Below, piece after piece: positions 1-64,000 of a stretch of 64,000 nucleotides of DNA. Position 1 is the stretch's first letter. Every line of letters starts with the position of its first letter. Source of the DNA: Tragulus kanchil (lineage: Eukaryota; Chordata; Mammalia; Artiodactyla; Tragulidae); contig JAIOJX010000027.1 of NCBI GenBank assembly GCA_022376925.1, positions 19,237,471 to 19,301,470 on the forward strand. The letters run 5' to 3'. The translations under genes and the position numbers were made by a program. The notes under the pieces were generated by a model that made no database searches, was not told where the DNA came from, and worked only from the letters and a program-made list of their open reading frames with translations.

Positions 1-220
1 AATGGAAAACCAAGAGCCAAACTATGGCTTAACTCCAACCACTGTGCCGCATGGTCCAGTGCGTGTTTTGTGTGTGGACTTCATCCCTGGCTTTGGATTG
101 TCTCCCCAGGTTTCATATTTCCTTTACCTCCATTTTCACTATGACTTTTTGAACATTTCTATTGTGTTCCTACAATACGTATATTTTAAAGCCACCATAA
201 ACCACTTTTAAAGCACACAT
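1..220. other. Unique non-coding DNA before the first duplication
   Basis: This is AT-leaning sequence. An open frame runs from the left edge for 69 codons but ends in low-complexity hydrophobic residues and resembles no protein I know. No repeat family is recognised. Confidence 0.4.
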
Positions 221-1156
221 TAAGGAAGGGAGAGTGGAGAGGGGAAGGGAAGAAGGCTAGGTGTCATTCAACAATGGCCGCTGTCATCTCCGCACGCTGC
301 TCACTGAACCCTGTTAGTGCCTCCACCCTGAAGACCTGAACGCCGACTCTCGCGTCTGTGTCACTCCCAGGCCTGGCACTATCGTGGACGCCCGGGACAG
401 CCGTCAACCCCTGGGCCCCTCCAGGGCCTGACCTCGTGACCTCCACTGACCTTCCACTCCGCGGTACCCTCCGCTGGACCACCAACCGCTGTTCCCCACC
501 ACCGCCCAGACTTCAAACTCCTGCCGCCTCTCCAGGTTGGAAACTGTAAATCCAGGCACTGCAGTGACATCCATTAAGCCCCCATCTACGGCAGGTGACG
601 AGAGAAGATTTAAACTGTGAAGGGAACTAACCGGCATCCAAAACAGAGAAAGACTTGGGGCTGGATGGATTCACGGACTCAATATGGTCTCGTCAAACCA
701 GTTTTCTTCCAAATCCATTCCCTGCCTTCCGCGGAGGGTATCTTCAAGCTTGAAATTATCTGCTGTTCTAGGCTTAACTCTGTGCCACGCTGGAAGAAGC
801 AAAAAGCAAGTGTTTTCCCAGAAACAACCTTTTTCACTCTCACGGATGCAAACCAGACTCCATGGAGTAGAATCATGGCTCATAATGGAGGACTAGATGC
901 TGATGAGCAACGGCTAAGACACATCTGCACTCCTAGACCCAGCAGAGTCAGCTCTGCTCATCACACACAGGCTGCATGAAGGAAGCATGAACACCAACAT
1001 AAAAGCCATGTTACTTAAAAAGAGTGTGGAACACATGCAGGGCAGGGAACAATAGTGTCATGCCTTGTTTTCTGAACCAATCGTTCATTCTTCTGCTTTT
1101 TCATCAATTAACTTACTAGCTTTTTCTTCGTCAGGGCCCCTAGTCTTAAGCAGCCC

Positions 1157-1345
1157 AGGATGGTAGCCACGAGCCACATGCAGCTATTCTGGCTAAATTA
1201 AAAATAAACAGAATTTATAAGTCATTTGCTCAGTCTCACTGGCCACATTTTCAAGTGCTCAGTGGCCCTGTGTGGCTCACGGCCACCATGCAGAATGGCA
1301 CAGATCCACATTTTCATCATTCTAGAAGGTTTCGCTGGACACCAT
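1157..1345. mobile_element. Ancient hAT/MER3-like non-autonomous DNA transposon, copy 1
   Basis: The stretch has paired AGCCACATG and TGGCCACATTT-type blocks around an A/T-rich core. It then reads through GGCTCACGGCCACCATGCAG to a GAAGGTTTCGCTGGA end. This follows the layout of short hAT-Charlie elements of the MER3 kind (terminal core TCCAATAGAA). The family call is from memory and tentative. Confidence 0.45.
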
Positions 1346-2252
1346 GTCTCCAGCGCCCTCTGAAAAAGTTAAGGAAGGGAGAGTGGAGGGGGGGAAGAAG
1401 GCTGGCATTCAACACCTCACTGAAGACCTACTGAGCGCCGGCTCTCGCGTCTGCGTCCCTCCCAGGCCTGGCACTATCGTGGACGCCCGGGACAGCCGTC
1501 AACCCCTGGGCCCCTCCAGGGCCTGACCTCGTGACCTCCACTGACCTTCCACTCCGCGGTACCCTCCGCTGGACCACCAACCGCTGTTCCCCACCACCGC
1601 CCAGACTTCAAACTCCTGCCGCCTCTCCAGGTTGGAAACTGTAAATCCAGGCACTGCAGTGACATCCATTAAGCCCCCATCTACGGCAGGTGACGAGAGA
1701 AGATTTAAACTGTGAAGGGAACTAACCGGCATCCAAAACAGAGAAAGACTTGGGGCTGGATGGATTCACGGACTCAATATGGTCTCGTCAAACCAGTTTT
1801 CTTCCAAATCCATTCCCTGCCTTCCGCGGAGGGTATCTTCAAGCTTGAAATTATCTGCTGTTCTAGGCTTAACTCTGTGCCACGCTGGAAGAAGCAAAAA
1901 GCAAGTGTTTTCCCAGAAACAACCTTTTTCACTCTCACGGATGCAAACCAGACTCCATGGAGTAGAATCATGGCTCATAATGGAGGACTAGATGCTGATG
2001 AGCAACGGCTAAGACACATCTGCACTCCTAGACCCAGCAGAGTCAGCTCTGCTCATCACACACAGGCTGCATGAAGGAAGCATGAACACCAACATAAAAG
2101 CCATGTTACTTAAAAAGAGTGTGGAACACATGCAGGGCAGGGAACAATAGTGTCATGCCTTGTTTTCTGAACCAATCGTTCATTCTTCTGCTTTTTCATC
2201 AATTAACTTACTAGCTTTTTTCTTCGTCAGGGCCCCTAGTCTTAAGCAGCCC

Positions 2253-2440
2253 AGGATGGTAGCCACGAGCCACATGCAGCTATTCTGGCTAAATTAAAAA
2301 TAAACAGAATTTATAAGTCATTTGCTCAGTCTCACTGGCCACATTTTCAAGTGCTCAGTGGCCCTGTGTGGCTCACGGCCACCATGCAGAATGGCACAGA
2401 TCCACATTTTCATCATTCTAGAAGGTTTCGCTGGACAACA
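2253..2440. mobile_element. MER3-like element, copy 2
   Basis: Near-identical to the element at 1157; it lies in the overlap of duplications 1 and 2, so it is a copy by duplication and not a separate insertion. Confidence 0.45.
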
Positions 2441-2962
2441 TGGCTCCAGCTCCCTCTGTGCTCATTTCTTCTCATCATTAGCATCTCTCCACCCCTACTC
2501 TCACTTGAGACCCTTCTGACCAGCATCTCCAACGTACTTCCTCCATTTTTCTTTCTGGCCAACCATGATGGAAGCCCCGCTTCTTGATGAACCCACCTGT
2601 CCACAGTCCTCATGTATACACAAGAGCTGCCAAGCCCGGCTGGAGTCAGTGACACTCCCGTCCAGAGTGGACGCCTCACAGATTCCACCTCTAGTCTCTG
2701 CGAGGGCCTCAGGGCTGCCCAGCAGGCTGGCTTTCTCACCTTTACTGTCTATCCTCTTTCATTGTGGCCTTTTATCAACCTTTTCTACTTTCCTCAAACA
2801 TGTTCAATGATTCTAAGAAGGTGACATTACTTTCTCCCAAGGAAGAAATCCAGTATGCCTTATCAACAAATAAACTGCAACTATACCACTTATTTTCTCC
2901 TGTTATCCTATAATATCAGCTCTGTGTTCCAAATTCTTCCTCTCTTGGCTCAGTCATCATTG

Positions 2963-3155
2963 TTGTTGTTTAGTCACTAGGTCCTATTCGACTCTTTGTG
3001 ACCCCATGGACTATAGCCCACCAGACTCCTCTGTCCATGATAATCTACAGGCAAGAATATTGGTGTTGGTTGCCATTCCCTTCTCCAGGGGATCTTCCTG
3101 ACCAAAGGATTGAACCTGCATCTCCTGCACTGCAGGCCCATTGTTTATGACACAG
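2963..3155 (-). mobile_element. Bov-tA SINE, degraded copy
   Basis: Read on this strand it begins TTTAGTCACTAGGTCC and continues through GACCCCATGGACTATAGCCC and the CTCCTCTGTCCATG block, the reverse complement of the tRNA-Glu-derived ruminant SINE. Compared with the copy at 4079 it is altered between 3036 and 3115. That lies in the tail of a first duplication copy, where the assembly looks unreliable. Confidence 0.85.
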
Positions 3156-3369
3156 ACTTTCAGAGCGCCACTTGGGTGCTTCTCCTTCCCTCAGCCCTCC
3201 TGTGTTTGAAGCCAAGTTCACTTCTCAATCCATTCTCTCACCCTGTGCTTTGATTCTCCTGAAATCTACAAGTCTTATTTCAGTTCAGGTCTTCTCTAGC
3301 CTTCGGACCTGGGTATACAACGTATAAGCTTTTTTCTTCATCCCAGGGCCCCTAGTCTTAAGCAGCCCA

Positions 3370-3556
3370 GGATGGTAGCCACGAGCCACATGCAGCTATT
3401 CTGGCTAAATTAAAAATAAACAGAATTTATAAGTCATTTGCTCAGTCTCACTGGCCACATTTTCAAGTGCTCAGTGGCCCTGTGTGGCTCACGGCCACCA
3501 TGCAGAATGGCACAGATCCACATTTTCATCATTCTAGAAGGTTTCGCTGGACAACA
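3370..3556. mobile_element. MER3-like element, copy 3
   Basis: Third near-identical occurrence of the element at 1157, carried by the second copy of duplication 2. Confidence 0.45.
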
Positions 3557-4078
3557 TGGCTCCAGCTCCCTCTGTGCTCATTTCTTCTCATCATTAGCAT
3601 CTCTCCACCCCTACTCTCACTTGAGACCCTTCTGACCAGCATCTCCAACGTACTTCCTCCATTTTTCTTTCTGGCCAACCATGATGGAAGCCCCGCTTCT
3701 TGATGAACCCACCTGTCCACAGTCCTCATGTATACACAAGAGCTGCCAAGCCCGGCTGGAGTCAGTGACACTCCCGTCCAGAGTGGACGCCTCACAGATT
3801 CCACCTCTAGTCTCTGCGAGGGCCTCAGGGCTGCCCAGCAGGCTGGCTTTCTCACCTTTACTGTCTATCCTCTTTCCTTGTGGCCTTTTATCAACCTTTT
3901 CTACTTTCCTCAAACATGTTCAATGATTCTAAGAAGGTGACATTACTTTCTCCCAAGGAAGAAATCCAGTATGCCTTATCAACAAATAAACTGCAACTAT
4001 ACCACTTATTTTCTCCTGTTATCCTATAATATCAGCTCTGTGTTCCAAATTCTTCCTCTCTTGGCTCAGTCATCATTG

Positions 4079-4271
4079 TTGTTGTTTAGTCACTAGGTCC
4101 TATTCGACTCTTTGTGACCCCATGGACTATAGCCCACCAGACTCCTCTGTCCATGGGATTGCTCCAGGCAAGAACACTGGAGTGGGTTGCCATTCCCTTC
4201 TCCAGGGGATCTTCCCGACCCAGGGATCAAACCTGCATCTCCTGCACTGCAGGCCCATTGTTTATGACACA
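4079..4271 (-). mobile_element. Bov-tA SINE, best-preserved copy of this locus
   Basis: It carries the diagnostic blocks GACCCCATGGACTATAGCCC, CTCCTCTGTCCATGGGATT, CAAGAACACTGGAGTGGG and CCCAGGGATCAAACC (tRNA B-box region, reverse strand). The same insertion occurs at 2963 and, more degraded, at 5205. Confidence 0.88.
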
Positions 4272-4959
4272 GACTTTCAGAGCGCCACTTGGGTGCTTCT
4301 CCTTCCCTCAGCCCTCCTGTGTTTGAAGCCAAGTTCACTTCTCAATCCATTCTCTCACCCTGTGCTTTGATTCTCCCTGAAATCTACAAGTCTTTATTTC
4401 AGTTCAGGTCTTCTCCTAGCCTTCGGACCTGGGTATACAACGGCCTACAGGCCCAGTTCCACGTGGGTGTCCTCAGGCTCTCAAAGTCGAGAAGACTAAC
4501 CCAACTCTGTGTCCTCCAACATCCATGTCCCTGGTTCCCTCAATTGACACTGGCCCTCAATGACTCATGCCAGGAACATAGGCATAATCTAGACATCCTC
4601 TCACAAAACTCTGGCCATTGTGCCATCTAGAGAGCTCCCAGATGTGCCCCACTGGTCTCAGTGCCCACTGTCATCCCTCCAGCCATGCTAAGATCAGCCG
4701 TGGCCTTGACTACTGTACCAACAAGCTGGGCTTTGGGGCTTATTCCTTCTCCAATCCATTCACCAAAATGCAGCCATGATGAACATTTTAAGGACTGTCT
4801 CCTAAGTCAAACTCACTGTCTACTTTTTGGAAAAAATCTAAGGTGGAAACGGACCTTGCTCTCCATTATTTGAATACTGCTTTTTTTTTTTTTTTTTTTT
4901 TATTTTGACTTTTCCCTACATTTTACATATCCCAGGTTAAATTATGGAAAAAGTACCAC

Positions 4960-5110
4960 ATGGAAGCTAAGAGTTTGGACACTAGTCCCTGAGATGTGGG
5001 CTCAAATCCCAGTTCTATTCTCATTGCTTTCTTCTTCCAGAAAATGCTGTTAATTATAGTATTAACTCTAAAAGGTTAACTTGAACAGGTACTGAAATAA
5101 GAATATAATG
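4960..5110 (+). mobile_element. MIR SINE fragment, copy 1
   Basis: The order GAGTTTGGACACTAGTCC, then TGTGGGCTCAAATCCCAG, follows the MIR core region, which carries a tRNA-like B box. The rest is decayed. A duplicate lies at 6048. Confidence 0.5.
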
Positions 5111-5204
5111 CCTTTTTAACTTTTTTCAAATTAAAAGTCTTAACTATCACTTTTTAAAAATATCTTACTAGCAATATAGTTAAGGCTCAGATCATTTTTT
5201 TCCC

Positions 5205-5370
5205 CGACTCTTTGCAACCCTATGGACAGTAGCCCACGAGGCTCTTTTGTCCATGGGATTCTCCAGGCAAGAACACTGGAGTGGTTGCCATACCCTCCTC
5301 TAGGGGATCTTCCCCACACAGGGATCAAACCTGCATCTCCTGCACTGCAGGCCCATTGTTTATGACACAG
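5205..5370 (-). mobile_element. Bov-tA SINE at a seam, degraded
   Basis: It opens abruptly at CCCCGACTCTTTGCAACC with many differences from the copy at 4105 (for example CACGAGGCTCTTTTGTCC), then becomes identical near 5320. It is the head of a second duplication copy. Confidence 0.8.
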
Positions 5371-6047
5371 ACTTTCAGAGCGCCACTTGGGTGCTTCTCC
5401 TTCCCTCAGCCCTCCTGTGTTTGAAGCCAAGTTCACTTCTCAATCCATTCTCTCACCCTGTGCTTTGATTCTCCCTGAAATCTACAAGTCTTTATTTCAG
5501 TTCAGGTCTTCTCCTAGCCTTCGGACCTGGGTATACAACGGCCTACAGGCCCAGTTCCACGTGGGTGTCCTCAGGCTCTCAAAGTCGAGAAGACTAACCC
5601 AACTCTGTGTCCTCCAACATCCATGTCCCTGGTTCCCTCAATTGACACTGGCCCTCAATGACTCATGCCAGGAACATAGGCATAATCTAGACATCCTCTC
5701 ACAAAACTCTGGCCATTGTGCCATCTAGAGAGCTCCCAGATGTGCCCCACTGGTCTCAGTGCCCACTGTCATCCCTCCAGCCATGCTAAGATCAGCCGTG
5801 GCCTTGACTACTGTACCAACAAGCTGGGCTTTGGGGCTTATTCCTTCTCCAATCCATTCACCAAAATGCAGCCATGATGAACATTTTAAGGACTGTCTCC
5901 TAAGTCAAACTCACTGTCTACTTTTTGGAAAAAATCTAAGGTGGAAACGGACCTTGCTCTCCATTATTTGAATACTGCTTTTTTTTTTTTTTTTGTCATT
6001 TTGACTTTTCCCTACATTTTACATATCCCAGGTTAAATTATGGAAAA

Positions 6048-6200
6048 AGTACCACATGGAAGCTAAGAGTTTGGACACTAGTCCCTGAGATGTGGGCTCA
6101 AATCCCAGTTCTATTCTCATTGCTTTCTTCTTCCAGAAAATGCTGTTAATTATAGTATTAACTCTAAAAGGTTAACTTGAACAGGTACTGAAATAAGAAT
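6048..6200 (+). mobile_element. MIR SINE fragment, copy 2
   Basis: Duplicate of the fragment at 4960, carried by the second copy of duplication 3. Confidence 0.5.
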
Positions 6201-6293
6201 ATAATGCCTAAAATATAATATACATATTTATTAAACTTTTTTTTCAAGTTAAAAGTCTTTATCACTTTTTAAAAATATCTTACTAGCGATATA

Positions 6294-7505
6294 TTATAGG
6301 TTAGACCTCTTCTGCATTAAGTTCAGTGAGGCATGATATTAATGCACAAAAAGAACATAAACTGGCTTGCTTCTGCAGGAGGAATATCTGGGCCACAGAA
6401 TATGTTTTCTGTCCTACAACAGACAAATACAACTTACTGAAAGGCATGGAAAAAACATTTAAAATTAAAAATAAGGCAAATCCAGTATATACATGTAATA
6501 CAACATGAATAAAACATATAAACAAAGCGTAACTCCTTTATGGTACTTTCTTAATGGGGAAAGAAGATGGGAGAAAATATGAAAATAAAGATGTAATAAA
6601 TGTCAAGAAATGATAAGTGCTCTGGAGACAAAGTTTAAGCCGAAACACATTAAGGGGATAAGGAGTCATGGGTGAGGAGGATCCTGCTGTGGTCGGCTGT
6701 CGAGGGAAGTCCACCTGAGTCCCGGGCGGAAGGGATGGGGAGGGAGTGACCTCGCACACCATTCCAGGCAGAAGGCACAGCATGTGCTAAGCCTAGAAGC
6801 TGCAGCCGGCTTGGTCTGGGCAGAGAACTTGAAGGAAATCTATGCAGCTGCACAGAAGCAAGGAAGGGAATGGGGAGCAGCAGCCGGGAGACAGATGACA
6901 GGGAACCTTGAAGGTCAGGGTGGAGACTGCGATGCTTTTCTATTTCCAAAAGAAAGCCACAGAGCTCTAGAACCATGCCTGGTGGGAAAATCGTAACAGT
7001 GCGCCATAGGTTTCTGCTGCTTCCGTTCCTTGTTACTCAGGATTTAGCTCTAACAGAGACACGCAACAGGAAAACAACTTCAGCCAAACTGCCTGGTTGC
7101 TTCATTGACCATTTAGAGGAGTCCACATGGGAACCATCGGACGCTACACTCGGATTACTCACCATCCAAGGTGGACCCCAAACGAGCGGATGGACTCTGG
7201 GGTTGCTTAAAACACAGCATCATCTCCACACGTCACCCGCCACCTTCCTCTAACACTGTACTTTCTCCACAGAGAAACAGGAGCAGGGGGATTTATAGTA
7301 AGTTACTTTCCCAAATAAAAGCCTCAACAGTCTCCTGAAGGGGTGGGGGTGTGAGGGGTCGCGCATCTTCCTTGCCAATTTCATCTTTCTTTCAGTGCCA
7401 TTATGTTGAGGCACTTAACACTGCATTTTCTTCTCTGAACACAGGATGCTAAAGAGATGAATGGATAAAGTTTCATACAGTAACTGTGACTCTCAACTGC
7501 AGGAT
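6294..7505. other. Unique non-coding DNA
   Basis: AT-rich on the left and GC-richer from 6650 to 7250. The part near 6740-6970 (CATTCCAGGCAGAAGGCACAG and following) has the feel of an old interspersed repeat that I cannot name. Short open frames of up to 108 codons on both strands show no recognisable protein. Confidence 0.4.
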
Positions 7506-7775
7506 TCCTCTTGTTTGAAAAATTCCAAACATCACGTTTAGGAGGAATGTTTGAACTCTGAATTTTCAGTGTAATTATCTTGCTTATTGTCAATGAAGAA
7601 ATGTGATACTTGAATAAACATAAACGAGAACACTGTGGCATCACCTAACAGTTTTGTTTTTTTTTTTTTCATTTGTTTTGTAAGAAAATTTATCAAAAGA
7701 AAGATGCAAGAAATGACCTACCTCTACAATGCCCTCTGAGTGCACCACATTTCAGGTGCCCTGTGAAATAATATT

Positions 7776-7978
7776 TGGTTAGTCGCTATGTCCTGTCCAA
7801 CTCTTGCAGCCCCATGGACTGTAGCCCGCCAGGCTCCTCTGTCCATGGGATTTCCCAGGCAAGGATAATGGAGTGGGTTGCCATTTCCTTCTCTAAGGAA
7901 TCTTCCCGACCCAGGGATTGAACCCATGTCTCCTGCTTGGCAAGCAGATTCTCTACCATCAAGCGACCTGGATAGCCC
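7776..7978 (-). mobile_element. Bov-tA SINE, copy 1
   Basis: A full-length-looking reverse-strand SINE running from TTAGTCGCTATGTCCTGTCC, through CTGTAGCCCGCCAGGCTCC and CCCAGGGATTGAACCC, to AGCGACCTGGATAGCCC. Confidence 0.92.
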
Positions 7979-8897
7979 TATCTAATCAAGACAGACAGAT
8001 TTAATCCAACAGAAGCAGGGACCAACCAGAATCCAGAATTATTGACTGAAAGGCCTATTTACTTGAAAAGAGTACATTATGTTTGCAAAGGGTTGTTTTG
8101 TAGTTTGAGGGTAAAAGAGTATTCTAGACTAGTTTTTATGCCAATTGCAAGGACTTAATTGTTTTGAAGCAAGGCAAATTTGTCAAGATTTATCAAGACA
8201 CACTGAACGTCGCACAAAGCCAGGCACCAACATGTGGCTGTTCCTGGTCCCCAGCTGACCTGGCCTTTCCCCAGCCCTCAAAAGAGAAAGAAGACTGTAC
8301 TTGCAAGTGTTTTCATGTATAATATTTACATTTAGACCAGAAAGACACAAATGGGCAACTTGGCCCCAAATGTCTACAGCATGTGGGCAGATGTCAGCTC
8401 ATGGGGTCACTTGAATGGCATTTTATGGCCGAGGACACACGGTCCAGCCTGTTTCAGTCATCTGAGCAGCATGTGACTTCCATCACTCTGTGCTCTCGGG
8501 CATAAGGTGGGATGTTATGAACCTGAGCGACCGGCAGAACCACAAAAGTGGAAGCACATGTGTCGGCTCAAGAAAAGAAATCGTTTTCTTCACGATTCCA
8601 CTGTGAGTCTAAATGTACGAAACCTTTCCTTTTTCCCTCTTGTTTGAAAAATTCCAAACATCACGTTTAGGAGGAATTTTGTAATTTTCAGTGTAATTAT
8701 CTTGCTTATTGTCAATGAAGAAATGTGATACTTGAATAAACATAAACGAGAACACTGTGGCATCACCTAACAGTTTTGTTTTTTTTTTTTTCATTTGTTT
8801 TGTAAGAAAATTTATCAAAAGAAAGATGCAAGAAATGACCTACCTCTACAATGCCCTCTGAGTGCACCACATTTCAGGTGCCCTGTGAAATAATATT

Positions 8898-9100
8898 TGG
8901 TTAGTCGCTATGTCCTGTCCAACTCTTGCAGCCCCATGGACTGTAGCCCGCCAGGCTCCTCTGTCCATGGGATTTCCCAGGCAAGGATAATGGAGTGGGT
9001 TGCCATTTCCTTCTCTAAGGAATCTTCCCGACCCAGGGATTGAACCCATGTCTCCTGCTTGGCAAGCAGATTCTCTACCATCAAGCGACCTGGATAGCCC
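8898..9100 (-). mobile_element. Bov-tA SINE, copy 2 (by duplication)
   Basis: Sequence-identical to the SINE at 7776 with identical flanks, so it is not an independent insertion. Confidence 0.92.
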
Positions 9101-9762
9101 TATCTAATCAAGACAGACAGATTTAATCCAACAGAAGCAGGGACCAACCAGAATCCAGAATTATTGACTGAAAGGCCTATTTACTTGAAAAGAGTACATT
9201 ATGTTTGCAAAGGGTTGTTTTGTAGTTTGAGGGTAAAAGAGTATTCTAGACTAGTTTTTATGCCAATTGCAAGGACTTAATTGTTTTGAAGCAAGGCAAA
9301 TTTGTCAAGATTTATCAAGACACACTGAACGTCGCACAAAGCCAGGCACCAACATGTGGCTGTTCCTGGTCCCCAGCTGACCTGGCCTTTCCCCAGCCCT
9401 CAAAAGAGAAAGAAGACTGTACTTGCAAGTGTTTTCATGTATAATATTTACATTTAGACCAGAAAGACACAAATGGGCAACTTGGCCCCAAATGTCTACA
9501 GCATGTGGGCAGATGTCAGCTCATGGGGTCACTTGAATGGCATTTTATGGCCGAGGACACACGGTCCAGCCTGTTTCAGTCATCTGAGCAGCATGTGACT
9601 TCCATCACTCTGTGCTCTCGGGCATAAGGTGGGATGTTATGAACCTGAGCGACCGGCAGAACCACAAAAGTGGAAGCACATGTGTCGGCTCAAGAAAAGA
9701 AATCGTTTTCTTCACGATTCCACTGTGAGTCTAAATGTACGATTTCTGCCAACCTTTCCTTT

Positions 9763-10472
9763 AGGTATTCAATATTATGTAAACAGGCTGATGCGTGTAC
9801 CCTAATTGATGCAGCATTGGGGTACACAAACTCAGCACTGGATGGGTCAGAGAGGAACTCCCTGAGTCGGAGCCGGAGAACTCGGAGATAAAATACGGGG
9901 CAGATGGACGCGGAGCTCCAGGTGCATCTGTCATCAGCCTGGTTAACGAACACACAGAGACGGAGGCCAGGCTCCTGGCCAATCATTGCAGGGGTCATGT
10001 CTACCAGGACCTGGGAGAGCTGACACCATCTGGACCCACTCCCAGCTGCCACCAAACAGGGGAGCCTGAACATGCAGTGAACATCACAAGCCGTTCTTTC
10101 ACACTCTGATTTCACACGGGTTTCCGTTTCCACTTGGGTTTATGACGTTATCACAGTATGATAAATCTTCGGGTATTTCTCTTGACCCTCTTCCTCCCAA
10201 CTTCAACAGACTGTTTTACCTAACTGAAGGCATATTTTATCAGAATTGCCTTGCATACTGAATTGTTTCTTTTTTTAAAATACGTTTTTCTTTGTAAGTC
10301 TCAAGAATTACAACGTGTGTTGGTGAAGACATGGAGAGCTTCCCTAGAAAGCTGGCCAAATATCTCCAAGTATTTAAACTACCTGAGAATTTCTGACATG
10401 TTACTTCAGTGTTTCATTTCAAATGTACAGAACATAAAAGCAGGAATGGCTGATCACTTCACAGGATTTGAA
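9763..10472. other. Unique non-coding DNA with a 147-codon antisense open frame
   Basis: No repeat family is recognised. The minus-strand frame 9690-10133 starts inside the seam-adjacent repeat unit and continues into unique DNA. Its translation resembles no known domain and lacks any supporting splice or promoter context, so I treat it as chance. Confidence 0.4.
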
Positions 10473-10766
10473 CAGTGTCTGCTTTCTTTTTTAATTTTGG
10501 CCTCTTTTATTGGTTTTTAACTTATTTATTTTCATCCATCTTTGTCTTTGGCCTGTGTGGGCCTCCCACCGCAGTGGCCTCTCTTGTTGCAGAGCACTGG
10601 CTCTGGGCGCATGTGCTCTAGAGCACTAGCTCCTAATTGGACACATCAGTCCAGCTGCTCCACGGCATGTAGGATCTACCCATGTCAGGGATCAAACCAG
10701 TGCCCCTTGCACTGCAAGGTGGACTCTTTACCCACTGGACCACAAGGTAAGCCCTGAGCAGTGTCT
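10473..10766 (-). mobile_element. CHR-type tRNA-derived SINE with target-site duplication
   Basis: Reverse-strand cetartiodactyl CHR SINE: the A/T tail is at the left (near 10490-10530). GTGTGGGCCTCCCACCGCAG and CAGAGCACTGGCTCTGGG follow, and the tRNA-like head ends in CCACTGGACCACAAGG. CAGTGTCT flanks it at 10473-10480 and 10759-10766, which fits a short target-site duplication. Confidence 0.88.
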
Positions 10767-11131
10767 TTTAAGTCAAGGTGAAGTCATTCAAACTTATCTG
10801 TATTGGGTCTACCTTTTCCTCTCTATATATGTATGTACATATATTTAGAGGCAGCAGGTTTTCGTGTCTCTTCATGACCACAAATCCCATGTGCTTCATT
10901 TCTATATTTCTCCTAAAAGCTACAGAAGATGCAAAGGCTGAATTTGAAATCAGTTTAGAAATACCAGGGTATTTATGAACAAACCCAATTTTTTTCTGTG
11001 TTTATTTCATGTTCCAAAGACTATATTCCCTTTATCACACAGGACTCACAGACCTGCCTGCCATAAGAAGGTGATATAGTGTTTGTCCCTCAAACTTGTG
11101 AAATGCATCTCAATAAAGCTCTCTAAGCGGG

Positions 11132-11148
11132 GTGTGTGTGTGTGTGTG
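11132..11148. repeat. (GT)n microsatellite
   Basis: A short perfect GT run following AGCGGG. Confidence 0.9.
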
Positions 11149-11454
11149 GACTCTGTTCATTCTTCCTTGTGCCATGAAATGACTTCATGAATTGTGGGTA
11201 AAGCACAGAGATTTTATCTATGCTAAATGTTTCTAACAGCACTGGGTTCACTTTCTTTGGGAAATAACTTCTATGCATAACCTTAAACAACTTTTGTTAA
11301 ATTTCAAGTTTTCCGCTCCTTTAAAAAGATGAAGTCTAGATAGAAAAGAACACGTTACCTGTGATTCCAATTATATGAAATGCCCCAAAGCAATTAAGTA
11401 AAGACAGAAAGGTGATTTCCAGTTGCCTCGGGCTAGGGGAGAGATAGGAGTATT

Positions 11455-11607
11455 TTGAAATTAGGTGGTTAGATAGCATCACAAACTCACAGGACATGGA
11501 TTTGAGCAAATTCCAGGGGACAGTGGAGGACTGGGAAACCAGGCGTGCTTCAGTCCATGGGGTGTCAGAAAGTTGGGCACAAATGAATGACGGAGAAACA
11601 ACAAGCA
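11455..11607 (+). mobile_element. BovB/ART2A LINE 3' remnant
   Basis: The order ATAGCATCACAAACTCACAG, GACATGGATTTGAGCAAA and CTTCAGTCCATGGGGTGTC, ending in CAACAAG, follows the BovB 3' terminus. A short tRNA-SINE head fragment (TTTCCCCGTTGGTTCCGCTG, to 11662) follows directly. Confidence 0.75.
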
Positions 11608-11614
11608 TATATAT

Positions 11615-11662
11615 AGGGTTTCCCCGTTGGTTCCGCTGGTAAAGAAAATGTCTGCAATCCTG
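11615..11662 (+). mobile_element. Truncated Bov-tA head fragment
   Basis: About 48 bases match the tRNA-like head (GGTTCCGCTGGTAAAGAAAA, TCTGCAAT). The match stops where duplication 5 begins. Confidence 0.6.
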
Positions 11663-11711
11663 CAAAAAGACACAACTTAATGACTACACCAAGAACCATA
11701 TATTTATATAC

Positions 11712-11931
11712 GCACTAAGTCACTTCAGTCATGTCTGACTTTTTGCAACTCCATGGACTGCAGCCCACCAGGCTCCTCTGTCCATGGGATTCCCCAGGCA
11801 AGAAGACTGGAGCACGTTCTCATGCCCTCCTCCAGGGGATCTTCCCAGCCCAGGGATCCAGCCTGGGTCTCTCATGTCTCCTGCTTTGGCAGGCAAATTC
11901 TTTACCACTAGCCCACCTGGGAAGTCCCCCC
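11712..11931 (-). mobile_element. Bov-tA SINE, copy 1
   Basis: Reverse-strand element running from GCACTAAGTCACTTCAGTC, through GACTGCAGCCCACCAGGCTC, to GCCCACCTGGGAAGTCC. It includes an insert near the B box (CCAGCCTGGGTCTCTCATG). Confidence 0.92.
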
Positions 11932-12798
11932 TCCCCATGCCCCCACCACCACCACCCACACAATCAGGAGCACATCATTTAAATGTGTTGTTGCTACAAG
12001 GGAAATCACTATCTATCTCTATACACAGAGAAAGAAAGAGAGGTCTATTTTAAGGGATTAAACCATACACTTGTGGAGGCAGGTGAATCCTAAATCTGCA
12101 GTGTTAGCTGGAAGGCTGGAGACCCAGGGAAGAGGCAATTTTGCAATTTAAGTCCAAAGGTCATCTGCTGGCAGAAGTCTTTTTGCTCAGAGGAGGTCCG
12201 TCTTTTGTTCTATTCAGTCCTCAACTGAATAGATCAGGCCCACCCACTTCATGGAGGGCAATCTGCTCTACTCCAAGTCCACTGATTCAAATGCTCATTT
12301 CATCTAAAAACACCCTCATAGAAACATCCAGAATAACCCTTGGCCAGATACCTGGGCCCTGTGGTCCAGCCAAGTTGACACGTAAAATTAATTAAGCATC
12401 ATACCAGGTATGGTTTGACTGAATTTCTTACTCCCATGAAGGGCAGAGAAGTCGCCGAGAAAAACCACCACAGCTAAAGGGAGACTCCACAGCCTGGAAG
12501 TTAATGTTCAGCAGTGACTAGAGTGGACGGTTAACTACAAGCTAGTTAAAAGGACTTTCTTCTCAACAGACGCCTTCATGGATTGCGGACAACTCATGAA
12601 GGCCTCCGTCATCTTGGAAATACGTAAGCCCATTAGGAATGTGTTACAATTCAAGTGCAAACCTGGATATTTTAGAACTCGACTGAGATCAAGTCTGTCC
12701 CACCTAAAATGTGCATGGCTTAATGAAGAATTACTGATCTAGTCACTCAAAAAAAGACACAACTTAATGACTACACCAAGAACCATATATTTATATAC

Positions 12799-13015
12799 GC
12801 ACTAAGTCACTTCAGTCATGTCTGACTTTTTGCAACTCCATGGACTGCAGCCCACCAGGCTCCTCTGTCCATGGGATTCCCCAGGCAAGAAGACTGGAGC
12901 ACGTTCTCATGCCCTCCTCCAGGGGATCTTCCCAGCCCAGGGATCCAGCCTGGGTCTCTCATGTCTCCTGCTTTGGCAGGCAAATTCTTTACCACTAGCC
13001 CACCTGGGAAGTCCC
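12799..13015 (-). mobile_element. Bov-tA SINE, copy 2 (by duplication)
   Basis: Same insertion as at 11712, with two bases fewer in the C-rich tail. Confidence 0.92.
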
Positions 13016-13833
13016 TCCCCATGCCCCCCACCACCACCACCCACACAATCAGGAGCACATCATTTAAATGTGTTGTTGCTACAAGGGAAATCACTATCTA
13101 TCTCTATACACAGAGAAAGAAAGAGAGGTCTATTTTAAGGGATTAAACCATACACTTGTGGAGGCAGGTGAATCCTAAATCTGCAGTGTTAGCTGGAAGG
13201 CTGGAGACCCAGGGAAGAGGCAATTTTGCAATTTAAGTCCAAAGGTCATCTGCTGGCAGAAGTCTTTTTGCTCAGAGGAGGTCCGTCTTTTGTTCTATTC
13301 AGTCCCTCAACTGAATAGATCAGGCCCACCCACTTCATGGAGGGCAATCTGCTCTACTCCAAGTCCACTGATTCAAATGCTCATTTCATCTAAAAACACC
13401 CTCATAGAAACATCCAGAATAACCCTTGGCCAGATACCTGGGCCCTGTGGTCCAGCCAAGTTGACACGTAAAATTAATTAAGCATCATACCAGGTATGGT
13501 TTGACTGAATTTCTTACTCCCATGAAGGGCAGAGAAGTCGCCGAGAAAAACCACCACAGCTAAAGGGAGACTCCACAGCCTGGAAGTTAATGTTCAGCAG
13601 TGACTAGAGTGGACGGTTAACTACAAGCTAGTTAAAAGGACTTTCTTCTCAACAGACGCCTTCATGGATTGCGGACAACTCATGAAGGCCTCCGTCATCT
13701 TGGAAATACGTAAGCCCATTAGGAATGTGTTACAATTCAAGTGCAAACCTGGATATTTTAGAACTCGACTGAGATCAAGTCTGTCCCACCTAAAATGTGC
13801 ATGGCTTAATGAAGAATTACTGATCTAGTCACT

Positions 13834-14609
13834 AAATCAGATTTTAAAAGAAACATGATCCAAGCTAAACTGGAATCACAGGAAGAGGGTGCCTACTCCT
13901 GCCAATCTTGATGGCTTCATCATGGTCTGATCTGGTGAAGCGTCCTATCTGCATAACGCCTGACTTCTCTCCCCACTCCCAGGCCGGGTTGCCGTCTACA
14001 GATCTACCACCTGTATTTGAACTGTGATATCAGCCATCCCACAGCAGTGCCGATTTAATCATAATGAATGCGCATTCCTCACAGAATATCTTATTACACC
14101 CTGGGTGTTGTTTTTGTGATTTGACCACAAGCTAAATTGATTGGAGATTCATTAAGACCTCCGAAGCAGCTGGCCAGGGACCCCAAAGGAAGGCGTGAAG
14201 ATTAACAGCCTCGACAGGAGGCTGTGGGAGGATGTGCTTAATTAATAGTGACAAGGGATTACGGGCTCCGTCGCCTTTCTAGATGTCACTTGAGTCACAT
14301 GTACTGACACTCGTTTATTTTTGTTTGCATTATTGAGTAAACTCTAGAAACTCACTAGATTTACAGTCTTTCCTTCCTTAATTCAGCAGGACTGAGGGAC
14401 CCCAGCTCTCCTGTAAATCACACCTCTGGTATCTCCAAGAGTGAACCCCTCCTGGAGTTGTGGCTGAGGGTCGGCCTTGTAGATTATGTGTGTTCTCTAC
14501 CCGTTCCTTTGTGCTGATGGCGTGTTCTTCCCACTTTGCTCCTGTCCCCTCATTAATATCGTATCAATGTCTTACCTCTGACACCTAGAGGTCCTAAGGG
14601 TGACATTAA
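13834..14609. other. Unique block with candidate regulatory motifs
   Basis: No recognised repeat. AT-rich homeodomain-type sites (TTAATTAAT near 14238) and a forkhead-like TTTGTTTGC near 14330 sit in otherwise non-repetitive, mid-GC sequence. This looks like conserved non-coding DNA, but conservation cannot be tested here. Confidence 0.35.
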
Positions 14610-14844
14610 AACTTAGTTGCTTTGGGGGGACCAGTTCCCTGGCAGTTGAGGGGTTGAGACTTTGCCTTCCCATCCAGGGGGGTGTGGGCTTGATCCCTGG
14701 TTGGGGAGCTAAGATCCCACGTGTCATGTGACCAGAAAACCAAAACCAAAATAGGAGCAACACTGTATCAAATCCAATAAAGATTTTTAAAATGATCCAC
14801 ATTAAAAAACAATCTTGAAAAAAAAAAAAAAAACAACTAAGTTG
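14610..14844 (+). mobile_element. CHR-2 type SINE with near-perfect target-site duplication
   Basis: The tRNA-like head (CCAGTTCCCTGGCAGTTGAG) is followed by the box region GGGCTTGATCCCTGGTTGGG and AGCTAAGATCCCACGTG. The tail has AATCCAATAAAGATTTTT and an A-run. AACTTAGTTG (14610) and AACTAAGTTG (14835) flank it with one mismatch. Confidence 0.88.
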
Positions 14845-15068
14845 GTTTTAAGTTTCAAATGCAGCATCTGCAACACTAATCAACAGTGCTAGTAAGACAC
14901 GGAGTGCTCCAGGCAGTGATCTTCTGGGATCACTGAAGGTGTGTTCAAACAAGACACGGGCTAACAGAGGGAAGACTTAGTAGCCACAAGTCAACAGGCA
15001 CCAAAGACGACTCAAAGTCTCCTCTATCTAGTTTTGTCATGGATTCCTGGCTACCTTCTGACCCTTGC

Positions 15069-15283
15069 TGTGTGTGTGCTCAGTTACGTCTGACTCTTGG
15101 CAAGCCCATGAGCTGTGGCCCACCAAGCTCCTCTGTTCATGGAATTCTCCAGGCAAGAATACTACAGCAGGTGGCCATTTCCTTCTCCAGAGATCTTCTC
15201 CACCCAGGGACGGAACCTGTGTCTCACTTGAGACCTGCATTTGCAGCAGATTCTTTACCACTGCACCCCCTGGGGACACTCAT
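15069..15283 (-). mobile_element. Bov-tA SINE
   Basis: It carries GTGTGCTCAGTTACGTCTG, CTCCTCTGTTCATGG, CAGGCAAGAATACTACAGC and a tRNA-like end at CACCCCCTGGGGACAC. Moderately diverged. Confidence 0.9.
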
Positions 15284-16880
15284 TAGCCTGTGGTGTATAT
15301 GGAAATATATACGTGGCTGATTATTTTTTGTTATGTAAGGAATCGTTCCTTCACTTACAGAATTTATTTTAAAATGGAACTTAATCTTTTTAAAATATCT
15401 ATTAAATCATTTGCATATATATTACAACAGCTTGAGAAAAAAGAGTGAATTTTGAGTGTTTCATTATGAAGTGTTTTATGAATGACTCCATAGGCTGGTA
15501 GGAGTTACTGCTTTTGAACAGAATGGTTTAACAAGCTAATAACCACGATAACTTCATGCATCTTGGACCTTTGAACCAAAGCCTAATTATTTGCTAGAGT
15601 ATCTGGTAAGGTAGGTAGAGCCTTAATCATTTTACTAGTTGGATAACTGACGTTGGAGATGCTATATCCCTTATTCAAGATATTTGCAAAGTATTGCTAT
15701 GGGCAAACCTTCTCTATTATTCAATTAAGAACTCTTGTCACTAAAACAGTAGTTTGTAAACAGGGTTGCCACATTTGGTAAGTAAAAATACAGAACACAA
15801 ATTGAATTTTAACTTTGACTTTTTAAGCATAAGTATCTCCTATGCTCTGTTTACAAACCGCAGTCCACAAAAGGAACATTAGTAGGGCCTCAGAGTTCAT
15901 TCATGGAGGCAGGCAAGGCTCAGGGCTTCCCCATCTCTGCCCCGTTAAATCAGAAAGGTTGTCAGCTTTCCCACAGGGTTTTCTTTGACGAAAGTTTTGA
16001 GTCAAATAAAAAAAAAGAAAAACAATTCAAGAAACTTTTTCATGCTAGAAGATTTCTTCCTTCGCCGTGTGAACAAGAGGTTTGACAGGAGAGAAGAAGT
16101 GCGTCAACAGAAACAGACATGCAAATTTGCTGAGGACTAAATGAAGCCTACATTTTACAATTTTAAAGCCATAACTTCAACCCCAATTAGTTTGAAAAGA
16201 AAAAAAAAAAAACTAATTATAACCAGAGGGAATATAATTTGCGTGTTTAACTGCAACCAGAAAGAACCATATTTTTATAGAGCAGCTCTTTTAGAATCAG
16301 TCAGGAAACGTGTGTATGCACAGATGCACACATGACATGTGATACTGAAAGTCACACGCATTTTAGGAGACAGATATATAGATACAGATTCTCTGTCTAT
16401 ATGGATTAGGATGAACCTAAATAAGAATAAAAATTATGTGAGCATGTCACATTATTTATATAGAAATATAATATTTCAAATAAAGAAAATTTGATTTTGT
16501 TTTCTTTCAAGTCAAAATGGTATAAGGAAACCCTTGAAACAAAATGTGAGCTGCTTACAATATCTATTTGGTATCACCTACTACAAATTAGCAGCAAAAA
16601 TCCCATGATGACATCTATTTGCTTCTAAGATTTCAAGACATTTATCTTTAATTCTGAGTAAAACAGCAGAAAGTGAGATTTCTCGCTGAGGTCATGTGGG
16701 TGGACCATCCAGCAAAGCTCTCCCTCCAGGCTCACCAGCTCGGTTTGTGCACCAACAGCCGCGCCCGTTCAAAATGGACTCATTTCAGATCATAAGATAC
16801 ATACAACAGTTTCTGTTTATATTACCATAGCAGCACGAACCTTTTCATTTTCATGAAACTATACTTGGAGTTAGAATAGG
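15284..16880. other. Unique AT-rich non-coding DNA
   Basis: Low GC, with no SINE or LTR recognised and no reading frame of interest. An A-rich run lies at 16198-16213. Confidence 0.4.
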
Positions 16881-18545
16881 AAACCACAATAAAAAGTCAG
16901 CTGTGATTTGACCAAGTTCCCGTCCAGCATTTGGGGCCAACATGGCCCATCTGCACTAATGTGCATAGGTGTTTATGGGAAGAGAGATTCGGGATGAAGG
17001 CAGGTGGAGGAGCAGAGGCTGGGAGGGCTCTCCAGAGGCACTGGGGGTCACAGGCAGTCTCTGCCCAGGACCGTGGACACTCGCCTTCCTGGGGCTGAGA
17101 GTCCAGCTTCCTCAGGTTCCCATTCGAATGCTGGATCTTAGGAAAACAACCTTCCTGCTGGAGGCACACAAATGTGCAGGCACACAGTTCATAAAACATC
17201 TTCCTGAAGAGTGCTGGGAGGGAGAGGGGCGAGGGCCTTGGGAGGCACCAGGAGGAATGAATGGTCCCTTAGAATCCAGAAGGCGCTGGTGGTGCCAGCA
17301 GCCCGCCAGGCCACCTCGGAGCACCCGGGGGGCACCTTTCAGTGAAGTGTCCTGGGTAAATATTTGAGTACCTCTCCTCCTCAGCACTTTGATCAATACA
17401 CTGCTCGTTGGCCGATTTTTCCATAGGGATGCGTGTACCAAACCTTTCACCTCTCCCCATGGCTTTCCTGGAAAGGGAGAGGAGTCCATACTTTCGGCGC
17501 AGACTTTAATTGAGGGAAAATGGTTTGCACTTTTTGTCCATTCGACTCCAGGCAGCCGTCTCCCCAGGGAGCCAGGGGCGTCTATGGTTTTCGACATTCT
17601 GGTGGTAAATCTAGGACTCAGTCTAGAAGAGAAGCCTGGAGGTGGCCCTGCGTGGAGTCCAAGTGCTTCCTGTCGGGGAAGAAATGAGCTGAATTCACAG
17701 CCACACGTGGAGATGGAGGGAGAGCGCGAGCATGTGTATTTAGATATGAGACCTGAGCAAGATCTTGGCCTAGCTAGGAAGATGGGCAGCCTGCTGAGGA
17801 CACGGGCTCTCAGGAAATGATCAGCTTTCCATCGGTGGAAGATCCAGCAGGAGAATCAATGGCTAACACCAGTGACATAAATTCAAGGTTCAAAAGCTAC
17901 TCAGTAAGAGAAGCAGACGGAGGGCTCGACTCAAGCTGATGTGGGTTCAATCTGAGAGTCCTGATCTATGAGGTCCAGGGACGTGAGGATGCCATACCAT
18001 CTCCGTTCTGTTCATCTGTTGAGATCTCACTTACTGCTGGATCCCAGACAGTGGGCTAGATGCTTAGGGGCCATTACAACACAGGATTACTTCATTATCA
18101 GGAGCATTTTTTATTCATTTTCATTCAGGCATTTAAAGCCTATCTGGACAAAAGTTGAGACTATTCCTGTGTTTCTAAGGGCCAGCAGGTCAAACTCAAG
18201 GGCTGCCAAGTTTCAGCAGGTAGGTGAAGCAAATGGCCACCAAATGTATGAGCATGTAGTAAATGAACACTGATGAGGAAAAGACACAGTGGAACCACAT
18301 GAAAACGTCAAGAGGGATAGAATCCAGGTGACACACATACGAGTCATCTTTATAACGAGAATTTTCCAACAAATCTCAAGAGTATACAGAATACTATAAA
18401 GAACCCTTGCGTATTCCCCATCTTATGGGAAATAATTTTATGTCCTGCCTGGCACATTTTACTTTCCAATTTTCTAGATATACATTACTCTTATTAGCAT
18501 CAGAAAATAAAAATGATGACTCCAAAAAGTGGATTCAAATTAATG
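16881..18545. other. Unique mid-GC non-coding DNA with chance open frames
   Basis: Open frames at 16969-17367 (+), 17112-17597 (-) and 17389-17820 (+) overlap one another on opposite strands. None translates to a domain I recognise. No repeat is confidently named. Confidence 0.4.
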
Positions 18546-18679
18546 ATACTCTTTTTCTTTTTTCTTTTTTTTTAATAAGAAGGTTCTACTTTATGTTACG
18601 AGACCAACCCAGAGGTAGCACAAATGACTCCTCCCCAGTTCTTTCCAGAAGAAGCTCAGGCTCACAATAGGAGGAAATG

Positions 18680-19420
18680 AGAATTAGCTGTGAGGGCTGC
18701 AACTGTCTGCTCCCCGCCCCGGATTCGGGAAGTGTCGGAGCACGGAGAGCACGACAGACATTGCACAAAGTCTGGCTGGAGTGTCCACCCCTTCTCAGTG
18801 GCTCACCTGGCTTTGCCTGAGAGCCTGGCAGGGGACTCGCTCACGCGAGGGGCTGTGGACCCACCAGAAGGCACCCGTGGCCCCGGGCCCTCCACCCACG
18901 GGACAGACGGGCCGTGAATCATCAGGGTTCTCTCCTGAGAAGGCAGTTCATTTAGAAATGGGCAATATGTCGAACAGGCACAGAACCAAACCAAATGTTT
19001 GCAGTAACAGAAATTTCCATATGCTGCACAACGCTGAAAATACGCTATTTGCCGACACCAGCCTTCAATAGCGGGACCTTTCTCTGGGGCTGAAACTACG
19101 AGCTGCCTCCAGCCGCCAGGACTAACACGGGTGTTACAAACCCGGCACTGTGTGCCCGCAGGGCCTCCCGGCAAGGCGCCCCTCCCCCCGGCACTGCCCA
19201 TTCCTGCGCCCACCTCCCCGCCACAGCACAGTCCGGGAAGTGGAGCCAACAGAAAGACCCTAAGGGAGCTGACGTTCCAGCGCAGAGCTGCAAACAGGGC
19301 ATTTCCAAAGTTTTGGGGGGATCTGATAACTTCACACTGAATCAGGGTCCTAGAGGGATTATCAGTGGCAGAATTTGATGCTAAGAAGTAGCCTAGCAAC
19401 ACGCACATACAGCATTTCCC
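18680..19420. other. GC/CpG-richer block with a 201-codon antisense open frame
   Basis: CpG is visibly commoner here than in the surroundings (for example CCCGCCCCGGATTCGGG near 18712 and the 19140-19240 stretch). A minus-strand frame, 18803-19408, is open for 201 codons. The translation is rich in Gly, Ser, Pro and Cys and resembles no family I know. High GC alone lowers stop frequency, so this may be chance. A small CpG-rich regulatory element is possible. Confidence 0.35.
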
Positions 19421-20665
19421 CTTTGCAACGCCATCCTCCTCCTCCCTTCACAAATCAGAAAAATGGAGCAGACAGGAAAGTCAGGAATTCCCTAGCATCG
19501 CACACTGAACCACGCACAACAAAAAAAGAATACTTGTTCCCATTTGACGACTGGTAACAAACTAAAATAAATGAGCATTCAGCCTGCATTCAAAGCATGC
19601 CCATGGTCTCCCTGGCCAGGAAGAGAGAGAGAGACAGTGAGGTGATAAACGGCAGCCATCAACGGTGATATGAGCCAAGTGTCTTGGCCAAACAGACTGT
19701 GGGCACTTTGGAGCGAGCCTCCACCTGCAGCGCCCTCAGCCCCCTCCAGTGAAGCTGCTCGGGACACCTGCTGTCCTCCCCTCCGTGGACACCGGGCAGA
19801 CAAAGTGCCGCCTCTCAAGTGGACATTGGAGGACTTGTCTGTTCAGGGACCCTGCTCTCAAATGACTTTTCTCATCTTTCCCCAGATTATTCTTATATTA
19901 TTATAATATAATCTTATACTAATTATTATCTGATTATGCAGTTGGAGGTCTTTCTTCCCTTTGTTTTTCTACAGTGTGCAACTGTGTGAATATAGAACAA
20001 CGTATTGATCTATTCTGCAATGGAAGGGCATTTTGTTGGCTCAAATGCAGCTTGAACATCCTAGCGCATTCTTGCAGTGAACTTGTGGACAGGTCTCTGA
20101 TGGCTATAAACCCTGGACAACTGGATTACCAACTCTGCACATATTTGACTTTATCAGATTCCATCCTTTTTGAGGTGATTTTCTGAAGGCTCAGTTGGCT
20201 CCGAAGCTTACCAAGTCAAGCATTTCCCTTTTGCTGTATCTTTTCCCTAGGCTTACAGTGATGCTGCACGGAGGTTTTTTCAATCTGTACTTTCCAGGCA
20301 TCACCACGGGCGATGCTTGTAGAGATGCCTACTCTAGTTCGGGGTCCTCTCCCAACAAGGGACTTTCCGAGAAGGGAGCACAGGTGTTCCAGCTCAAGGT
20401 TGCTGACACCTGGCACCGACGACCTTCCAAGCTGGGTGTTCTTGACTCTGGAAGGTGGGGGGCTGTCTGTGCCCTGCAGGATGCTCAGCGCCACACCCAC
20501 AGCCGTGAGGACCCCTTTGTCTCAGGACAGTGCCAAGCATCTGTGCTAGGAGGGGCAGGTGGAAATCTTACTTGGCTGAAGACCGTTGCTCCAACTCTGT
20601 TTGGCACATTCTTTGAGATGCATCCATCCCTGTGAGATCTTGGCGGTTATGCCATGCTGGGAAAG
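19421..20665. other. Unique non-coding DNA
   Basis: It includes an AT palindromic patch near 19890-19935 and a 146-codon open frame (20195-20635, +) with no recognisable similarity. No repeat family is named. Confidence 0.4.
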
Positions 20666-21057
20666 GTGTGCAGAGAACCAGCATGGCAGCGATGCCAGGC
20701 CCAGGCCAGCAGAGCAAGAGGCATAGGGGGCAGAGCCCTTCGGGCCCTCCGTGTTTGTCCCACGAGGATGGGGGCAAAAGTTCACTCGCAGTACCACAAG
20801 AATGTACGGCCACCCCGCCACCACAGTTCCAACCGAAAGCCTCTGAGTGCGTGCTCTCCAACCACACTGAATGGAAACACAGCCATTCGGAACAGCCCGA
20901 GCCAGCCAGGGCCTGCCATCAGCAGAAAGTGGGCAAGTAGGCAGCTGAGTTGGATTCCTTTTATTTGGCAAATTTGCAATATAAAAGGAAGGGCAAGTTG
21001 CCAGAGTATGTTTCTCTTATCCAATTTGCTTAAACCAAATACACTTTGAGGCCAATG

Positions 21058-21161
21058 TTTTTATTTTTTTTTTTTTGGTTTTTTTTTTTGGTTTTTTTTT
21101 TATCAGCAAGGATATATGTCTGTGTGTGTGTGTGTGAGGGGGGGGGGTGCACTGCACCCAG
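21058..21161. repeat. Poly-T / GT / G-run tract with a small hairpin, copy 1
   Basis: T-runs are broken by GG, followed by ATATGTCTGTGTGTG repeats and a long G-run. The G-run enters GGGTGCACTGCACCC, a perfect 7-base inverted repeat around one base. The copy at 22161 has a shorter T block and a longer GT run. Confidence 0.85.
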
Positions 21162-21261
21162 GGGGGCAAACAGGTACTGCAATCTGGAGATCCACCAGAG
21201 TAAGCTCACGAGTCTGGTTCCATTAGCTACATCGTCCACCTCTGTTTACAAGTAGGCAGAG

Positions 21262-21480
21262 GGCTCCAGAGACGTAGACTGGGATCCTGACTTTGCCGCA
21301 AAATGCTGGGTCATTTCACTTTATTTCATCACCCTGTATCCCAGTTGCCTTGTCGATAACATGGGGCTTATGACACTAACCTATCCCGTAGAGTTCTGTG
21401 AGGGTGAATGAGCAGTAACCTGTGACAAGGCGCTCGGGATCGTGCCTGGCAGAGGCAGCGCTTAGGAAGAGTCGGCTACA
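21262..21480 (+). mobile_element. MIR SINE, copy 1
   Basis: The succession AGACTGGGATCCTGACTTTG, GTATCCCAGTTGCC, ATAACATGGGGCTTATGAC, GAGGGTGAATGAGCAG and GATCGTGCCTGGCAGAGG follows the MIR consensus order. That order is: the 'ctggctctgcc' region, the 'tttcctcatctgtaaa' region, the 'aggattaaatga' region and 'gtgcctggca'. Confidence 0.75.
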
Positions 21481-22160
21481 GCGTGTCGTGAAGGGGCTTC
21501 CCTACAACCCTGCCCGACAGGTAGCAGTACCTTAGCCTACCAACAGGGAAAGGATTCAGAAAGGCGAGGCACGTTGCCCAGTGACATCCATTTAGTTTCA
21601 GGAGGGTTATATCTCAAACCCAAGTGGATTCCTCAGGCTTTCCGCGGGTCAAGGTGACTCCTTCCGAAGGCAGGGAACCTGCAGCCACCTCAGCTTCTCA
21701 GGACTTCTCAGCATTCTGAACGGCTGTGTCTCCATTCCATTTCCTTCTGCAGGAAAGCAGATCCATGACCAGGGTGTCGAGAACCAGCATGGCAGCGATG
21801 CCAGGCCCAGGCCAGCAGAGTAGGAGGCATAGGGGCAGAGCCCTTGGCCCTCCGTGTTTGTCCCACGAGGATGGGGGCAAAAGTTCACTCGCAGTACCAC
21901 AAGAATGTACGGCCACCCCGCCACCACAGTTCCAACCGAAAGCCTCTGAGTGCGTGCTCTCCAACCACACTGAATGGAAACACAGCCATTCGGAACAGCC
22001 CGAGCCAGCCAGGGCCTGCCATCAGCAGAAAGTGGGCAAGTAGGCAGCTGAGTTGGATTCCTTTTATTTGGCAAATTTGCAATATAAAAGGAAGGGCAAG
22101 TTGCCAGAGTATGTTTCTCTTATCCAATTTGCTTAAACCAAATACACTTTGAGGCCAATG

Positions 22161-22246
22161 TTTTTATTTTTTTTTTTTTTTTTTTTATCAGCAAGGTTTT
22201 TTGTGTGTGTGTGTGTGTGTGAGGGGGGGGGGTGCACTGCACCCAG
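22161..22246. repeat. Poly-T / GT / G-run tract with hairpin, copy 2
   Basis: An uninterrupted T-run is followed by TTTTTTGTGTGTG and the same G-run hairpin as at 21145. The length change relative to copy 1 accounts for the 18-base change in duplication offset. Confidence 0.85.
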
Positions 22247-22346
22247 GGGGGCAAACAGGTACTGCAATCTGGAGATCCACCAGAGTAAGCTCACGAGTCT
22301 GGTTCCATTAGCTACATCGTCCACCTCTGTTTACAAGTAGGCAGAG

Positions 22347-22565
22347 GGCTCCAGAGACGTAGACTGGGATCCTGACTTTGCCGCAAAATGCTGGGTCATT
22401 TCACTTTATTTCATCACCCTGTATCCCAGTTGCCTTGTCGATAACATGGGGCTTATGACACTAACCTATCCCGTAGAGTTCTGTGAGGGTGAATGAGCAG
22501 TAACCTGTGACAAGGCGCTCGGGATCGTGCCTGGCAGAGGCAGCGCTTAGGAAGAGTCGGCTACA
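22347..22565 (+). mobile_element. MIR SINE, copy 2 (by duplication)
   Basis: Same element and flanks as at 21262. Confidence 0.75.
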
Positions 22566-22891
22566 GCGTGTCGTGAAGGGGCTTCCCTACAACCCTGCCC
22601 GACAGGTAGCAGTACCTTAGCCTACCAACAGGGAAAGGATTCAGAAAGGCGAGGCACGTTGCCCAGTGACATCCATTTAGTTTCAGGAGGGTTATATCTC
22701 AAACCCAAGTGGATTCCTCAGGCTTTCCGCGGGTCAAGGTGACTCCTTCCGAAGGCAGGGAACCTGCAGCCACCTCAGCTTCTCAGGACTTCTCAAGAGG
22801 GAAGGGAGCAAGGAGGACCGGCGAGGAGCATTCTGAACGGCTGTGTCTCCATTCCATTTCCTTCTGCAGGAAATCTCCTATTGCAGATCCC

Positions 22892-23640
22892 GATGCTGGG
22901 CCCCAGTTACCAAGTCCCGAACACCTTGCTCCTGCCTTCAAGTCTATTCTTCTCAACTTTGCCTACTCTCAGGGACGTAACAAAAGAACTGTGCTGACCA
23001 ATCATAGTCATTAATTTTGTTATAGACACAAAAGCACAGAAACACATCATGGAATCAACTGCTCAAAAAAAAAAAACTAGAGGAGGTTTAAGCGAAATAG
23101 GGAGGTTGAGCGAGTTAACTAAACAGTTCCTTCTACCACATTCACTGAGGATTTGCCGTTGTGGTTGCTGTTGTTTTCCTGGGTGTTCTGAGCTGGGTCA
23201 CAACAACTTCGGCAGGCAGACATGCTGGTGTTACTTTCGCAAAGTGCCATGGGGGTGGGGGTGTGGCCTTTGAAAGTAACTGATGAAAAGGCAGGAGCAA
23301 TGGCGTTAATAAATATGACTCTATTCCATGTGAATTTTGCAAGACAAATGGAATCTTTGGACCCGATCATTTTTGAAAACCGTTTGTGAGACATAATTAT
23401 ACTCCCATGGAAAGTTTCTGAGTTGGGCCAATTTCTCACTGCACAAAATCCAAGGAGAAAAATCAGTAGGCCTTTGGGCTGAATAAAGGCTGACAATAAG
23501 GCCTCATAAGTTAATTAAAGTCATATTTATACTCTAAACCCCCAGATCATTCAGCAGATGTCCTAGGGCATTTCAAGCTTTGTCACCCACGAATTTGGCG
23601 GCTGTGAGAGTTGCTTTTCACTTAACATTGAATCTTAGCT
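22892..23640. other. Unique block, possible conserved non-coding element
   Basis: No repeat recognised. It contains CCTTTGAAAG (TCF/LEF-like) near 23268, a TTAATAAATATGAC stretch and TTAATTAAAG near 23512. A 125-codon antisense frame (23119-23496) has no recognisable similarity. Confidence 0.35.
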
Positions 23641-23849
23641 GCCTGAAAAATGAAATTAAACACATGGAGGTTTTTGTACTGGGACTCTGAAAAACTGTGA
23701 CACCTCTCCCCAGATGCCCCATGGATGTTTTTCATCTGCCTTTGAGGGGCAAGCCTGGAAACAGTCTGTATTTTCCACGTCCGGTTTCTTTCCTGAAAGT
23801 TGGTATTTGTGAGATCCGTCATTTGTGTATGGTGGCATTTTGTTAACTG

Positions 23850-24660
23850 CCATATATAAATATAATATTCCACCATCTGCAAGTACCACCAGGCATTCCT
23901 TCTCTCACCTGCTGATGAACACTCAGGCGGTTTCCAGCCTGGGACCACTGTGAAGAGCGATGCTGTGGACACGTTTGTGCATGTGCCTGCCACAGACCTA
24001 CAAGCACTGCTTCTGGTTATGTAGCTAGGACTGACGGACACATATGGTAGACACGTGCTCCATCTCAGTAGCTACTGATGGTCTCCCGAAGTGACTGTAC
24101 TCAGCTCCTAACAGTGGATGATAGTTAAAACTGTTCAGTATCTTTGTAAAGTTGTGGTCCTCTTAATTTTAGCCATTCCTACACTGTATAGCAGTTTCCC
24201 GTCATGGTTTTAATTTGCAATTCCTGATGAGTGGTGAGATGGAACATGTTCTATGGGTTCCAGCTCTCGAGGTATCTGTTCAAGCCTTTTGCCTATGCCT
24301 GTATTGCGTGGTCTTTCCTTTTCCTATGGACTTTCAGAGATTCTGTATTCGTCATGCAGCCAAACATGCTACGTTTTATGTTTTACAAGTACTTTCTCCC
24401 AACCTATGGTTTAATGATGCAAACTGAAGTTTTAAGATGTTTATGAACCTAAGTTCCTAATTTTATCACAGTTAATGTATCAATACATATAATGCACATC
24501 TCTTTCCATGTGCATTATCCATTGACCAAACATCGATTACTGATCTGCAGTTCTACCTCTATCAAAAGTCAAGTGCCCATGTGTGATGGGCATTTTTTTC
24601 ACTCTCTGTTCTGCTCAATTAGCTTATTTTTCCTTCTGTCAACCCTAGGTTCTTTTCTAT
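23850..24660 (-). mobile_element. Old L1 LINE 3' region, antisense
   Basis: It shows the familiar antisense L1 landmarks: a TGATGAACACTCAGGCGG block, AGCGATGCTGTGGACACG, TTTTAATTTGCAATTCCTGA, then TCTGTTCAAGCCTTTTGCC. Decayed, with no intact frame. Confidence 0.75.
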
Positions 24661-25544
24661 CTGGTCGTTTTACATTTTGATACTCACTAGTGTATAATTG
24701 CTAGCTTTTCTAGATTTTAGGACGATTCCTGAGGTACAAACAGGACCCTCAACATTGTATGGGAGTGGAAGAAATAAGTGGTCAGCAAAAATAAACATGA
24801 CTTCATACAATGGTCAGTGCTGTGGAGACAATCAGACACAGGAAGGGTGAGAGAGTGGTTAGTCCAGGAACTGGGGCAGTTTTTGTGAAATGTTTCAAGA
24901 AATGCCCTCTGTGGAGATGACACTGGGGCTTCGGGGACAAGACAAGAGGGTAAACAGCCCTGAGACCGGAGAAGGAGGGGCGGCTGGGCAGAGGCCAGTG
25001 CGCATGGGCACATCAGTGAGGAAGAGTGACCGGAAGAAACCTGGTGAGGGATCAGGAAGGGCTGGCTCAGAGAATCCTGTCTCATTGTAGTGCTGAACAA
25101 AGAGCAAATGGTTTTTCAGAGGCAAAACTTGCAATGCTTATTAAAAAACCATGAACTATCTCCTATTTAACTCATTAGTCCCTTTTGCGGAAATATATTC
25201 CAGGAAACATATTCCACCCTAGGTCCTACAGCGATTATTTTAAACGTTTCCAGTCTCCAAAAATTCCCTGTCCTACCTCCCCGCCCCTGCGGTAGTCCCC
25301 CTTCCTAGAGGGCGAGCTGATCCCCTTGGTTTCAGAGAACAGAGACCTGTTCAGTCGCCCTTTTTAAGGTCTGTGGCGTGAGCCAGCGCCTCCCCTGTAC
25401 TCCACTCTGACCTCCCTCCGGCCCCCCGTGCTGGGCAGGGCCCTCCTGTTGCTGAAGGACAGTCCCTCCTGCACTCTCTGACCCCTGCTGCCTCCCCTCC
25501 TCCTCCACAACCCGTTCACGCGTTTCTCCTCTACTGCATGGGTG
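24661..25544. other. Non-coding DNA, partly old-repeat-like
   Basis: The stretch 24780-25080 has GA-rich text of the sort seen in ancient interspersed repeats, but I cannot assign a family. 25260-25540 is C-rich and unique. Confidence 0.35.
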
Positions 25545-25745
25545 CTCCATTGCTACGTCGTGGCTGACTCTTCACAGCCCTGTGGATGGTCGCCCACCAG
25601 GCTCCACTGTCCATGGAATTTTCCCAGCAAGGATACTGGAGCGGGCTACCACTACCTCTTCCAGGGCCTCTTCCTGATCTGAGGCTTGACTCCAAGGCTC
25701 CTGCATTGGCAGCTGGGTTCTTTACCCCTGAGCCACAGGGACACC
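25545..25745 (-). mobile_element. Bov-tA SINE, diverged
   Basis: It carries CTACGTCGTGGCTGACTC, CACCAGGCTCCACTGTCC, GATACTGGAGCGGGC and the end CCTGAGCCACAGGGACACC. The B-box region is altered. Confidence 0.87.
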
Positions 25746-25844
25746 CTCTCCTCCACTGTCATCTTCCATTTCCCCATCTCTGTCAACCCTTTCCTTTGAC
25801 AATTCAACTCACTCAAAATTCATCCATCACGAAAGCAACAAAGC

Positions 25845-28011
25845 AAAAGCCTCCCTTCCCTGTACTCTCTTGACCCTCTGAGGCAGCGTTCCTCCAGAGT
25901 GATTCTCCACCGCTCCTGCCTGTACTCCTGTCCTTCCCACCACCTCGCTCCTGATCCCACCCTTGCCCTGGAAAATGCTCTGGAAAACGTTTCTGACGTT
26001 CTCACTGTTCCTGCATCTTTTGACATCTCCAACCGCTTGCTGTGGATCTGCTTCAGGCGTGGCCTTGATCAGAGGGAGAAAGCCACCAAGAAGTGTGAAA
26101 AGTCCGAAACGTCTTATGATCCTGTCTGTAATGAGGCCTTCGTTAGTTTCTTTTGCACTGTTCCTGGTGGAGATATTATAAGGCATTTTTAAAAGAATGT
26201 TTGCAATCCCCTAGCTTGGATGAATTCCACACGTAAACCCTAGAAAAACACATGAGGATCCAGGTAATGGGTCAACACACAAACAGCCTGTGATTAGGAA
26301 AGGAAAGCTGCCGAGAAGAGTGTAGGGCGGAGGGAGGGACTGCTGGCTCCAGAGTGGGAAGACAGAAGTCTCTGGGACTTGGCTCTGGACATCAAGTGGC
26401 GCCCTCCCAATGACAGGACAGAGCACAGAGGACAGGGGTGGACTCAAGGGGACATGCTTTTGTCGTGGGTAATTCATTCCAATGATCTACTGAACGCTGG
26501 AACGTGTGTGTGCCCGTATTTTTGGGGGGGCAGGAGGCCTCTCTCATCTTTGCTCTCGTCTAACTGAGGACTCCATCCTCATGAATTTGGGCAACTAGAC
26601 TGTTTTATGAAATGGAAAGCAAAAAAAATAAAAAAGTATTCGCCCAGGCAAGAGATGTCACCTTCTATTCATTTCTGATGCATCTAGTTTCCCAACACAG
26701 CCAGCCAAGCTACAGGATAAAGTACATACAGTAAAATTATACCGACTTGCAAAAATTCTGATTTGAATTCAGGGTATTAATAGCAGAAGGAATGTTCTTT
26801 TGGGAGTAATCTAAGTGTTATATTTACCTTTGGTTGGCGAATATTTGCAGTGAGGAATTTCAAATGCAAATATTTTAAAAGCATAGCTGTTGGTAGAAAG
26901 ACACTGTGGGTACGTTTAAAAGCCCTCCTCCCTGTACTCTCTTGGCACCTCTTTAAAAAAAGGAAACCCCCCGTTCCTGGCCAGCAGTTCCTCCAGAGTG
27001 ATTCTCCACCGCTCCTGCCTGTACTCCTGTCCTTCCCACCACCTCGCTCCTGATCCCACCCTTGCCCTGGAAAATGCTCTGGAAAACGTTTCTGACGTTC
27101 TCACTGTTCCTGCATCTTTTGACATCTCCAACCGCTTGCTGTGGATCTGCTTCAGGCGTGGCCTTGATCAGAGGGAGAAAGCCACCAAGAAGTGTGAAAA
27201 GTCCGAAACGTCTTATGATCCTGTCTGTAATGAGGCCTTCGTTAGTTTCTTTTGCACTGTTCCTGGTGGAGATATTATAAGGCATTTTTAAAAGAATGTT
27301 TGCAATCCCCTAGCTTGGATGAATTCCACACGTAAACCCTAGAAAAACACATGAGGATCCAGGTAATGGGTCAACACACAAACAGCCTGTGATTAGGAAA
27401 GGAAAGCTGCCGAGAAGAGTGTAGGGCGGAGGGAGGGACTGCTGGCTCCAGAGTGGGAAGACAGAAGTCTCTGGGACTTGGCTCTGGACATCAAGTGGCG
27501 CCCTCCCAATGACAGGACAGAGCACAGAGGACAGGGGTGGACTCAAGGGGACATGCTTTTGTCGTGGGTAATTCATTCCAATGATCTACTGAACGCTGGA
27601 ACGTGTGTGTGCCCGTTTTTTTAGGGGCAGGAGGCCTCTCTCATCTTTGCTCTCGTCTAACTGAGGACTCCATCCTCATGAATTTGGGCAACTAGACTGT
27701 TTTATGAAATGGAAAGCAAAAAAAATAAAAAAGTATTCGCCCAGGCAAGAGATGTCACCTTCTATTCATTTCTGATGCATCTAGTTTCCCAACACAGCCA
27801 GCCAAGCTACAGGATAAAGTACATACAGTAAAATTATACCGACTTGCAAAAATTCTGATTTGAATTCAGGGTATTAATAGCAGAAGGAATGTTCTTTTGG
27901 GAGTAATCTAAGTGTTATATTTACCTTTGGTTGGCGAATATTTGCAGTGAGGAATTTCAAATGCAAATATTTTAAAAGCATAGCGTGTTGGTAGAAAGAC
28001 ACTGTGGGTAC
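25845..28011. repeat. Direct tandem duplication 7
   Basis: First copy 25845-26913, second copy 26918-28011; the offset is 1099. The second copy's head has about 28 additional bases of low-complexity sequence (TTTAAAAAAAGGAAACCCCC) absent from the first. From the GCAGTTCCTCCAGAG region onward they agree, apart from G-run and T-run differences near 26520 and 27616. Confidence 0.94.
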
Positions 28012-28887
28012 TTCTGTTTTCCTTAAAAAAAGGTTTTTCTTGACTTTTTTATTGGAATCCTAATGAGACCATAATTACGACTGAAAAAGGCGGGGGATGC
28101 AGCTGTTAAAAGCTTGGTGTTACTGTATATATAGTTCTTGCAATAAATAAAAAAAAAACAAAAACAAAAAAACCTGAAGCCATTCTAAGGAGGGGTAAAA
28201 AAAACCCCATAATTTAGCAAAGCAAATGTTGAACTCTTTATATCCTGGGTGTGCACAGACTGGTTTTTTTAACATAGATTTTTGAAGTTTGGTCATCATG
28301 GTTCCTCTAATTTTCTTTTAATTAGACTACACAGCACACACACACACAAAAACTTTAAAAGAAGTCCAACCTTTGTCTTTGTCCCTTCCACATGTATGCA
28401 AACCTAGGTGTTGTGATTATGAAACCAAACACATCCAGAAGCTAAAGATTCCGTTGTTTCCTCAGCTACCTCTCCACTTAGAAGTGCTGGATGCCTCTGC
28501 AAGCAAGAGAATGTGTCCTTTAACACGGACTGTGCGTGAGGGGTGAGTGTCTGTTAGCGGAGGACTGTGCTCTTCGGGACTTTCTTCTTCTGACTGAAAG
28601 CAGGTACGTGTATTTCTACCACACTAGACCAAAGGAAGCACTGTGTGCCTTCAAGAGAGGACTATAATCAATTGGATACAATTCAATTTATTTTACTTAA
28701 ACGGTTCCTAACGGCACTCTAATCCTTCTGGTCAAGTCCTGGACTGAGATTCAAGCAAACAAATGCTTTGTACAGACCAAGGGGGATGTTCAGAGGAGAG
28801 CCTAAGCAAAGATGCTCCTCAGACTGGTCAGGAACAGTGCATGTTAAGTGGACAGGCATGTTCAATCAGAAGCTGGGATGGTGGTGG
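28012..28887. other. Unique non-coding DNA
   Basis: A-rich simple stretches lie at 28144-28170 and a short CA run at 28335-28348. A GGT triplet run lies at 28877-28894 beside the next SINE. No gene or repeat family is recognised. Confidence 0.4.
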
Positions 28888-28890
28888 TGG

Positions 28891-29025
28891 TGGAGTTGTT
28901 CAATCATGGCTGACTCGCGAGACCCCAAACGCTGCAGCCCACCAGCCTCCTCTGTCCGTGGGATTTCCCAGGCAAGAATTCTGGAGGGGGTTGTCTTTTC
29001 CTCCTCCAAGAAGTTGGGGTAGTGA
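28891..29025 (-). mobile_element. Truncated Bov-tA SINE
   Basis: It carries GTTCAATCATGGCTGACTC, CAGCCCACCAGCCTCCTCTG, GGGATTTCCCAGGCAAG and TTTTCCTCCTCCAAG, then stops. The tRNA-like head is missing. Confidence 0.85.
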
Positions 29026-29656
29026 TAACACAACTCAAATCCTCCTCTTTTCTGTTCTCTGGATGAAAGAACAGAAAAGCACAACAATGGGAGAAACACA
29101 CAACAGACTTGTGAAGAAGACTGTCTTCCAAAAACGTTAAGTGGAGATTCAGTTGATCCTGAGGTGTTTCTGGGTGTCCCCCAACGCCTCCTCAAGGGCA
29201 TCCCCTCAAGCCTGACTCCCTTCCTTTGTAACTGGAGTCTTTGGGATGGTTAAGATGATCCCTGAAACCCTCTTCTCATCTCCTCGTGCCCTGAAACAGG
29301 AGGGCACTGTTATCTTGGCTAATAAAGTACATTTATGTCATAAATGCTGACCAATGTGAGTCTCCGATACAAACAGTCACCTTTCAGATGGAGAGCTTAA
29401 AAGCTTAGATTTCTCAGCCCTGGGAGAGTTGAATTACCATCACTTCCAGATTTTACAGTGTTGTCAAACACTGAGTTCTGAGTTTGGTGACTGTGTCCAT
29501 TTATATGACAGATGAATAATCCACATCTGAACCAGCTACTGTCAGAGAGTTATTACCTTGTAGTAAATAACACAAGATAGGTGCCTTCAGAATGAGGTAA
29601 GGTTATATTAGAAGCCTGGGGCTGAATGAAGAGGCTAAAGGCTACCTTCACATGTT
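29026..29656. other. Unique non-coding DNA
   Basis: No repeat or reading frame of interest is seen. Confidence 0.4.
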
Positions 29657-29862
29657 TACTTCCCTGGTGGCTCAGATGGTAAAGACTCCTCCTGCAGTGC
29701 AGGAGACCTGGGTTCAATCCCTGGGTCAAGAAGATTCTCCCGGAGAAGAGAATAGCAACCCACTCCGGTATTCCTGCCTGGAGAATACCCAGGACAGAGG
29801 AGCCTGGCGGGCTACATTCCATAGGGTCGCAAAGAGTCAGACACAACTGAAGCAACCAAGCA
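29657..29862 (+). mobile_element. Bov-tA SINE, forward
   Basis: The head is ACTTCCCTGGTGGCTCAG, the B box is GGTTCAATCCCTGGG, the body is CAACCCACTCCGGTATTCC, and it ends GTCGCAAAGAGTCAGACAC. Confidence 0.94.
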
Positions 29863-30297
29863 CATCAACTTCTGCACACACTGCCTCCCTATGGCCCAGG
29901 GTTCACCACACCCTCTGGAGGGACAACACGAGGCAGAGATAGAAGGAGCAGGGGTCACAGTTCCTCAGGCTCCTCAGTGCTCTACTGCAGAGTTGGTCAT
30001 CTCCCCATTTTCAGGGCCTCCCGTCTGTCTAGAACCATGGCCGCTCCGCTCTCTCAGCTCACCTCCTTTACTATCTTGTCCTCCTGGATCTGAGGCATTC
30101 ACCAAAGCCTGGCTGAACTGGTTACCCGGCCCCAGCTCCTCCTGGCTAAGCTGCTCCAGGCCCATCACTGCACCTCTGCTGATCACACAGCTCTGCTTTA
30201 CCTTCAGTCATCCTCTGCTTATCTCCCACGAGCCCCCTTGACTCAGCTCAAGTTGTAGGAATAAGACACCATAGACGGGGCAGCTTAAGAAACAGTG

Positions 30298-30635
30298 ATG
30301 CATTTTCTTTTTTTTTTTTTTCATAATGTTTTTAAATTTTGGGGGCTCTTTTATTGGTCCTTTATTCATTTATTTTCATCCACCTTAATTCTTTGGCCCG
30401 TGTGGGCCTCCCATCCCAGTGGCCTCTCTCGTTGCAGAGCACCGGCTCTGGGCACATGCGCTGCAGAGTGCTGGCTCGTAGTTGGACACACCAGTCCTGC
30501 CACTGTGACATATGAGATCTTCCTGTGCCAGGGATCGAACCGGTGCCCTTGCACTGCAAGGCAGACTCTTAACCCACTGGACCACCAGGAAAGCCCTGTA
30601 TTTTAAATAATTTTTAAAAATTGAATGCATTTTCT
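30298..30635 (-). mobile_element. CHR-type SINE with 11-base target-site duplication
   Basis: ATGCATTTTCT occurs at 30298-30308 and 30625-30635. Between them is a reverse-strand CHR SINE: poly-T, GGCCCGTGTGGGCCTCCC, CAGAGCACCGGCTCTGGGC, the B-box core GGGATCGAACCGGTGCCC, and the head CCACTGGACCACCAGGAAAG. It inserted into the LTR at 30250. Confidence 0.92.
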
Positions 30636-30847
30636 TGCAGTTCTGCAAGCTGGGTCTCTGGAGATCAAGGTGACCACAGGGTTGGCATCTGCGAGACAGC
30701 CCTCTGGGGCTGCAGCTGCCGCCTCTCTGGCTGCGTTCTCACGTGGCCTGTCCTTGGTGCCTGCATTTGGAAAGAGCTCTCTTCCTCCTCCTGTGAGGCC
30801 CACAATCCCACTGAATTCAGACTCTCCCTCATGACTTTAGTTAACTT

Positions 30848-31010
30848 GAAAGTGAAAGTGTCAGTTGCTCAGTCATGTCTGACTCTTTGTAACCCCGTGG
30901 ACTGTAGCCTGCCAGGCTTTTCTGTCCATAGCATTTCCCAAGCAAGAATACAGGAGTGGGCAGCCATTCCTGGGTCTCCTGCATTACAGGAAGATTTTTT
31001 TACTGTCTGA
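30848..31010 (-). mobile_element. Bov-tA SINE with internal deletion
   Basis: It carries GAAAGTGTCAGTTGCTCAG, GACTCTTTGTAACCCCGTGG and GGAGTGGGCAGCCATTCC, then jumps to TGGGTCTCCTGCATTACAGG. The middle of the element is lost. It interrupts the antisense LTR. Confidence 0.88.
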
Positions 31011-31133
31011 GTTTACTTCCTAAATGCCCTGTTCCCCCAATCAGTCATATTTCAGGTTTGGGCTTCAGCATGTTAATTTGGGAGAGGGGCACAATTTACT
31101 CCATAGCACCCCCTTCAAATAATGCAGATTTTA

Positions 31134-33462
31134 CCCATGCCTTGATGACCACAAATTCCTTCACAGCAGAAACGCTCATACTCCCAGAACGGTGGCACCA
31201 TCACCCTGAAAGCAGGACTGAGCACCGCCTTGATGCACCGACAGACCACAGTCACCTCCGACAAGATGCGGCCCTCACTCAGATGTCCCTGCAGTGGCTC
31301 GTCACCCCGGCTCACTTCTCGGCCTTAAAAATGGCACACCTCAGACGCTGCCTCGGATTACAGACCTGTCTGGCTCCTGAGTCACAGAACAGCAGCAAAC
31401 TGTAACTAATCAGTGTTTTACGGCCTTAATTAAACTACTCACTTACAAATAAAATGCAACACTTAACATCAGGTCCCAGTTTCTCAAAGCCGCATTAATA
31501 TTATAAAATGATTATTGCAGACAGGCACATTCTTTTACTGCTCACTAGGGCACCCGGTACCCACGCAGGGGCAGTAAATTCTTAATTATCACAGACGCTG
31601 AAGACCACGGTTCCTCAGTCCCTCGGCCTTGTCCTGGCAGCGTCCCACCTTCCAAGGCCTCTTTTATGGAGAAGCTTCTGGGCTTTTTCACCTCCCTCCC
31701 TTTCCATTCCCAAGAGACGCTACTTTAACCGTCACCCTCTGAGAGCAAGCTGGACGATCCGGGACTGTCCCTTGCGACGCCACGGACTACAGGGAGCAAA
31801 ATGGTCCGCCCTCGGCTCGGAGCGGGGCGTGCGGGGGGTGGCTCTGTTGTGAATTCTGCAGCTCAAGCCATGACAATTTCTCTCCCTAAGCCCCGCCCCC
31901 CACAGAGCTGTTTCCGACGGACCACCACCATCGTCTCTTATTAGCCAATGTAAGACTCGTAATACCTTGGTGGAATTTTTGTAGGGGTAGAAATCACGTA
32001 CCTTACATAACGGAGGTGGGAGTTGATTTACATGGCGATAGTGTGGGCTCTAAGGAGACAGTATTTGAGCACTAGTCATTAGCCCAAAAGGAAATTTTTA
32101 ATGGTAACAGGGAACGCACCCCACCAGCTGGCAGCATGACAGAGCAGAGACGGGATAGCACGCTTGGCCAAGCTCGCATCCATCTGAGCTCTGCGACTTC
32201 ACCAGTGCAGCCCCTGGGGAGGTTCAGGTTCCCTTTATACTTGGCCGGACGCTATTTCCTGATGTGCACAGGGCAAGAAAATGGTTTCTTGCGGAAGCCC
32301 ATGCCTTGATGACCAAAAATTTTCCCGCAGAAACGCTCATACTCCCAGAACGGTGGCACCATCACCCTGAAAGCAGGACTGAGCACCGCCTTGATGCACC
32401 GACAGACCACAGTCACCTCCGACAAGATGCGGCCCTCACTCAGATGTCCCTGCAGTGGCTCGTCACCCCGGCTCACTTCTCGGCCTTAAAAATGGCACAC
32501 CTCAGACGCTGCCTCGGATTACAGACCTGTCTGGCTCCTGAGTCACAGAACAGCAGCAAACTGTAACTAATCAGTGTTTTACGGCCTTAATTAAACTACT
32601 CACTTACAAATAAAATGCAACACTTAACATCAGGTCCCAGTTTCTCAAAGCCGCATTAATATTATAAAATGATTATTGCAGACAGGCACATTCTTTTACT
32701 GCTCACTAGGGCACCCGGTACCCACGCAGGGGCAGTAAATTCTTAATTATCACAGACGCTGAAGACCACGGTTCCTCAGTCCCTCGGCCTTGTCCTGGCA
32801 GCGTCCCACCTTCCAAGGCCTCTTTTATGGAGAAGCTTCTGGGCTTTTTCACCTCCCTCCCTTTCCATTCCCAAGAGACGCTACTTTAACCGTCACCCTC
32901 TGAGAGCAAGCTGGACGATCCGGGACTGTCCCTTGCGACGCCACGGACTACAGGGAGCAAAATGGTCCGCCCTCGGCTCGGAGCGGGGCGTGCGGGGGGT
33001 GGCTCTGTTGTGAATTCTGCAGCTCAAGCCATGACAATTTCTCTCCCTAAGCCCCGCCCCCCACAGAGCTGTTTCCGACGGACCACCACCATCGTCTCTT
33101 ATTAGCCAATGTAAGACTCGTAATACCTTGGTGGAATTTTTGTAGGGGTAGAAATCACGTACCTTACATAACGGAGGTGGGAGTTGATTTACATGGCGAT
33201 AGTGTGGGCTCTAAGGCGAGACAGTATTTGAGCACTAGTCATTAGCCCAAAAGGAAATTTTTAATGGTAACAGGGAACGCACCCCACCAGCTGGCAGCAT
33301 GACAGAGCAGAGACGGGATAGCACGCTTGGCCAAGCTCGCATCCATCTGAGCTCTGCGACTTCACCAGTGCAGCCCCTGGGGAGGTTCAGGTTCCCTTTA
33401 TACTTGGCCGGACGCTATTTCCTGATGTGCACAGGGCAAGAAAATGGTTTTGCGCGGGAAGC
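31134..33462. repeat. Direct tandem duplication 8
   Basis: First copy 31134-32298, second copy 32298-33462; the offset is 1161-1162. The seam joins GCGGAAGC to CCCATGCC. The second copy's head differs (AAAAATTTTCCCGCAG against ACAAATTCCTTCACAGCAG). The first copy's tail differs at TTTCTTGCGGAAGC against TTTTGCGCGGGAAGC. Confidence 0.96.
31395..31930. other. Unique block, possible conserved non-coding element with CpG-rich patch, copy 1
   Basis: Homeodomain-type AT motifs (CCTTAATTAAACTAC near 31425, GCATTAATATTATAAAATG near 31492, TTAATTATCAC near 31582) are followed at 31750-31850 by a CpG-rich patch (CGGCTCGGAGCGGGGCGTG). No repeat is recognised. It is repeated at about 32560-33090 as part of duplication 8. 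Confidence 0.4.
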
Positions 33463-33584
33463 ACTCACCGGGTTCCAATCATATCAAATAGCTCCTTACA
33501 AAATATCGTGATGACCTCACTGGAAATCCATTAGAAATGTACAGATTATATTAACTTCATGAAAATGTTCTTTTCTAGACTTAT

Positions 33585-33660
33585 ATACTAGGTAGGGGCC
33601 TTTGGGATTATCCAGTCTAAATCTCTCATTACAGATGAAAGTACTGTGGTAACGCAAAAT
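33585..33660 (+). mobile_element. MIR/L2-like fragment
   Basis: GGGGCCTTTGGGATTATCC, then CTCATTACAGATGAAAG, follows the old 'atcatccag...ttttacagatgagg' pattern of the ancient MIR/L2 tail. Very short, so tentative. Confidence 0.4.
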
Positions 33661-34384
33661 CAGTTGTCTGTGGTTGATCAATTATATGCTCAGAAAAAAG
33701 TCAGTGGACTGGAAAAGGGTCATTGTCTCTGCGTAGAATGAATTCACCTAGAACCTGCAGGTACGCGTGCTTCCTAGAAGCCTTTGATTAAGGCAGTGGA
33801 GGAGGCAGAAGACATGGCAATCCTGAGACCTGTACCATGTAAATTCAGAACACAGCAATCAACATCTACTCCAGAAGATTTTTATAATCTGCTGTTGGGG
33901 CTCAAATGCCCACCATTAGAAGCCTCCTGTGGAACTGAGACTTTTATCACCAGGGAAACTCAGTTAATAGGCAAAATACTGTGTATGAAGCATGAAGGCT
34001 TTCAAATCCTCATTAGCGTATTCTTAACTTATCATGAACTAGATTATAAGCATATATAAAAATGAGACAGGCCAACCTGATACACTGATGGAAAAGACAC
34101 TGAGGGCAGCAGAAGAGCACGGTGCTTGCTCCTTTGCCCGATAAAAGCAGCAAGCTGGTGCAAGGGCCGGGAAGAGGCAGCTGGGCGTCTGAGGACTGTG
34201 GGGTGGACACAGGCGAAAGGATTTATAAGAGGAAGTCAGGGAGATGCCGAGAAAGAACCCTTCCTTCTCGGTCATTCAGAACAGGCTGGTGGCCCCCCAA
34301 TGAAATAGTAGTATGACGTTCATTCTAGGCAAGCAGACACGAAACAAAACTGGTAGTGAATTAAATAGCGGTCTTCTTAAGGAG
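33661..34384. other. Unique non-coding DNA
   Basis: Short open frames of up to 91 codons only. No repeat recognised. Confidence 0.35.
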
Positions 34385-34590
34385 AAGAACACAGATCACG
34401 GAGTCAGACAGACATGTCCATACAGCCCCATCTTCCTTCCTCTCCACCACCTAACAGCTCATGCTCTCGAGAAAGCCACCTACAACTGAGCATCACTCTC
34501 TTCCGATGTAAAGCGAGATGAATGTACTCTCTGGGAGTACTTAGAAGCATTGCATCTGACGTAAATATGGTAGATATTCAAGATCGAGTA
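34385..34590 (+). mobile_element. MIR-like SINE, decayed
   Basis: It carries ACAGATCACGGAGTCAGAC, then CCACCTAACAGCTCATG, ACTCTCTTCCGATGTAAAG and GAATGTACTCTCTGGGAG. The order resembles a MIR with substitutions throughout. Confidence 0.45.
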
Positions 34591-34943
34591 CATGTAAGAA
34601 CAAAGAGGATATTTATGTGCCTGGAAATGACAGTTTTATAAATGGAACATCCCCAACTGCCGAAGTCCAGTCTGAACACCCAGGAAAATCCTCCAAGGAT
34701 GGGGCTTCCATGTGCCCACGACCACCCAGTTGCTACGCCAGTCTCTTCTATGCAATATTAAACCTCAGAGTCTTTCAGTCCACAAAATGCCTAACTTGTC
34801 CACATAATGCCTGACGAGGTTCACTTAAGGAGGACAACTGCTGGCAAAACCAACAGATCACAAAGCCCAGGGTATCTGGGGACACAGTTTAGGCAATTGC
34901 TCACTTCATGTCCTTCCTTCTATTCACAGTGTTTGTTTCCCTC

Positions 34944-35235
34944 AGAGCAGCAAAGCGGGGGCTTCCCAGGTGGTCCAGTGGGTAAGGACACCACCTTGCA
35001 GTACAAGGGGTGCCGATCTGATCCCTGGCCTGGGAAGATCCCACATGCCGTGGAGCAGCTGGATGGATGTGTCCAACTACCGAGCCAGAGCTCTGGAGCG
35101 CATGCGCCCAGAGCCGGTGCTCTGCAGCGAGAGAGGCCACTGAGATGCGAGGCCCACACAGGCCAAAGAACAAAGAAATAATTGAAAGACCAACAGAAGT
35201 GGCAAAAAAGAAAAGAAAAGAAGAAAGAGCAGCAA
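34944..35235 (+). mobile_element. CHR-type SINE with target-site duplication, copy 1
   Basis: AGAGCAGCAA flanks it at 34944 and 35226. The head is GCTTCCCAGGTGGTCCAGTG. It continues with ATCTGATCCCTGGCCTGGG, AAGATCCCACATGCCGTGG and GAGCCGGTGCTCTGCAG. The tail is A-rich (AAAAAAGAAAAGAAAAG). Confidence 0.93.
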
Positions 35236-36038
35236 CGCGCATGGGGCTAGAAGTAAAAAAGTGCCAGATCTGCACTCAAGACCAGCTGATTCCTCCTGAC
35301 AAAATTCTGAGCTTGGCTGCTGTATCACGCTCACTTGGAATTTACAGCATCACTTGGGATTTACCACTGTGTCATTTGTAACACATGCTCACCTAAAGGG
35401 ACCTGAAATTCAAGTTTAGGAAGAAAAATGCCAGGAGGTCACCACCTGACAGCACTCAGCTTTCTGAAAGGAATTATCTGGAATTGTAGGTCTACTTTCC
35501 AAAGGCTGGTAAACACCTAGTAATTATCTGGAGGACCGTGTGCAGCTTCGACACCGGAGCCTGGCAGACAATGTCGGCAGGAATGAGGCTAAGGACACAG
35601 ACTCACGGGCTCTCATGATGAAAAAAAACACAATGATGACATTTTAGAAACTGTCTTCACCTACTTATTTTCTAGCACAATGATGTTACAGTCTGGAAAA
35701 CGGTGATTTTAGAACAGCATTGCATCTGACTTTGGATCGAATGTCCAGTTTTCTGCGAAGTCCAGTCTGAACACCCAGGAAAATCCTCCAAGGATGGGGC
35801 TTCCATGTGCCCACGACCACCCAGTTGCTACGCCAGTCTCTTCTATGCAATATTAAACCTCAGAGTCTTTCAGTCCACAAAATGCCTAACTTGTCCACAT
35901 AATGCCTGACGAGGTTCACTTAAGGAGGACAACTGCTGGCAAAACCAACAGATCACAAAGCCCAGGGTATCTGGGGACACAGTTTAGGCAATTGCTCACT
36001 TCATGTCCTTCCTTCTATTCACAGTGTTTGTTTCCCTC

Positions 36039-36328
36039 AGAGCAGCAAAGCGGGGGCTTCCCAGGTGGTCCAGTGGGTAAGGACACCACCTTGCAGTACA
36101 AGGTGCCGATCTGATCCCTGGCCTGGGAAGATCCCACATGCCGTGGAGCAGCTGGATGGATGTGTCCAACTACCGAGCCAGAGCTCTGGAGCGCATGCGC
36201 CCAGAGCCGGTGCTCTGCAGCGAGAGAGGCCACTGAGATGCGAGGCCCACACAGGCCAAAGAACAAAGAAATAATTGAAAGACCAACAGAAGTGGCAAAA
36301 AAGAAAAGAAAAGAAGAAAGAGCAGCAA
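36039..36328 (+). mobile_element. CHR-type SINE, copy 2 (by duplication)
   Basis: Same insertion and same flanking AGAGCAGCAA pair as at 34944. It has two bases fewer in the AAGGGGTGCC run. Confidence 0.93.
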
Positions 36329-36984
36329 CGCGCATGGGGCTAGAAGTAAAAAAGTGCCAGATCTGCACTCAAGACCAGCTGATTCCTCCTGACAAAATTC
36401 TGAGCTTGGCTGCTGTATCACGCTCACTTGGAATTTACAGCATCACTTGGGATTTACCACTGTGTCATTTGTAACACATGCTCACCTAAAGGGACCTGAA
36501 ATTCAAGTTTAGGAAGAAAAATGCCAGGAGGTCACCACCTGACAGCACTCAGCTTTCTGAAAGGAATTATCTGGAATTGTAGGTCTACTTTCCAAAGGCT
36601 GGTAAACACCTAGTAATTATCTGGAGGACCGTGTGCAGCTTCGACACCGGAGCCTGGCAGACAATGTCGGCAGGAATGAGGCTAAGGACACAGACTCACG
36701 GGCTCTCATGATGAAAAAAAACACAATGATGACATTTTAGAAACTGTCTTCACCTACTTATTTTCTAGCACAATGATGTTACAGTCTGGAAAACGGTGAT
36801 TTTAGAAGTCATGAAACATATTTACATTTTACTCAACAAGGAAAAACTCCATAGGTTCCCTGATTGCCAAATCGGAGCTCTGTATATGTGTTCGGAGGCC
36901 CCTGATACACCTCAAACAGAATCCTTACGCAGCTGAACACTGTATACAAGTAGCATGATTGGTGGGAATTTTAGTATTGGCAGA

Positions 36985-37492
36985 AAAGCTATGACAAACC
37001 TAGACAGTGCATTAAAAAGCGGACATCACTTTGCTGACAAAGATCCATATAGTCAAAGCAATGGTTTTTCAGTAGTGATCATGGATGCGAGAGTTGGACC
37101 ATAAAGAAGGCTAAGCAACAAAGAATTCAGGCTTTTGGATTGCGGTGCTGGAGAAGACTCTAGCAACTCTGCAAGGAGATCACATCAGTCAATCCTAAAG
37201 GAAATCAATCCTGAATATTCATTGGAAGGACTGATGCTGAAGCTCCATTATTTTGGCCACCTGATGTGAAGAGCTGACTCACCGGAAAAGACCCTGATTC
37301 TGGGAAAGACTGAGGACGAGAGGAGAAGGGGATGACAGAGGATGAGATGGTTGGATGGCATCACTGACTCAATGGACATGAGTGTGAGCAAACTCCAGGA
37401 GGTAGCAAAGGACACCGCTATCTGGTGTGCTGCAGTCCATGGGGTTGCAAAGAGCCCAGACATGACTTAGTAACTAAACAATAACAACAACA
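36985..37492 (+). mobile_element. BovB (RTE) LINE 3' end
   Basis: The left part has AAGCTATGACAAACCTAGAC and ATAGTCAAAGCAATGG. The body has TATTTTGGCCACCTGATG and GAGATGGTTGGATGGCATC. The end has AGTCCATGGGGTTGCAAAG and a short AACAACAACAA tail. It corresponds to the C-terminal end of the RTE reverse transcriptase plus 3' UTR. The frame is broken and it is 5'-truncated. Confidence 0.92.
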
Positions 37493-37909
37493 AATGCCAC
37501 TGATGGATACACTTAGGTGATCGTCTTCAGGCCCCCTAACTCCCCACATCTATCACACAACACAAAAATTAGCTCATGGACATCTTAAGCAGTTACTGGC
37601 AACTATGAGAGGATTAGTCTACACGTTACTTAACTCTCATCCGTCTCATGAGAGAAATCTCGTGTTGAGCACGTCCCATTCAGCCTTCGTCAGCATCCCC
37701 GGTGGAGGGTCCACTGACCCCAGCTCGTCTGTGAGTCTTCATCAGGAGCAAACATGCCTCGTCTCGTTGCCCTGAGCTCTCACCAGTCTCATGGCTGCTG
37801 TCTCGGACCTGGCTTCCACCCTGAGCTGGTCAACGGTAAGCTCTGTTCAACACAGCTGTATCTATATCCAGCTGTCTGTTTCTCTCTATATATAAAATTT
37901 TTCAATATT
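37493..37909. other. Unique non-coding DNA
   Basis: No repeat or recognisable reading frame. Confidence 0.35.
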
Positions 37910-38251
37910 AAAAGTAAGCATAGGGCTTCACCTGGTGGTCCAGTGGGTAAAGACACCGCCTTGCAGTGCAAGGGGCGCCGGTTTGATCCCTGGCCTGGGA
38001 AGATCCCACGTGCCACAGAGCGGCTGGACCGATGTGTCCAATTACCGAGCCAGAGCTCTGGTGTGCGTGCGCCCAGAGCCAGTGCTCTGCGACAACAGTG
38101 GCCACCTTGATGGGAGGCCCACAGGAGCCAAAGAACAAAGACGGATGAAAATAGAGAAATGAAAGACCAATAGAAGTGGCCCGCCCATCCCCCTCCCTCC
38201 CCACCCTGCAAAAGATAAATAAAAATTTAATAAAAAAAAAAAGTAAGCATA
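37910..38251 (+). mobile_element. CHR-type SINE with 13-base target-site duplication, copy 1
   Basis: AAAAGTAAGCATA occurs at 37910-37922 and 38239-38251. The element starts GGGCTTCACCTGGTGGTCC, has the B box GGTTTGATCCCTGGCC and GAGCCAGTGCTCTGCG, and ends in an A-rich tail (AATTTAATAAAAAAAA). Confidence 0.95.
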
Positions 38252-40162
38252 TTACTTGCTAAAATTTAAGAAGATAAAGTGAACATAAAGATTTCCCTTT
38301 CATATGTATACAAGAACAGATATTTATAAAACTAAGATCATAGTATGGATGAAATCCTCCACCTTGTTTTTTCCTCCACAAATGGAATTCCCACTCTCTC
38401 TGTATGCTGGTACAAGCCTCTGTCTTTGCTTTGATTCTCTAGTTCCTTTTGATGCTTGTTCGATTTGTTTGGCGTCTGCCTCCACCTTTTCTTGTTCAAT
38501 GTTTTGCCCTTTTTTTCACCCTTAGCTCCACATCTGCAGATTAAGGCTATTAGGGCTGGGTTCTTACCACAGAAAAACTGACTGAAATGTGCAATCCTGG
38601 ATTGGATCCAGTACTTGGGAAATGTTATTGTAAGGACTTCACTGGGCCAATCGATGAAAAATGAGCAATCTACATAGATAACCGTATCCATAGTAAAAAA
38701 CAAACAAAAAAAACACCTCCCCCCAAGAAATACCTTCACTCAATGCTCTTTAACTGTGAAGCTGAATATTCTTATTTTTGAAAGAAAACACACCGTTAAG
38801 ACTTTAGAGGTAAAGGAGAAGGATTTCTATAACTATCTCTCAAGAAGTTAAAAAAAATAGATAAAATATAAATGGCAAAATGGTAACAACAGATATATTT
38901 GAGTCAAAAGGTATTTAGGCCTTTTTATTGAAACTTTTTTATGACTTTTAAACTATACCAAAATAAAATTTAAAATTAAATGCTAACTCCTGAATGAATT
39001 CAAGCACAATAAGTAAGCAAATCAAGTCATCCAAACAAGAAAGAAAGAAACTATTTTTGTCCTTGCAGTGCAAGGGGCGCCGGTTTGATCCCTGGCCTGG
39101 GAAGATCCCACGTGCCACAGAGCGGCTGGACCGATGTGTCCAATTACCGAGCCAGAGCTCTGGTGTGCGTGCGCCCAGAGCCAGTGCTCTGCGACAACAG
39201 TGGCCACCTTGATGGGAGGCCCACAGGAGCCAAAGAACAAAGACGGATGAAAATAGAGAAATGAAAGACCAATAGAAGTGGCCCGCCCATCCCCCTCCCT
39301 CCCCACCCTGCAAAAGATAAATAAAAATTTAATAAAAAAAAAAAGTAAGCATATTACTTGCTAAAATTTAAGAAGATAAAGTGAACATAAAGATTTCCCT
39401 TTCATATGTATACAAGAACAGATATTTATAAAACTAAGATCATAGTATGGATGAAATCCTCCACCTTGTTTTTTCCTCCACAAATGGAATTCCCACTCTC
39501 TCTGTATGCTGGTACAAGCCTCTGTCTTTGCTTTGATTCTCTAGTTCCTTTTGATGCTTGTTCGATTTGTTTGGCGTCTGCCTCCACCTTTTCTTGTTCA
39601 ATGTTTTGCCCTTTTTTTCACCCTTAGCTCCACATCTGCAGATTAAGGCTATTAGGGCTGGGTTCTTACCACAGAAAAACTGACTGAAATGTGCAATCCT
39701 GGATTGGATCCAGTACTTGGGAAATGTTATTGTAAGGACTTCACTGGGCCAATCGATGAAAAATGAGCAATCTACATAGATAACCGTATCCATAGTAAAA
39801 AACAAACAAAAAAAACACCTCCCCCCAAGAAATACCTTCACTCAATGCTCTTTAACTGTGAAGCTGAATATTCTTATTTTTGAAAGAAAACACACCGTTA
39901 AGACTTTAGAGGTAAAGGAGAAGGATTTCTATAACTATCTCTCAAGAAGTTAAAAAAAATAGATAAAATATAAATGGCAAAATGGTAACAACAGATATAT
40001 TTGAGTCAAAAGGTATTTAGGCCTTTTTATTGAAACTTTTTTATGACTTTTAAACTATACCAAAATAAAATTTAAAATTAAATGCTAACTCCTGAATGAA
40101 TTCAAGCACAATAAGTAAGCAAATCAAGTCATCCAAACAAGAAAGAAAGAAACTATTTTTGT
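37959..40162. repeat. Direct tandem duplication 10
   Basis: First copy 37959-39060, second copy 39061-40162; the offset is 1102. The seam is sharp: CTATTTTTGT runs directly into CCTTGCAGTGCAAGG. The duplication starts inside the SINE at 37923, so the second copy has a beheaded SINE. Confidence 0.97.
39061..39353 (+). mobile_element. CHR-type SINE lacking its head (duplication copy)
   Basis: It begins at CCTTGCAGTG, about 36 bases into the element, and carries only the right-hand target-site copy. The missing head and left flank mark the seam of duplication 10. Confidence 0.93.
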
Positions 40163-42381
40163 CTAATAGTCCATCTTTGCTCCTTGAAGCTAAATTAAGC
40201 GTATCATATCAGGATAAAAATCCCTCAGAAGACATCAAGAGTAATTCGTCTCACTTAGAAAAAAAAATCAAAACAGTTGCTTTGTCTAAGACAAGCGATA
40301 TATTTTCGACTCTCTGTCTTACACATTACATCGATCTGCTGGGAAATGAATGAAATCTGGTTGCTTCAGACTTCTCTCCTCCAGAATTTATACAAAAATG
40401 TACCAGAAAGATAACGAGCAAGACCTCAAAGACCTCAGTTTCTTTTAATTGGAACAAGAGACAATAGACAGTTCACCTAAGATTCCAGACATCCTAAAAT
40501 CCTCTCTACAAAGAAGAGTAGGTACACTGAAACACAGCAAGGGCACACCCCCCAACACACACCCCCCTTTAACTCCAAGACGACAGACAGCTTCACGTTT
40601 GTTAGGACTGGTATCATGTGGACCGTTTATGGTTTTCGGTAACATAGTAACATTTGCCATGTGTATAATAACAGCATCTAACATGACATAATAAAAAAAG
40701 AATTATCTGTGATTAGAAGTGAACTGTTAAAAACTCCTCTGGTCAGTGCCAAAAATCAAGGGAGTTTATTATTTCAGTAGCTGCAGTGAAAAACCCCTCT
40801 GGGTGCCTAGAAAACCTACCCCCTGAGCATTCCACCCAACCTCCTCACTGACACGGTAATGGGCATTGTTAAATTCAAAGACAGTTACGTCAGCAATTTG
40901 TGGTCTCTCAGGGGGTTTCCAGGCCTATAAAGCACACAAATTATACCCAAATATTGGCCTGAAAAATTAGTAAGCTATAGGGTTTGTGTTATTTCAGTCA
41001 AGCTTTACTGGGGTAAAAGAAACCCAGGGACCCTAAAACTCCGTTAGTTTCTTCACGGCTTTATTATTTTCTTTTTTGGTGGGCCGATTCTGAGATGTTA
41101 ACGCTGTTCTCGTCATTCCATTTTTCTTCCTTATTACATGATTTTTATTATTTGTGTCTCGCTGGCTTTTCTTGGACACCCAAGGATGTGGGCAGCTGTC
41201 AATGAACATTATATTTCTTGCCCTTATTTTAAATTATCTTAAATATGCTAACTCCTGAATGAATTCAAGAATAAAAAAGTCATCCAAACAAGAAAGAAAG
41301 AAACTATTTTTGTCTAATAGTCCATCTTTGCTCCTTGAAGCTAAATTAAGCGTATCATATCAGGATAAAAATCCCTCAGAAGACATCAAGAGTAATTCGT
41401 CTCACTTAGAAAAAAAAATCAAAACAGTTGCTTTGTCTAAGACAAGCGATATATTTTCGACTCTCTGTCTTACACATTACATCGATCTGCTGGGAAATGA
41501 ATGAAATCTGGTTGCTTCAGACTTCTCTCCTCCAGAATTTATACAAAAATGTACCAGAAAGATAACGAGCAAGACCTCAAAGACCTCAGTTTCTTTTAAT
41601 TGGAACAAGAGACAATAGACAGTTCACCTAAGATTCCAGACATCCTAAAATCCTCTCTACAAAGAAGAGTAGGTACACTGAAACACAGCAAGGGCACACC
41701 CCCCAACACACACCCCCCTTTAACTCCAAGACGACAGACAGCTTCACGTTTGTTAGGACTGGTATCATGTGGACCGTTTATGGTTTTCGGTAACATAGTA
41801 ACATTTGCCATGTGTATAATAACAGCATCTAACATGACATAATAAAAAAAGAATTATCTGTGATTAGAAGTGAACTTTTAAAAAACTCCTCTGGTCAGTG
41901 CCAAAAATCAAGGGAGTTTATTATTTCAGTAGCTGCAGTGAAAAACCCCTCTGGGTGCCTAGAAAACCTACCCCCTGAGCATTCCACCCAACCTCCTCAC
42001 TGACACGGTAATGGGCATTGTTAAATTCAAAGACAGTTACGTCAGCAATTTGTGGTCTCTCAGGGGGTTTCCAGGCCTATAAAGCACACAAATTATACCC
42101 AAATATTGGCCTGAAAAATTAGTAAGCTATAGGGTTTGTGTTATTTCAGTCAAGCTTTACTGGGGTAAAAGAAACCCAGGGACCCTAAAACTCCGTTAGT
42201 TTCTTCACGGCTTTATTATTTTCTTTTTTGGTGGGCCGATTCTGAGATGTTAACGCTGTTCTCGTCATTCCATTTTTCTTCCTTATTACATGATTTTTAT
42301 TATTTGTGTCTCGCTGGCTTTTCTTGGACACCCAAGGATAAGTTGGGCAGCTGTCAATGAACATTATATTTCTTGCCCCTT
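40082..42381. repeat. Direct tandem duplication 11
   Basis: First copy 40082-41225, second copy 41245-42381; the offset is about 1151. Near 41272 the second copy has a shortened head (CAAGAATAAAAAAGTC against CAAGCACAATAAGTAAGC and on). The first copy's tail loses AGT near 41188 and decays to TTATTTTAAATTATC. The left 81 bases also end duplication 10. Confidence 0.95.
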
Positions 42382-42799
42382 GATAAAGCTCTATTCCTTG
42401 GCTCTCGCTTAGAACGGAGGGACTCAAAAAATGTCTAAAGCTATCTTCCTTTTTCAGAACTGTCCATGACTATCTACGGATACCATCATGCCCAGTGTTT
42501 CAAGTCGCAGATGCCGGGCAGGCACTGTGTCCACACAGTTCGATATGTTGGAGCGTGAAACAGCAGTGGAATGGAGTCGCCGCTTCAGGCCGGGTCAGGT
42601 AAGAACACTGCCCTAATGACAAACAGCTACGAGAAGGCATCTCGGCCATGATTTAAGGAGCCCAAGTGCTCTAATAAGGAAAGACGCTTGAATTCAGCAC
42701 CAGATCTGCACTTAACGAGCTTCAAACTCCTGTGGCCAACTTATTTTCTGTCTTTTCAGTTTGGCTACACTTTTGTACTTTACAGTGAAAGTACCAGGG

Positions 42800-43012
42800 C
42801 TCCCCGGTGGTGCAGTGGTAGAGACCCGCCCTGCAGACACAGAAGACCCAAGAGACGCAGGTTCAACCCCTGGGTCAGGAAGATCCCCTGGAGGAGGAGA
42901 TGGCAACCCACTCCAGTACTCTTGCCTGGAAAAATCCCATGGACAAAGGGGCCTGGTAGGCTACAGTCCATGGGGTGGCAGAAGAGTTGGACACCACTGA
43001 GGTGACTTAGCC
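42800..43012 (+). mobile_element. Bov-tA SINE, forward, copy 1
   Basis: The head is GGCTCCCCGGTGGTGCAG, the B box GGTTCAACCCCTGGGTC, the body GGCAACCCACTCCAGTACTC and the end GGCAGAAGAGTTGGACACC. The head has an unusual ACACAGAAGACCCAAGAG stretch. Confidence 0.93.
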
Positions 43013-43946
43013 TGCCCACAAGCCAGCATGCTTGCTTTTGTGCTTTAAAGGCAGAGGTGAAGAATCGCACCACATCTACCCAGGGAGTGAGTTAAAGCTG
43101 AACATCCTTGTAAGCAGATACCCGAGGAGGCACCCCTAACCTCCTCACTGACACGGTAATGGGCATTGTTAAATTCAAAGACAGTTACGTCAGCAATTTG
43201 TGGTCTCTCAGGGGGTTTCCAGGCCTATAAAGCACACAAATTATACCCAAATATTGGCCTGAAAAATTAGTAAGCTATAGGGTTTGTGTTATTTCAGTCA
43301 AGCTTTACTGGGGTAAAAGAAACCCAGGGACCCTAAAACTCCGTTAGTTTCTTCACGGCTTTATTATTTTCTTTTTTGGTGGGCCGATTCTGAGATGTTA
43401 ACGCTGTTCTCGTCATTCCATTTTTCTTCCTTATTACATGATTTTTATTATTTGTGTCTCGCTGGCTTTTCTTGGACACCCAAGGATAAGTTGGGCAGCT
43501 GTCAATGAACATTATATTTCTTGCCCCTTGATAAAGCTCTATTCCTTGGCTCTCGCTTAGAACGGAGGGACTCAAAAAATGTCTAAAGCTATCTTCCTTT
43601 TTCAGAACTGTCCATGACTATCTACGGATACCATCATGCCCAGTGTTTCAAGTCGCAGATGCCGGGCAGGCACTGTGTCCACACAGTTCGATATGTTGGA
43701 GCGTGAAACAGCAGTGGAATGGAGTCGCCGCTTCAGGCCGGGTCAGGTAAGAACACTGCCCTAATGACAAACAGCTACGAGAAGGCATCTCGGCCATGAT
43801 TTAAGGAGCCCAAGTGCTCTAATAAGGAAAGACGCTTGAATTCAGCACCAGATCTGCACTTAACGAGCTTCAAACTCCTGTGGCCAACTTATTTTCTGTC
43901 TTTTCAGTTTGGCTACACTTTTGTACTTTACAGTGAAAGTACCAGG

Positions 43947-44161
43947 GCTCCCCCGGTGGTGCGAGTGGTAGAGACCCGCCCTGCAGACACAGAAGACCCA
44001 AGAGACGCAGGTTCAACCCCTGGGTCAGGAAGATCCCCTGGAGGAGGAGATGGCAACCCACTCCAGTACTCTTGCCTGGAAAAATCCCATGGACAAAGGG
44101 GCCTGGTAGGCTACAGTCCATGGGGTGGCAGAAGAGTTGGACACCACTGAGGTGACTTAGC
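43947..44161 (+). mobile_element. Bov-tA SINE, forward, copy 2 (by duplication)
   Basis: Same insertion as at 42800, differing by single-base insertions in the head (CTCCCCCGG and GTGCGAGTGG). Confidence 0.93.
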
Positions 44162-44281
44162 CTGCCCACAAGCCAGCATGCTTGCTTTTGTGCTTTAAAA
44201 GGCAGAGGTGAAGAATCGCACCACATCTACCCAGGGAGTGAGTTAAAGCTGAACATCCTTGTAAGCAGATACCCGAGGAGG

Positions 44282-44479
44282 CTTCCCATTACAGCTCCTC
44301 CATCTCCATCAATAACCAGCATTCTGACGTTTATAGCAATAAAGATACAAGGAAGTACCCGCGATAAAAGCCAGGACAGTGGTTCTTTGGGGCCAGACCT
44401 CTAAGCCTCACTGCCTTGACTGGAGCACTGAGAGAAGAATACTGCTAGCCCACAGTGGTGTTTGGAAAACAAAGCATAA

Positions 44480-44516
<37 letters not shown>

Positions 44517-45530
44517 GCTAACTTGTTCAAGAGCTTTACAAGCTATAAAGCTCTCTACCAAGAGAAACCATTCCTGTTTGACTTCGAGAGTCTCGGGCAG
44601 GGGGTCTGCAGACCAATCTAACTGTAACCCATGAATCTGACGAGATGTATTGCTAATAGCTCTTATCATTCATATTTATGTGCTGGGAGCTGCGGGGAGC
44701 TGGACTCCAAAGTTTCTCATAATGTTATTTATCCAGTAGGCAGATAATTACAAGGAGCAGTGGGGAAACATAATTGATAATAAATACGTGTTTATTTTAG
44801 ACTACTGATACTTTGATATGACATTTTCCACTAGACCTTCACATATTTTCTGCACTTCTGATATTTAATGCTCATAATTTAATTCCCACGAACACTCATA
44901 CTGAGCTTCGAAGGTCAAAAATCCAAGTGGGAAGAGGAGACTTGGTTGAATAAAGTTATTTACATAGTTAATCAGGAGGGAAAGCCCAGGAGAAATGCAA
45001 ATCACCATGTTTCCAGAGAGGGAACAGTAGTATAGTCTTTGGCTGGCATTCACACCCCGGAGACAAACAAAAGCTCTGACTTTCTTCCCTTGAACTTCTT
45101 TTGTCTGTGTGATCTTACTCGGTTTCAGTTTTCAAGTTTATAGAAATAATCTTCTGGGTGAACCAAGGTCAAAACTGCAACCTGGGGTTTAACTGCTGAT
45201 CAAGCAAACAGGATGTCCAAATATTTCCCCAAAGCAATAAACCATCAGTTAATGGTGCCATTCCCACCCATAATGCCCTCTTAGACCAACAGGAAATGTA
45301 CTTTCATTCGCTGCCCATGTGCAAGAGGAGCCATTTTAAACACTATATAAAAACAATCGCCTCGAGATTTCTTGCTCCAACCAAGGAAGGTAACTTTCTA
45401 GGGAATTAAAGGGTCAGCATCTCCTCAACTCCCGAACTTTTACTCAATTGTTACAGGATCTCCATGGGTTTTTTGTTTTGTTTTGTTTTATTTTTAATGA
45501 CAATAGGACACACTAGAGGAGGATAGAAGG
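44282..45530. other. Unique AT-leaning DNA with a CA microsatellite
   Basis: Apart from the CA run at 44484 and a TTTTG run near 45471-45490, no repeat family or gene is recognised. Confidence 0.4.
44484..44515. repeat. (CA)16 microsatellite
   Basis: A perfect run of about sixteen CA units, not part of any duplication, so likely a single polymorphic locus. Confidence 0.95.
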
Positions 45531-45547
45531 CTAGAATTTAGAAGTCC

Positions 45548-45768
45548 TTGTTGCTGCTGCTGTTTTAGTTGCTCAGTTGTGTCTGACTCCTGTCCCACCC
45601 CATGGGCTGTAGACCGCCAGGCTCCTCTGTCCATGGGACTTTCCAGGCAAGCACACTGGAGGGGGCTGCCATGCCCTCCTCAGGGGACCCTCCTCACGCA
45701 GGGATGGAACCTGAGGTTCCTGCATTGGCAGGTGAGGTCTTGACCACTGAGTCAGCCGGGAAGCGTTG
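45548..45768 (-). mobile_element. Bov-tA SINE with a TGC run, copy 1
   Basis: It carries TTGCTGCTGCTGTTTTAG, TTGCTCAGTTGTGTCTGAC and CAGGCAAGCACACTGGAGG, with the head at GAGTCAGCCGGGAAGC. Confidence 0.92.
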
Positions 45769-46468
45769 ACTCTGGTCCAGTTTCTGCCTCTTGTGATATT
45801 TTACAGGTCACTTCAAAATAATGGACAAAATTCTAAGAGGTTTGATTTCAATGCTGAACACTATTATGATTTATAACCTCCTCACATGAAAGCCTCCTAC
45901 AGCTTTGCCGTAGGTCTTAAGGGGTAGATTCTTTGATGATATGAGCAGATTCTTTACAGGAGGAGCCACCAGGTAAGGGGGGTATCATCAAAATAAACCA
46001 TGGTGAGGATGTAGGAAACACCCAAAAGAGGGTTAGAGGGGATGGAGAAAATCTTGCTGGATTTGCACAAAGGACCATCTAAGAAATGCCCACCAGTCCC
46101 TCAAAGGCGGACATTCCCACGGTGTTTTCCTAATGCCTGGACACTGCCATTCTCCTCACTAAGTCGTGAGGGATGTTTTGCAAAAGTTATCTTTGGGTCA
46201 CATTCAATCACAAAATTAAGATCTTTTCAACTCTCCACACCTGATAAAACTACTTAACACGTACTCAGCTCTTGTTATGGCCTTGAGTTTAGGATCTTTT
46301 GATGTTCCTAGACCAAATTTCCTCCTCCAGGATCTTAGTTTTGTTTGTTTATTTTTTTGTTTTTGTTTTTTAAACTCCTTACTTACCCTCAGTGAATTTC
46401 TTTTTCACATGCTAATTTTTCTATTGGGTCATTTTCAAATTTCTCATGGAAGGGTAGTTCTGGGTTTT

Positions 46469-46490
46469 ATATATATATATATATATATAA
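46469..46490. repeat. (TA)11, first of three copies
   Basis: The same TA run recurs as (TA)12 at 47553-47576 and (TA)12 at 48655-48678, carried by duplications 13 and 14. Confidence 0.95.
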
Positions 46491-46631
46491 AATAAAGTCT
46501 ATGGTATCAATTTATTGCTACTTATAATTTCTACTTATACTGACTTTGTTACCTTGTCCTGAAATTATGTTTTATATTTTAAATTAAAAGTTTAAAATAT
46601 GAAATTATGTTTTACTAGAATTTAGAAGTCC

Positions 46632-46852
46632 TTGTTGCTGCTGCTGTTTTAGTTGCTCAGTTGTGTCTGACTCCTGTCCCACCCCATGGGCTGTAGACCG
46701 CCAGGCTCCTCTGTCCATGGGACTTTCCAGGCAAGCACACTGGAGGGGGCTGCCATGCCCTCCTCAGGGGACCCTCCTCACGCAGGGATGGAACCTGAGG
46801 TTCCTGCATTGGCAGGTGAGGTCTTGACCACTGAGTCAGCCGGGAAGCGTTG
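46632..46852 (-). mobile_element. Bov-tA SINE with a TGC run, copy 2 (by duplication)
   Basis: Identical to the SINE at 45548, including flanks. Confidence 0.92.
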
Positions 46853-47340
46853 ACTCTGGTCCAGTTTCTGCCTCTTGTGATATTTTACAGGTCACTTCAA
46901 AATAATGGACAAAATTCTAAGAGGTTTGATTTCAATGCTGAACACTATTATGATTTATAACCTCCTCACATGAAAGCCTCCTACAGCTTTGCCGTAGGTC
47001 TTAAGGGGTAGATTCTTTGATGATATGAGCAGATTCTTTACAGGAGGAGCCACCAGGTAAGGGGGGTATCATCAAAATAAACCATGGTGAGGATGTAGGA
47101 AACACCCAAAAGAGGGTTAGAGGGGATGGAGAAAATCTTGCTGGATTTGCACAAAGGACCATCTAAGAAATGCCCACCAGTCCCTCAAAGGCGGACATTC
47201 CCACGGTGTTTTCCTAATGCCTGGACACTGCCATTCTCCTCACTAAGTCGTGAGGGATGTTTTGCAAAAGTTATCTTTGGGTCACATTCAATCACAAAAT
47301 TAAGATCTTTTCAACTCTCCACACCTGATAAAACTACTTA

Positions 47341-49535
47341 ACACGTACTCAGCTCTTGTTATGGCCTTGAGTTTAGGATCTTTTGATGTTCCTAGACCAA
47401 ATTTCCTCCTCCAGGATCTTAGTTTTGTTTGTTTATTTTTTTGTTTTTGTTTTTTAAACTCCTTACTTACCCTCAGTGAATTTCTTTTTCACATGCTAAT
47501 TTTTCTATTGGGTCATTTTCAAATTTCTCATGGAAGGGTAGTTCTGGGTTTTTATATATATATATATATATATATAAAATAAAGTCTATGGTATCAATTT
47601 ATTGCTACTTATAATTTCTACTTATACTGACTTTAAGTTACCTTGTCCTGAAATTATGTTTTATATTTTAAATTAAAAAGTTTAAAATATGCAAAAGCAT
47701 TTCTAAACCTTTTAAAAGTAGAGTTTATTTCTTTTCTTAAGTAGTCCTAACCTGAGATCGTAGATATTTTCTTCTGATTTTTTAAAAGTGTTTTTATATA
47801 TGCATGTGTTTAATCTATCTAGAAGCAACTTTTGTACTGTCTTCAGTATAAATTATTTTCCCAGTGCAATCAACCTAGCACCACTTACTAAATAGTTTAG
47901 TTTCCCCCATCCAGCCTTTAATGTGATACACTGAGTTTCCCAACACACATTTGACCTTTTTTGGATCCACTATTCTGCTGCACTGGTCTATATGTTTTTA
48001 CTCATTTGTAAATATAAAAAAGCTTTAACAACTATAGTGTTAATAAAATATATTGCTGTCTATTGTGTGCTTTAATTTTGTTATTCTTTTTCAAAATTGT
48101 ATTTGTCAATTTTAGTCCTTTGGGGGTTTCTTACTATAAATTCTAGGAGCTGCTTATCAAGTTTCATAATAAATTTGTTGGAATTTTAATTGGAATTACA
48201 GTTAATTTATTAGCCAATTTGGGGAAAAGCCAAACTATATTACATTGTCCTTTCCCCATTCATGAATATGATGCATTTTGTCATTCAGTTAGCAGTTATT
48301 TTGCTACATTTATTCCTGGATGAATTAAGCATTTATTTTCTCACTGCTTATTGCAGGTATATACTAATGCTAATGAGTTCCTTTTGTTGAGCACTCATCT
48401 GGCAACCTACCTGAATTTTTATAAATTCCACTAAAAACTCTCACACGTAAAACTCTTGTCTCATGGCCTTGAGTTTAGGATCTTTTGATGTTCCTAGACC
48501 AAATTTCCTCCTCCAGGATCTTAGTTTTGTTTGTTTATTTTTTTGTTTTTGTTTTTTAAACTCCTTACTTACCCTCAGTGAATTTCTTTTTCACATGCTA
48601 ATTTTTCTATTGGGTCATTTTCAAATTTCTCATGGAAGGGTAGTTCTGGGTTTTTATATATATATATATATATATATAAAATAAAGTCTATGGTATCAAT
48701 TTATTGCTACTTATAATTTCTACTTATACTGACTTTAAGTTACCTTGTCCTGAAATTATGTTTTATATTTTAAATTAAAAAGTTTAAAATATGCAAAAGC
48801 ATTTCTAAACCTTTTAAAAGTAGAGTTTATTTCTTTTCTTAAGTAGTCCTAACCTGAGATCGTAGATATTTTCTTCTGATTTTTTAAAAGTGTTTTTATA
48901 TATGCATGTGTTTAATCTATCTAGAAGCAACTTTTGTACTGTCTTCAGTATAAATTATTTTCCCAGTGCAATCAACCTAGCACCACTTACTAAATAGTTT
49001 AGTTTCCCCCATCCAGCCTTTAATGTGATACACTGAGTTTCCCAACACACATTTGACCTTTTTTGGATCCACTATTCTGCTGCACTGGTCTATATGTTTT
49101 TACTCATTTGTAAATATAAAAAAGCTTTAACAACTATAGTGTTAATAAAATATATTGCTGTCTATTGTGTGCTTTAATTTTGTTATTCTTTTTCAAAATT
49201 GTATTTGTCAATTTTAGTCCTTTGGGGGTTTCTTACTATAAATTCTAGGAGCTGCTTATCAAGTTTCATAATAAATTTGTTGGAATTTTAATTGGAATTA
49301 CAGTTAATTTATTAGCCAATTTGGGGAAAAGCCAAACTATATTACATTGTCCTTTCCCCATTCATGAATATGATGCATTTTGTCATTCAGTTAGCAGTTA
49401 TTTTGCTACATTTATTCCTGGATGAATTAAGCATTTATTTTCTCACTGCTTATTGCAGGTATATACTAATGCTAATGAGTTCCTTTTGTTGAGCACTCAT
49501 CTGGCAACCTACCTGAATTTTTATAAATTCCACTA
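47341..49535. repeat. Direct tandem duplication 14
   Basis: First copy 47341-48433, second copy 48443-49535; the offset is 1102. The first copy ends TTCCACTA and then AAAACTCTC. The second copy's head reads CACGTAAAACTCTTGTCTC against CACGTACTCAGCTCTTGTT. 47341-47691 also ends duplication 13, giving three copies. Confidence 0.96.
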
Positions 49536-49560
49536 GTCTATTGAATTTCTGGATTTTTTC
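47760..49560 (-). mobile_element. Old L1 LINE, antisense, doubled by duplication 14
   Basis: It carries CCTAGCACCACTTACTAAA, GGATCCACTATTCTGC, TGCACTGGTCTATATG and TTGGAATTACAGTTAATTTA, which follow the antisense L1 landmarks in order. Heavily decayed. The text appears once from 47760 to 48433 and again from 48862 to 49535. In a corrected sequence there would be one element. Confidence 0.7.
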
Positions 49561-49594
49561 CTAGTGGACAATCATATTTAATAAGAACTATCAT

Positions 49595-49965
49595 AACTAA
49601 GAAAAAGACAAATATTACATGATATCACTTATATGTGGAATCTTAAAAAAATGATACAAATGAACTTATTTACACAACAGAAACAGAGTCATGGACACAG
49701 AAAACAAACTCATGGTTATCAAAGGGTTATCAATGGGGGAGAGGGACAGATTAGGAATTTGGAATTAACAGATATATATTATTTTATATAAAATCAATAG
49801 AACAACAAGACTCTACTGTATATCACAGGGAACTATATTCAACATCTTATAATAACTTATAACGGAAAGGAATATGAAAAAGGACATCTGAATCACTTTT
49901 CTGTACACCTAAAACTAACACAACATTGTAAATCAACTATATTTGAATAAAATTAAAAAAACGAG
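49595..49965 (+). mobile_element. Artiodactyl-type L1 3' UTR, sense
   Basis: It carries AAAGACAAATATTACATGAT, TATCACTTATATGTGGAATC, CAGGGAACTATATTCAAC, CAACATTGTAAATCAAC and a final AATAAAATTAAAAAAA tail. It is much better preserved than the antisense L1 next to it, so it is a younger insertion. Confidence 0.8.
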
Positions 49966-51403
49966 AAACAAGGTGGCATTTCTTCCCCTCACAATTCAGA
50001 ATCCCAACCCTACATATGAAATTCTAAGTTCTTTGAGGGAAGGAGCTATGATTTTTGCTACTGTCTCAGAGTTTCTAAACCTAGGCTTTGATGTAAAGTG
50101 AGTTCTGGTAAAAAATGCTGAGCTATTGCTGGCCGAGAAATAGAGCAGTGATTATTCTTGACTTGGGAAGAATGTTTAGAAAGCTTCCCTTATATTGTCT
50201 TACTGAGAAGTAAATTCAGATCCTGACAAACTATTCTTCTACCTATTAGTCATGAGAAATAAGTGCCCACCCAGTAAGTCAACATAGGGTTAACTGGGGA
50301 AAAACTTTTAGCACCAGCAATTTTAATAGAGAGATAAGCCAAAAATAAACAGATTCAATCTTGTCAACCCCTACTGTTCAATTCTGAAAGAAAAAAAGGA
50401 AAGAAAAACAGTGGAAACACCTACTCCTGGTGAATTTACCCTCACCCTCAGCACACACGCACACTTAATTGGTTCCATGATTTATACGGTGTGCTTTACA
50501 CTCCTTTTCTACCCACTCACAATATTACAAATATTAATCATTTTCCATGGTCAATTATAGGGATTAGACCCTAGTGCTGTGTATTTTCCTAAGAAATATG
50601 ACATCAAATGGAAACGCACTCTGCTTTTTGTTTCCCCCACCTGTTCAGAGATCAGATTTTGATCTCTCAGAGAAAGAAACACAGGCATCTCAGTAAAGAG
50701 TTATATTAGAAAAGCAAACAGCAAACAAAATCAACTGAAAAGACAAAAATCCTCTTGGAGAGAGCACATCACATAAAATCTCCCAGAAAATGAGTATTTT
50801 TCATGCATGAGTCCCAGGTTCAAGATCTCAGAGGGTATTCAAGCTACTCAAACCAAAACAGAACCTACTGAGGTCAAAGACACAGTGATAACTGAGTTTC
50901 TCTAAGTCTGAGCACTGATACAACCCTTACTTTAAACGTGATCCAGGACCGTGTCTCTGCTCTCTGCATGAGCTCTGGTAGGAGGGTGAACCAGACAAAG
51001 GCAGCAGACGAATCAATTCGCCAAGCAAGCAGGTGTGTGTGTTCCTTAAAGAGGGAGCTCATGTTCTTTTGAACATAGTCAATGAAAAAAATCCTACACT
51101 TTTCCTCAGCATCTCAGTCAGATGGGTAAATTATATTGTCTTCTTCAGTAGAATCAGACATTCAGAAACCATCTCAGATTTGAGTATACAGGGCCAACAT
51201 CCTACACGCCAGCCATTCAGGGAATCACGTATGAAACACTGCGTATCAGTCAGGATCAACGCAGTTCCTCTGCAATGATGAATAATCCCAACACTTCAGT
51301 GGGGGAGCACGGTGAAACTTATCTTTTCCTAACCCTACAGACGAGGTAGAGAAATGGTCAGCACGGGCATTTGCACATCAAGCTAAACAGAGATGTAGGC
51401 TGA
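49966..51403. other. Unique AT-rich non-coding DNA
   Basis: No repeat family or gene is recognised. Short frames only. Confidence 0.4.
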
Positions 51404-51458
51404 AGGACGCTCCATCTTTTTGTTTGTTTGTTTGTTTCTTTTTAGGACGCTCCATCTT
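51404..51458. repeat. (TTTG)n insertion flanked by a 15-base direct repeat
   Basis: AGGACGCTCCATCTT occurs at 51404-51418 and 51444-51458. Between them lie 25 bases of T and TTTG units. This looks like a tail-only retroposition product with its target-site duplication, or less likely a local slippage duplication. Confidence 0.85.
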
Positions 51459-51699
51459 AACAAGTACTGATAGGACCACCCCTGCAGGGGAAGGAAATCA
51501 GGTAACCACATCCCAGCTCTCAGAGCTTCTGCCTGGGACACACACCATGCGAGCTCCTGTTTTACGGCTTAAATTCAGAAGGAGCAAGGACCCGTGATCT
51601 TATCATGGGCCAAGAAAAAAAGAACTGAAACACGTGTGAGCAGCCTTAATGACTTCATTCCACGTCACAGAACTTGTCTTCAGTTGTATTCTTCACTAT

Positions 51700-51916
51700 T
51701 GTGGGCTCAGTTGCTCAGTCCTGCCTGACTCCTTGTGATCCCATGGGCTGTCACCCGCAAGGCACCTCTGTCCATGGGATTCTCCAGGCAAGAAGACTAG
51801 AGTGGGTGGCCATTTCCTTCTCCAGGGGATCTTCCTGACCCAGGGATCGAACCCATAGCTCCTGTGTCTGCTGCACTGCAGGCAGATTCTTTATCCCAAG
51901 CCACCAAGCAGGCCCA
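51700..51916 (-). mobile_element. Bov-tA SINE
   Basis: It carries GGCTCAGTTGCTCAGTCC, CTCTGTCCATGGGATTCTCC, GACCCAGGGATCGAACCC and the head end CCAAGCCACCAAGCAGGCCC. Confidence 0.93.
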
Positions 51917-52561
51917 CATTCTTCTCTATTATCCCCAATCAAAATGGAAATTCCATACAAGAGAATGGACAGAAAGAAGGTGGGTGTGAGTCCCACACAG
52001 CTCCATGGCTTCTCCTCAGGCAACTCAGGAAATAGAAGTGCCAATGGTATCCAGCTCTATTTTATTTAGCCTTTTTAGATTTTGTTTCTTCCTGCCTTTT
52101 CAGTCAATTAGCAAATCACTTTCTGGTCTATGCTCTTGATATTTTCTCATATATATTTTTTAATATTTCGATTTCCATCTCCTACTATTATCTTGTCAAT
52201 TTTTTTGGAACAAAGTAATATATTCATAAATTCCCTTGTGATATTTTCAAAGCTTTAAACACCTTAACGACTCTAATCCATTGATTTTTTTTTCCCACTC
52301 AAAATCATTGCAGAACTTTCTGGTGTCGAGCTTTTGACTATATGAGAGCAAAGAAAATAAAGATCTGACCCCCACCTTTGTAGAACTACAACTCCTCCTA
52401 GTGAAAAGGCATATAAATAATGAACTACCAGAAGAACAAAACAACAAAGGTAAACACCCAACAAAATACTATTTGATGCCCCTATTACTAATATTAAAGA
52501 CTTGCATAATAGATAAATAAAAAATCAGTAAAAGAGGTCAAAAATTACAAAAAAGGTGGGG
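51917..52561. other. Unique AT-rich non-coding DNA
   Basis: No feature recognised. Confidence 0.35.
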
Positions 52562-52808
52562 GGGCCCTGCCCTGGTGATCCAGTAGGTAGATAGTCAGTC
52601 TTGCAGTGCAGGGGACGCCGGTTCGATCCCTGGCCCAGGAAGATCCCACGTGCTGTGGAGTGGCTGAACCAGTGCCCAATTACAAGTCAGCATTCTGGAG
52701 CGTGTGCACCAGAGCCAGTGCTCTGCAGCGGGAGAGGCCACTGCAGTGGGAGGCCCACACAGACCGAAGAATAAAGATGGATGGAAATAAATCAATCAAT
52801 CAATAAAA
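52562..52808 (+). mobile_element. CHR-type SINE
   Basis: The head is CCTGCCCTGGTGATCCAG, the B box GGTTCGATCCCTGGCCC, with GAGCCAGTGCTCTGCAG. The tail is an AATC repeat (AAATCAATCAATCAATAAAA). Confidence 0.92.
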
Positions 52809-53235
52809 GACTAGCATATTCCTCAAGCCCAGGGGTGACAAAGGAGCTCTTCTGAAGCTTCTCACCTACCTTTGGCTAACGAAGACTGTCAACAAGCTCA
52901 GTTACATCAGTACATGCAGAAGTGAAGAGTTTTAAAAATGGGGAAATAAACATTTTGTTGAGAAGCAGAAAGAAAATGCTTCTTTTTTCAATTATAAAGA
53001 AAAAACTCATTGAGTGGAGGTTTTTGTTGGTTTGCTTTTTGCCCAGTTATCACAGATGACCACAGCAACATAGGGATCTCAGCTGAGCACACCTCACCAG
53101 TCAGAGCTCTCGGCCCTATCTCCCCTCCAGGCTCCAGATCCCGGGTCCAGAGCACTCTTGTTTGTTCCTTGTGCACCTACAAGGAACACCTCCAAGTTGT
53201 TGCCTTCAGTCCTTCTGTGTATCACATTACAAAAC

Positions 53236-53445
53236 TGAGTGTGTATGTCCGTGTGTCCGTGTGTGTTTATGCCAGTGTTTGTGTGTCTGAGTGCATGTGT
53301 GTGAGGGGTGTCTGTGTGCGTGTCAGTACATGTCACCGTCTGTGTGTCTATCTCGATGTGTGTGCATGTCAGTGCATGTCTGTTGCCCGTGTGTCTGTGT
53401 ATATGCGTGTCGGCATGTGTCTGTTGTGTGTGTATGTCTGTGTGT
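53236..53445. repeat. GT-rich imperfect minisatellite-like tract
   Basis: About 200 bases of TGTGTGTC, TGCATGTC and GTGTCTGTG variants. It opens a 145-codon frame rich in Val, Cys and Ser that is purely a product of the repeat. Confidence 0.9.
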
Positions 53446-54627
53446 AATATTCTGAAGTCCCTCCTTACCCTCGGGTGTCCCCTGCAGTGACTGGCCGCCT
53501 AGCCTGTTGTTCTTTCTTTACTAAAGGCTCAGAGGGAGGACCATGGGATTTGGCTCTTTCCAGAGAAATGAATCTGCTGCCAAAACATGTTTTTCCTTTC
53601 TTCCTGACGTGGGGAAGAGAAACCGACTGAGAAGCAGAGGGCACTGTCTATGGCGTCTCACTGGCACTTGTCAGCGGCTGTGAGAAACCCAGAGCTTCAG
53701 TTCCAAAACGTTTTCAGGCAAAGAACCCTCGTGGAAAGATGATAACAGCTTCTGCTAATGCGTACATACGAACACATCTCAAGGACATCTGCGTTTGGAG
53801 AGCTAGCTCTTTTCTCTGGAGCAGGCCTTCAGAGTCAGAAATCTCCGTGGCTGAGTCACAGAACTAGAAACAGAGGCCAATGGAAAGCGAACGGCAAGAC
53901 GCCCATCACCCGCACCCTCCGGGTTCACGGGCCGTTCTATCCGAGAGGCCATTAGACCACAATGACCATGAGCTTCCCTGACTTACAGAGGGGTCCACCA
54001 CCATCTGCTGTGGAAGTGAATCAAAGTAACACCACTTTGCAAGAAAACTTGACCTGTTTCCATTAAGATCCCAAACGACATCAGGAATATATTAGTGAAT
54101 ATCTCTTTTTCTGGGCTTTTAAAATTGGGGAGGTACTGTTTCTTCTGGAAGTAAAACACCACCATGACTAAAAATTGGAGATATTTCCATGTGCTTCTCT
54201 TCCATTCCAGACAGTTGGTGCTTCCATAATCACTGCCATTCTTACATGTGCATTTAATACTGTTCAAAATGCCACGGCAGCAGAGAAAGCACGGCGCTAA
54301 CAAGCTGACGCACAGAAACTGCTGCCCCTGAGCAGCTCGCGCCCTAAGCCTAGTCTGGTATCAGGTCGAAGCGTGAAGAGGAAGGGGAAGGGCAGTGTCC
54401 GGCGCGCAGGCAGTGAGGGAGGCTCTTGGTTATCAGCCTCATCTGCCTGCTTCCAGACCCAGCCGCCTCTGGGCATTGCCGTTTCATTAACGTTCAGAAT
54501 GCTTCCATTATTAAGGACACTCCAGCTTATGTGCAGGTCATTCAACCCCATTTGCTGCAATGTTTTAAAAAATCCTCCTCTCTAAAGAAAGGCAGAAGTG
54601 AGGATACAAGACTCACTGTGTGGTTGT
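53446..54627. other. Unique non-coding DNA
   Basis: Mid-GC with no repeat recognised. Open frames of up to 115 codons partly run into the next SINE. Confidence 0.4.
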
Positions 54628-54852
54628 GTGTGTGCGTGCATGTGTGTGCTCAGTCGTGTCTGACTCTTTTGAGGCCCCATAACTGCAGCCCGCCAGGCTC
54701 CTCTGCCCGTAGCATCTTCCAGGCAAGAAGACTAGCGTGGGCGGCCACTTCCTCCTCCAGGGGATCTTCCTGACTCAGGGACTGAACCCACGGCTCCTGC
54801 AGCTCCTGCGCTGGCAGGTGGATTCTCTCCCACCGTATCGCCTGGGAAGCCG
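54628..54852 (-). mobile_element. Bov-tA SINE with GT-rich flank
   Basis: GTGTGTGCGTGCATGTGTG leads into CTCAGTCGTGTCTGACTC, GCAGCCCGCCAGGCTCC, CTCCAGGGGATCTTCC and the head end CGCCTGGGAAGCC. Confidence 0.93.
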
Positions 54853-55994
54853 CCTCAGCGCCTGGAGCCCCTGCAAAACCATCCCTTGAGCGGCTCCTCG
54901 TTAAAAGCAAAGTACCAAGAAGAGCAAAGACGGTGTCTTCTCCACCGCTTTCTCTCCGTGCTCTTGCCTATTCGCACCTACCTGAGAAGCCCTCTGACAA
55001 ATTAAGTCACTGCTCTGGGCTTTCTGACGACACAAGATCAGAGTGAGGTACTCCGGACTCACGGCTCTGTGTGAGCAGACACAGCGCGGACACTGAAGGC
55101 CTACACGGAGAACTTTTGGTCCAAGCAGCCAAACGGAGTTATTTGTTACAGACGCTGACTTGGAATATTACAATAGGGAAGGAAAAAAAAAAAAAAAAAA
55201 AAAACAGTGAAGGATTTTATGATATTTATGCGTAGAGGCTGAACCAGCAGGGCGACGTTTATGAGGCTTTTCCAAGCAAAGTCCACCAATCACGGGGAGA
55301 TGGCTAGCCCCAGCCGAACATTTTGTACTTCTCATCATTTATGGGATCCCTGTCGGCCCCGGAGTGCTGCCTGAGCGCTGGGAATATGAGACATAAATCG
55401 TTGCTGGTCCTTTTAAATGAGCCATCGGCGATCTCAAGAGAGAGTGGAACTTGGTCAGACACACGCTGGCACCTGAGGGATGATGGACTGGGCAGGGATA
55501 CAGTAGCCCACGGCCGCCCTCAGAGGACGGATAACCTTCTCCCAAGCCTGATTCTTTTTCACAGGGGTACACACATTTCTTTCCTAATTGCTAAGTCTAG
55601 CTTTATTCCGGATGGAACCAGATTTTCTGTGAAATGGAAGCTTTGGGGTTCTGTCTTCCTCCTCCTCCTTCTCCCTGTCCATTACTCCATGTCTCAGGAG
55701 CTCATGCTCATAAAATTCATATTATATCATCTTACATATGTCCTTTCCTAGTTTTTCATGTATTATTTTCCCCACAAAAGAGCATATTTCCTGAATATCT
55801 CACTCATGTTTATAATCTACTCATCTATTATTTTCCAAAATCCCTGCCAATAATAAGTGCATCATAAATAATCATTGACTATATGTGTGAATAAAATACC
55901 TTATTAAAATAGGTCACTGACATTCCTTAAAAAAATAATCAGGAGACCCTGAACTTTCTATTTCCCCCTGGAGAGAATGCTCAGTCTTTCACAT
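54853..55994. other. Unique DNA with an A-run
   Basis: A homopolymer of about 21 A lies at 55184-55204. A 142-codon forward frame (55323-55751) shows no recognisable similarity. No repeat family is named. Confidence 0.4.
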
Positions 55995-56029
55995 CCTTCC
56001 TTTAACTCCTTCCAGTGTCTCTGTCCATG

Positions 56030-56358
56030 TTATGGACTGAATGCTTTGGTCCCCTCAAAATCCACGTCAAAAACTTAACCTCTGATGTGATAATCCTGGG
56101 AGGTAGGGCCTTTGGGAGGTAATCAGGTCCTGAGGGTGGAACTCTCATGAATAAGACTAGCATCCCAGAGAGCTCCCTTGTTCTTTCTTCCACACGAGGA
56201 CACCATGAGGAGACAGGCATCTATGGACCAGGAAAAAGGTCCTCACCAGCAGTGTGATCCTGGACTCTCAGCCTTCAGATCTATTAGCAATAAAGTTCTA
56301 TTGTTGAAGACACTTCATCTATGACATGGTGTCAGTGGCCCAAACGGACTAAAATATC
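56030..56358 (+). mobile_element. MaLR-type solo LTR, copy 1
   Basis: It starts TGTTATGGACTGAATGC and contains GGCCTTTGGGAGGTAATC, CACCATGAGGAGACAGGC and a polyadenylation-type AGCAATAAAG. It ends near CAAACGGACTAAAATA. This is an ancient non-coding LTR with no internal viral genes beside it. Confidence 0.7.
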
Positions 56359-56810
56359 CCATAATCCCACAGCAGACCTCGTGTTCCTGCCAGCCCAGCC
56401 TCTATCCTACTCCCCAGAGATGAGAGAAGGTGCCCCCTAGAACCTGGAAAGCTCTTTTGGCTTTTCCATTTGTGAACTTGAATTTACCCTTCAAGTTACA
56501 GGGAAGATGTTACTTCATCTATATATCCTTATTTGACTCCCCACAGGAGCCCTCATGTGTACTTAAGTGACACTTTGTAACTACCTTCACGCTGTTGACA
56601 ATCACACTGTAAGTATTACACTGTGGTTATTTGTTTTGCTAGCATTTCATTTCTCTCTTTCTTCTCTCTCTCTCACATGCACAAATAGCATGCACATTTT
56701 CCTGATCATGGATAGTAAGCAACTAACATAATACCTGAAAAATAATCTGTTATTAAGTATATATACATATAAAATATGTATTTGTGGAATGAAAGACTAA
56801 AATAATAATG

Positions 56811-56832
56811 AATGGATGGATGGATGGATGGA
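56811..56832. repeat. (ATGG)n tetranucleotide run, copy 1
   Basis: About five GGAT/ATGG units. The duplicate lies at 57866-57888. Confidence 0.9.
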
Positions 56833-56869
56833 ATAGGTTAAGAATTTAGACACTTAACAAAAGATCAGC

Positions 56870-57043
56870 CCGAGTTTGAATCCTGTTTGAACCAGTTCTA
56901 GCTGTTGATCTTAGGCAAGTTCCTTGCCTTTCTCAACCTTCAGTGTTTCACATCTACAGTGGAATCATAGAAATACTTTCATAACAGAGTTGTGATATAA
57001 GTTACATAAATTAACTCATGGAAATGGTTGGCAATCTCTGGAA
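56870..57043 (+). mobile_element. MIR SINE, copy 1
   Basis: It carries GAGTTTGAATCCTGTTTG, GATCTTAGGCAAGTTCC, TTGCCTTTCTCAACCTTCAG and ATCTACAGTGGAATCATAG, in MIR order. Confidence 0.7.
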
Positions 57044-57085
57044 ATTTCCACCTTCCTTTAACTCCTTCCAGTGTCTCTGTCCATG

Positions 57086-57414
57086 TTATGGACTGAATGC
57101 TTTGGTCCCCTCAAAATCCACGTCAAAAACTTAACCTCTGATGTGATAATCCTGGGAGGTAGGGCCTTTGGGAGGTAATCAGGTCCTGAGGGTGGAACTC
57201 TCATGAATAAGACTAGCATCCCAGAGAGCTCCCTTGTTCTTTCTTCCACACGAGGACACCATGAGGAGACAGGCATCTATGGACCAGGAAAAAGGTCCTC
57301 ACCAGCAGTGTGATCCTGGACTCTCAGCCTTCAGATCTATTAGCAATAAAGTTCTATTGTTGAAGACACTTCATCTATGACATGGTGTCAGTGGCCCAAA
57401 CGGACTAAAATATC
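57086..57414 (+). mobile_element. MaLR-type solo LTR, copy 2 (by duplication)
   Basis: Same element as at 56030 with the same flanks. Confidence 0.7.
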
Positions 57415-57925
57415 CCATAATCCCACAGCAGACCTCGTGTTCCTGCCAGCCCAGCCTCTATCCTACTCCCCAGAGATGAGAGAAGGTGCCCCCTAGAACC
57501 TGGAAAGCTCTTTTGGCTTTTCCATTTGTGAACTTGAATTTACCCTTCAAGTTACAGGGAAGATGTTACTTCATCTATATATCCTTATTTGACTCCCCAC
57601 AGGAGCCCTCATGTGTACTTAAGTGACACTTTGTAACTACCTTCACGCTGTTGACAATCACACTGTAAGTATTACACTGTGGTTATTTGTTTTGCTAGCA
57701 TTTCATTTCTCTCTTTCTTCTCTCTCTCTCACATGCACAAATAGCATGCACATTTTCCTGATCATGGATAGTAAGCAACTAACATAATACCTGAAAAATA
57801 ATCTGTTATTAAGTATATATACATATAAAATATGTATTTGTGGAATGAAAGACTAAAATAATAATGAATGGATGGATGGATGGATGGAATAGGTTAAGAA
57901 TTTAGACACTTAACAAAAGATCAGC

Positions 57926-58099
57926 CCGAGTTTGAATCCTGTTTGAACCAGTTCTAGCTGTTGATCTTAGGCAAGTTCCTTGCCTTTCTCAACCTTCAGT
58001 GTTTCACATCTACAGTGGAATCATAGAAATACTTTCATAACAGAGTTGTGATATAAGTTACATAAATTAACTCATGGAAATGGTTGGCAATCTCTGGAA
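57926..58099 (+). mobile_element. MIR SINE, copy 2 (by duplication)
   Basis: Same element as at 56870. Its right 99 bases appear a third time at 59149-59248 through duplication 16. Confidence 0.7.
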
Positions 58100-58120
58100 G
58101 ATGAACAAGAAATGAAAAAG

Positions 58121-58429
58121 AAAAGAGGATGAAGAGGCTTCCCTGGTGGTCCAGTGGGTAAGGACACTGCCTTGCAGTGCAAGGGGTGCCGGTTTGATCC
58201 CTGGCCTGGGAAGATCCCACATGCCGCAGAGCGGCTGGACCGATGTGTCCAACCACCAAGCCAGCGCTCTGGAGCGCATGCACCCAGAGCCGGTGCTCTG
58301 CAACGAGAGAGGCCACCGCGATGAGAGGTCCACATAGGCCAAAGAACAAAGATGGATGAAAATAAATAAATGAAATACCAATAGAAATGACCTAAAAAAA
58401 ATTACAAAAAAAAAAAAAGAGGATGAAGA
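58121..58429 (+). mobile_element. CHR-type SINE with 15-base target-site duplication, copy 1
   Basis: AAAAGAGGATGAAGA occurs at 58121-58135 and 58415-58429. The element has GCTTCCCTGGTGGTCCAG, GGTTTGATCCCTGGCCTG, GAGCCGGTGCTCTGCAAC and an A-rich tail. A GA-rich stretch follows to about 58510. Confidence 0.95.
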
Positions 58430-59269
58430 AGGAAGTAGAAGAGGAGGAGAAGATGGAAGAAAAGATGGGAAAAAAGAAAAAGGAGGAAAGCAGAGAAAGG
58501 AGACAAAGCAACAATGATAAACTGACCTTCACAAAAGTGAAGAGAGAAGCAAGACCAAGGTAGATAAGATTCAACTAATCAAATGATAACTCTTCCCAGG
58601 AACCCTTTCTGAACTGAGTGGGGAGGAAAAAGAAACAGTCCCAGTAAAGGAGGTTGCCATACCATCCATTCATATGTCTTTTCAACTTACACAGATGTTT
58701 AAAAAAAAAAGAATGGACGAGGACTTGAAAGAAAAATCAGTTATGACATTAAGTAATAAATGTATGAGAGGTTTTGGTCTCTTTTCAAAATATTTTAACA
58801 ATAAATAAAAACACCATTTAAAGATACGAGTCTTTGGTGCATTCCATCAGCAGGACACCCACAGAGAGGGCAGAGCACCAGAAGGACGTTCCTAAGACAA
58901 ACATCTCCTGAGTGTGGGAGGGGCTTGAGGAGGCTTGCTCTAGGAGGAGTTTTTTATTGTCACAGTATGTTGTCACCACCATTATGGCAAGTTTTATAGA
59001 GGAAGAAAAGAGTGGGCTTTCCAGAGAGTTCAATTTCATTAATCAAACAATTTCTGAATCAACTGTCAGACCTACATCAAAGCCACTGAAAATAAATGAG
59101 GTCTCATGCACCAATTTTAACCTTTATAAAGGGATTTGGTGGCCAGAATGTTTCACATCTACAGTGGAATCATAGAAATACTTTCATAACAGAGTTGTGA
59201 TATAAGTTACATAAATTAACTCATGGAAATGGTTGGCAATCTCTGGAAGATGAACAAGAAATGAAAAAG

Positions 59270-59578
59270 AAAAGAGGATGAAGAGGCTTCCCTGGTGGTC
59301 CAGTGGGTAAGGACACTGCCTTGCAGTGCAAGGGGTGCCGGTTTGATCCCTGGCCTGGGAAGATCCCACATGCCGCAGAGCGGCTGGACCGATGTGTCCA
59401 ACCACCAAGCCAGCGCTCTGGAGCGCATGCACCCAGAGCCGGTGCTCTGCAACGAGAGAGGCCACCGCGATGAGAGGTCCACATAGGCCAAAGAACAAAG
59501 ATGGATGAAAATAAATAAATGAAATACCAATAGAAATGACCTAAAAAAAATTACAAAAAAAAAAAAAGAGGATGAAGA
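59270..59578 (+). mobile_element. CHR-type SINE, copy 2 (by duplication)
   Basis: The element and both target-site copies are the same as at 58121, so it arose by duplication and not by a new insertion. Confidence 0.95.
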
Positions 59579-60416
59579 AGGAAGTAGAAGAGGAGGAGAA
59601 GATGGAAGAAAAGATGGGAAAAAAGAAAAAGGAGGAAAGCAGAGAAAGGAGACAAAGCAACAATGATAAACTGACCTTCACAAAAGTGAAGAGAGAAGCA
59701 AGACCAAGGTAGATAAGATTCAACTAATCAAATGATAACTCTTCCCAGGAACCCTTTCTGAACTGAGTGGGGAGGAAAAAGAAACAGTCCCAGTAAAGGA
59801 GGTTGCCATACCATCCATTCATATGTCTTTTCAACTTACACAGATGTTTAAAAAAAAAAAAAAAGAATGGACGAGGACTTGAAAGAAAAATCAGTTATGA
59901 CATTAAGTAATAAATGTATGAGAGGTTTTGGTCTCTTTTCAAAATATTTTAACAATAAATAAAAACACCATTTAAAGATACGAGTCTTTGGTGCATTCCA
60001 TCAGCAGGACACCCACAGAGAGGGCAGAGCACCAGAAGGACGTTCCTAAGACAAACATCTCCTGAGTGTGGGAGGGGCTTGAGGAGGCTTGCTCTAGGAG
60101 GAGTTTTTTATTGTCACAGTATGTTGTCACCACCATTATGGCAAGTTTTATAGAGGAAGAAAAGAGTGGGCTTTCCAGAGAGTTCAATTTCATTAATCAA
60201 ACAATTTCTGAATCAACTGTCAGACCTACATCAAAGCCACTGAAAATAAATGAGGTCTCATGCACCAATTTTAACCTGGTTTATAAAGAGGATTTGGGTG
60301 GCGCAGAGTGAGGTTCAAAGCTCATAGCTCAAGGAAAAATGGCAAGAGGAGAGAGGATCCTCCTTCAAACTTAACAAACAATCATTATCTCCAAATAAGT
60401 GAGACTTCGTGGAATG

Positions 60417-60630
60417 AGCTTCCCTGATGTCTCAGTGGTTAAAGAATCCACCAGCAATGCAGGAGATGCAGGTTCAACCCCTAGGCTGGGAAGATCTCCT
60501 GGAGAAGGAAACGGCAACCCATGCCAGTATTCCTGTCTGGAGAATTCCATGATCAGAACAGCCTGACGGGTTATGGTCCACGGTCAGTTCGCAAAGGAGA
60601 CAGACAGGACTGAGTGTCTGAGCATGCACG
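60417..60630 (+). mobile_element. Bov-tA SINE, forward, diverged
   Basis: The head is GCTTCCCTGATGTCTCAG, the B box GGTTCAACCCCTAGGCTG, the body CAACCCATGCCAGTATTCC and the end CAGGACTGAGTGTCTGAGC. Confidence 0.92.
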
Positions 60631-61177
60631 TTCACGGCATAATGTGGGCTAGGCAGTACCTAGAGGCACCTCCCTAGATACAAGGTCACCTTTTGCTACG
60701 AATCAAGTAAATCTGGGGAAAAAGCGGTCATCATAAATCCTCCATACTTACGTATTTCTCATTATGATAGCATTCTTACTGTTGAGGTTCCGAACCACAC
60801 TTAACTACAAACACGGGCACACACATGCACACAGACACAAACCAAGTGAAGATCCCCCCATATCGCCACAAGTCTCCAAAATCTGTGATAAGCAAGTTCT
60901 AATCATGCCAATGATCCGGCCACATAAATATCATTGAGTCACAGCGCTCAAGAGGAAGTATGATGGAGAGAGAACTGGGTTTACGAATGCTGACGGCCTC
61001 TAAGCTACCTGCTTATTCCAAGACATGTTCTACATGTGAAAAAAAGCTCTTTAGCTGAAGTTGTTTCCAAAGTGTTCTTCTGTACAAAATGTAAAAAACT
61101 GTGAGTTTAATTTTAAAAGCCATTATATAAACGCATATGTGCACATATAACCATGGCATATGTTACAATCCCAGAGT
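60631..61177. other. Unique AT-leaning non-coding DNA
   Basis: It contains a short CA-rich patch near 60810-60840. No gene or repeat family recognised. Confidence 0.35.
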
Positions 61178-61242
61178 AATATATATGTGTGTGTGTCTAC
61201 ACATATATATACGTATATATGTGCATGTGTGTGTGTGTGTGT
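61178..61242. repeat. Compound AT/GT microsatellite
   Basis: Alternating ATATATGTGTGTG and ACATATATATACG units ending in a GT run. Likely length-variable. Confidence 0.9.
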
Positions 61243-62134
61243 GTTCCTTGGGAGTCAGGGCAGTATTCAGTACCATTTTCCACCCTAGGATGCTCAAACA
61301 AGTGATTTGTATGTAGCACAGCTTCAATAACTCTTCTTTTTAATAAAGCTGAGCTGTAACCAGAGTGGGTACATGTACCCACACACACGCGGTTATTGAT
61401 GTCATTATAAAGGTGATTGATATGTCCTCGGAGGTCTTGCAGTTTCCAACATACATGCCAGGATAAGGGGGCTCTGAGAACACCAGGGAACTGAGGGTCG
61501 GAAAAGGTCCAGTTTCCATCTGCTGTCTCGGCCCTGAGCGCCGATTATGTACGGAAGGCAGCGGTGTGCTTGGCACCGCACGGCTCCCAGGGGAACGCTC
61601 TGACTCTGCCCAGTGGGGCTTGAGGAACCAAGCTCACAGGACATAAAAGACAAGTAAGGACTGGCAAGAGCGAGAAGCTATCGAAGCTCACGGCTTAAAA
61701 TACCATTAAAATAATCATTAAAACCAAGCGCCTAACACACCCCATGATCAAGCCCAAAAACAGAGGAAAATGTGAGATTTCTCACCCTGCCAGCACAGGC
61801 TCCTTTTGTCATCAGGAGGCATCAGGAAGGCAGTGCTGAGCTGCTCCCTGGATGCTCCAGGAGAGAGCTGGGAATCGTTCTGGGAATGCTGGGATGGATG
61901 ATAGGCCCACGCTCTCATGGCTTATGTTGGGACGCAGACAAGAGTGCTATGTGATTGGGATATGGCAGGGGGTAACCTGCAAAAACCTAACATCTTCTTG
62001 AAAAACCACGAAGCCCAGGCTGATATGCACAACGTGCCATGGGGGCCACAGACGACTCGATTTCCAAAGAAAGGCATGTCTTCCAAATGCTAATTCCTCG
62101 GATATAGAAAGAGTGGATAGCTTCCTGTGAAAAG
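61243..62134. other. Unique non-coding DNA
   Basis: No repeat recognised. Open frames of up to 82 codons only, apart from the antisense frame that runs into the LTR to the right. Confidence 0.4.
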
Positions 62135-62510
62135 ATGTCAGGCAGAGTAAGACCTCCCAAAGACGTCCACGACTTAATCCCAAGAAACTGCGCAAACGTT
62201 CTTTTAACTGGCCAAAGGGTCTTCTCAGACACGAGTGAGGATCTTGACCTGGGGAGACGACCCTCCGTCCGAGCGACCCTAATGACAGGCAGTCAGGAGG
62301 GTCAGTCAGAGCGGCAGAGGCCGCGCTGACCAAAGCAGAAACAGAGGCGACAGGAGATGAGACCACACGACCAGCGATGCAGGCAGCCTCCACAGCCTGG
62401 AGATGGCGAGGACGCAGACGCTCCCCAGAACCTCTAGCAAAAATGCGGTCCTTCTGAAACCTTGATTTTCGGACTTCTGACTTCCAGAAAACTAAGAAAA
62501 TACACGAAGG
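62135..62510 (+). mobile_element. MLT1-type (ERVL-MaLR) LTR, decayed
   Basis: It carries CCCAAAGACGTCCACGAC, TTAATCCCAAGAAACTG, GGATCTTGACCTGGGGAG, GCAGGCAGCCTCCACAGC and TTCGGACTTCTGACTTCC, in the order expected of an MLT1 LTR. An antisense open frame (61947-62513, 188 codons) covers it and is not a gene. Confidence 0.7.
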
Positions 62511-62539
62511 CATTTAGGTTTTGGTAACTTTAAACATGT

Positions 62540-63715
62540 CTTTGAAAGATACTAAGAGGATGAACTAGCAAACAGCCTGGGAAAAATATTTGCAAAACAT
62601 ACACCTGATGTAGGAACTGTAGGTAGAATATGAGGAACCCATGTAACTGGATAGCAGATCAAATCACTCTATAAAATAGGCAAATACTATCAGACACTTC
62701 ACAGAAGAAGATATGCAAATTCTCAACACGTAAAAATAGACTTAGCATCATTATTTATCAAGGCAATGAAAGATAAAACTACAAATAGACATAACAACAT
62801 ACTGGAAACAAGTCAATCCTAGAGGAAATCAACCCTAAACAGTCATTGGAATAACTGATGCTGAAGCTCCAATACTTTGGCCACCTGATGCAAAGGGCCA
62901 ACTCGCAGGAGAAAACCCTGATGCTGGGAAAGACTGAAGGCAGGAGGAGAAGGCGTGGCAGAGGAGGAGATGGGGGGAGAGCATCACTGAGTCAGTGGAC
63001 GTGAATCTGAGCACATACTGGGAAATAACAAAGGACAGAAGATCCCGGCTTGCTGCCGTCCATGAGGCTGCAAAGAGTTGGACATGACTTAGTGACTGAA
63101 CAATAACATCATACTGGAATGGCTAAAATTAAAAAAATAAATTAAAAAAGAACTCAATACCAAGAGTCAGCAAGGATCAAAGTAGCTTCTACTCTCACAC
63201 ACAGCCCGTGGGGATGCAAAATGGTCCAACTACTTGGAAAACAGCTTGCCAGTTACCTATACACTAAACATACGTTTCCCATCCATCACTAGGAATTCCA
63301 CCCAAGTAAGTGTAAATGTATATCTACAAAAAATATTTGCACATGAATATCCCTAGAAGCTTTGTCATAAACAAACTGTTGTATTTACTTGCAAAGAAAT
63401 ACTAATCAGCATTCAGAAGGAGCAGACAGCATGGTTGAATCTCAAAAACATTATCTGAGTGGTAAAGGCCAAGACAGAAAAGTACACACTCTGAGATTTT
63501 AATTACACGAAACTCTGGGAAAGATGAATCTGATCTATGTCTGACTGTGACAAGGGAGGAACTGTCTGTAAAGGGCCGTAACCTTTGAGGGTGATAGAAG
63601 TGTTCTATGCCTTGGTCGTGGAAGTGATGCGATAGACCCGTTTCTCAAAACGTATCAAAGTGTACACTCAAAACTGGATTCCCTTATGAAGCTTCCACAT
63701 CAATAAGACTGACAA
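62540..63715 (+). mobile_element. Old L1 LINE 3' end, interrupted by BovB
   Basis: The left part (62540-62807) has GCCTGGGAAAAATATTTGC and AGATATGCAAATTCTCAAC. The right part (63120-63715) has AATGGTCCAACTACTTGG, AGGAATTCCACCCAAG and CAAAGTGTACACTCAAAAC. Together they read as the 3' portion of an old L1, with a BovB copy inserted between. Confidence 0.75.
62798..63119 (+). mobile_element. BovB LINE 3' end with 10-base target-site duplication
   Basis: CATACTGGAA occurs at 62798-62807 and 63110-63119. Between them is a 5'-truncated BovB end: GAGGAAATCAACCCTAAAC, CTTTGGCCACCTGATGC, GATGCTGGGAAAGACTGAAG, GTCCATGAGGCTGCAAAGAG and the tail ACTGAACAATAA. Confidence 0.92.
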
Positions 63716-64000
63716 CTTTCTCTTCACCCAAACCAAAATACACGAACATCTACCAAGGGCACGTCTTCACAGTCAGCCTATGTTTTTGTATCAGATCTGT
63801 GCCCTAACGCGTTCTTTTCTTGGACGAATTCCTTCCCGTGCGGTGTTTAAACACCTCAAGCAAATTGAATCCTGAACCCAGGGGCACTTCATGAATCCTA
63901 GCAGCCTGTCTGGCCACTGAAGGTTTGTCAGATCTTCTATGATTCTGCTCTCACTGGAGCCTCTACTGCAGGCACTCAGCTCGGCAGAATAAAGATGAAG
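63716..64000. other. Unique DNA at the right edge
   Basis: No repeat or reading frame recognised. Confidence 0.3.

Follow-up and report, generated by a model that had tools for sequence, protein, structure and literature searches.

The window analysed here, a 64,000-base stretch of the Tragulus kanchil genome assembly, raises the question of whether different neighbouring sequences were doubled at one size in the chromosome or during assembly. When the window was compared with itself by BLAST, we found 16 same-strand pairs of head-to-tail copies, each copy 1005-1159 bp long and 97.2-100% identical to its partner. These are the 16 pairs, at the same seams, that had been listed in the original prediction. 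At all of them the copies were adjacent, with no N gaps between.

Pair 1: 328..2458, + strand; copies 328-1362 and 1420-2458, seam after 1362; 98.9% identical
Pair 2: 2213..4442, + strand; copies 2213-3322 and 3327-4442, seam after 3322; 98.1% identical; overlaps pair 1, so that 2213-2458 occurs three times (three-way comparison)
Pair 3: 4105..6209, + strand; copies 4105-5113 and 5205-6209, seam after about 5197; 98.0% identical; overlaps pair 2
Pair 4: 7507..9742, + strand; copies 7507-8620 and 8636-9742; 99.4% identical
Pair 5: 11664..13836, + strand; copies 11664-12751 and 12751-13836; 99.5% identical
Pair 6: 20665..22795, + strand; copies 20665-21710 and 21773-22795; 97.2% identical
Pair 7: 25884..28011, + strand; copies 25884-26913 and 26982-28011; 99.4% identical
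Pair 8: 31134..33450, + strand; copies 31134-32287 and 32298-33450; 99.4% identical
Pair 9: 34657..36807, + strand; copies 34657-35714 and 35753-36807; 99.7% identical
Pair 10: 37959..40163, + strand; copies 37959-39061 and 39061-40163; 100% identical over 1103 bp
Pair 11: 40082..42378, + strand; copies 40082-41223 and 41245-42378; 98.5% identical; overlaps pair 10 (three-way comparison)
Pair 12: 41987..44282, + strand; copies 41987-43131 and 43134-44282; 99.7% identical; overlaps pair 11 (three-way comparison)
Pair 13: 45531..47695, + strand; copies 45531-46604 and 46615-47695; 99.4% identical
Pair 14: 47330..49535, + strand; copies 47330-48433 and 48434-49535; 99.2% identical; overlaps pair 13 (three-way comparison)
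Pair 15: 55987..58099, + strand; copies 55987-57043 and 57045-58099; 99.8% identical
Pair 16: 58000..60307, + strand; copies 58000-59147 and 59149-60307; 99.1% identical; overlaps pair 15

Different sequences share one unit length

The copy-to-copy offset, measured in the middle of each unit, ranged from 1056 to 1161 bp (mean 1109, SD 30; 16 pairs), which is exactly the range first put forward. Summing the offsets gave 17,746 bp, or 17,795 bp when they were taken from the BLAST starts, in agreement with the earlier figure of about 17.8 kb of redundant sequence, and 33,288 of the 64,000 bases lay inside some copy. Under a crude model in which lengths are log-uniform between 200 and 10,000 bp, the probability that 16 lengths fall in one such band is about 6e-25, and chance was therefore ruled out as the cause of the common length. 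The window held no inverted match longer than 150 bp with identity above 95%. The remaining same-strand self-matches longer than 150 bp comprised four rows of 248-393 bp, in each of which part of a neighbouring unit occurs for a third time, and otherwise repeats of 77-90% identity.

Neighbouring units overlapped in 6 of 15 cases, by 86-395 bp with a maximum of 395 bp, and the overlapped stretch therefore occurs three times. The view that every unit is different thus needed qualification: the fixed-size units do differ in sequence, but six of the 15 neighbours overlap as described, and an interspersed repeat of about 220 bp is common to the units near 34.9, 38 and 58.2 kb. This repeat of some 220-250 bp, which is probably a ruminant SINE, was found at 34959-35176 (again at 36054-36269), 37923-38175, 39061-39277 and 58136-58386 (again at 59285-59535), with inverted copies at 10499-10755 and 30349-30595, and was 82-90% identical between loci. 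One such repeat is interrupted at the pair 10 seam, and its second copy lacks about 35 bp at the start. Reading frames derived from repeats look ruminant, and the repeats would fit the bovid origin assumed in the original prediction. Rfam gave no match in the window at gathering thresholds, and a Pfam search of 10 of the 136 stop-to-stop open reading frames (at least 90 amino acids) returned one sub-threshold match and identified no gene.

Copies differ mainly beside the seams

The position of differences within the units was then analysed in the aligned copies of the 16 pairs. The results revealed that 303 of 3388 columns differed at less than 100 bp from the seam, compared to 66 of 11,237 at 100-450 bp. 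By distance, the differing fraction was 12.9% at 0-25 bp, 6.6% at 25-50 bp and 8.2% at 50-100 bp, and 0.2-0.8% beyond that. When events (substitutions and indels pooled) were counted by decile of the BLAST-aligned unit, 60 of the 127 fell in the first decile and 22 in the last, with 2-17 in each of the others. Divergence was thus not spread evenly over the unit; an even spread would be expected of a real tandem duplication that had diverged. Planted duplications of uniform divergence (n=32), taken through the same procedure, showed 0.65-0.87% in every distance bin, and because these controls stayed flat the rise towards the seam is not a product of the method. Planted overlapping pieces with noisy ends (n=32) reproduced the rise under noise settings that we chose ourselves.

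The seams were not all alike. The seam at 1362 alone contributed 60 of the 303 seam-proximal differences, extra bases having been forced into the alignment there, and four of the 16 seams (after 12750, 39060, 43131 and 57044) had at most three differences inside 100 bp. Interior differences between copies were few, and many were homopolymer-length changes or local clusters. In pair 6, the left copy has a low-complexity, T-rich tract containing TTTTTTTTTTTGG units (21058-21101) that exceeds its counterpart in the right copy by 18 bp, a length difference of the kind that noisy reads produce in such sequence.

The odd copy usually lies at a seam

The stretches that occur three times allowed us to ask which copy departs from the other two. 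In each of the six, the copies are the end of one piece of sequence between seams, the inside of the next piece and the start of a third. We found 91 discordant columns, in which the odd copy was the start of the right-hand piece in 57, the end of the left-hand piece in 30 and the interior copy in 3, while all three differed in 1. Copies located at a seam were hence odd in 87 of the 91 columns and the interior copy in 3 of the 91, and since the odd copies sit at seams, the errors are mainly in the ends of the pieces, as separately consensus-called pieces would show. These 91 are columns rather than events, and 26 of the 57 came from a single stretch that includes a multi-base indel and the end of an alignment. 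One of the six stretches, the 100 bp common to pairs 15 and 16, was without any difference. In another (2989-3322, 4105-4440 and 5205-5540), dense substitution clusters reached about 125 bp into the stretch; here 29 of 33 columns had an odd outer copy and 3 an odd interior copy, and in the remaining column no two copies agreed.

Extra bases at some seams resemble noisy adjoining sequence

At nine of the 16 seams, at least 10 bases lay outside both aligned copies. In four of the nine these bases were noisy versions of the adjoining sequence, 81-86% identical to it, a match equalled by none of 300 shuffles. Of 57 extra bases at the seam of pair 1 (1362), 35 matched the sequence upstream of the unit at 81%; in pair 3 (5113), 82 of 91 matched downstream sequence at 83%; in pair 6 (21710), 57 of 62 matched downstream sequence at 84%; and in pair 7 (26913), 35 of 68 matched upstream sequence at 86%. 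Identity of 81-86% is the error level of raw noisy long reads and is unexpected in duplicated chromosomal DNA. The run-on matches were displaced, by about 20-54 bases past the unit end at 1362, 5113 and 21710, with about 29 unmatched bases intervening at 26913, and indels of about that size must therefore be assumed. Matches were marginal at the seams at 8620 (equalled by 1 of 300 shuffles) and 35714 (4 of 300), and at 32287, 41223 and 46604 the extra bases matched neither flank convincingly. None of 32 simulated joints with noisy ends had 10 or more extra bases.

Untrimmed overlaps as the most probable source

Because of the pile-up of errors at seams, the three-way comparison and the noisy run-ons, we regard it as very probable that the 16 pairs are assembly overlaps left untrimmed, whatever the cause, and not biological duplications. 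The earlier proposal of untrimmed overlaps of about 1 kb is strongly supported by these three lines of evidence. As to its particular route, contig merging or gap filling that left flanks in place, the untrimmed overlap stands, but we rank a failure of edge joining in a node-based long-read assembler above gap filling.

The window would then consist of 17 or more pieces of noisy long-read sequence set end to end, each with a consensus of its own. Neighbouring pieces would share an almost constant overlap of about 1.1 kb, which has been kept twice. In wtdbg2, reads are handled in 256-bp bins, the overlap of nodes is limited, edges include both of their nodes, and the consensus step merges the node that they have in common. 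The pieces could be the edges of a wtdbg2-like graph with nodes of about 1 kb, each edge consensus carrying both end nodes. Normally, a consensus program would align the node that two successive edges have in common and merge it. A failure of this step, for which noisy piece ends may be to blame, could have put whole edges end to end. Such a graph shares with the window a fixed unit of about 1 kb common to adjacent edges, and the near-constant unit length is close to 1024 bp. The ceiling of 395 bp on the overlap of neighbouring units also speaks for it. The units average 1109 bp, 8% above that nominal node length, and the failing join is something that we infer. Within the reading as untrimmed overlaps, we consider failed joining of edges at a node of the wtdbg2 type somewhat likelier than otherwise.

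Published descriptions touch on this route at several points. The assembler wtdbg2 is described as chopping reads into 1024-bp segments that serve as the vertices of the graph (PMC10989838), and contigs as being handed to consensus as overlapping read sequences (PMC12037172). Ankole cattle, a bovid, have an assembly merged from wtdbg2 and Canu (PMC8854726), and for a goat genome a wtdbg2 version was made, though the final assembly was by Flye (PMC8434745). A literature search for a tandem artefact of about 1 kb from wtdbg2 or untrimmed overlaps gave none among the titles and abstract openings of the matches listed, and nothing on it was found in the examined passages of PMC8228171.

The spacing of the units was also analysed. 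In collapsed coordinates, the 15 centre-to-centre steps were 726-854 bp (four), 1000-1041 bp (two), 2230-2367 bp (four), and 3014, 4053, 4250, 7532 and 7937 bp. In the raw piece lengths, a Rayleigh test gave no significant 256-bp period (p 0.295 and 0.155). A V-test for multiples of 256 bp, made post hoc on the centre-to-centre steps after that negative result, gave p 0.026 over the full set of 15 steps; the value was 0.007 when the 10 steps shorter than 2.5 kb were taken and 0.015 for the 6 shorter than 1.1 kb. Over all 15 steps 256 bp ranked ninth among 126 periods, with 378 first. The apparent preference for multiples of 256 bp is thus a hint only.

Weighing the alternatives

Long-read gap filling or contig merging, in which fills are inserted along with some 1 kb of both flanks left untrimmed, would leave one duplicate on either side of each fill. 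The anatomy of the seams, their noisy ends and the fact that their number is even all agree with this. False duplications can become connected through faulty gap filling, among other ways (PMC9516828), and gap filling is used for bovid assemblies (PMC8854726, PMC8434745). Against it, 6 of the 15 pieces have end units that overlap each other, by 86-395 bp. The pieces to either side of such a piece then overlap as well, which would give a negative length to the supposed gap, or to the supposed contig between two fills. Pieces with overlapping ends also come two in succession twice (1960 and 1875 bp; 2167 and 1904 bp), and gap filling predicts neither a ceiling on unit overlap nor a 256-bp spacing, for which the support is weak. 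It is one form of the untrimmed overlap, and we hold it to be a possible but less likely one; other pipeline steps, a further form, appear improbable.

Retention of both alleles of heterozygous stretches in series, the heterotype duplication that is the main source of false duplication in the assemblies studied by Ko et al. (PMC9516828), would give no fixed length. The copies differ little in their interiors, often in homopolymer length or in local clusters, and pair 10 is identical; haplotype duplication is very unlikely here. The closest category used in that study (Ko et al. 2022, PMC9516828) is homotype false duplication, which like the present pairs reflects sequencing or assembly error rather than two alleles and shows error-type differences in the duplicates. 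It is defined there by read depth and k-mers, whereas the pairs here are judged from sequence, and error-type rather than allelic differences were found indirectly, from the seam-side excess and the rarely odd interior copy. Unlike that category in general, the present duplicates have a size fixed at about 1.1 kb and adjacent copies without N gaps.

Real tandem duplication would agree with the head-to-tail arrangement, the high identity and the four clean seams. It would take sixteen independent events of one size, acting on different sequences, with differences concentrated at seams, an interior copy that is rarely odd and noisy run-ons, and planted duplications of uniform divergence were without the seam pattern; we give it hardly any credence. 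A genuine undescribed process that doubles unrelated neighbouring stretches at about 1.1 kb, and involves error-prone synthesis where the copies join, is just as implausible.

Consequences for the assembly

Collectively, these data indicate that the pairs are almost certainly an assembly artefact without biological significance. With about 28% of the window redundant (17,746 of 64,000 bases), they serve as a warning about assembly quality. The signature, fixed head-to-tail pairs of about 1.1 kb with noisy seams, is a simple target for screening. Should the assembly be like this elsewhere, exon duplications, maps of segmental duplication, copy-number calls and genome size derived from it would be wrong.
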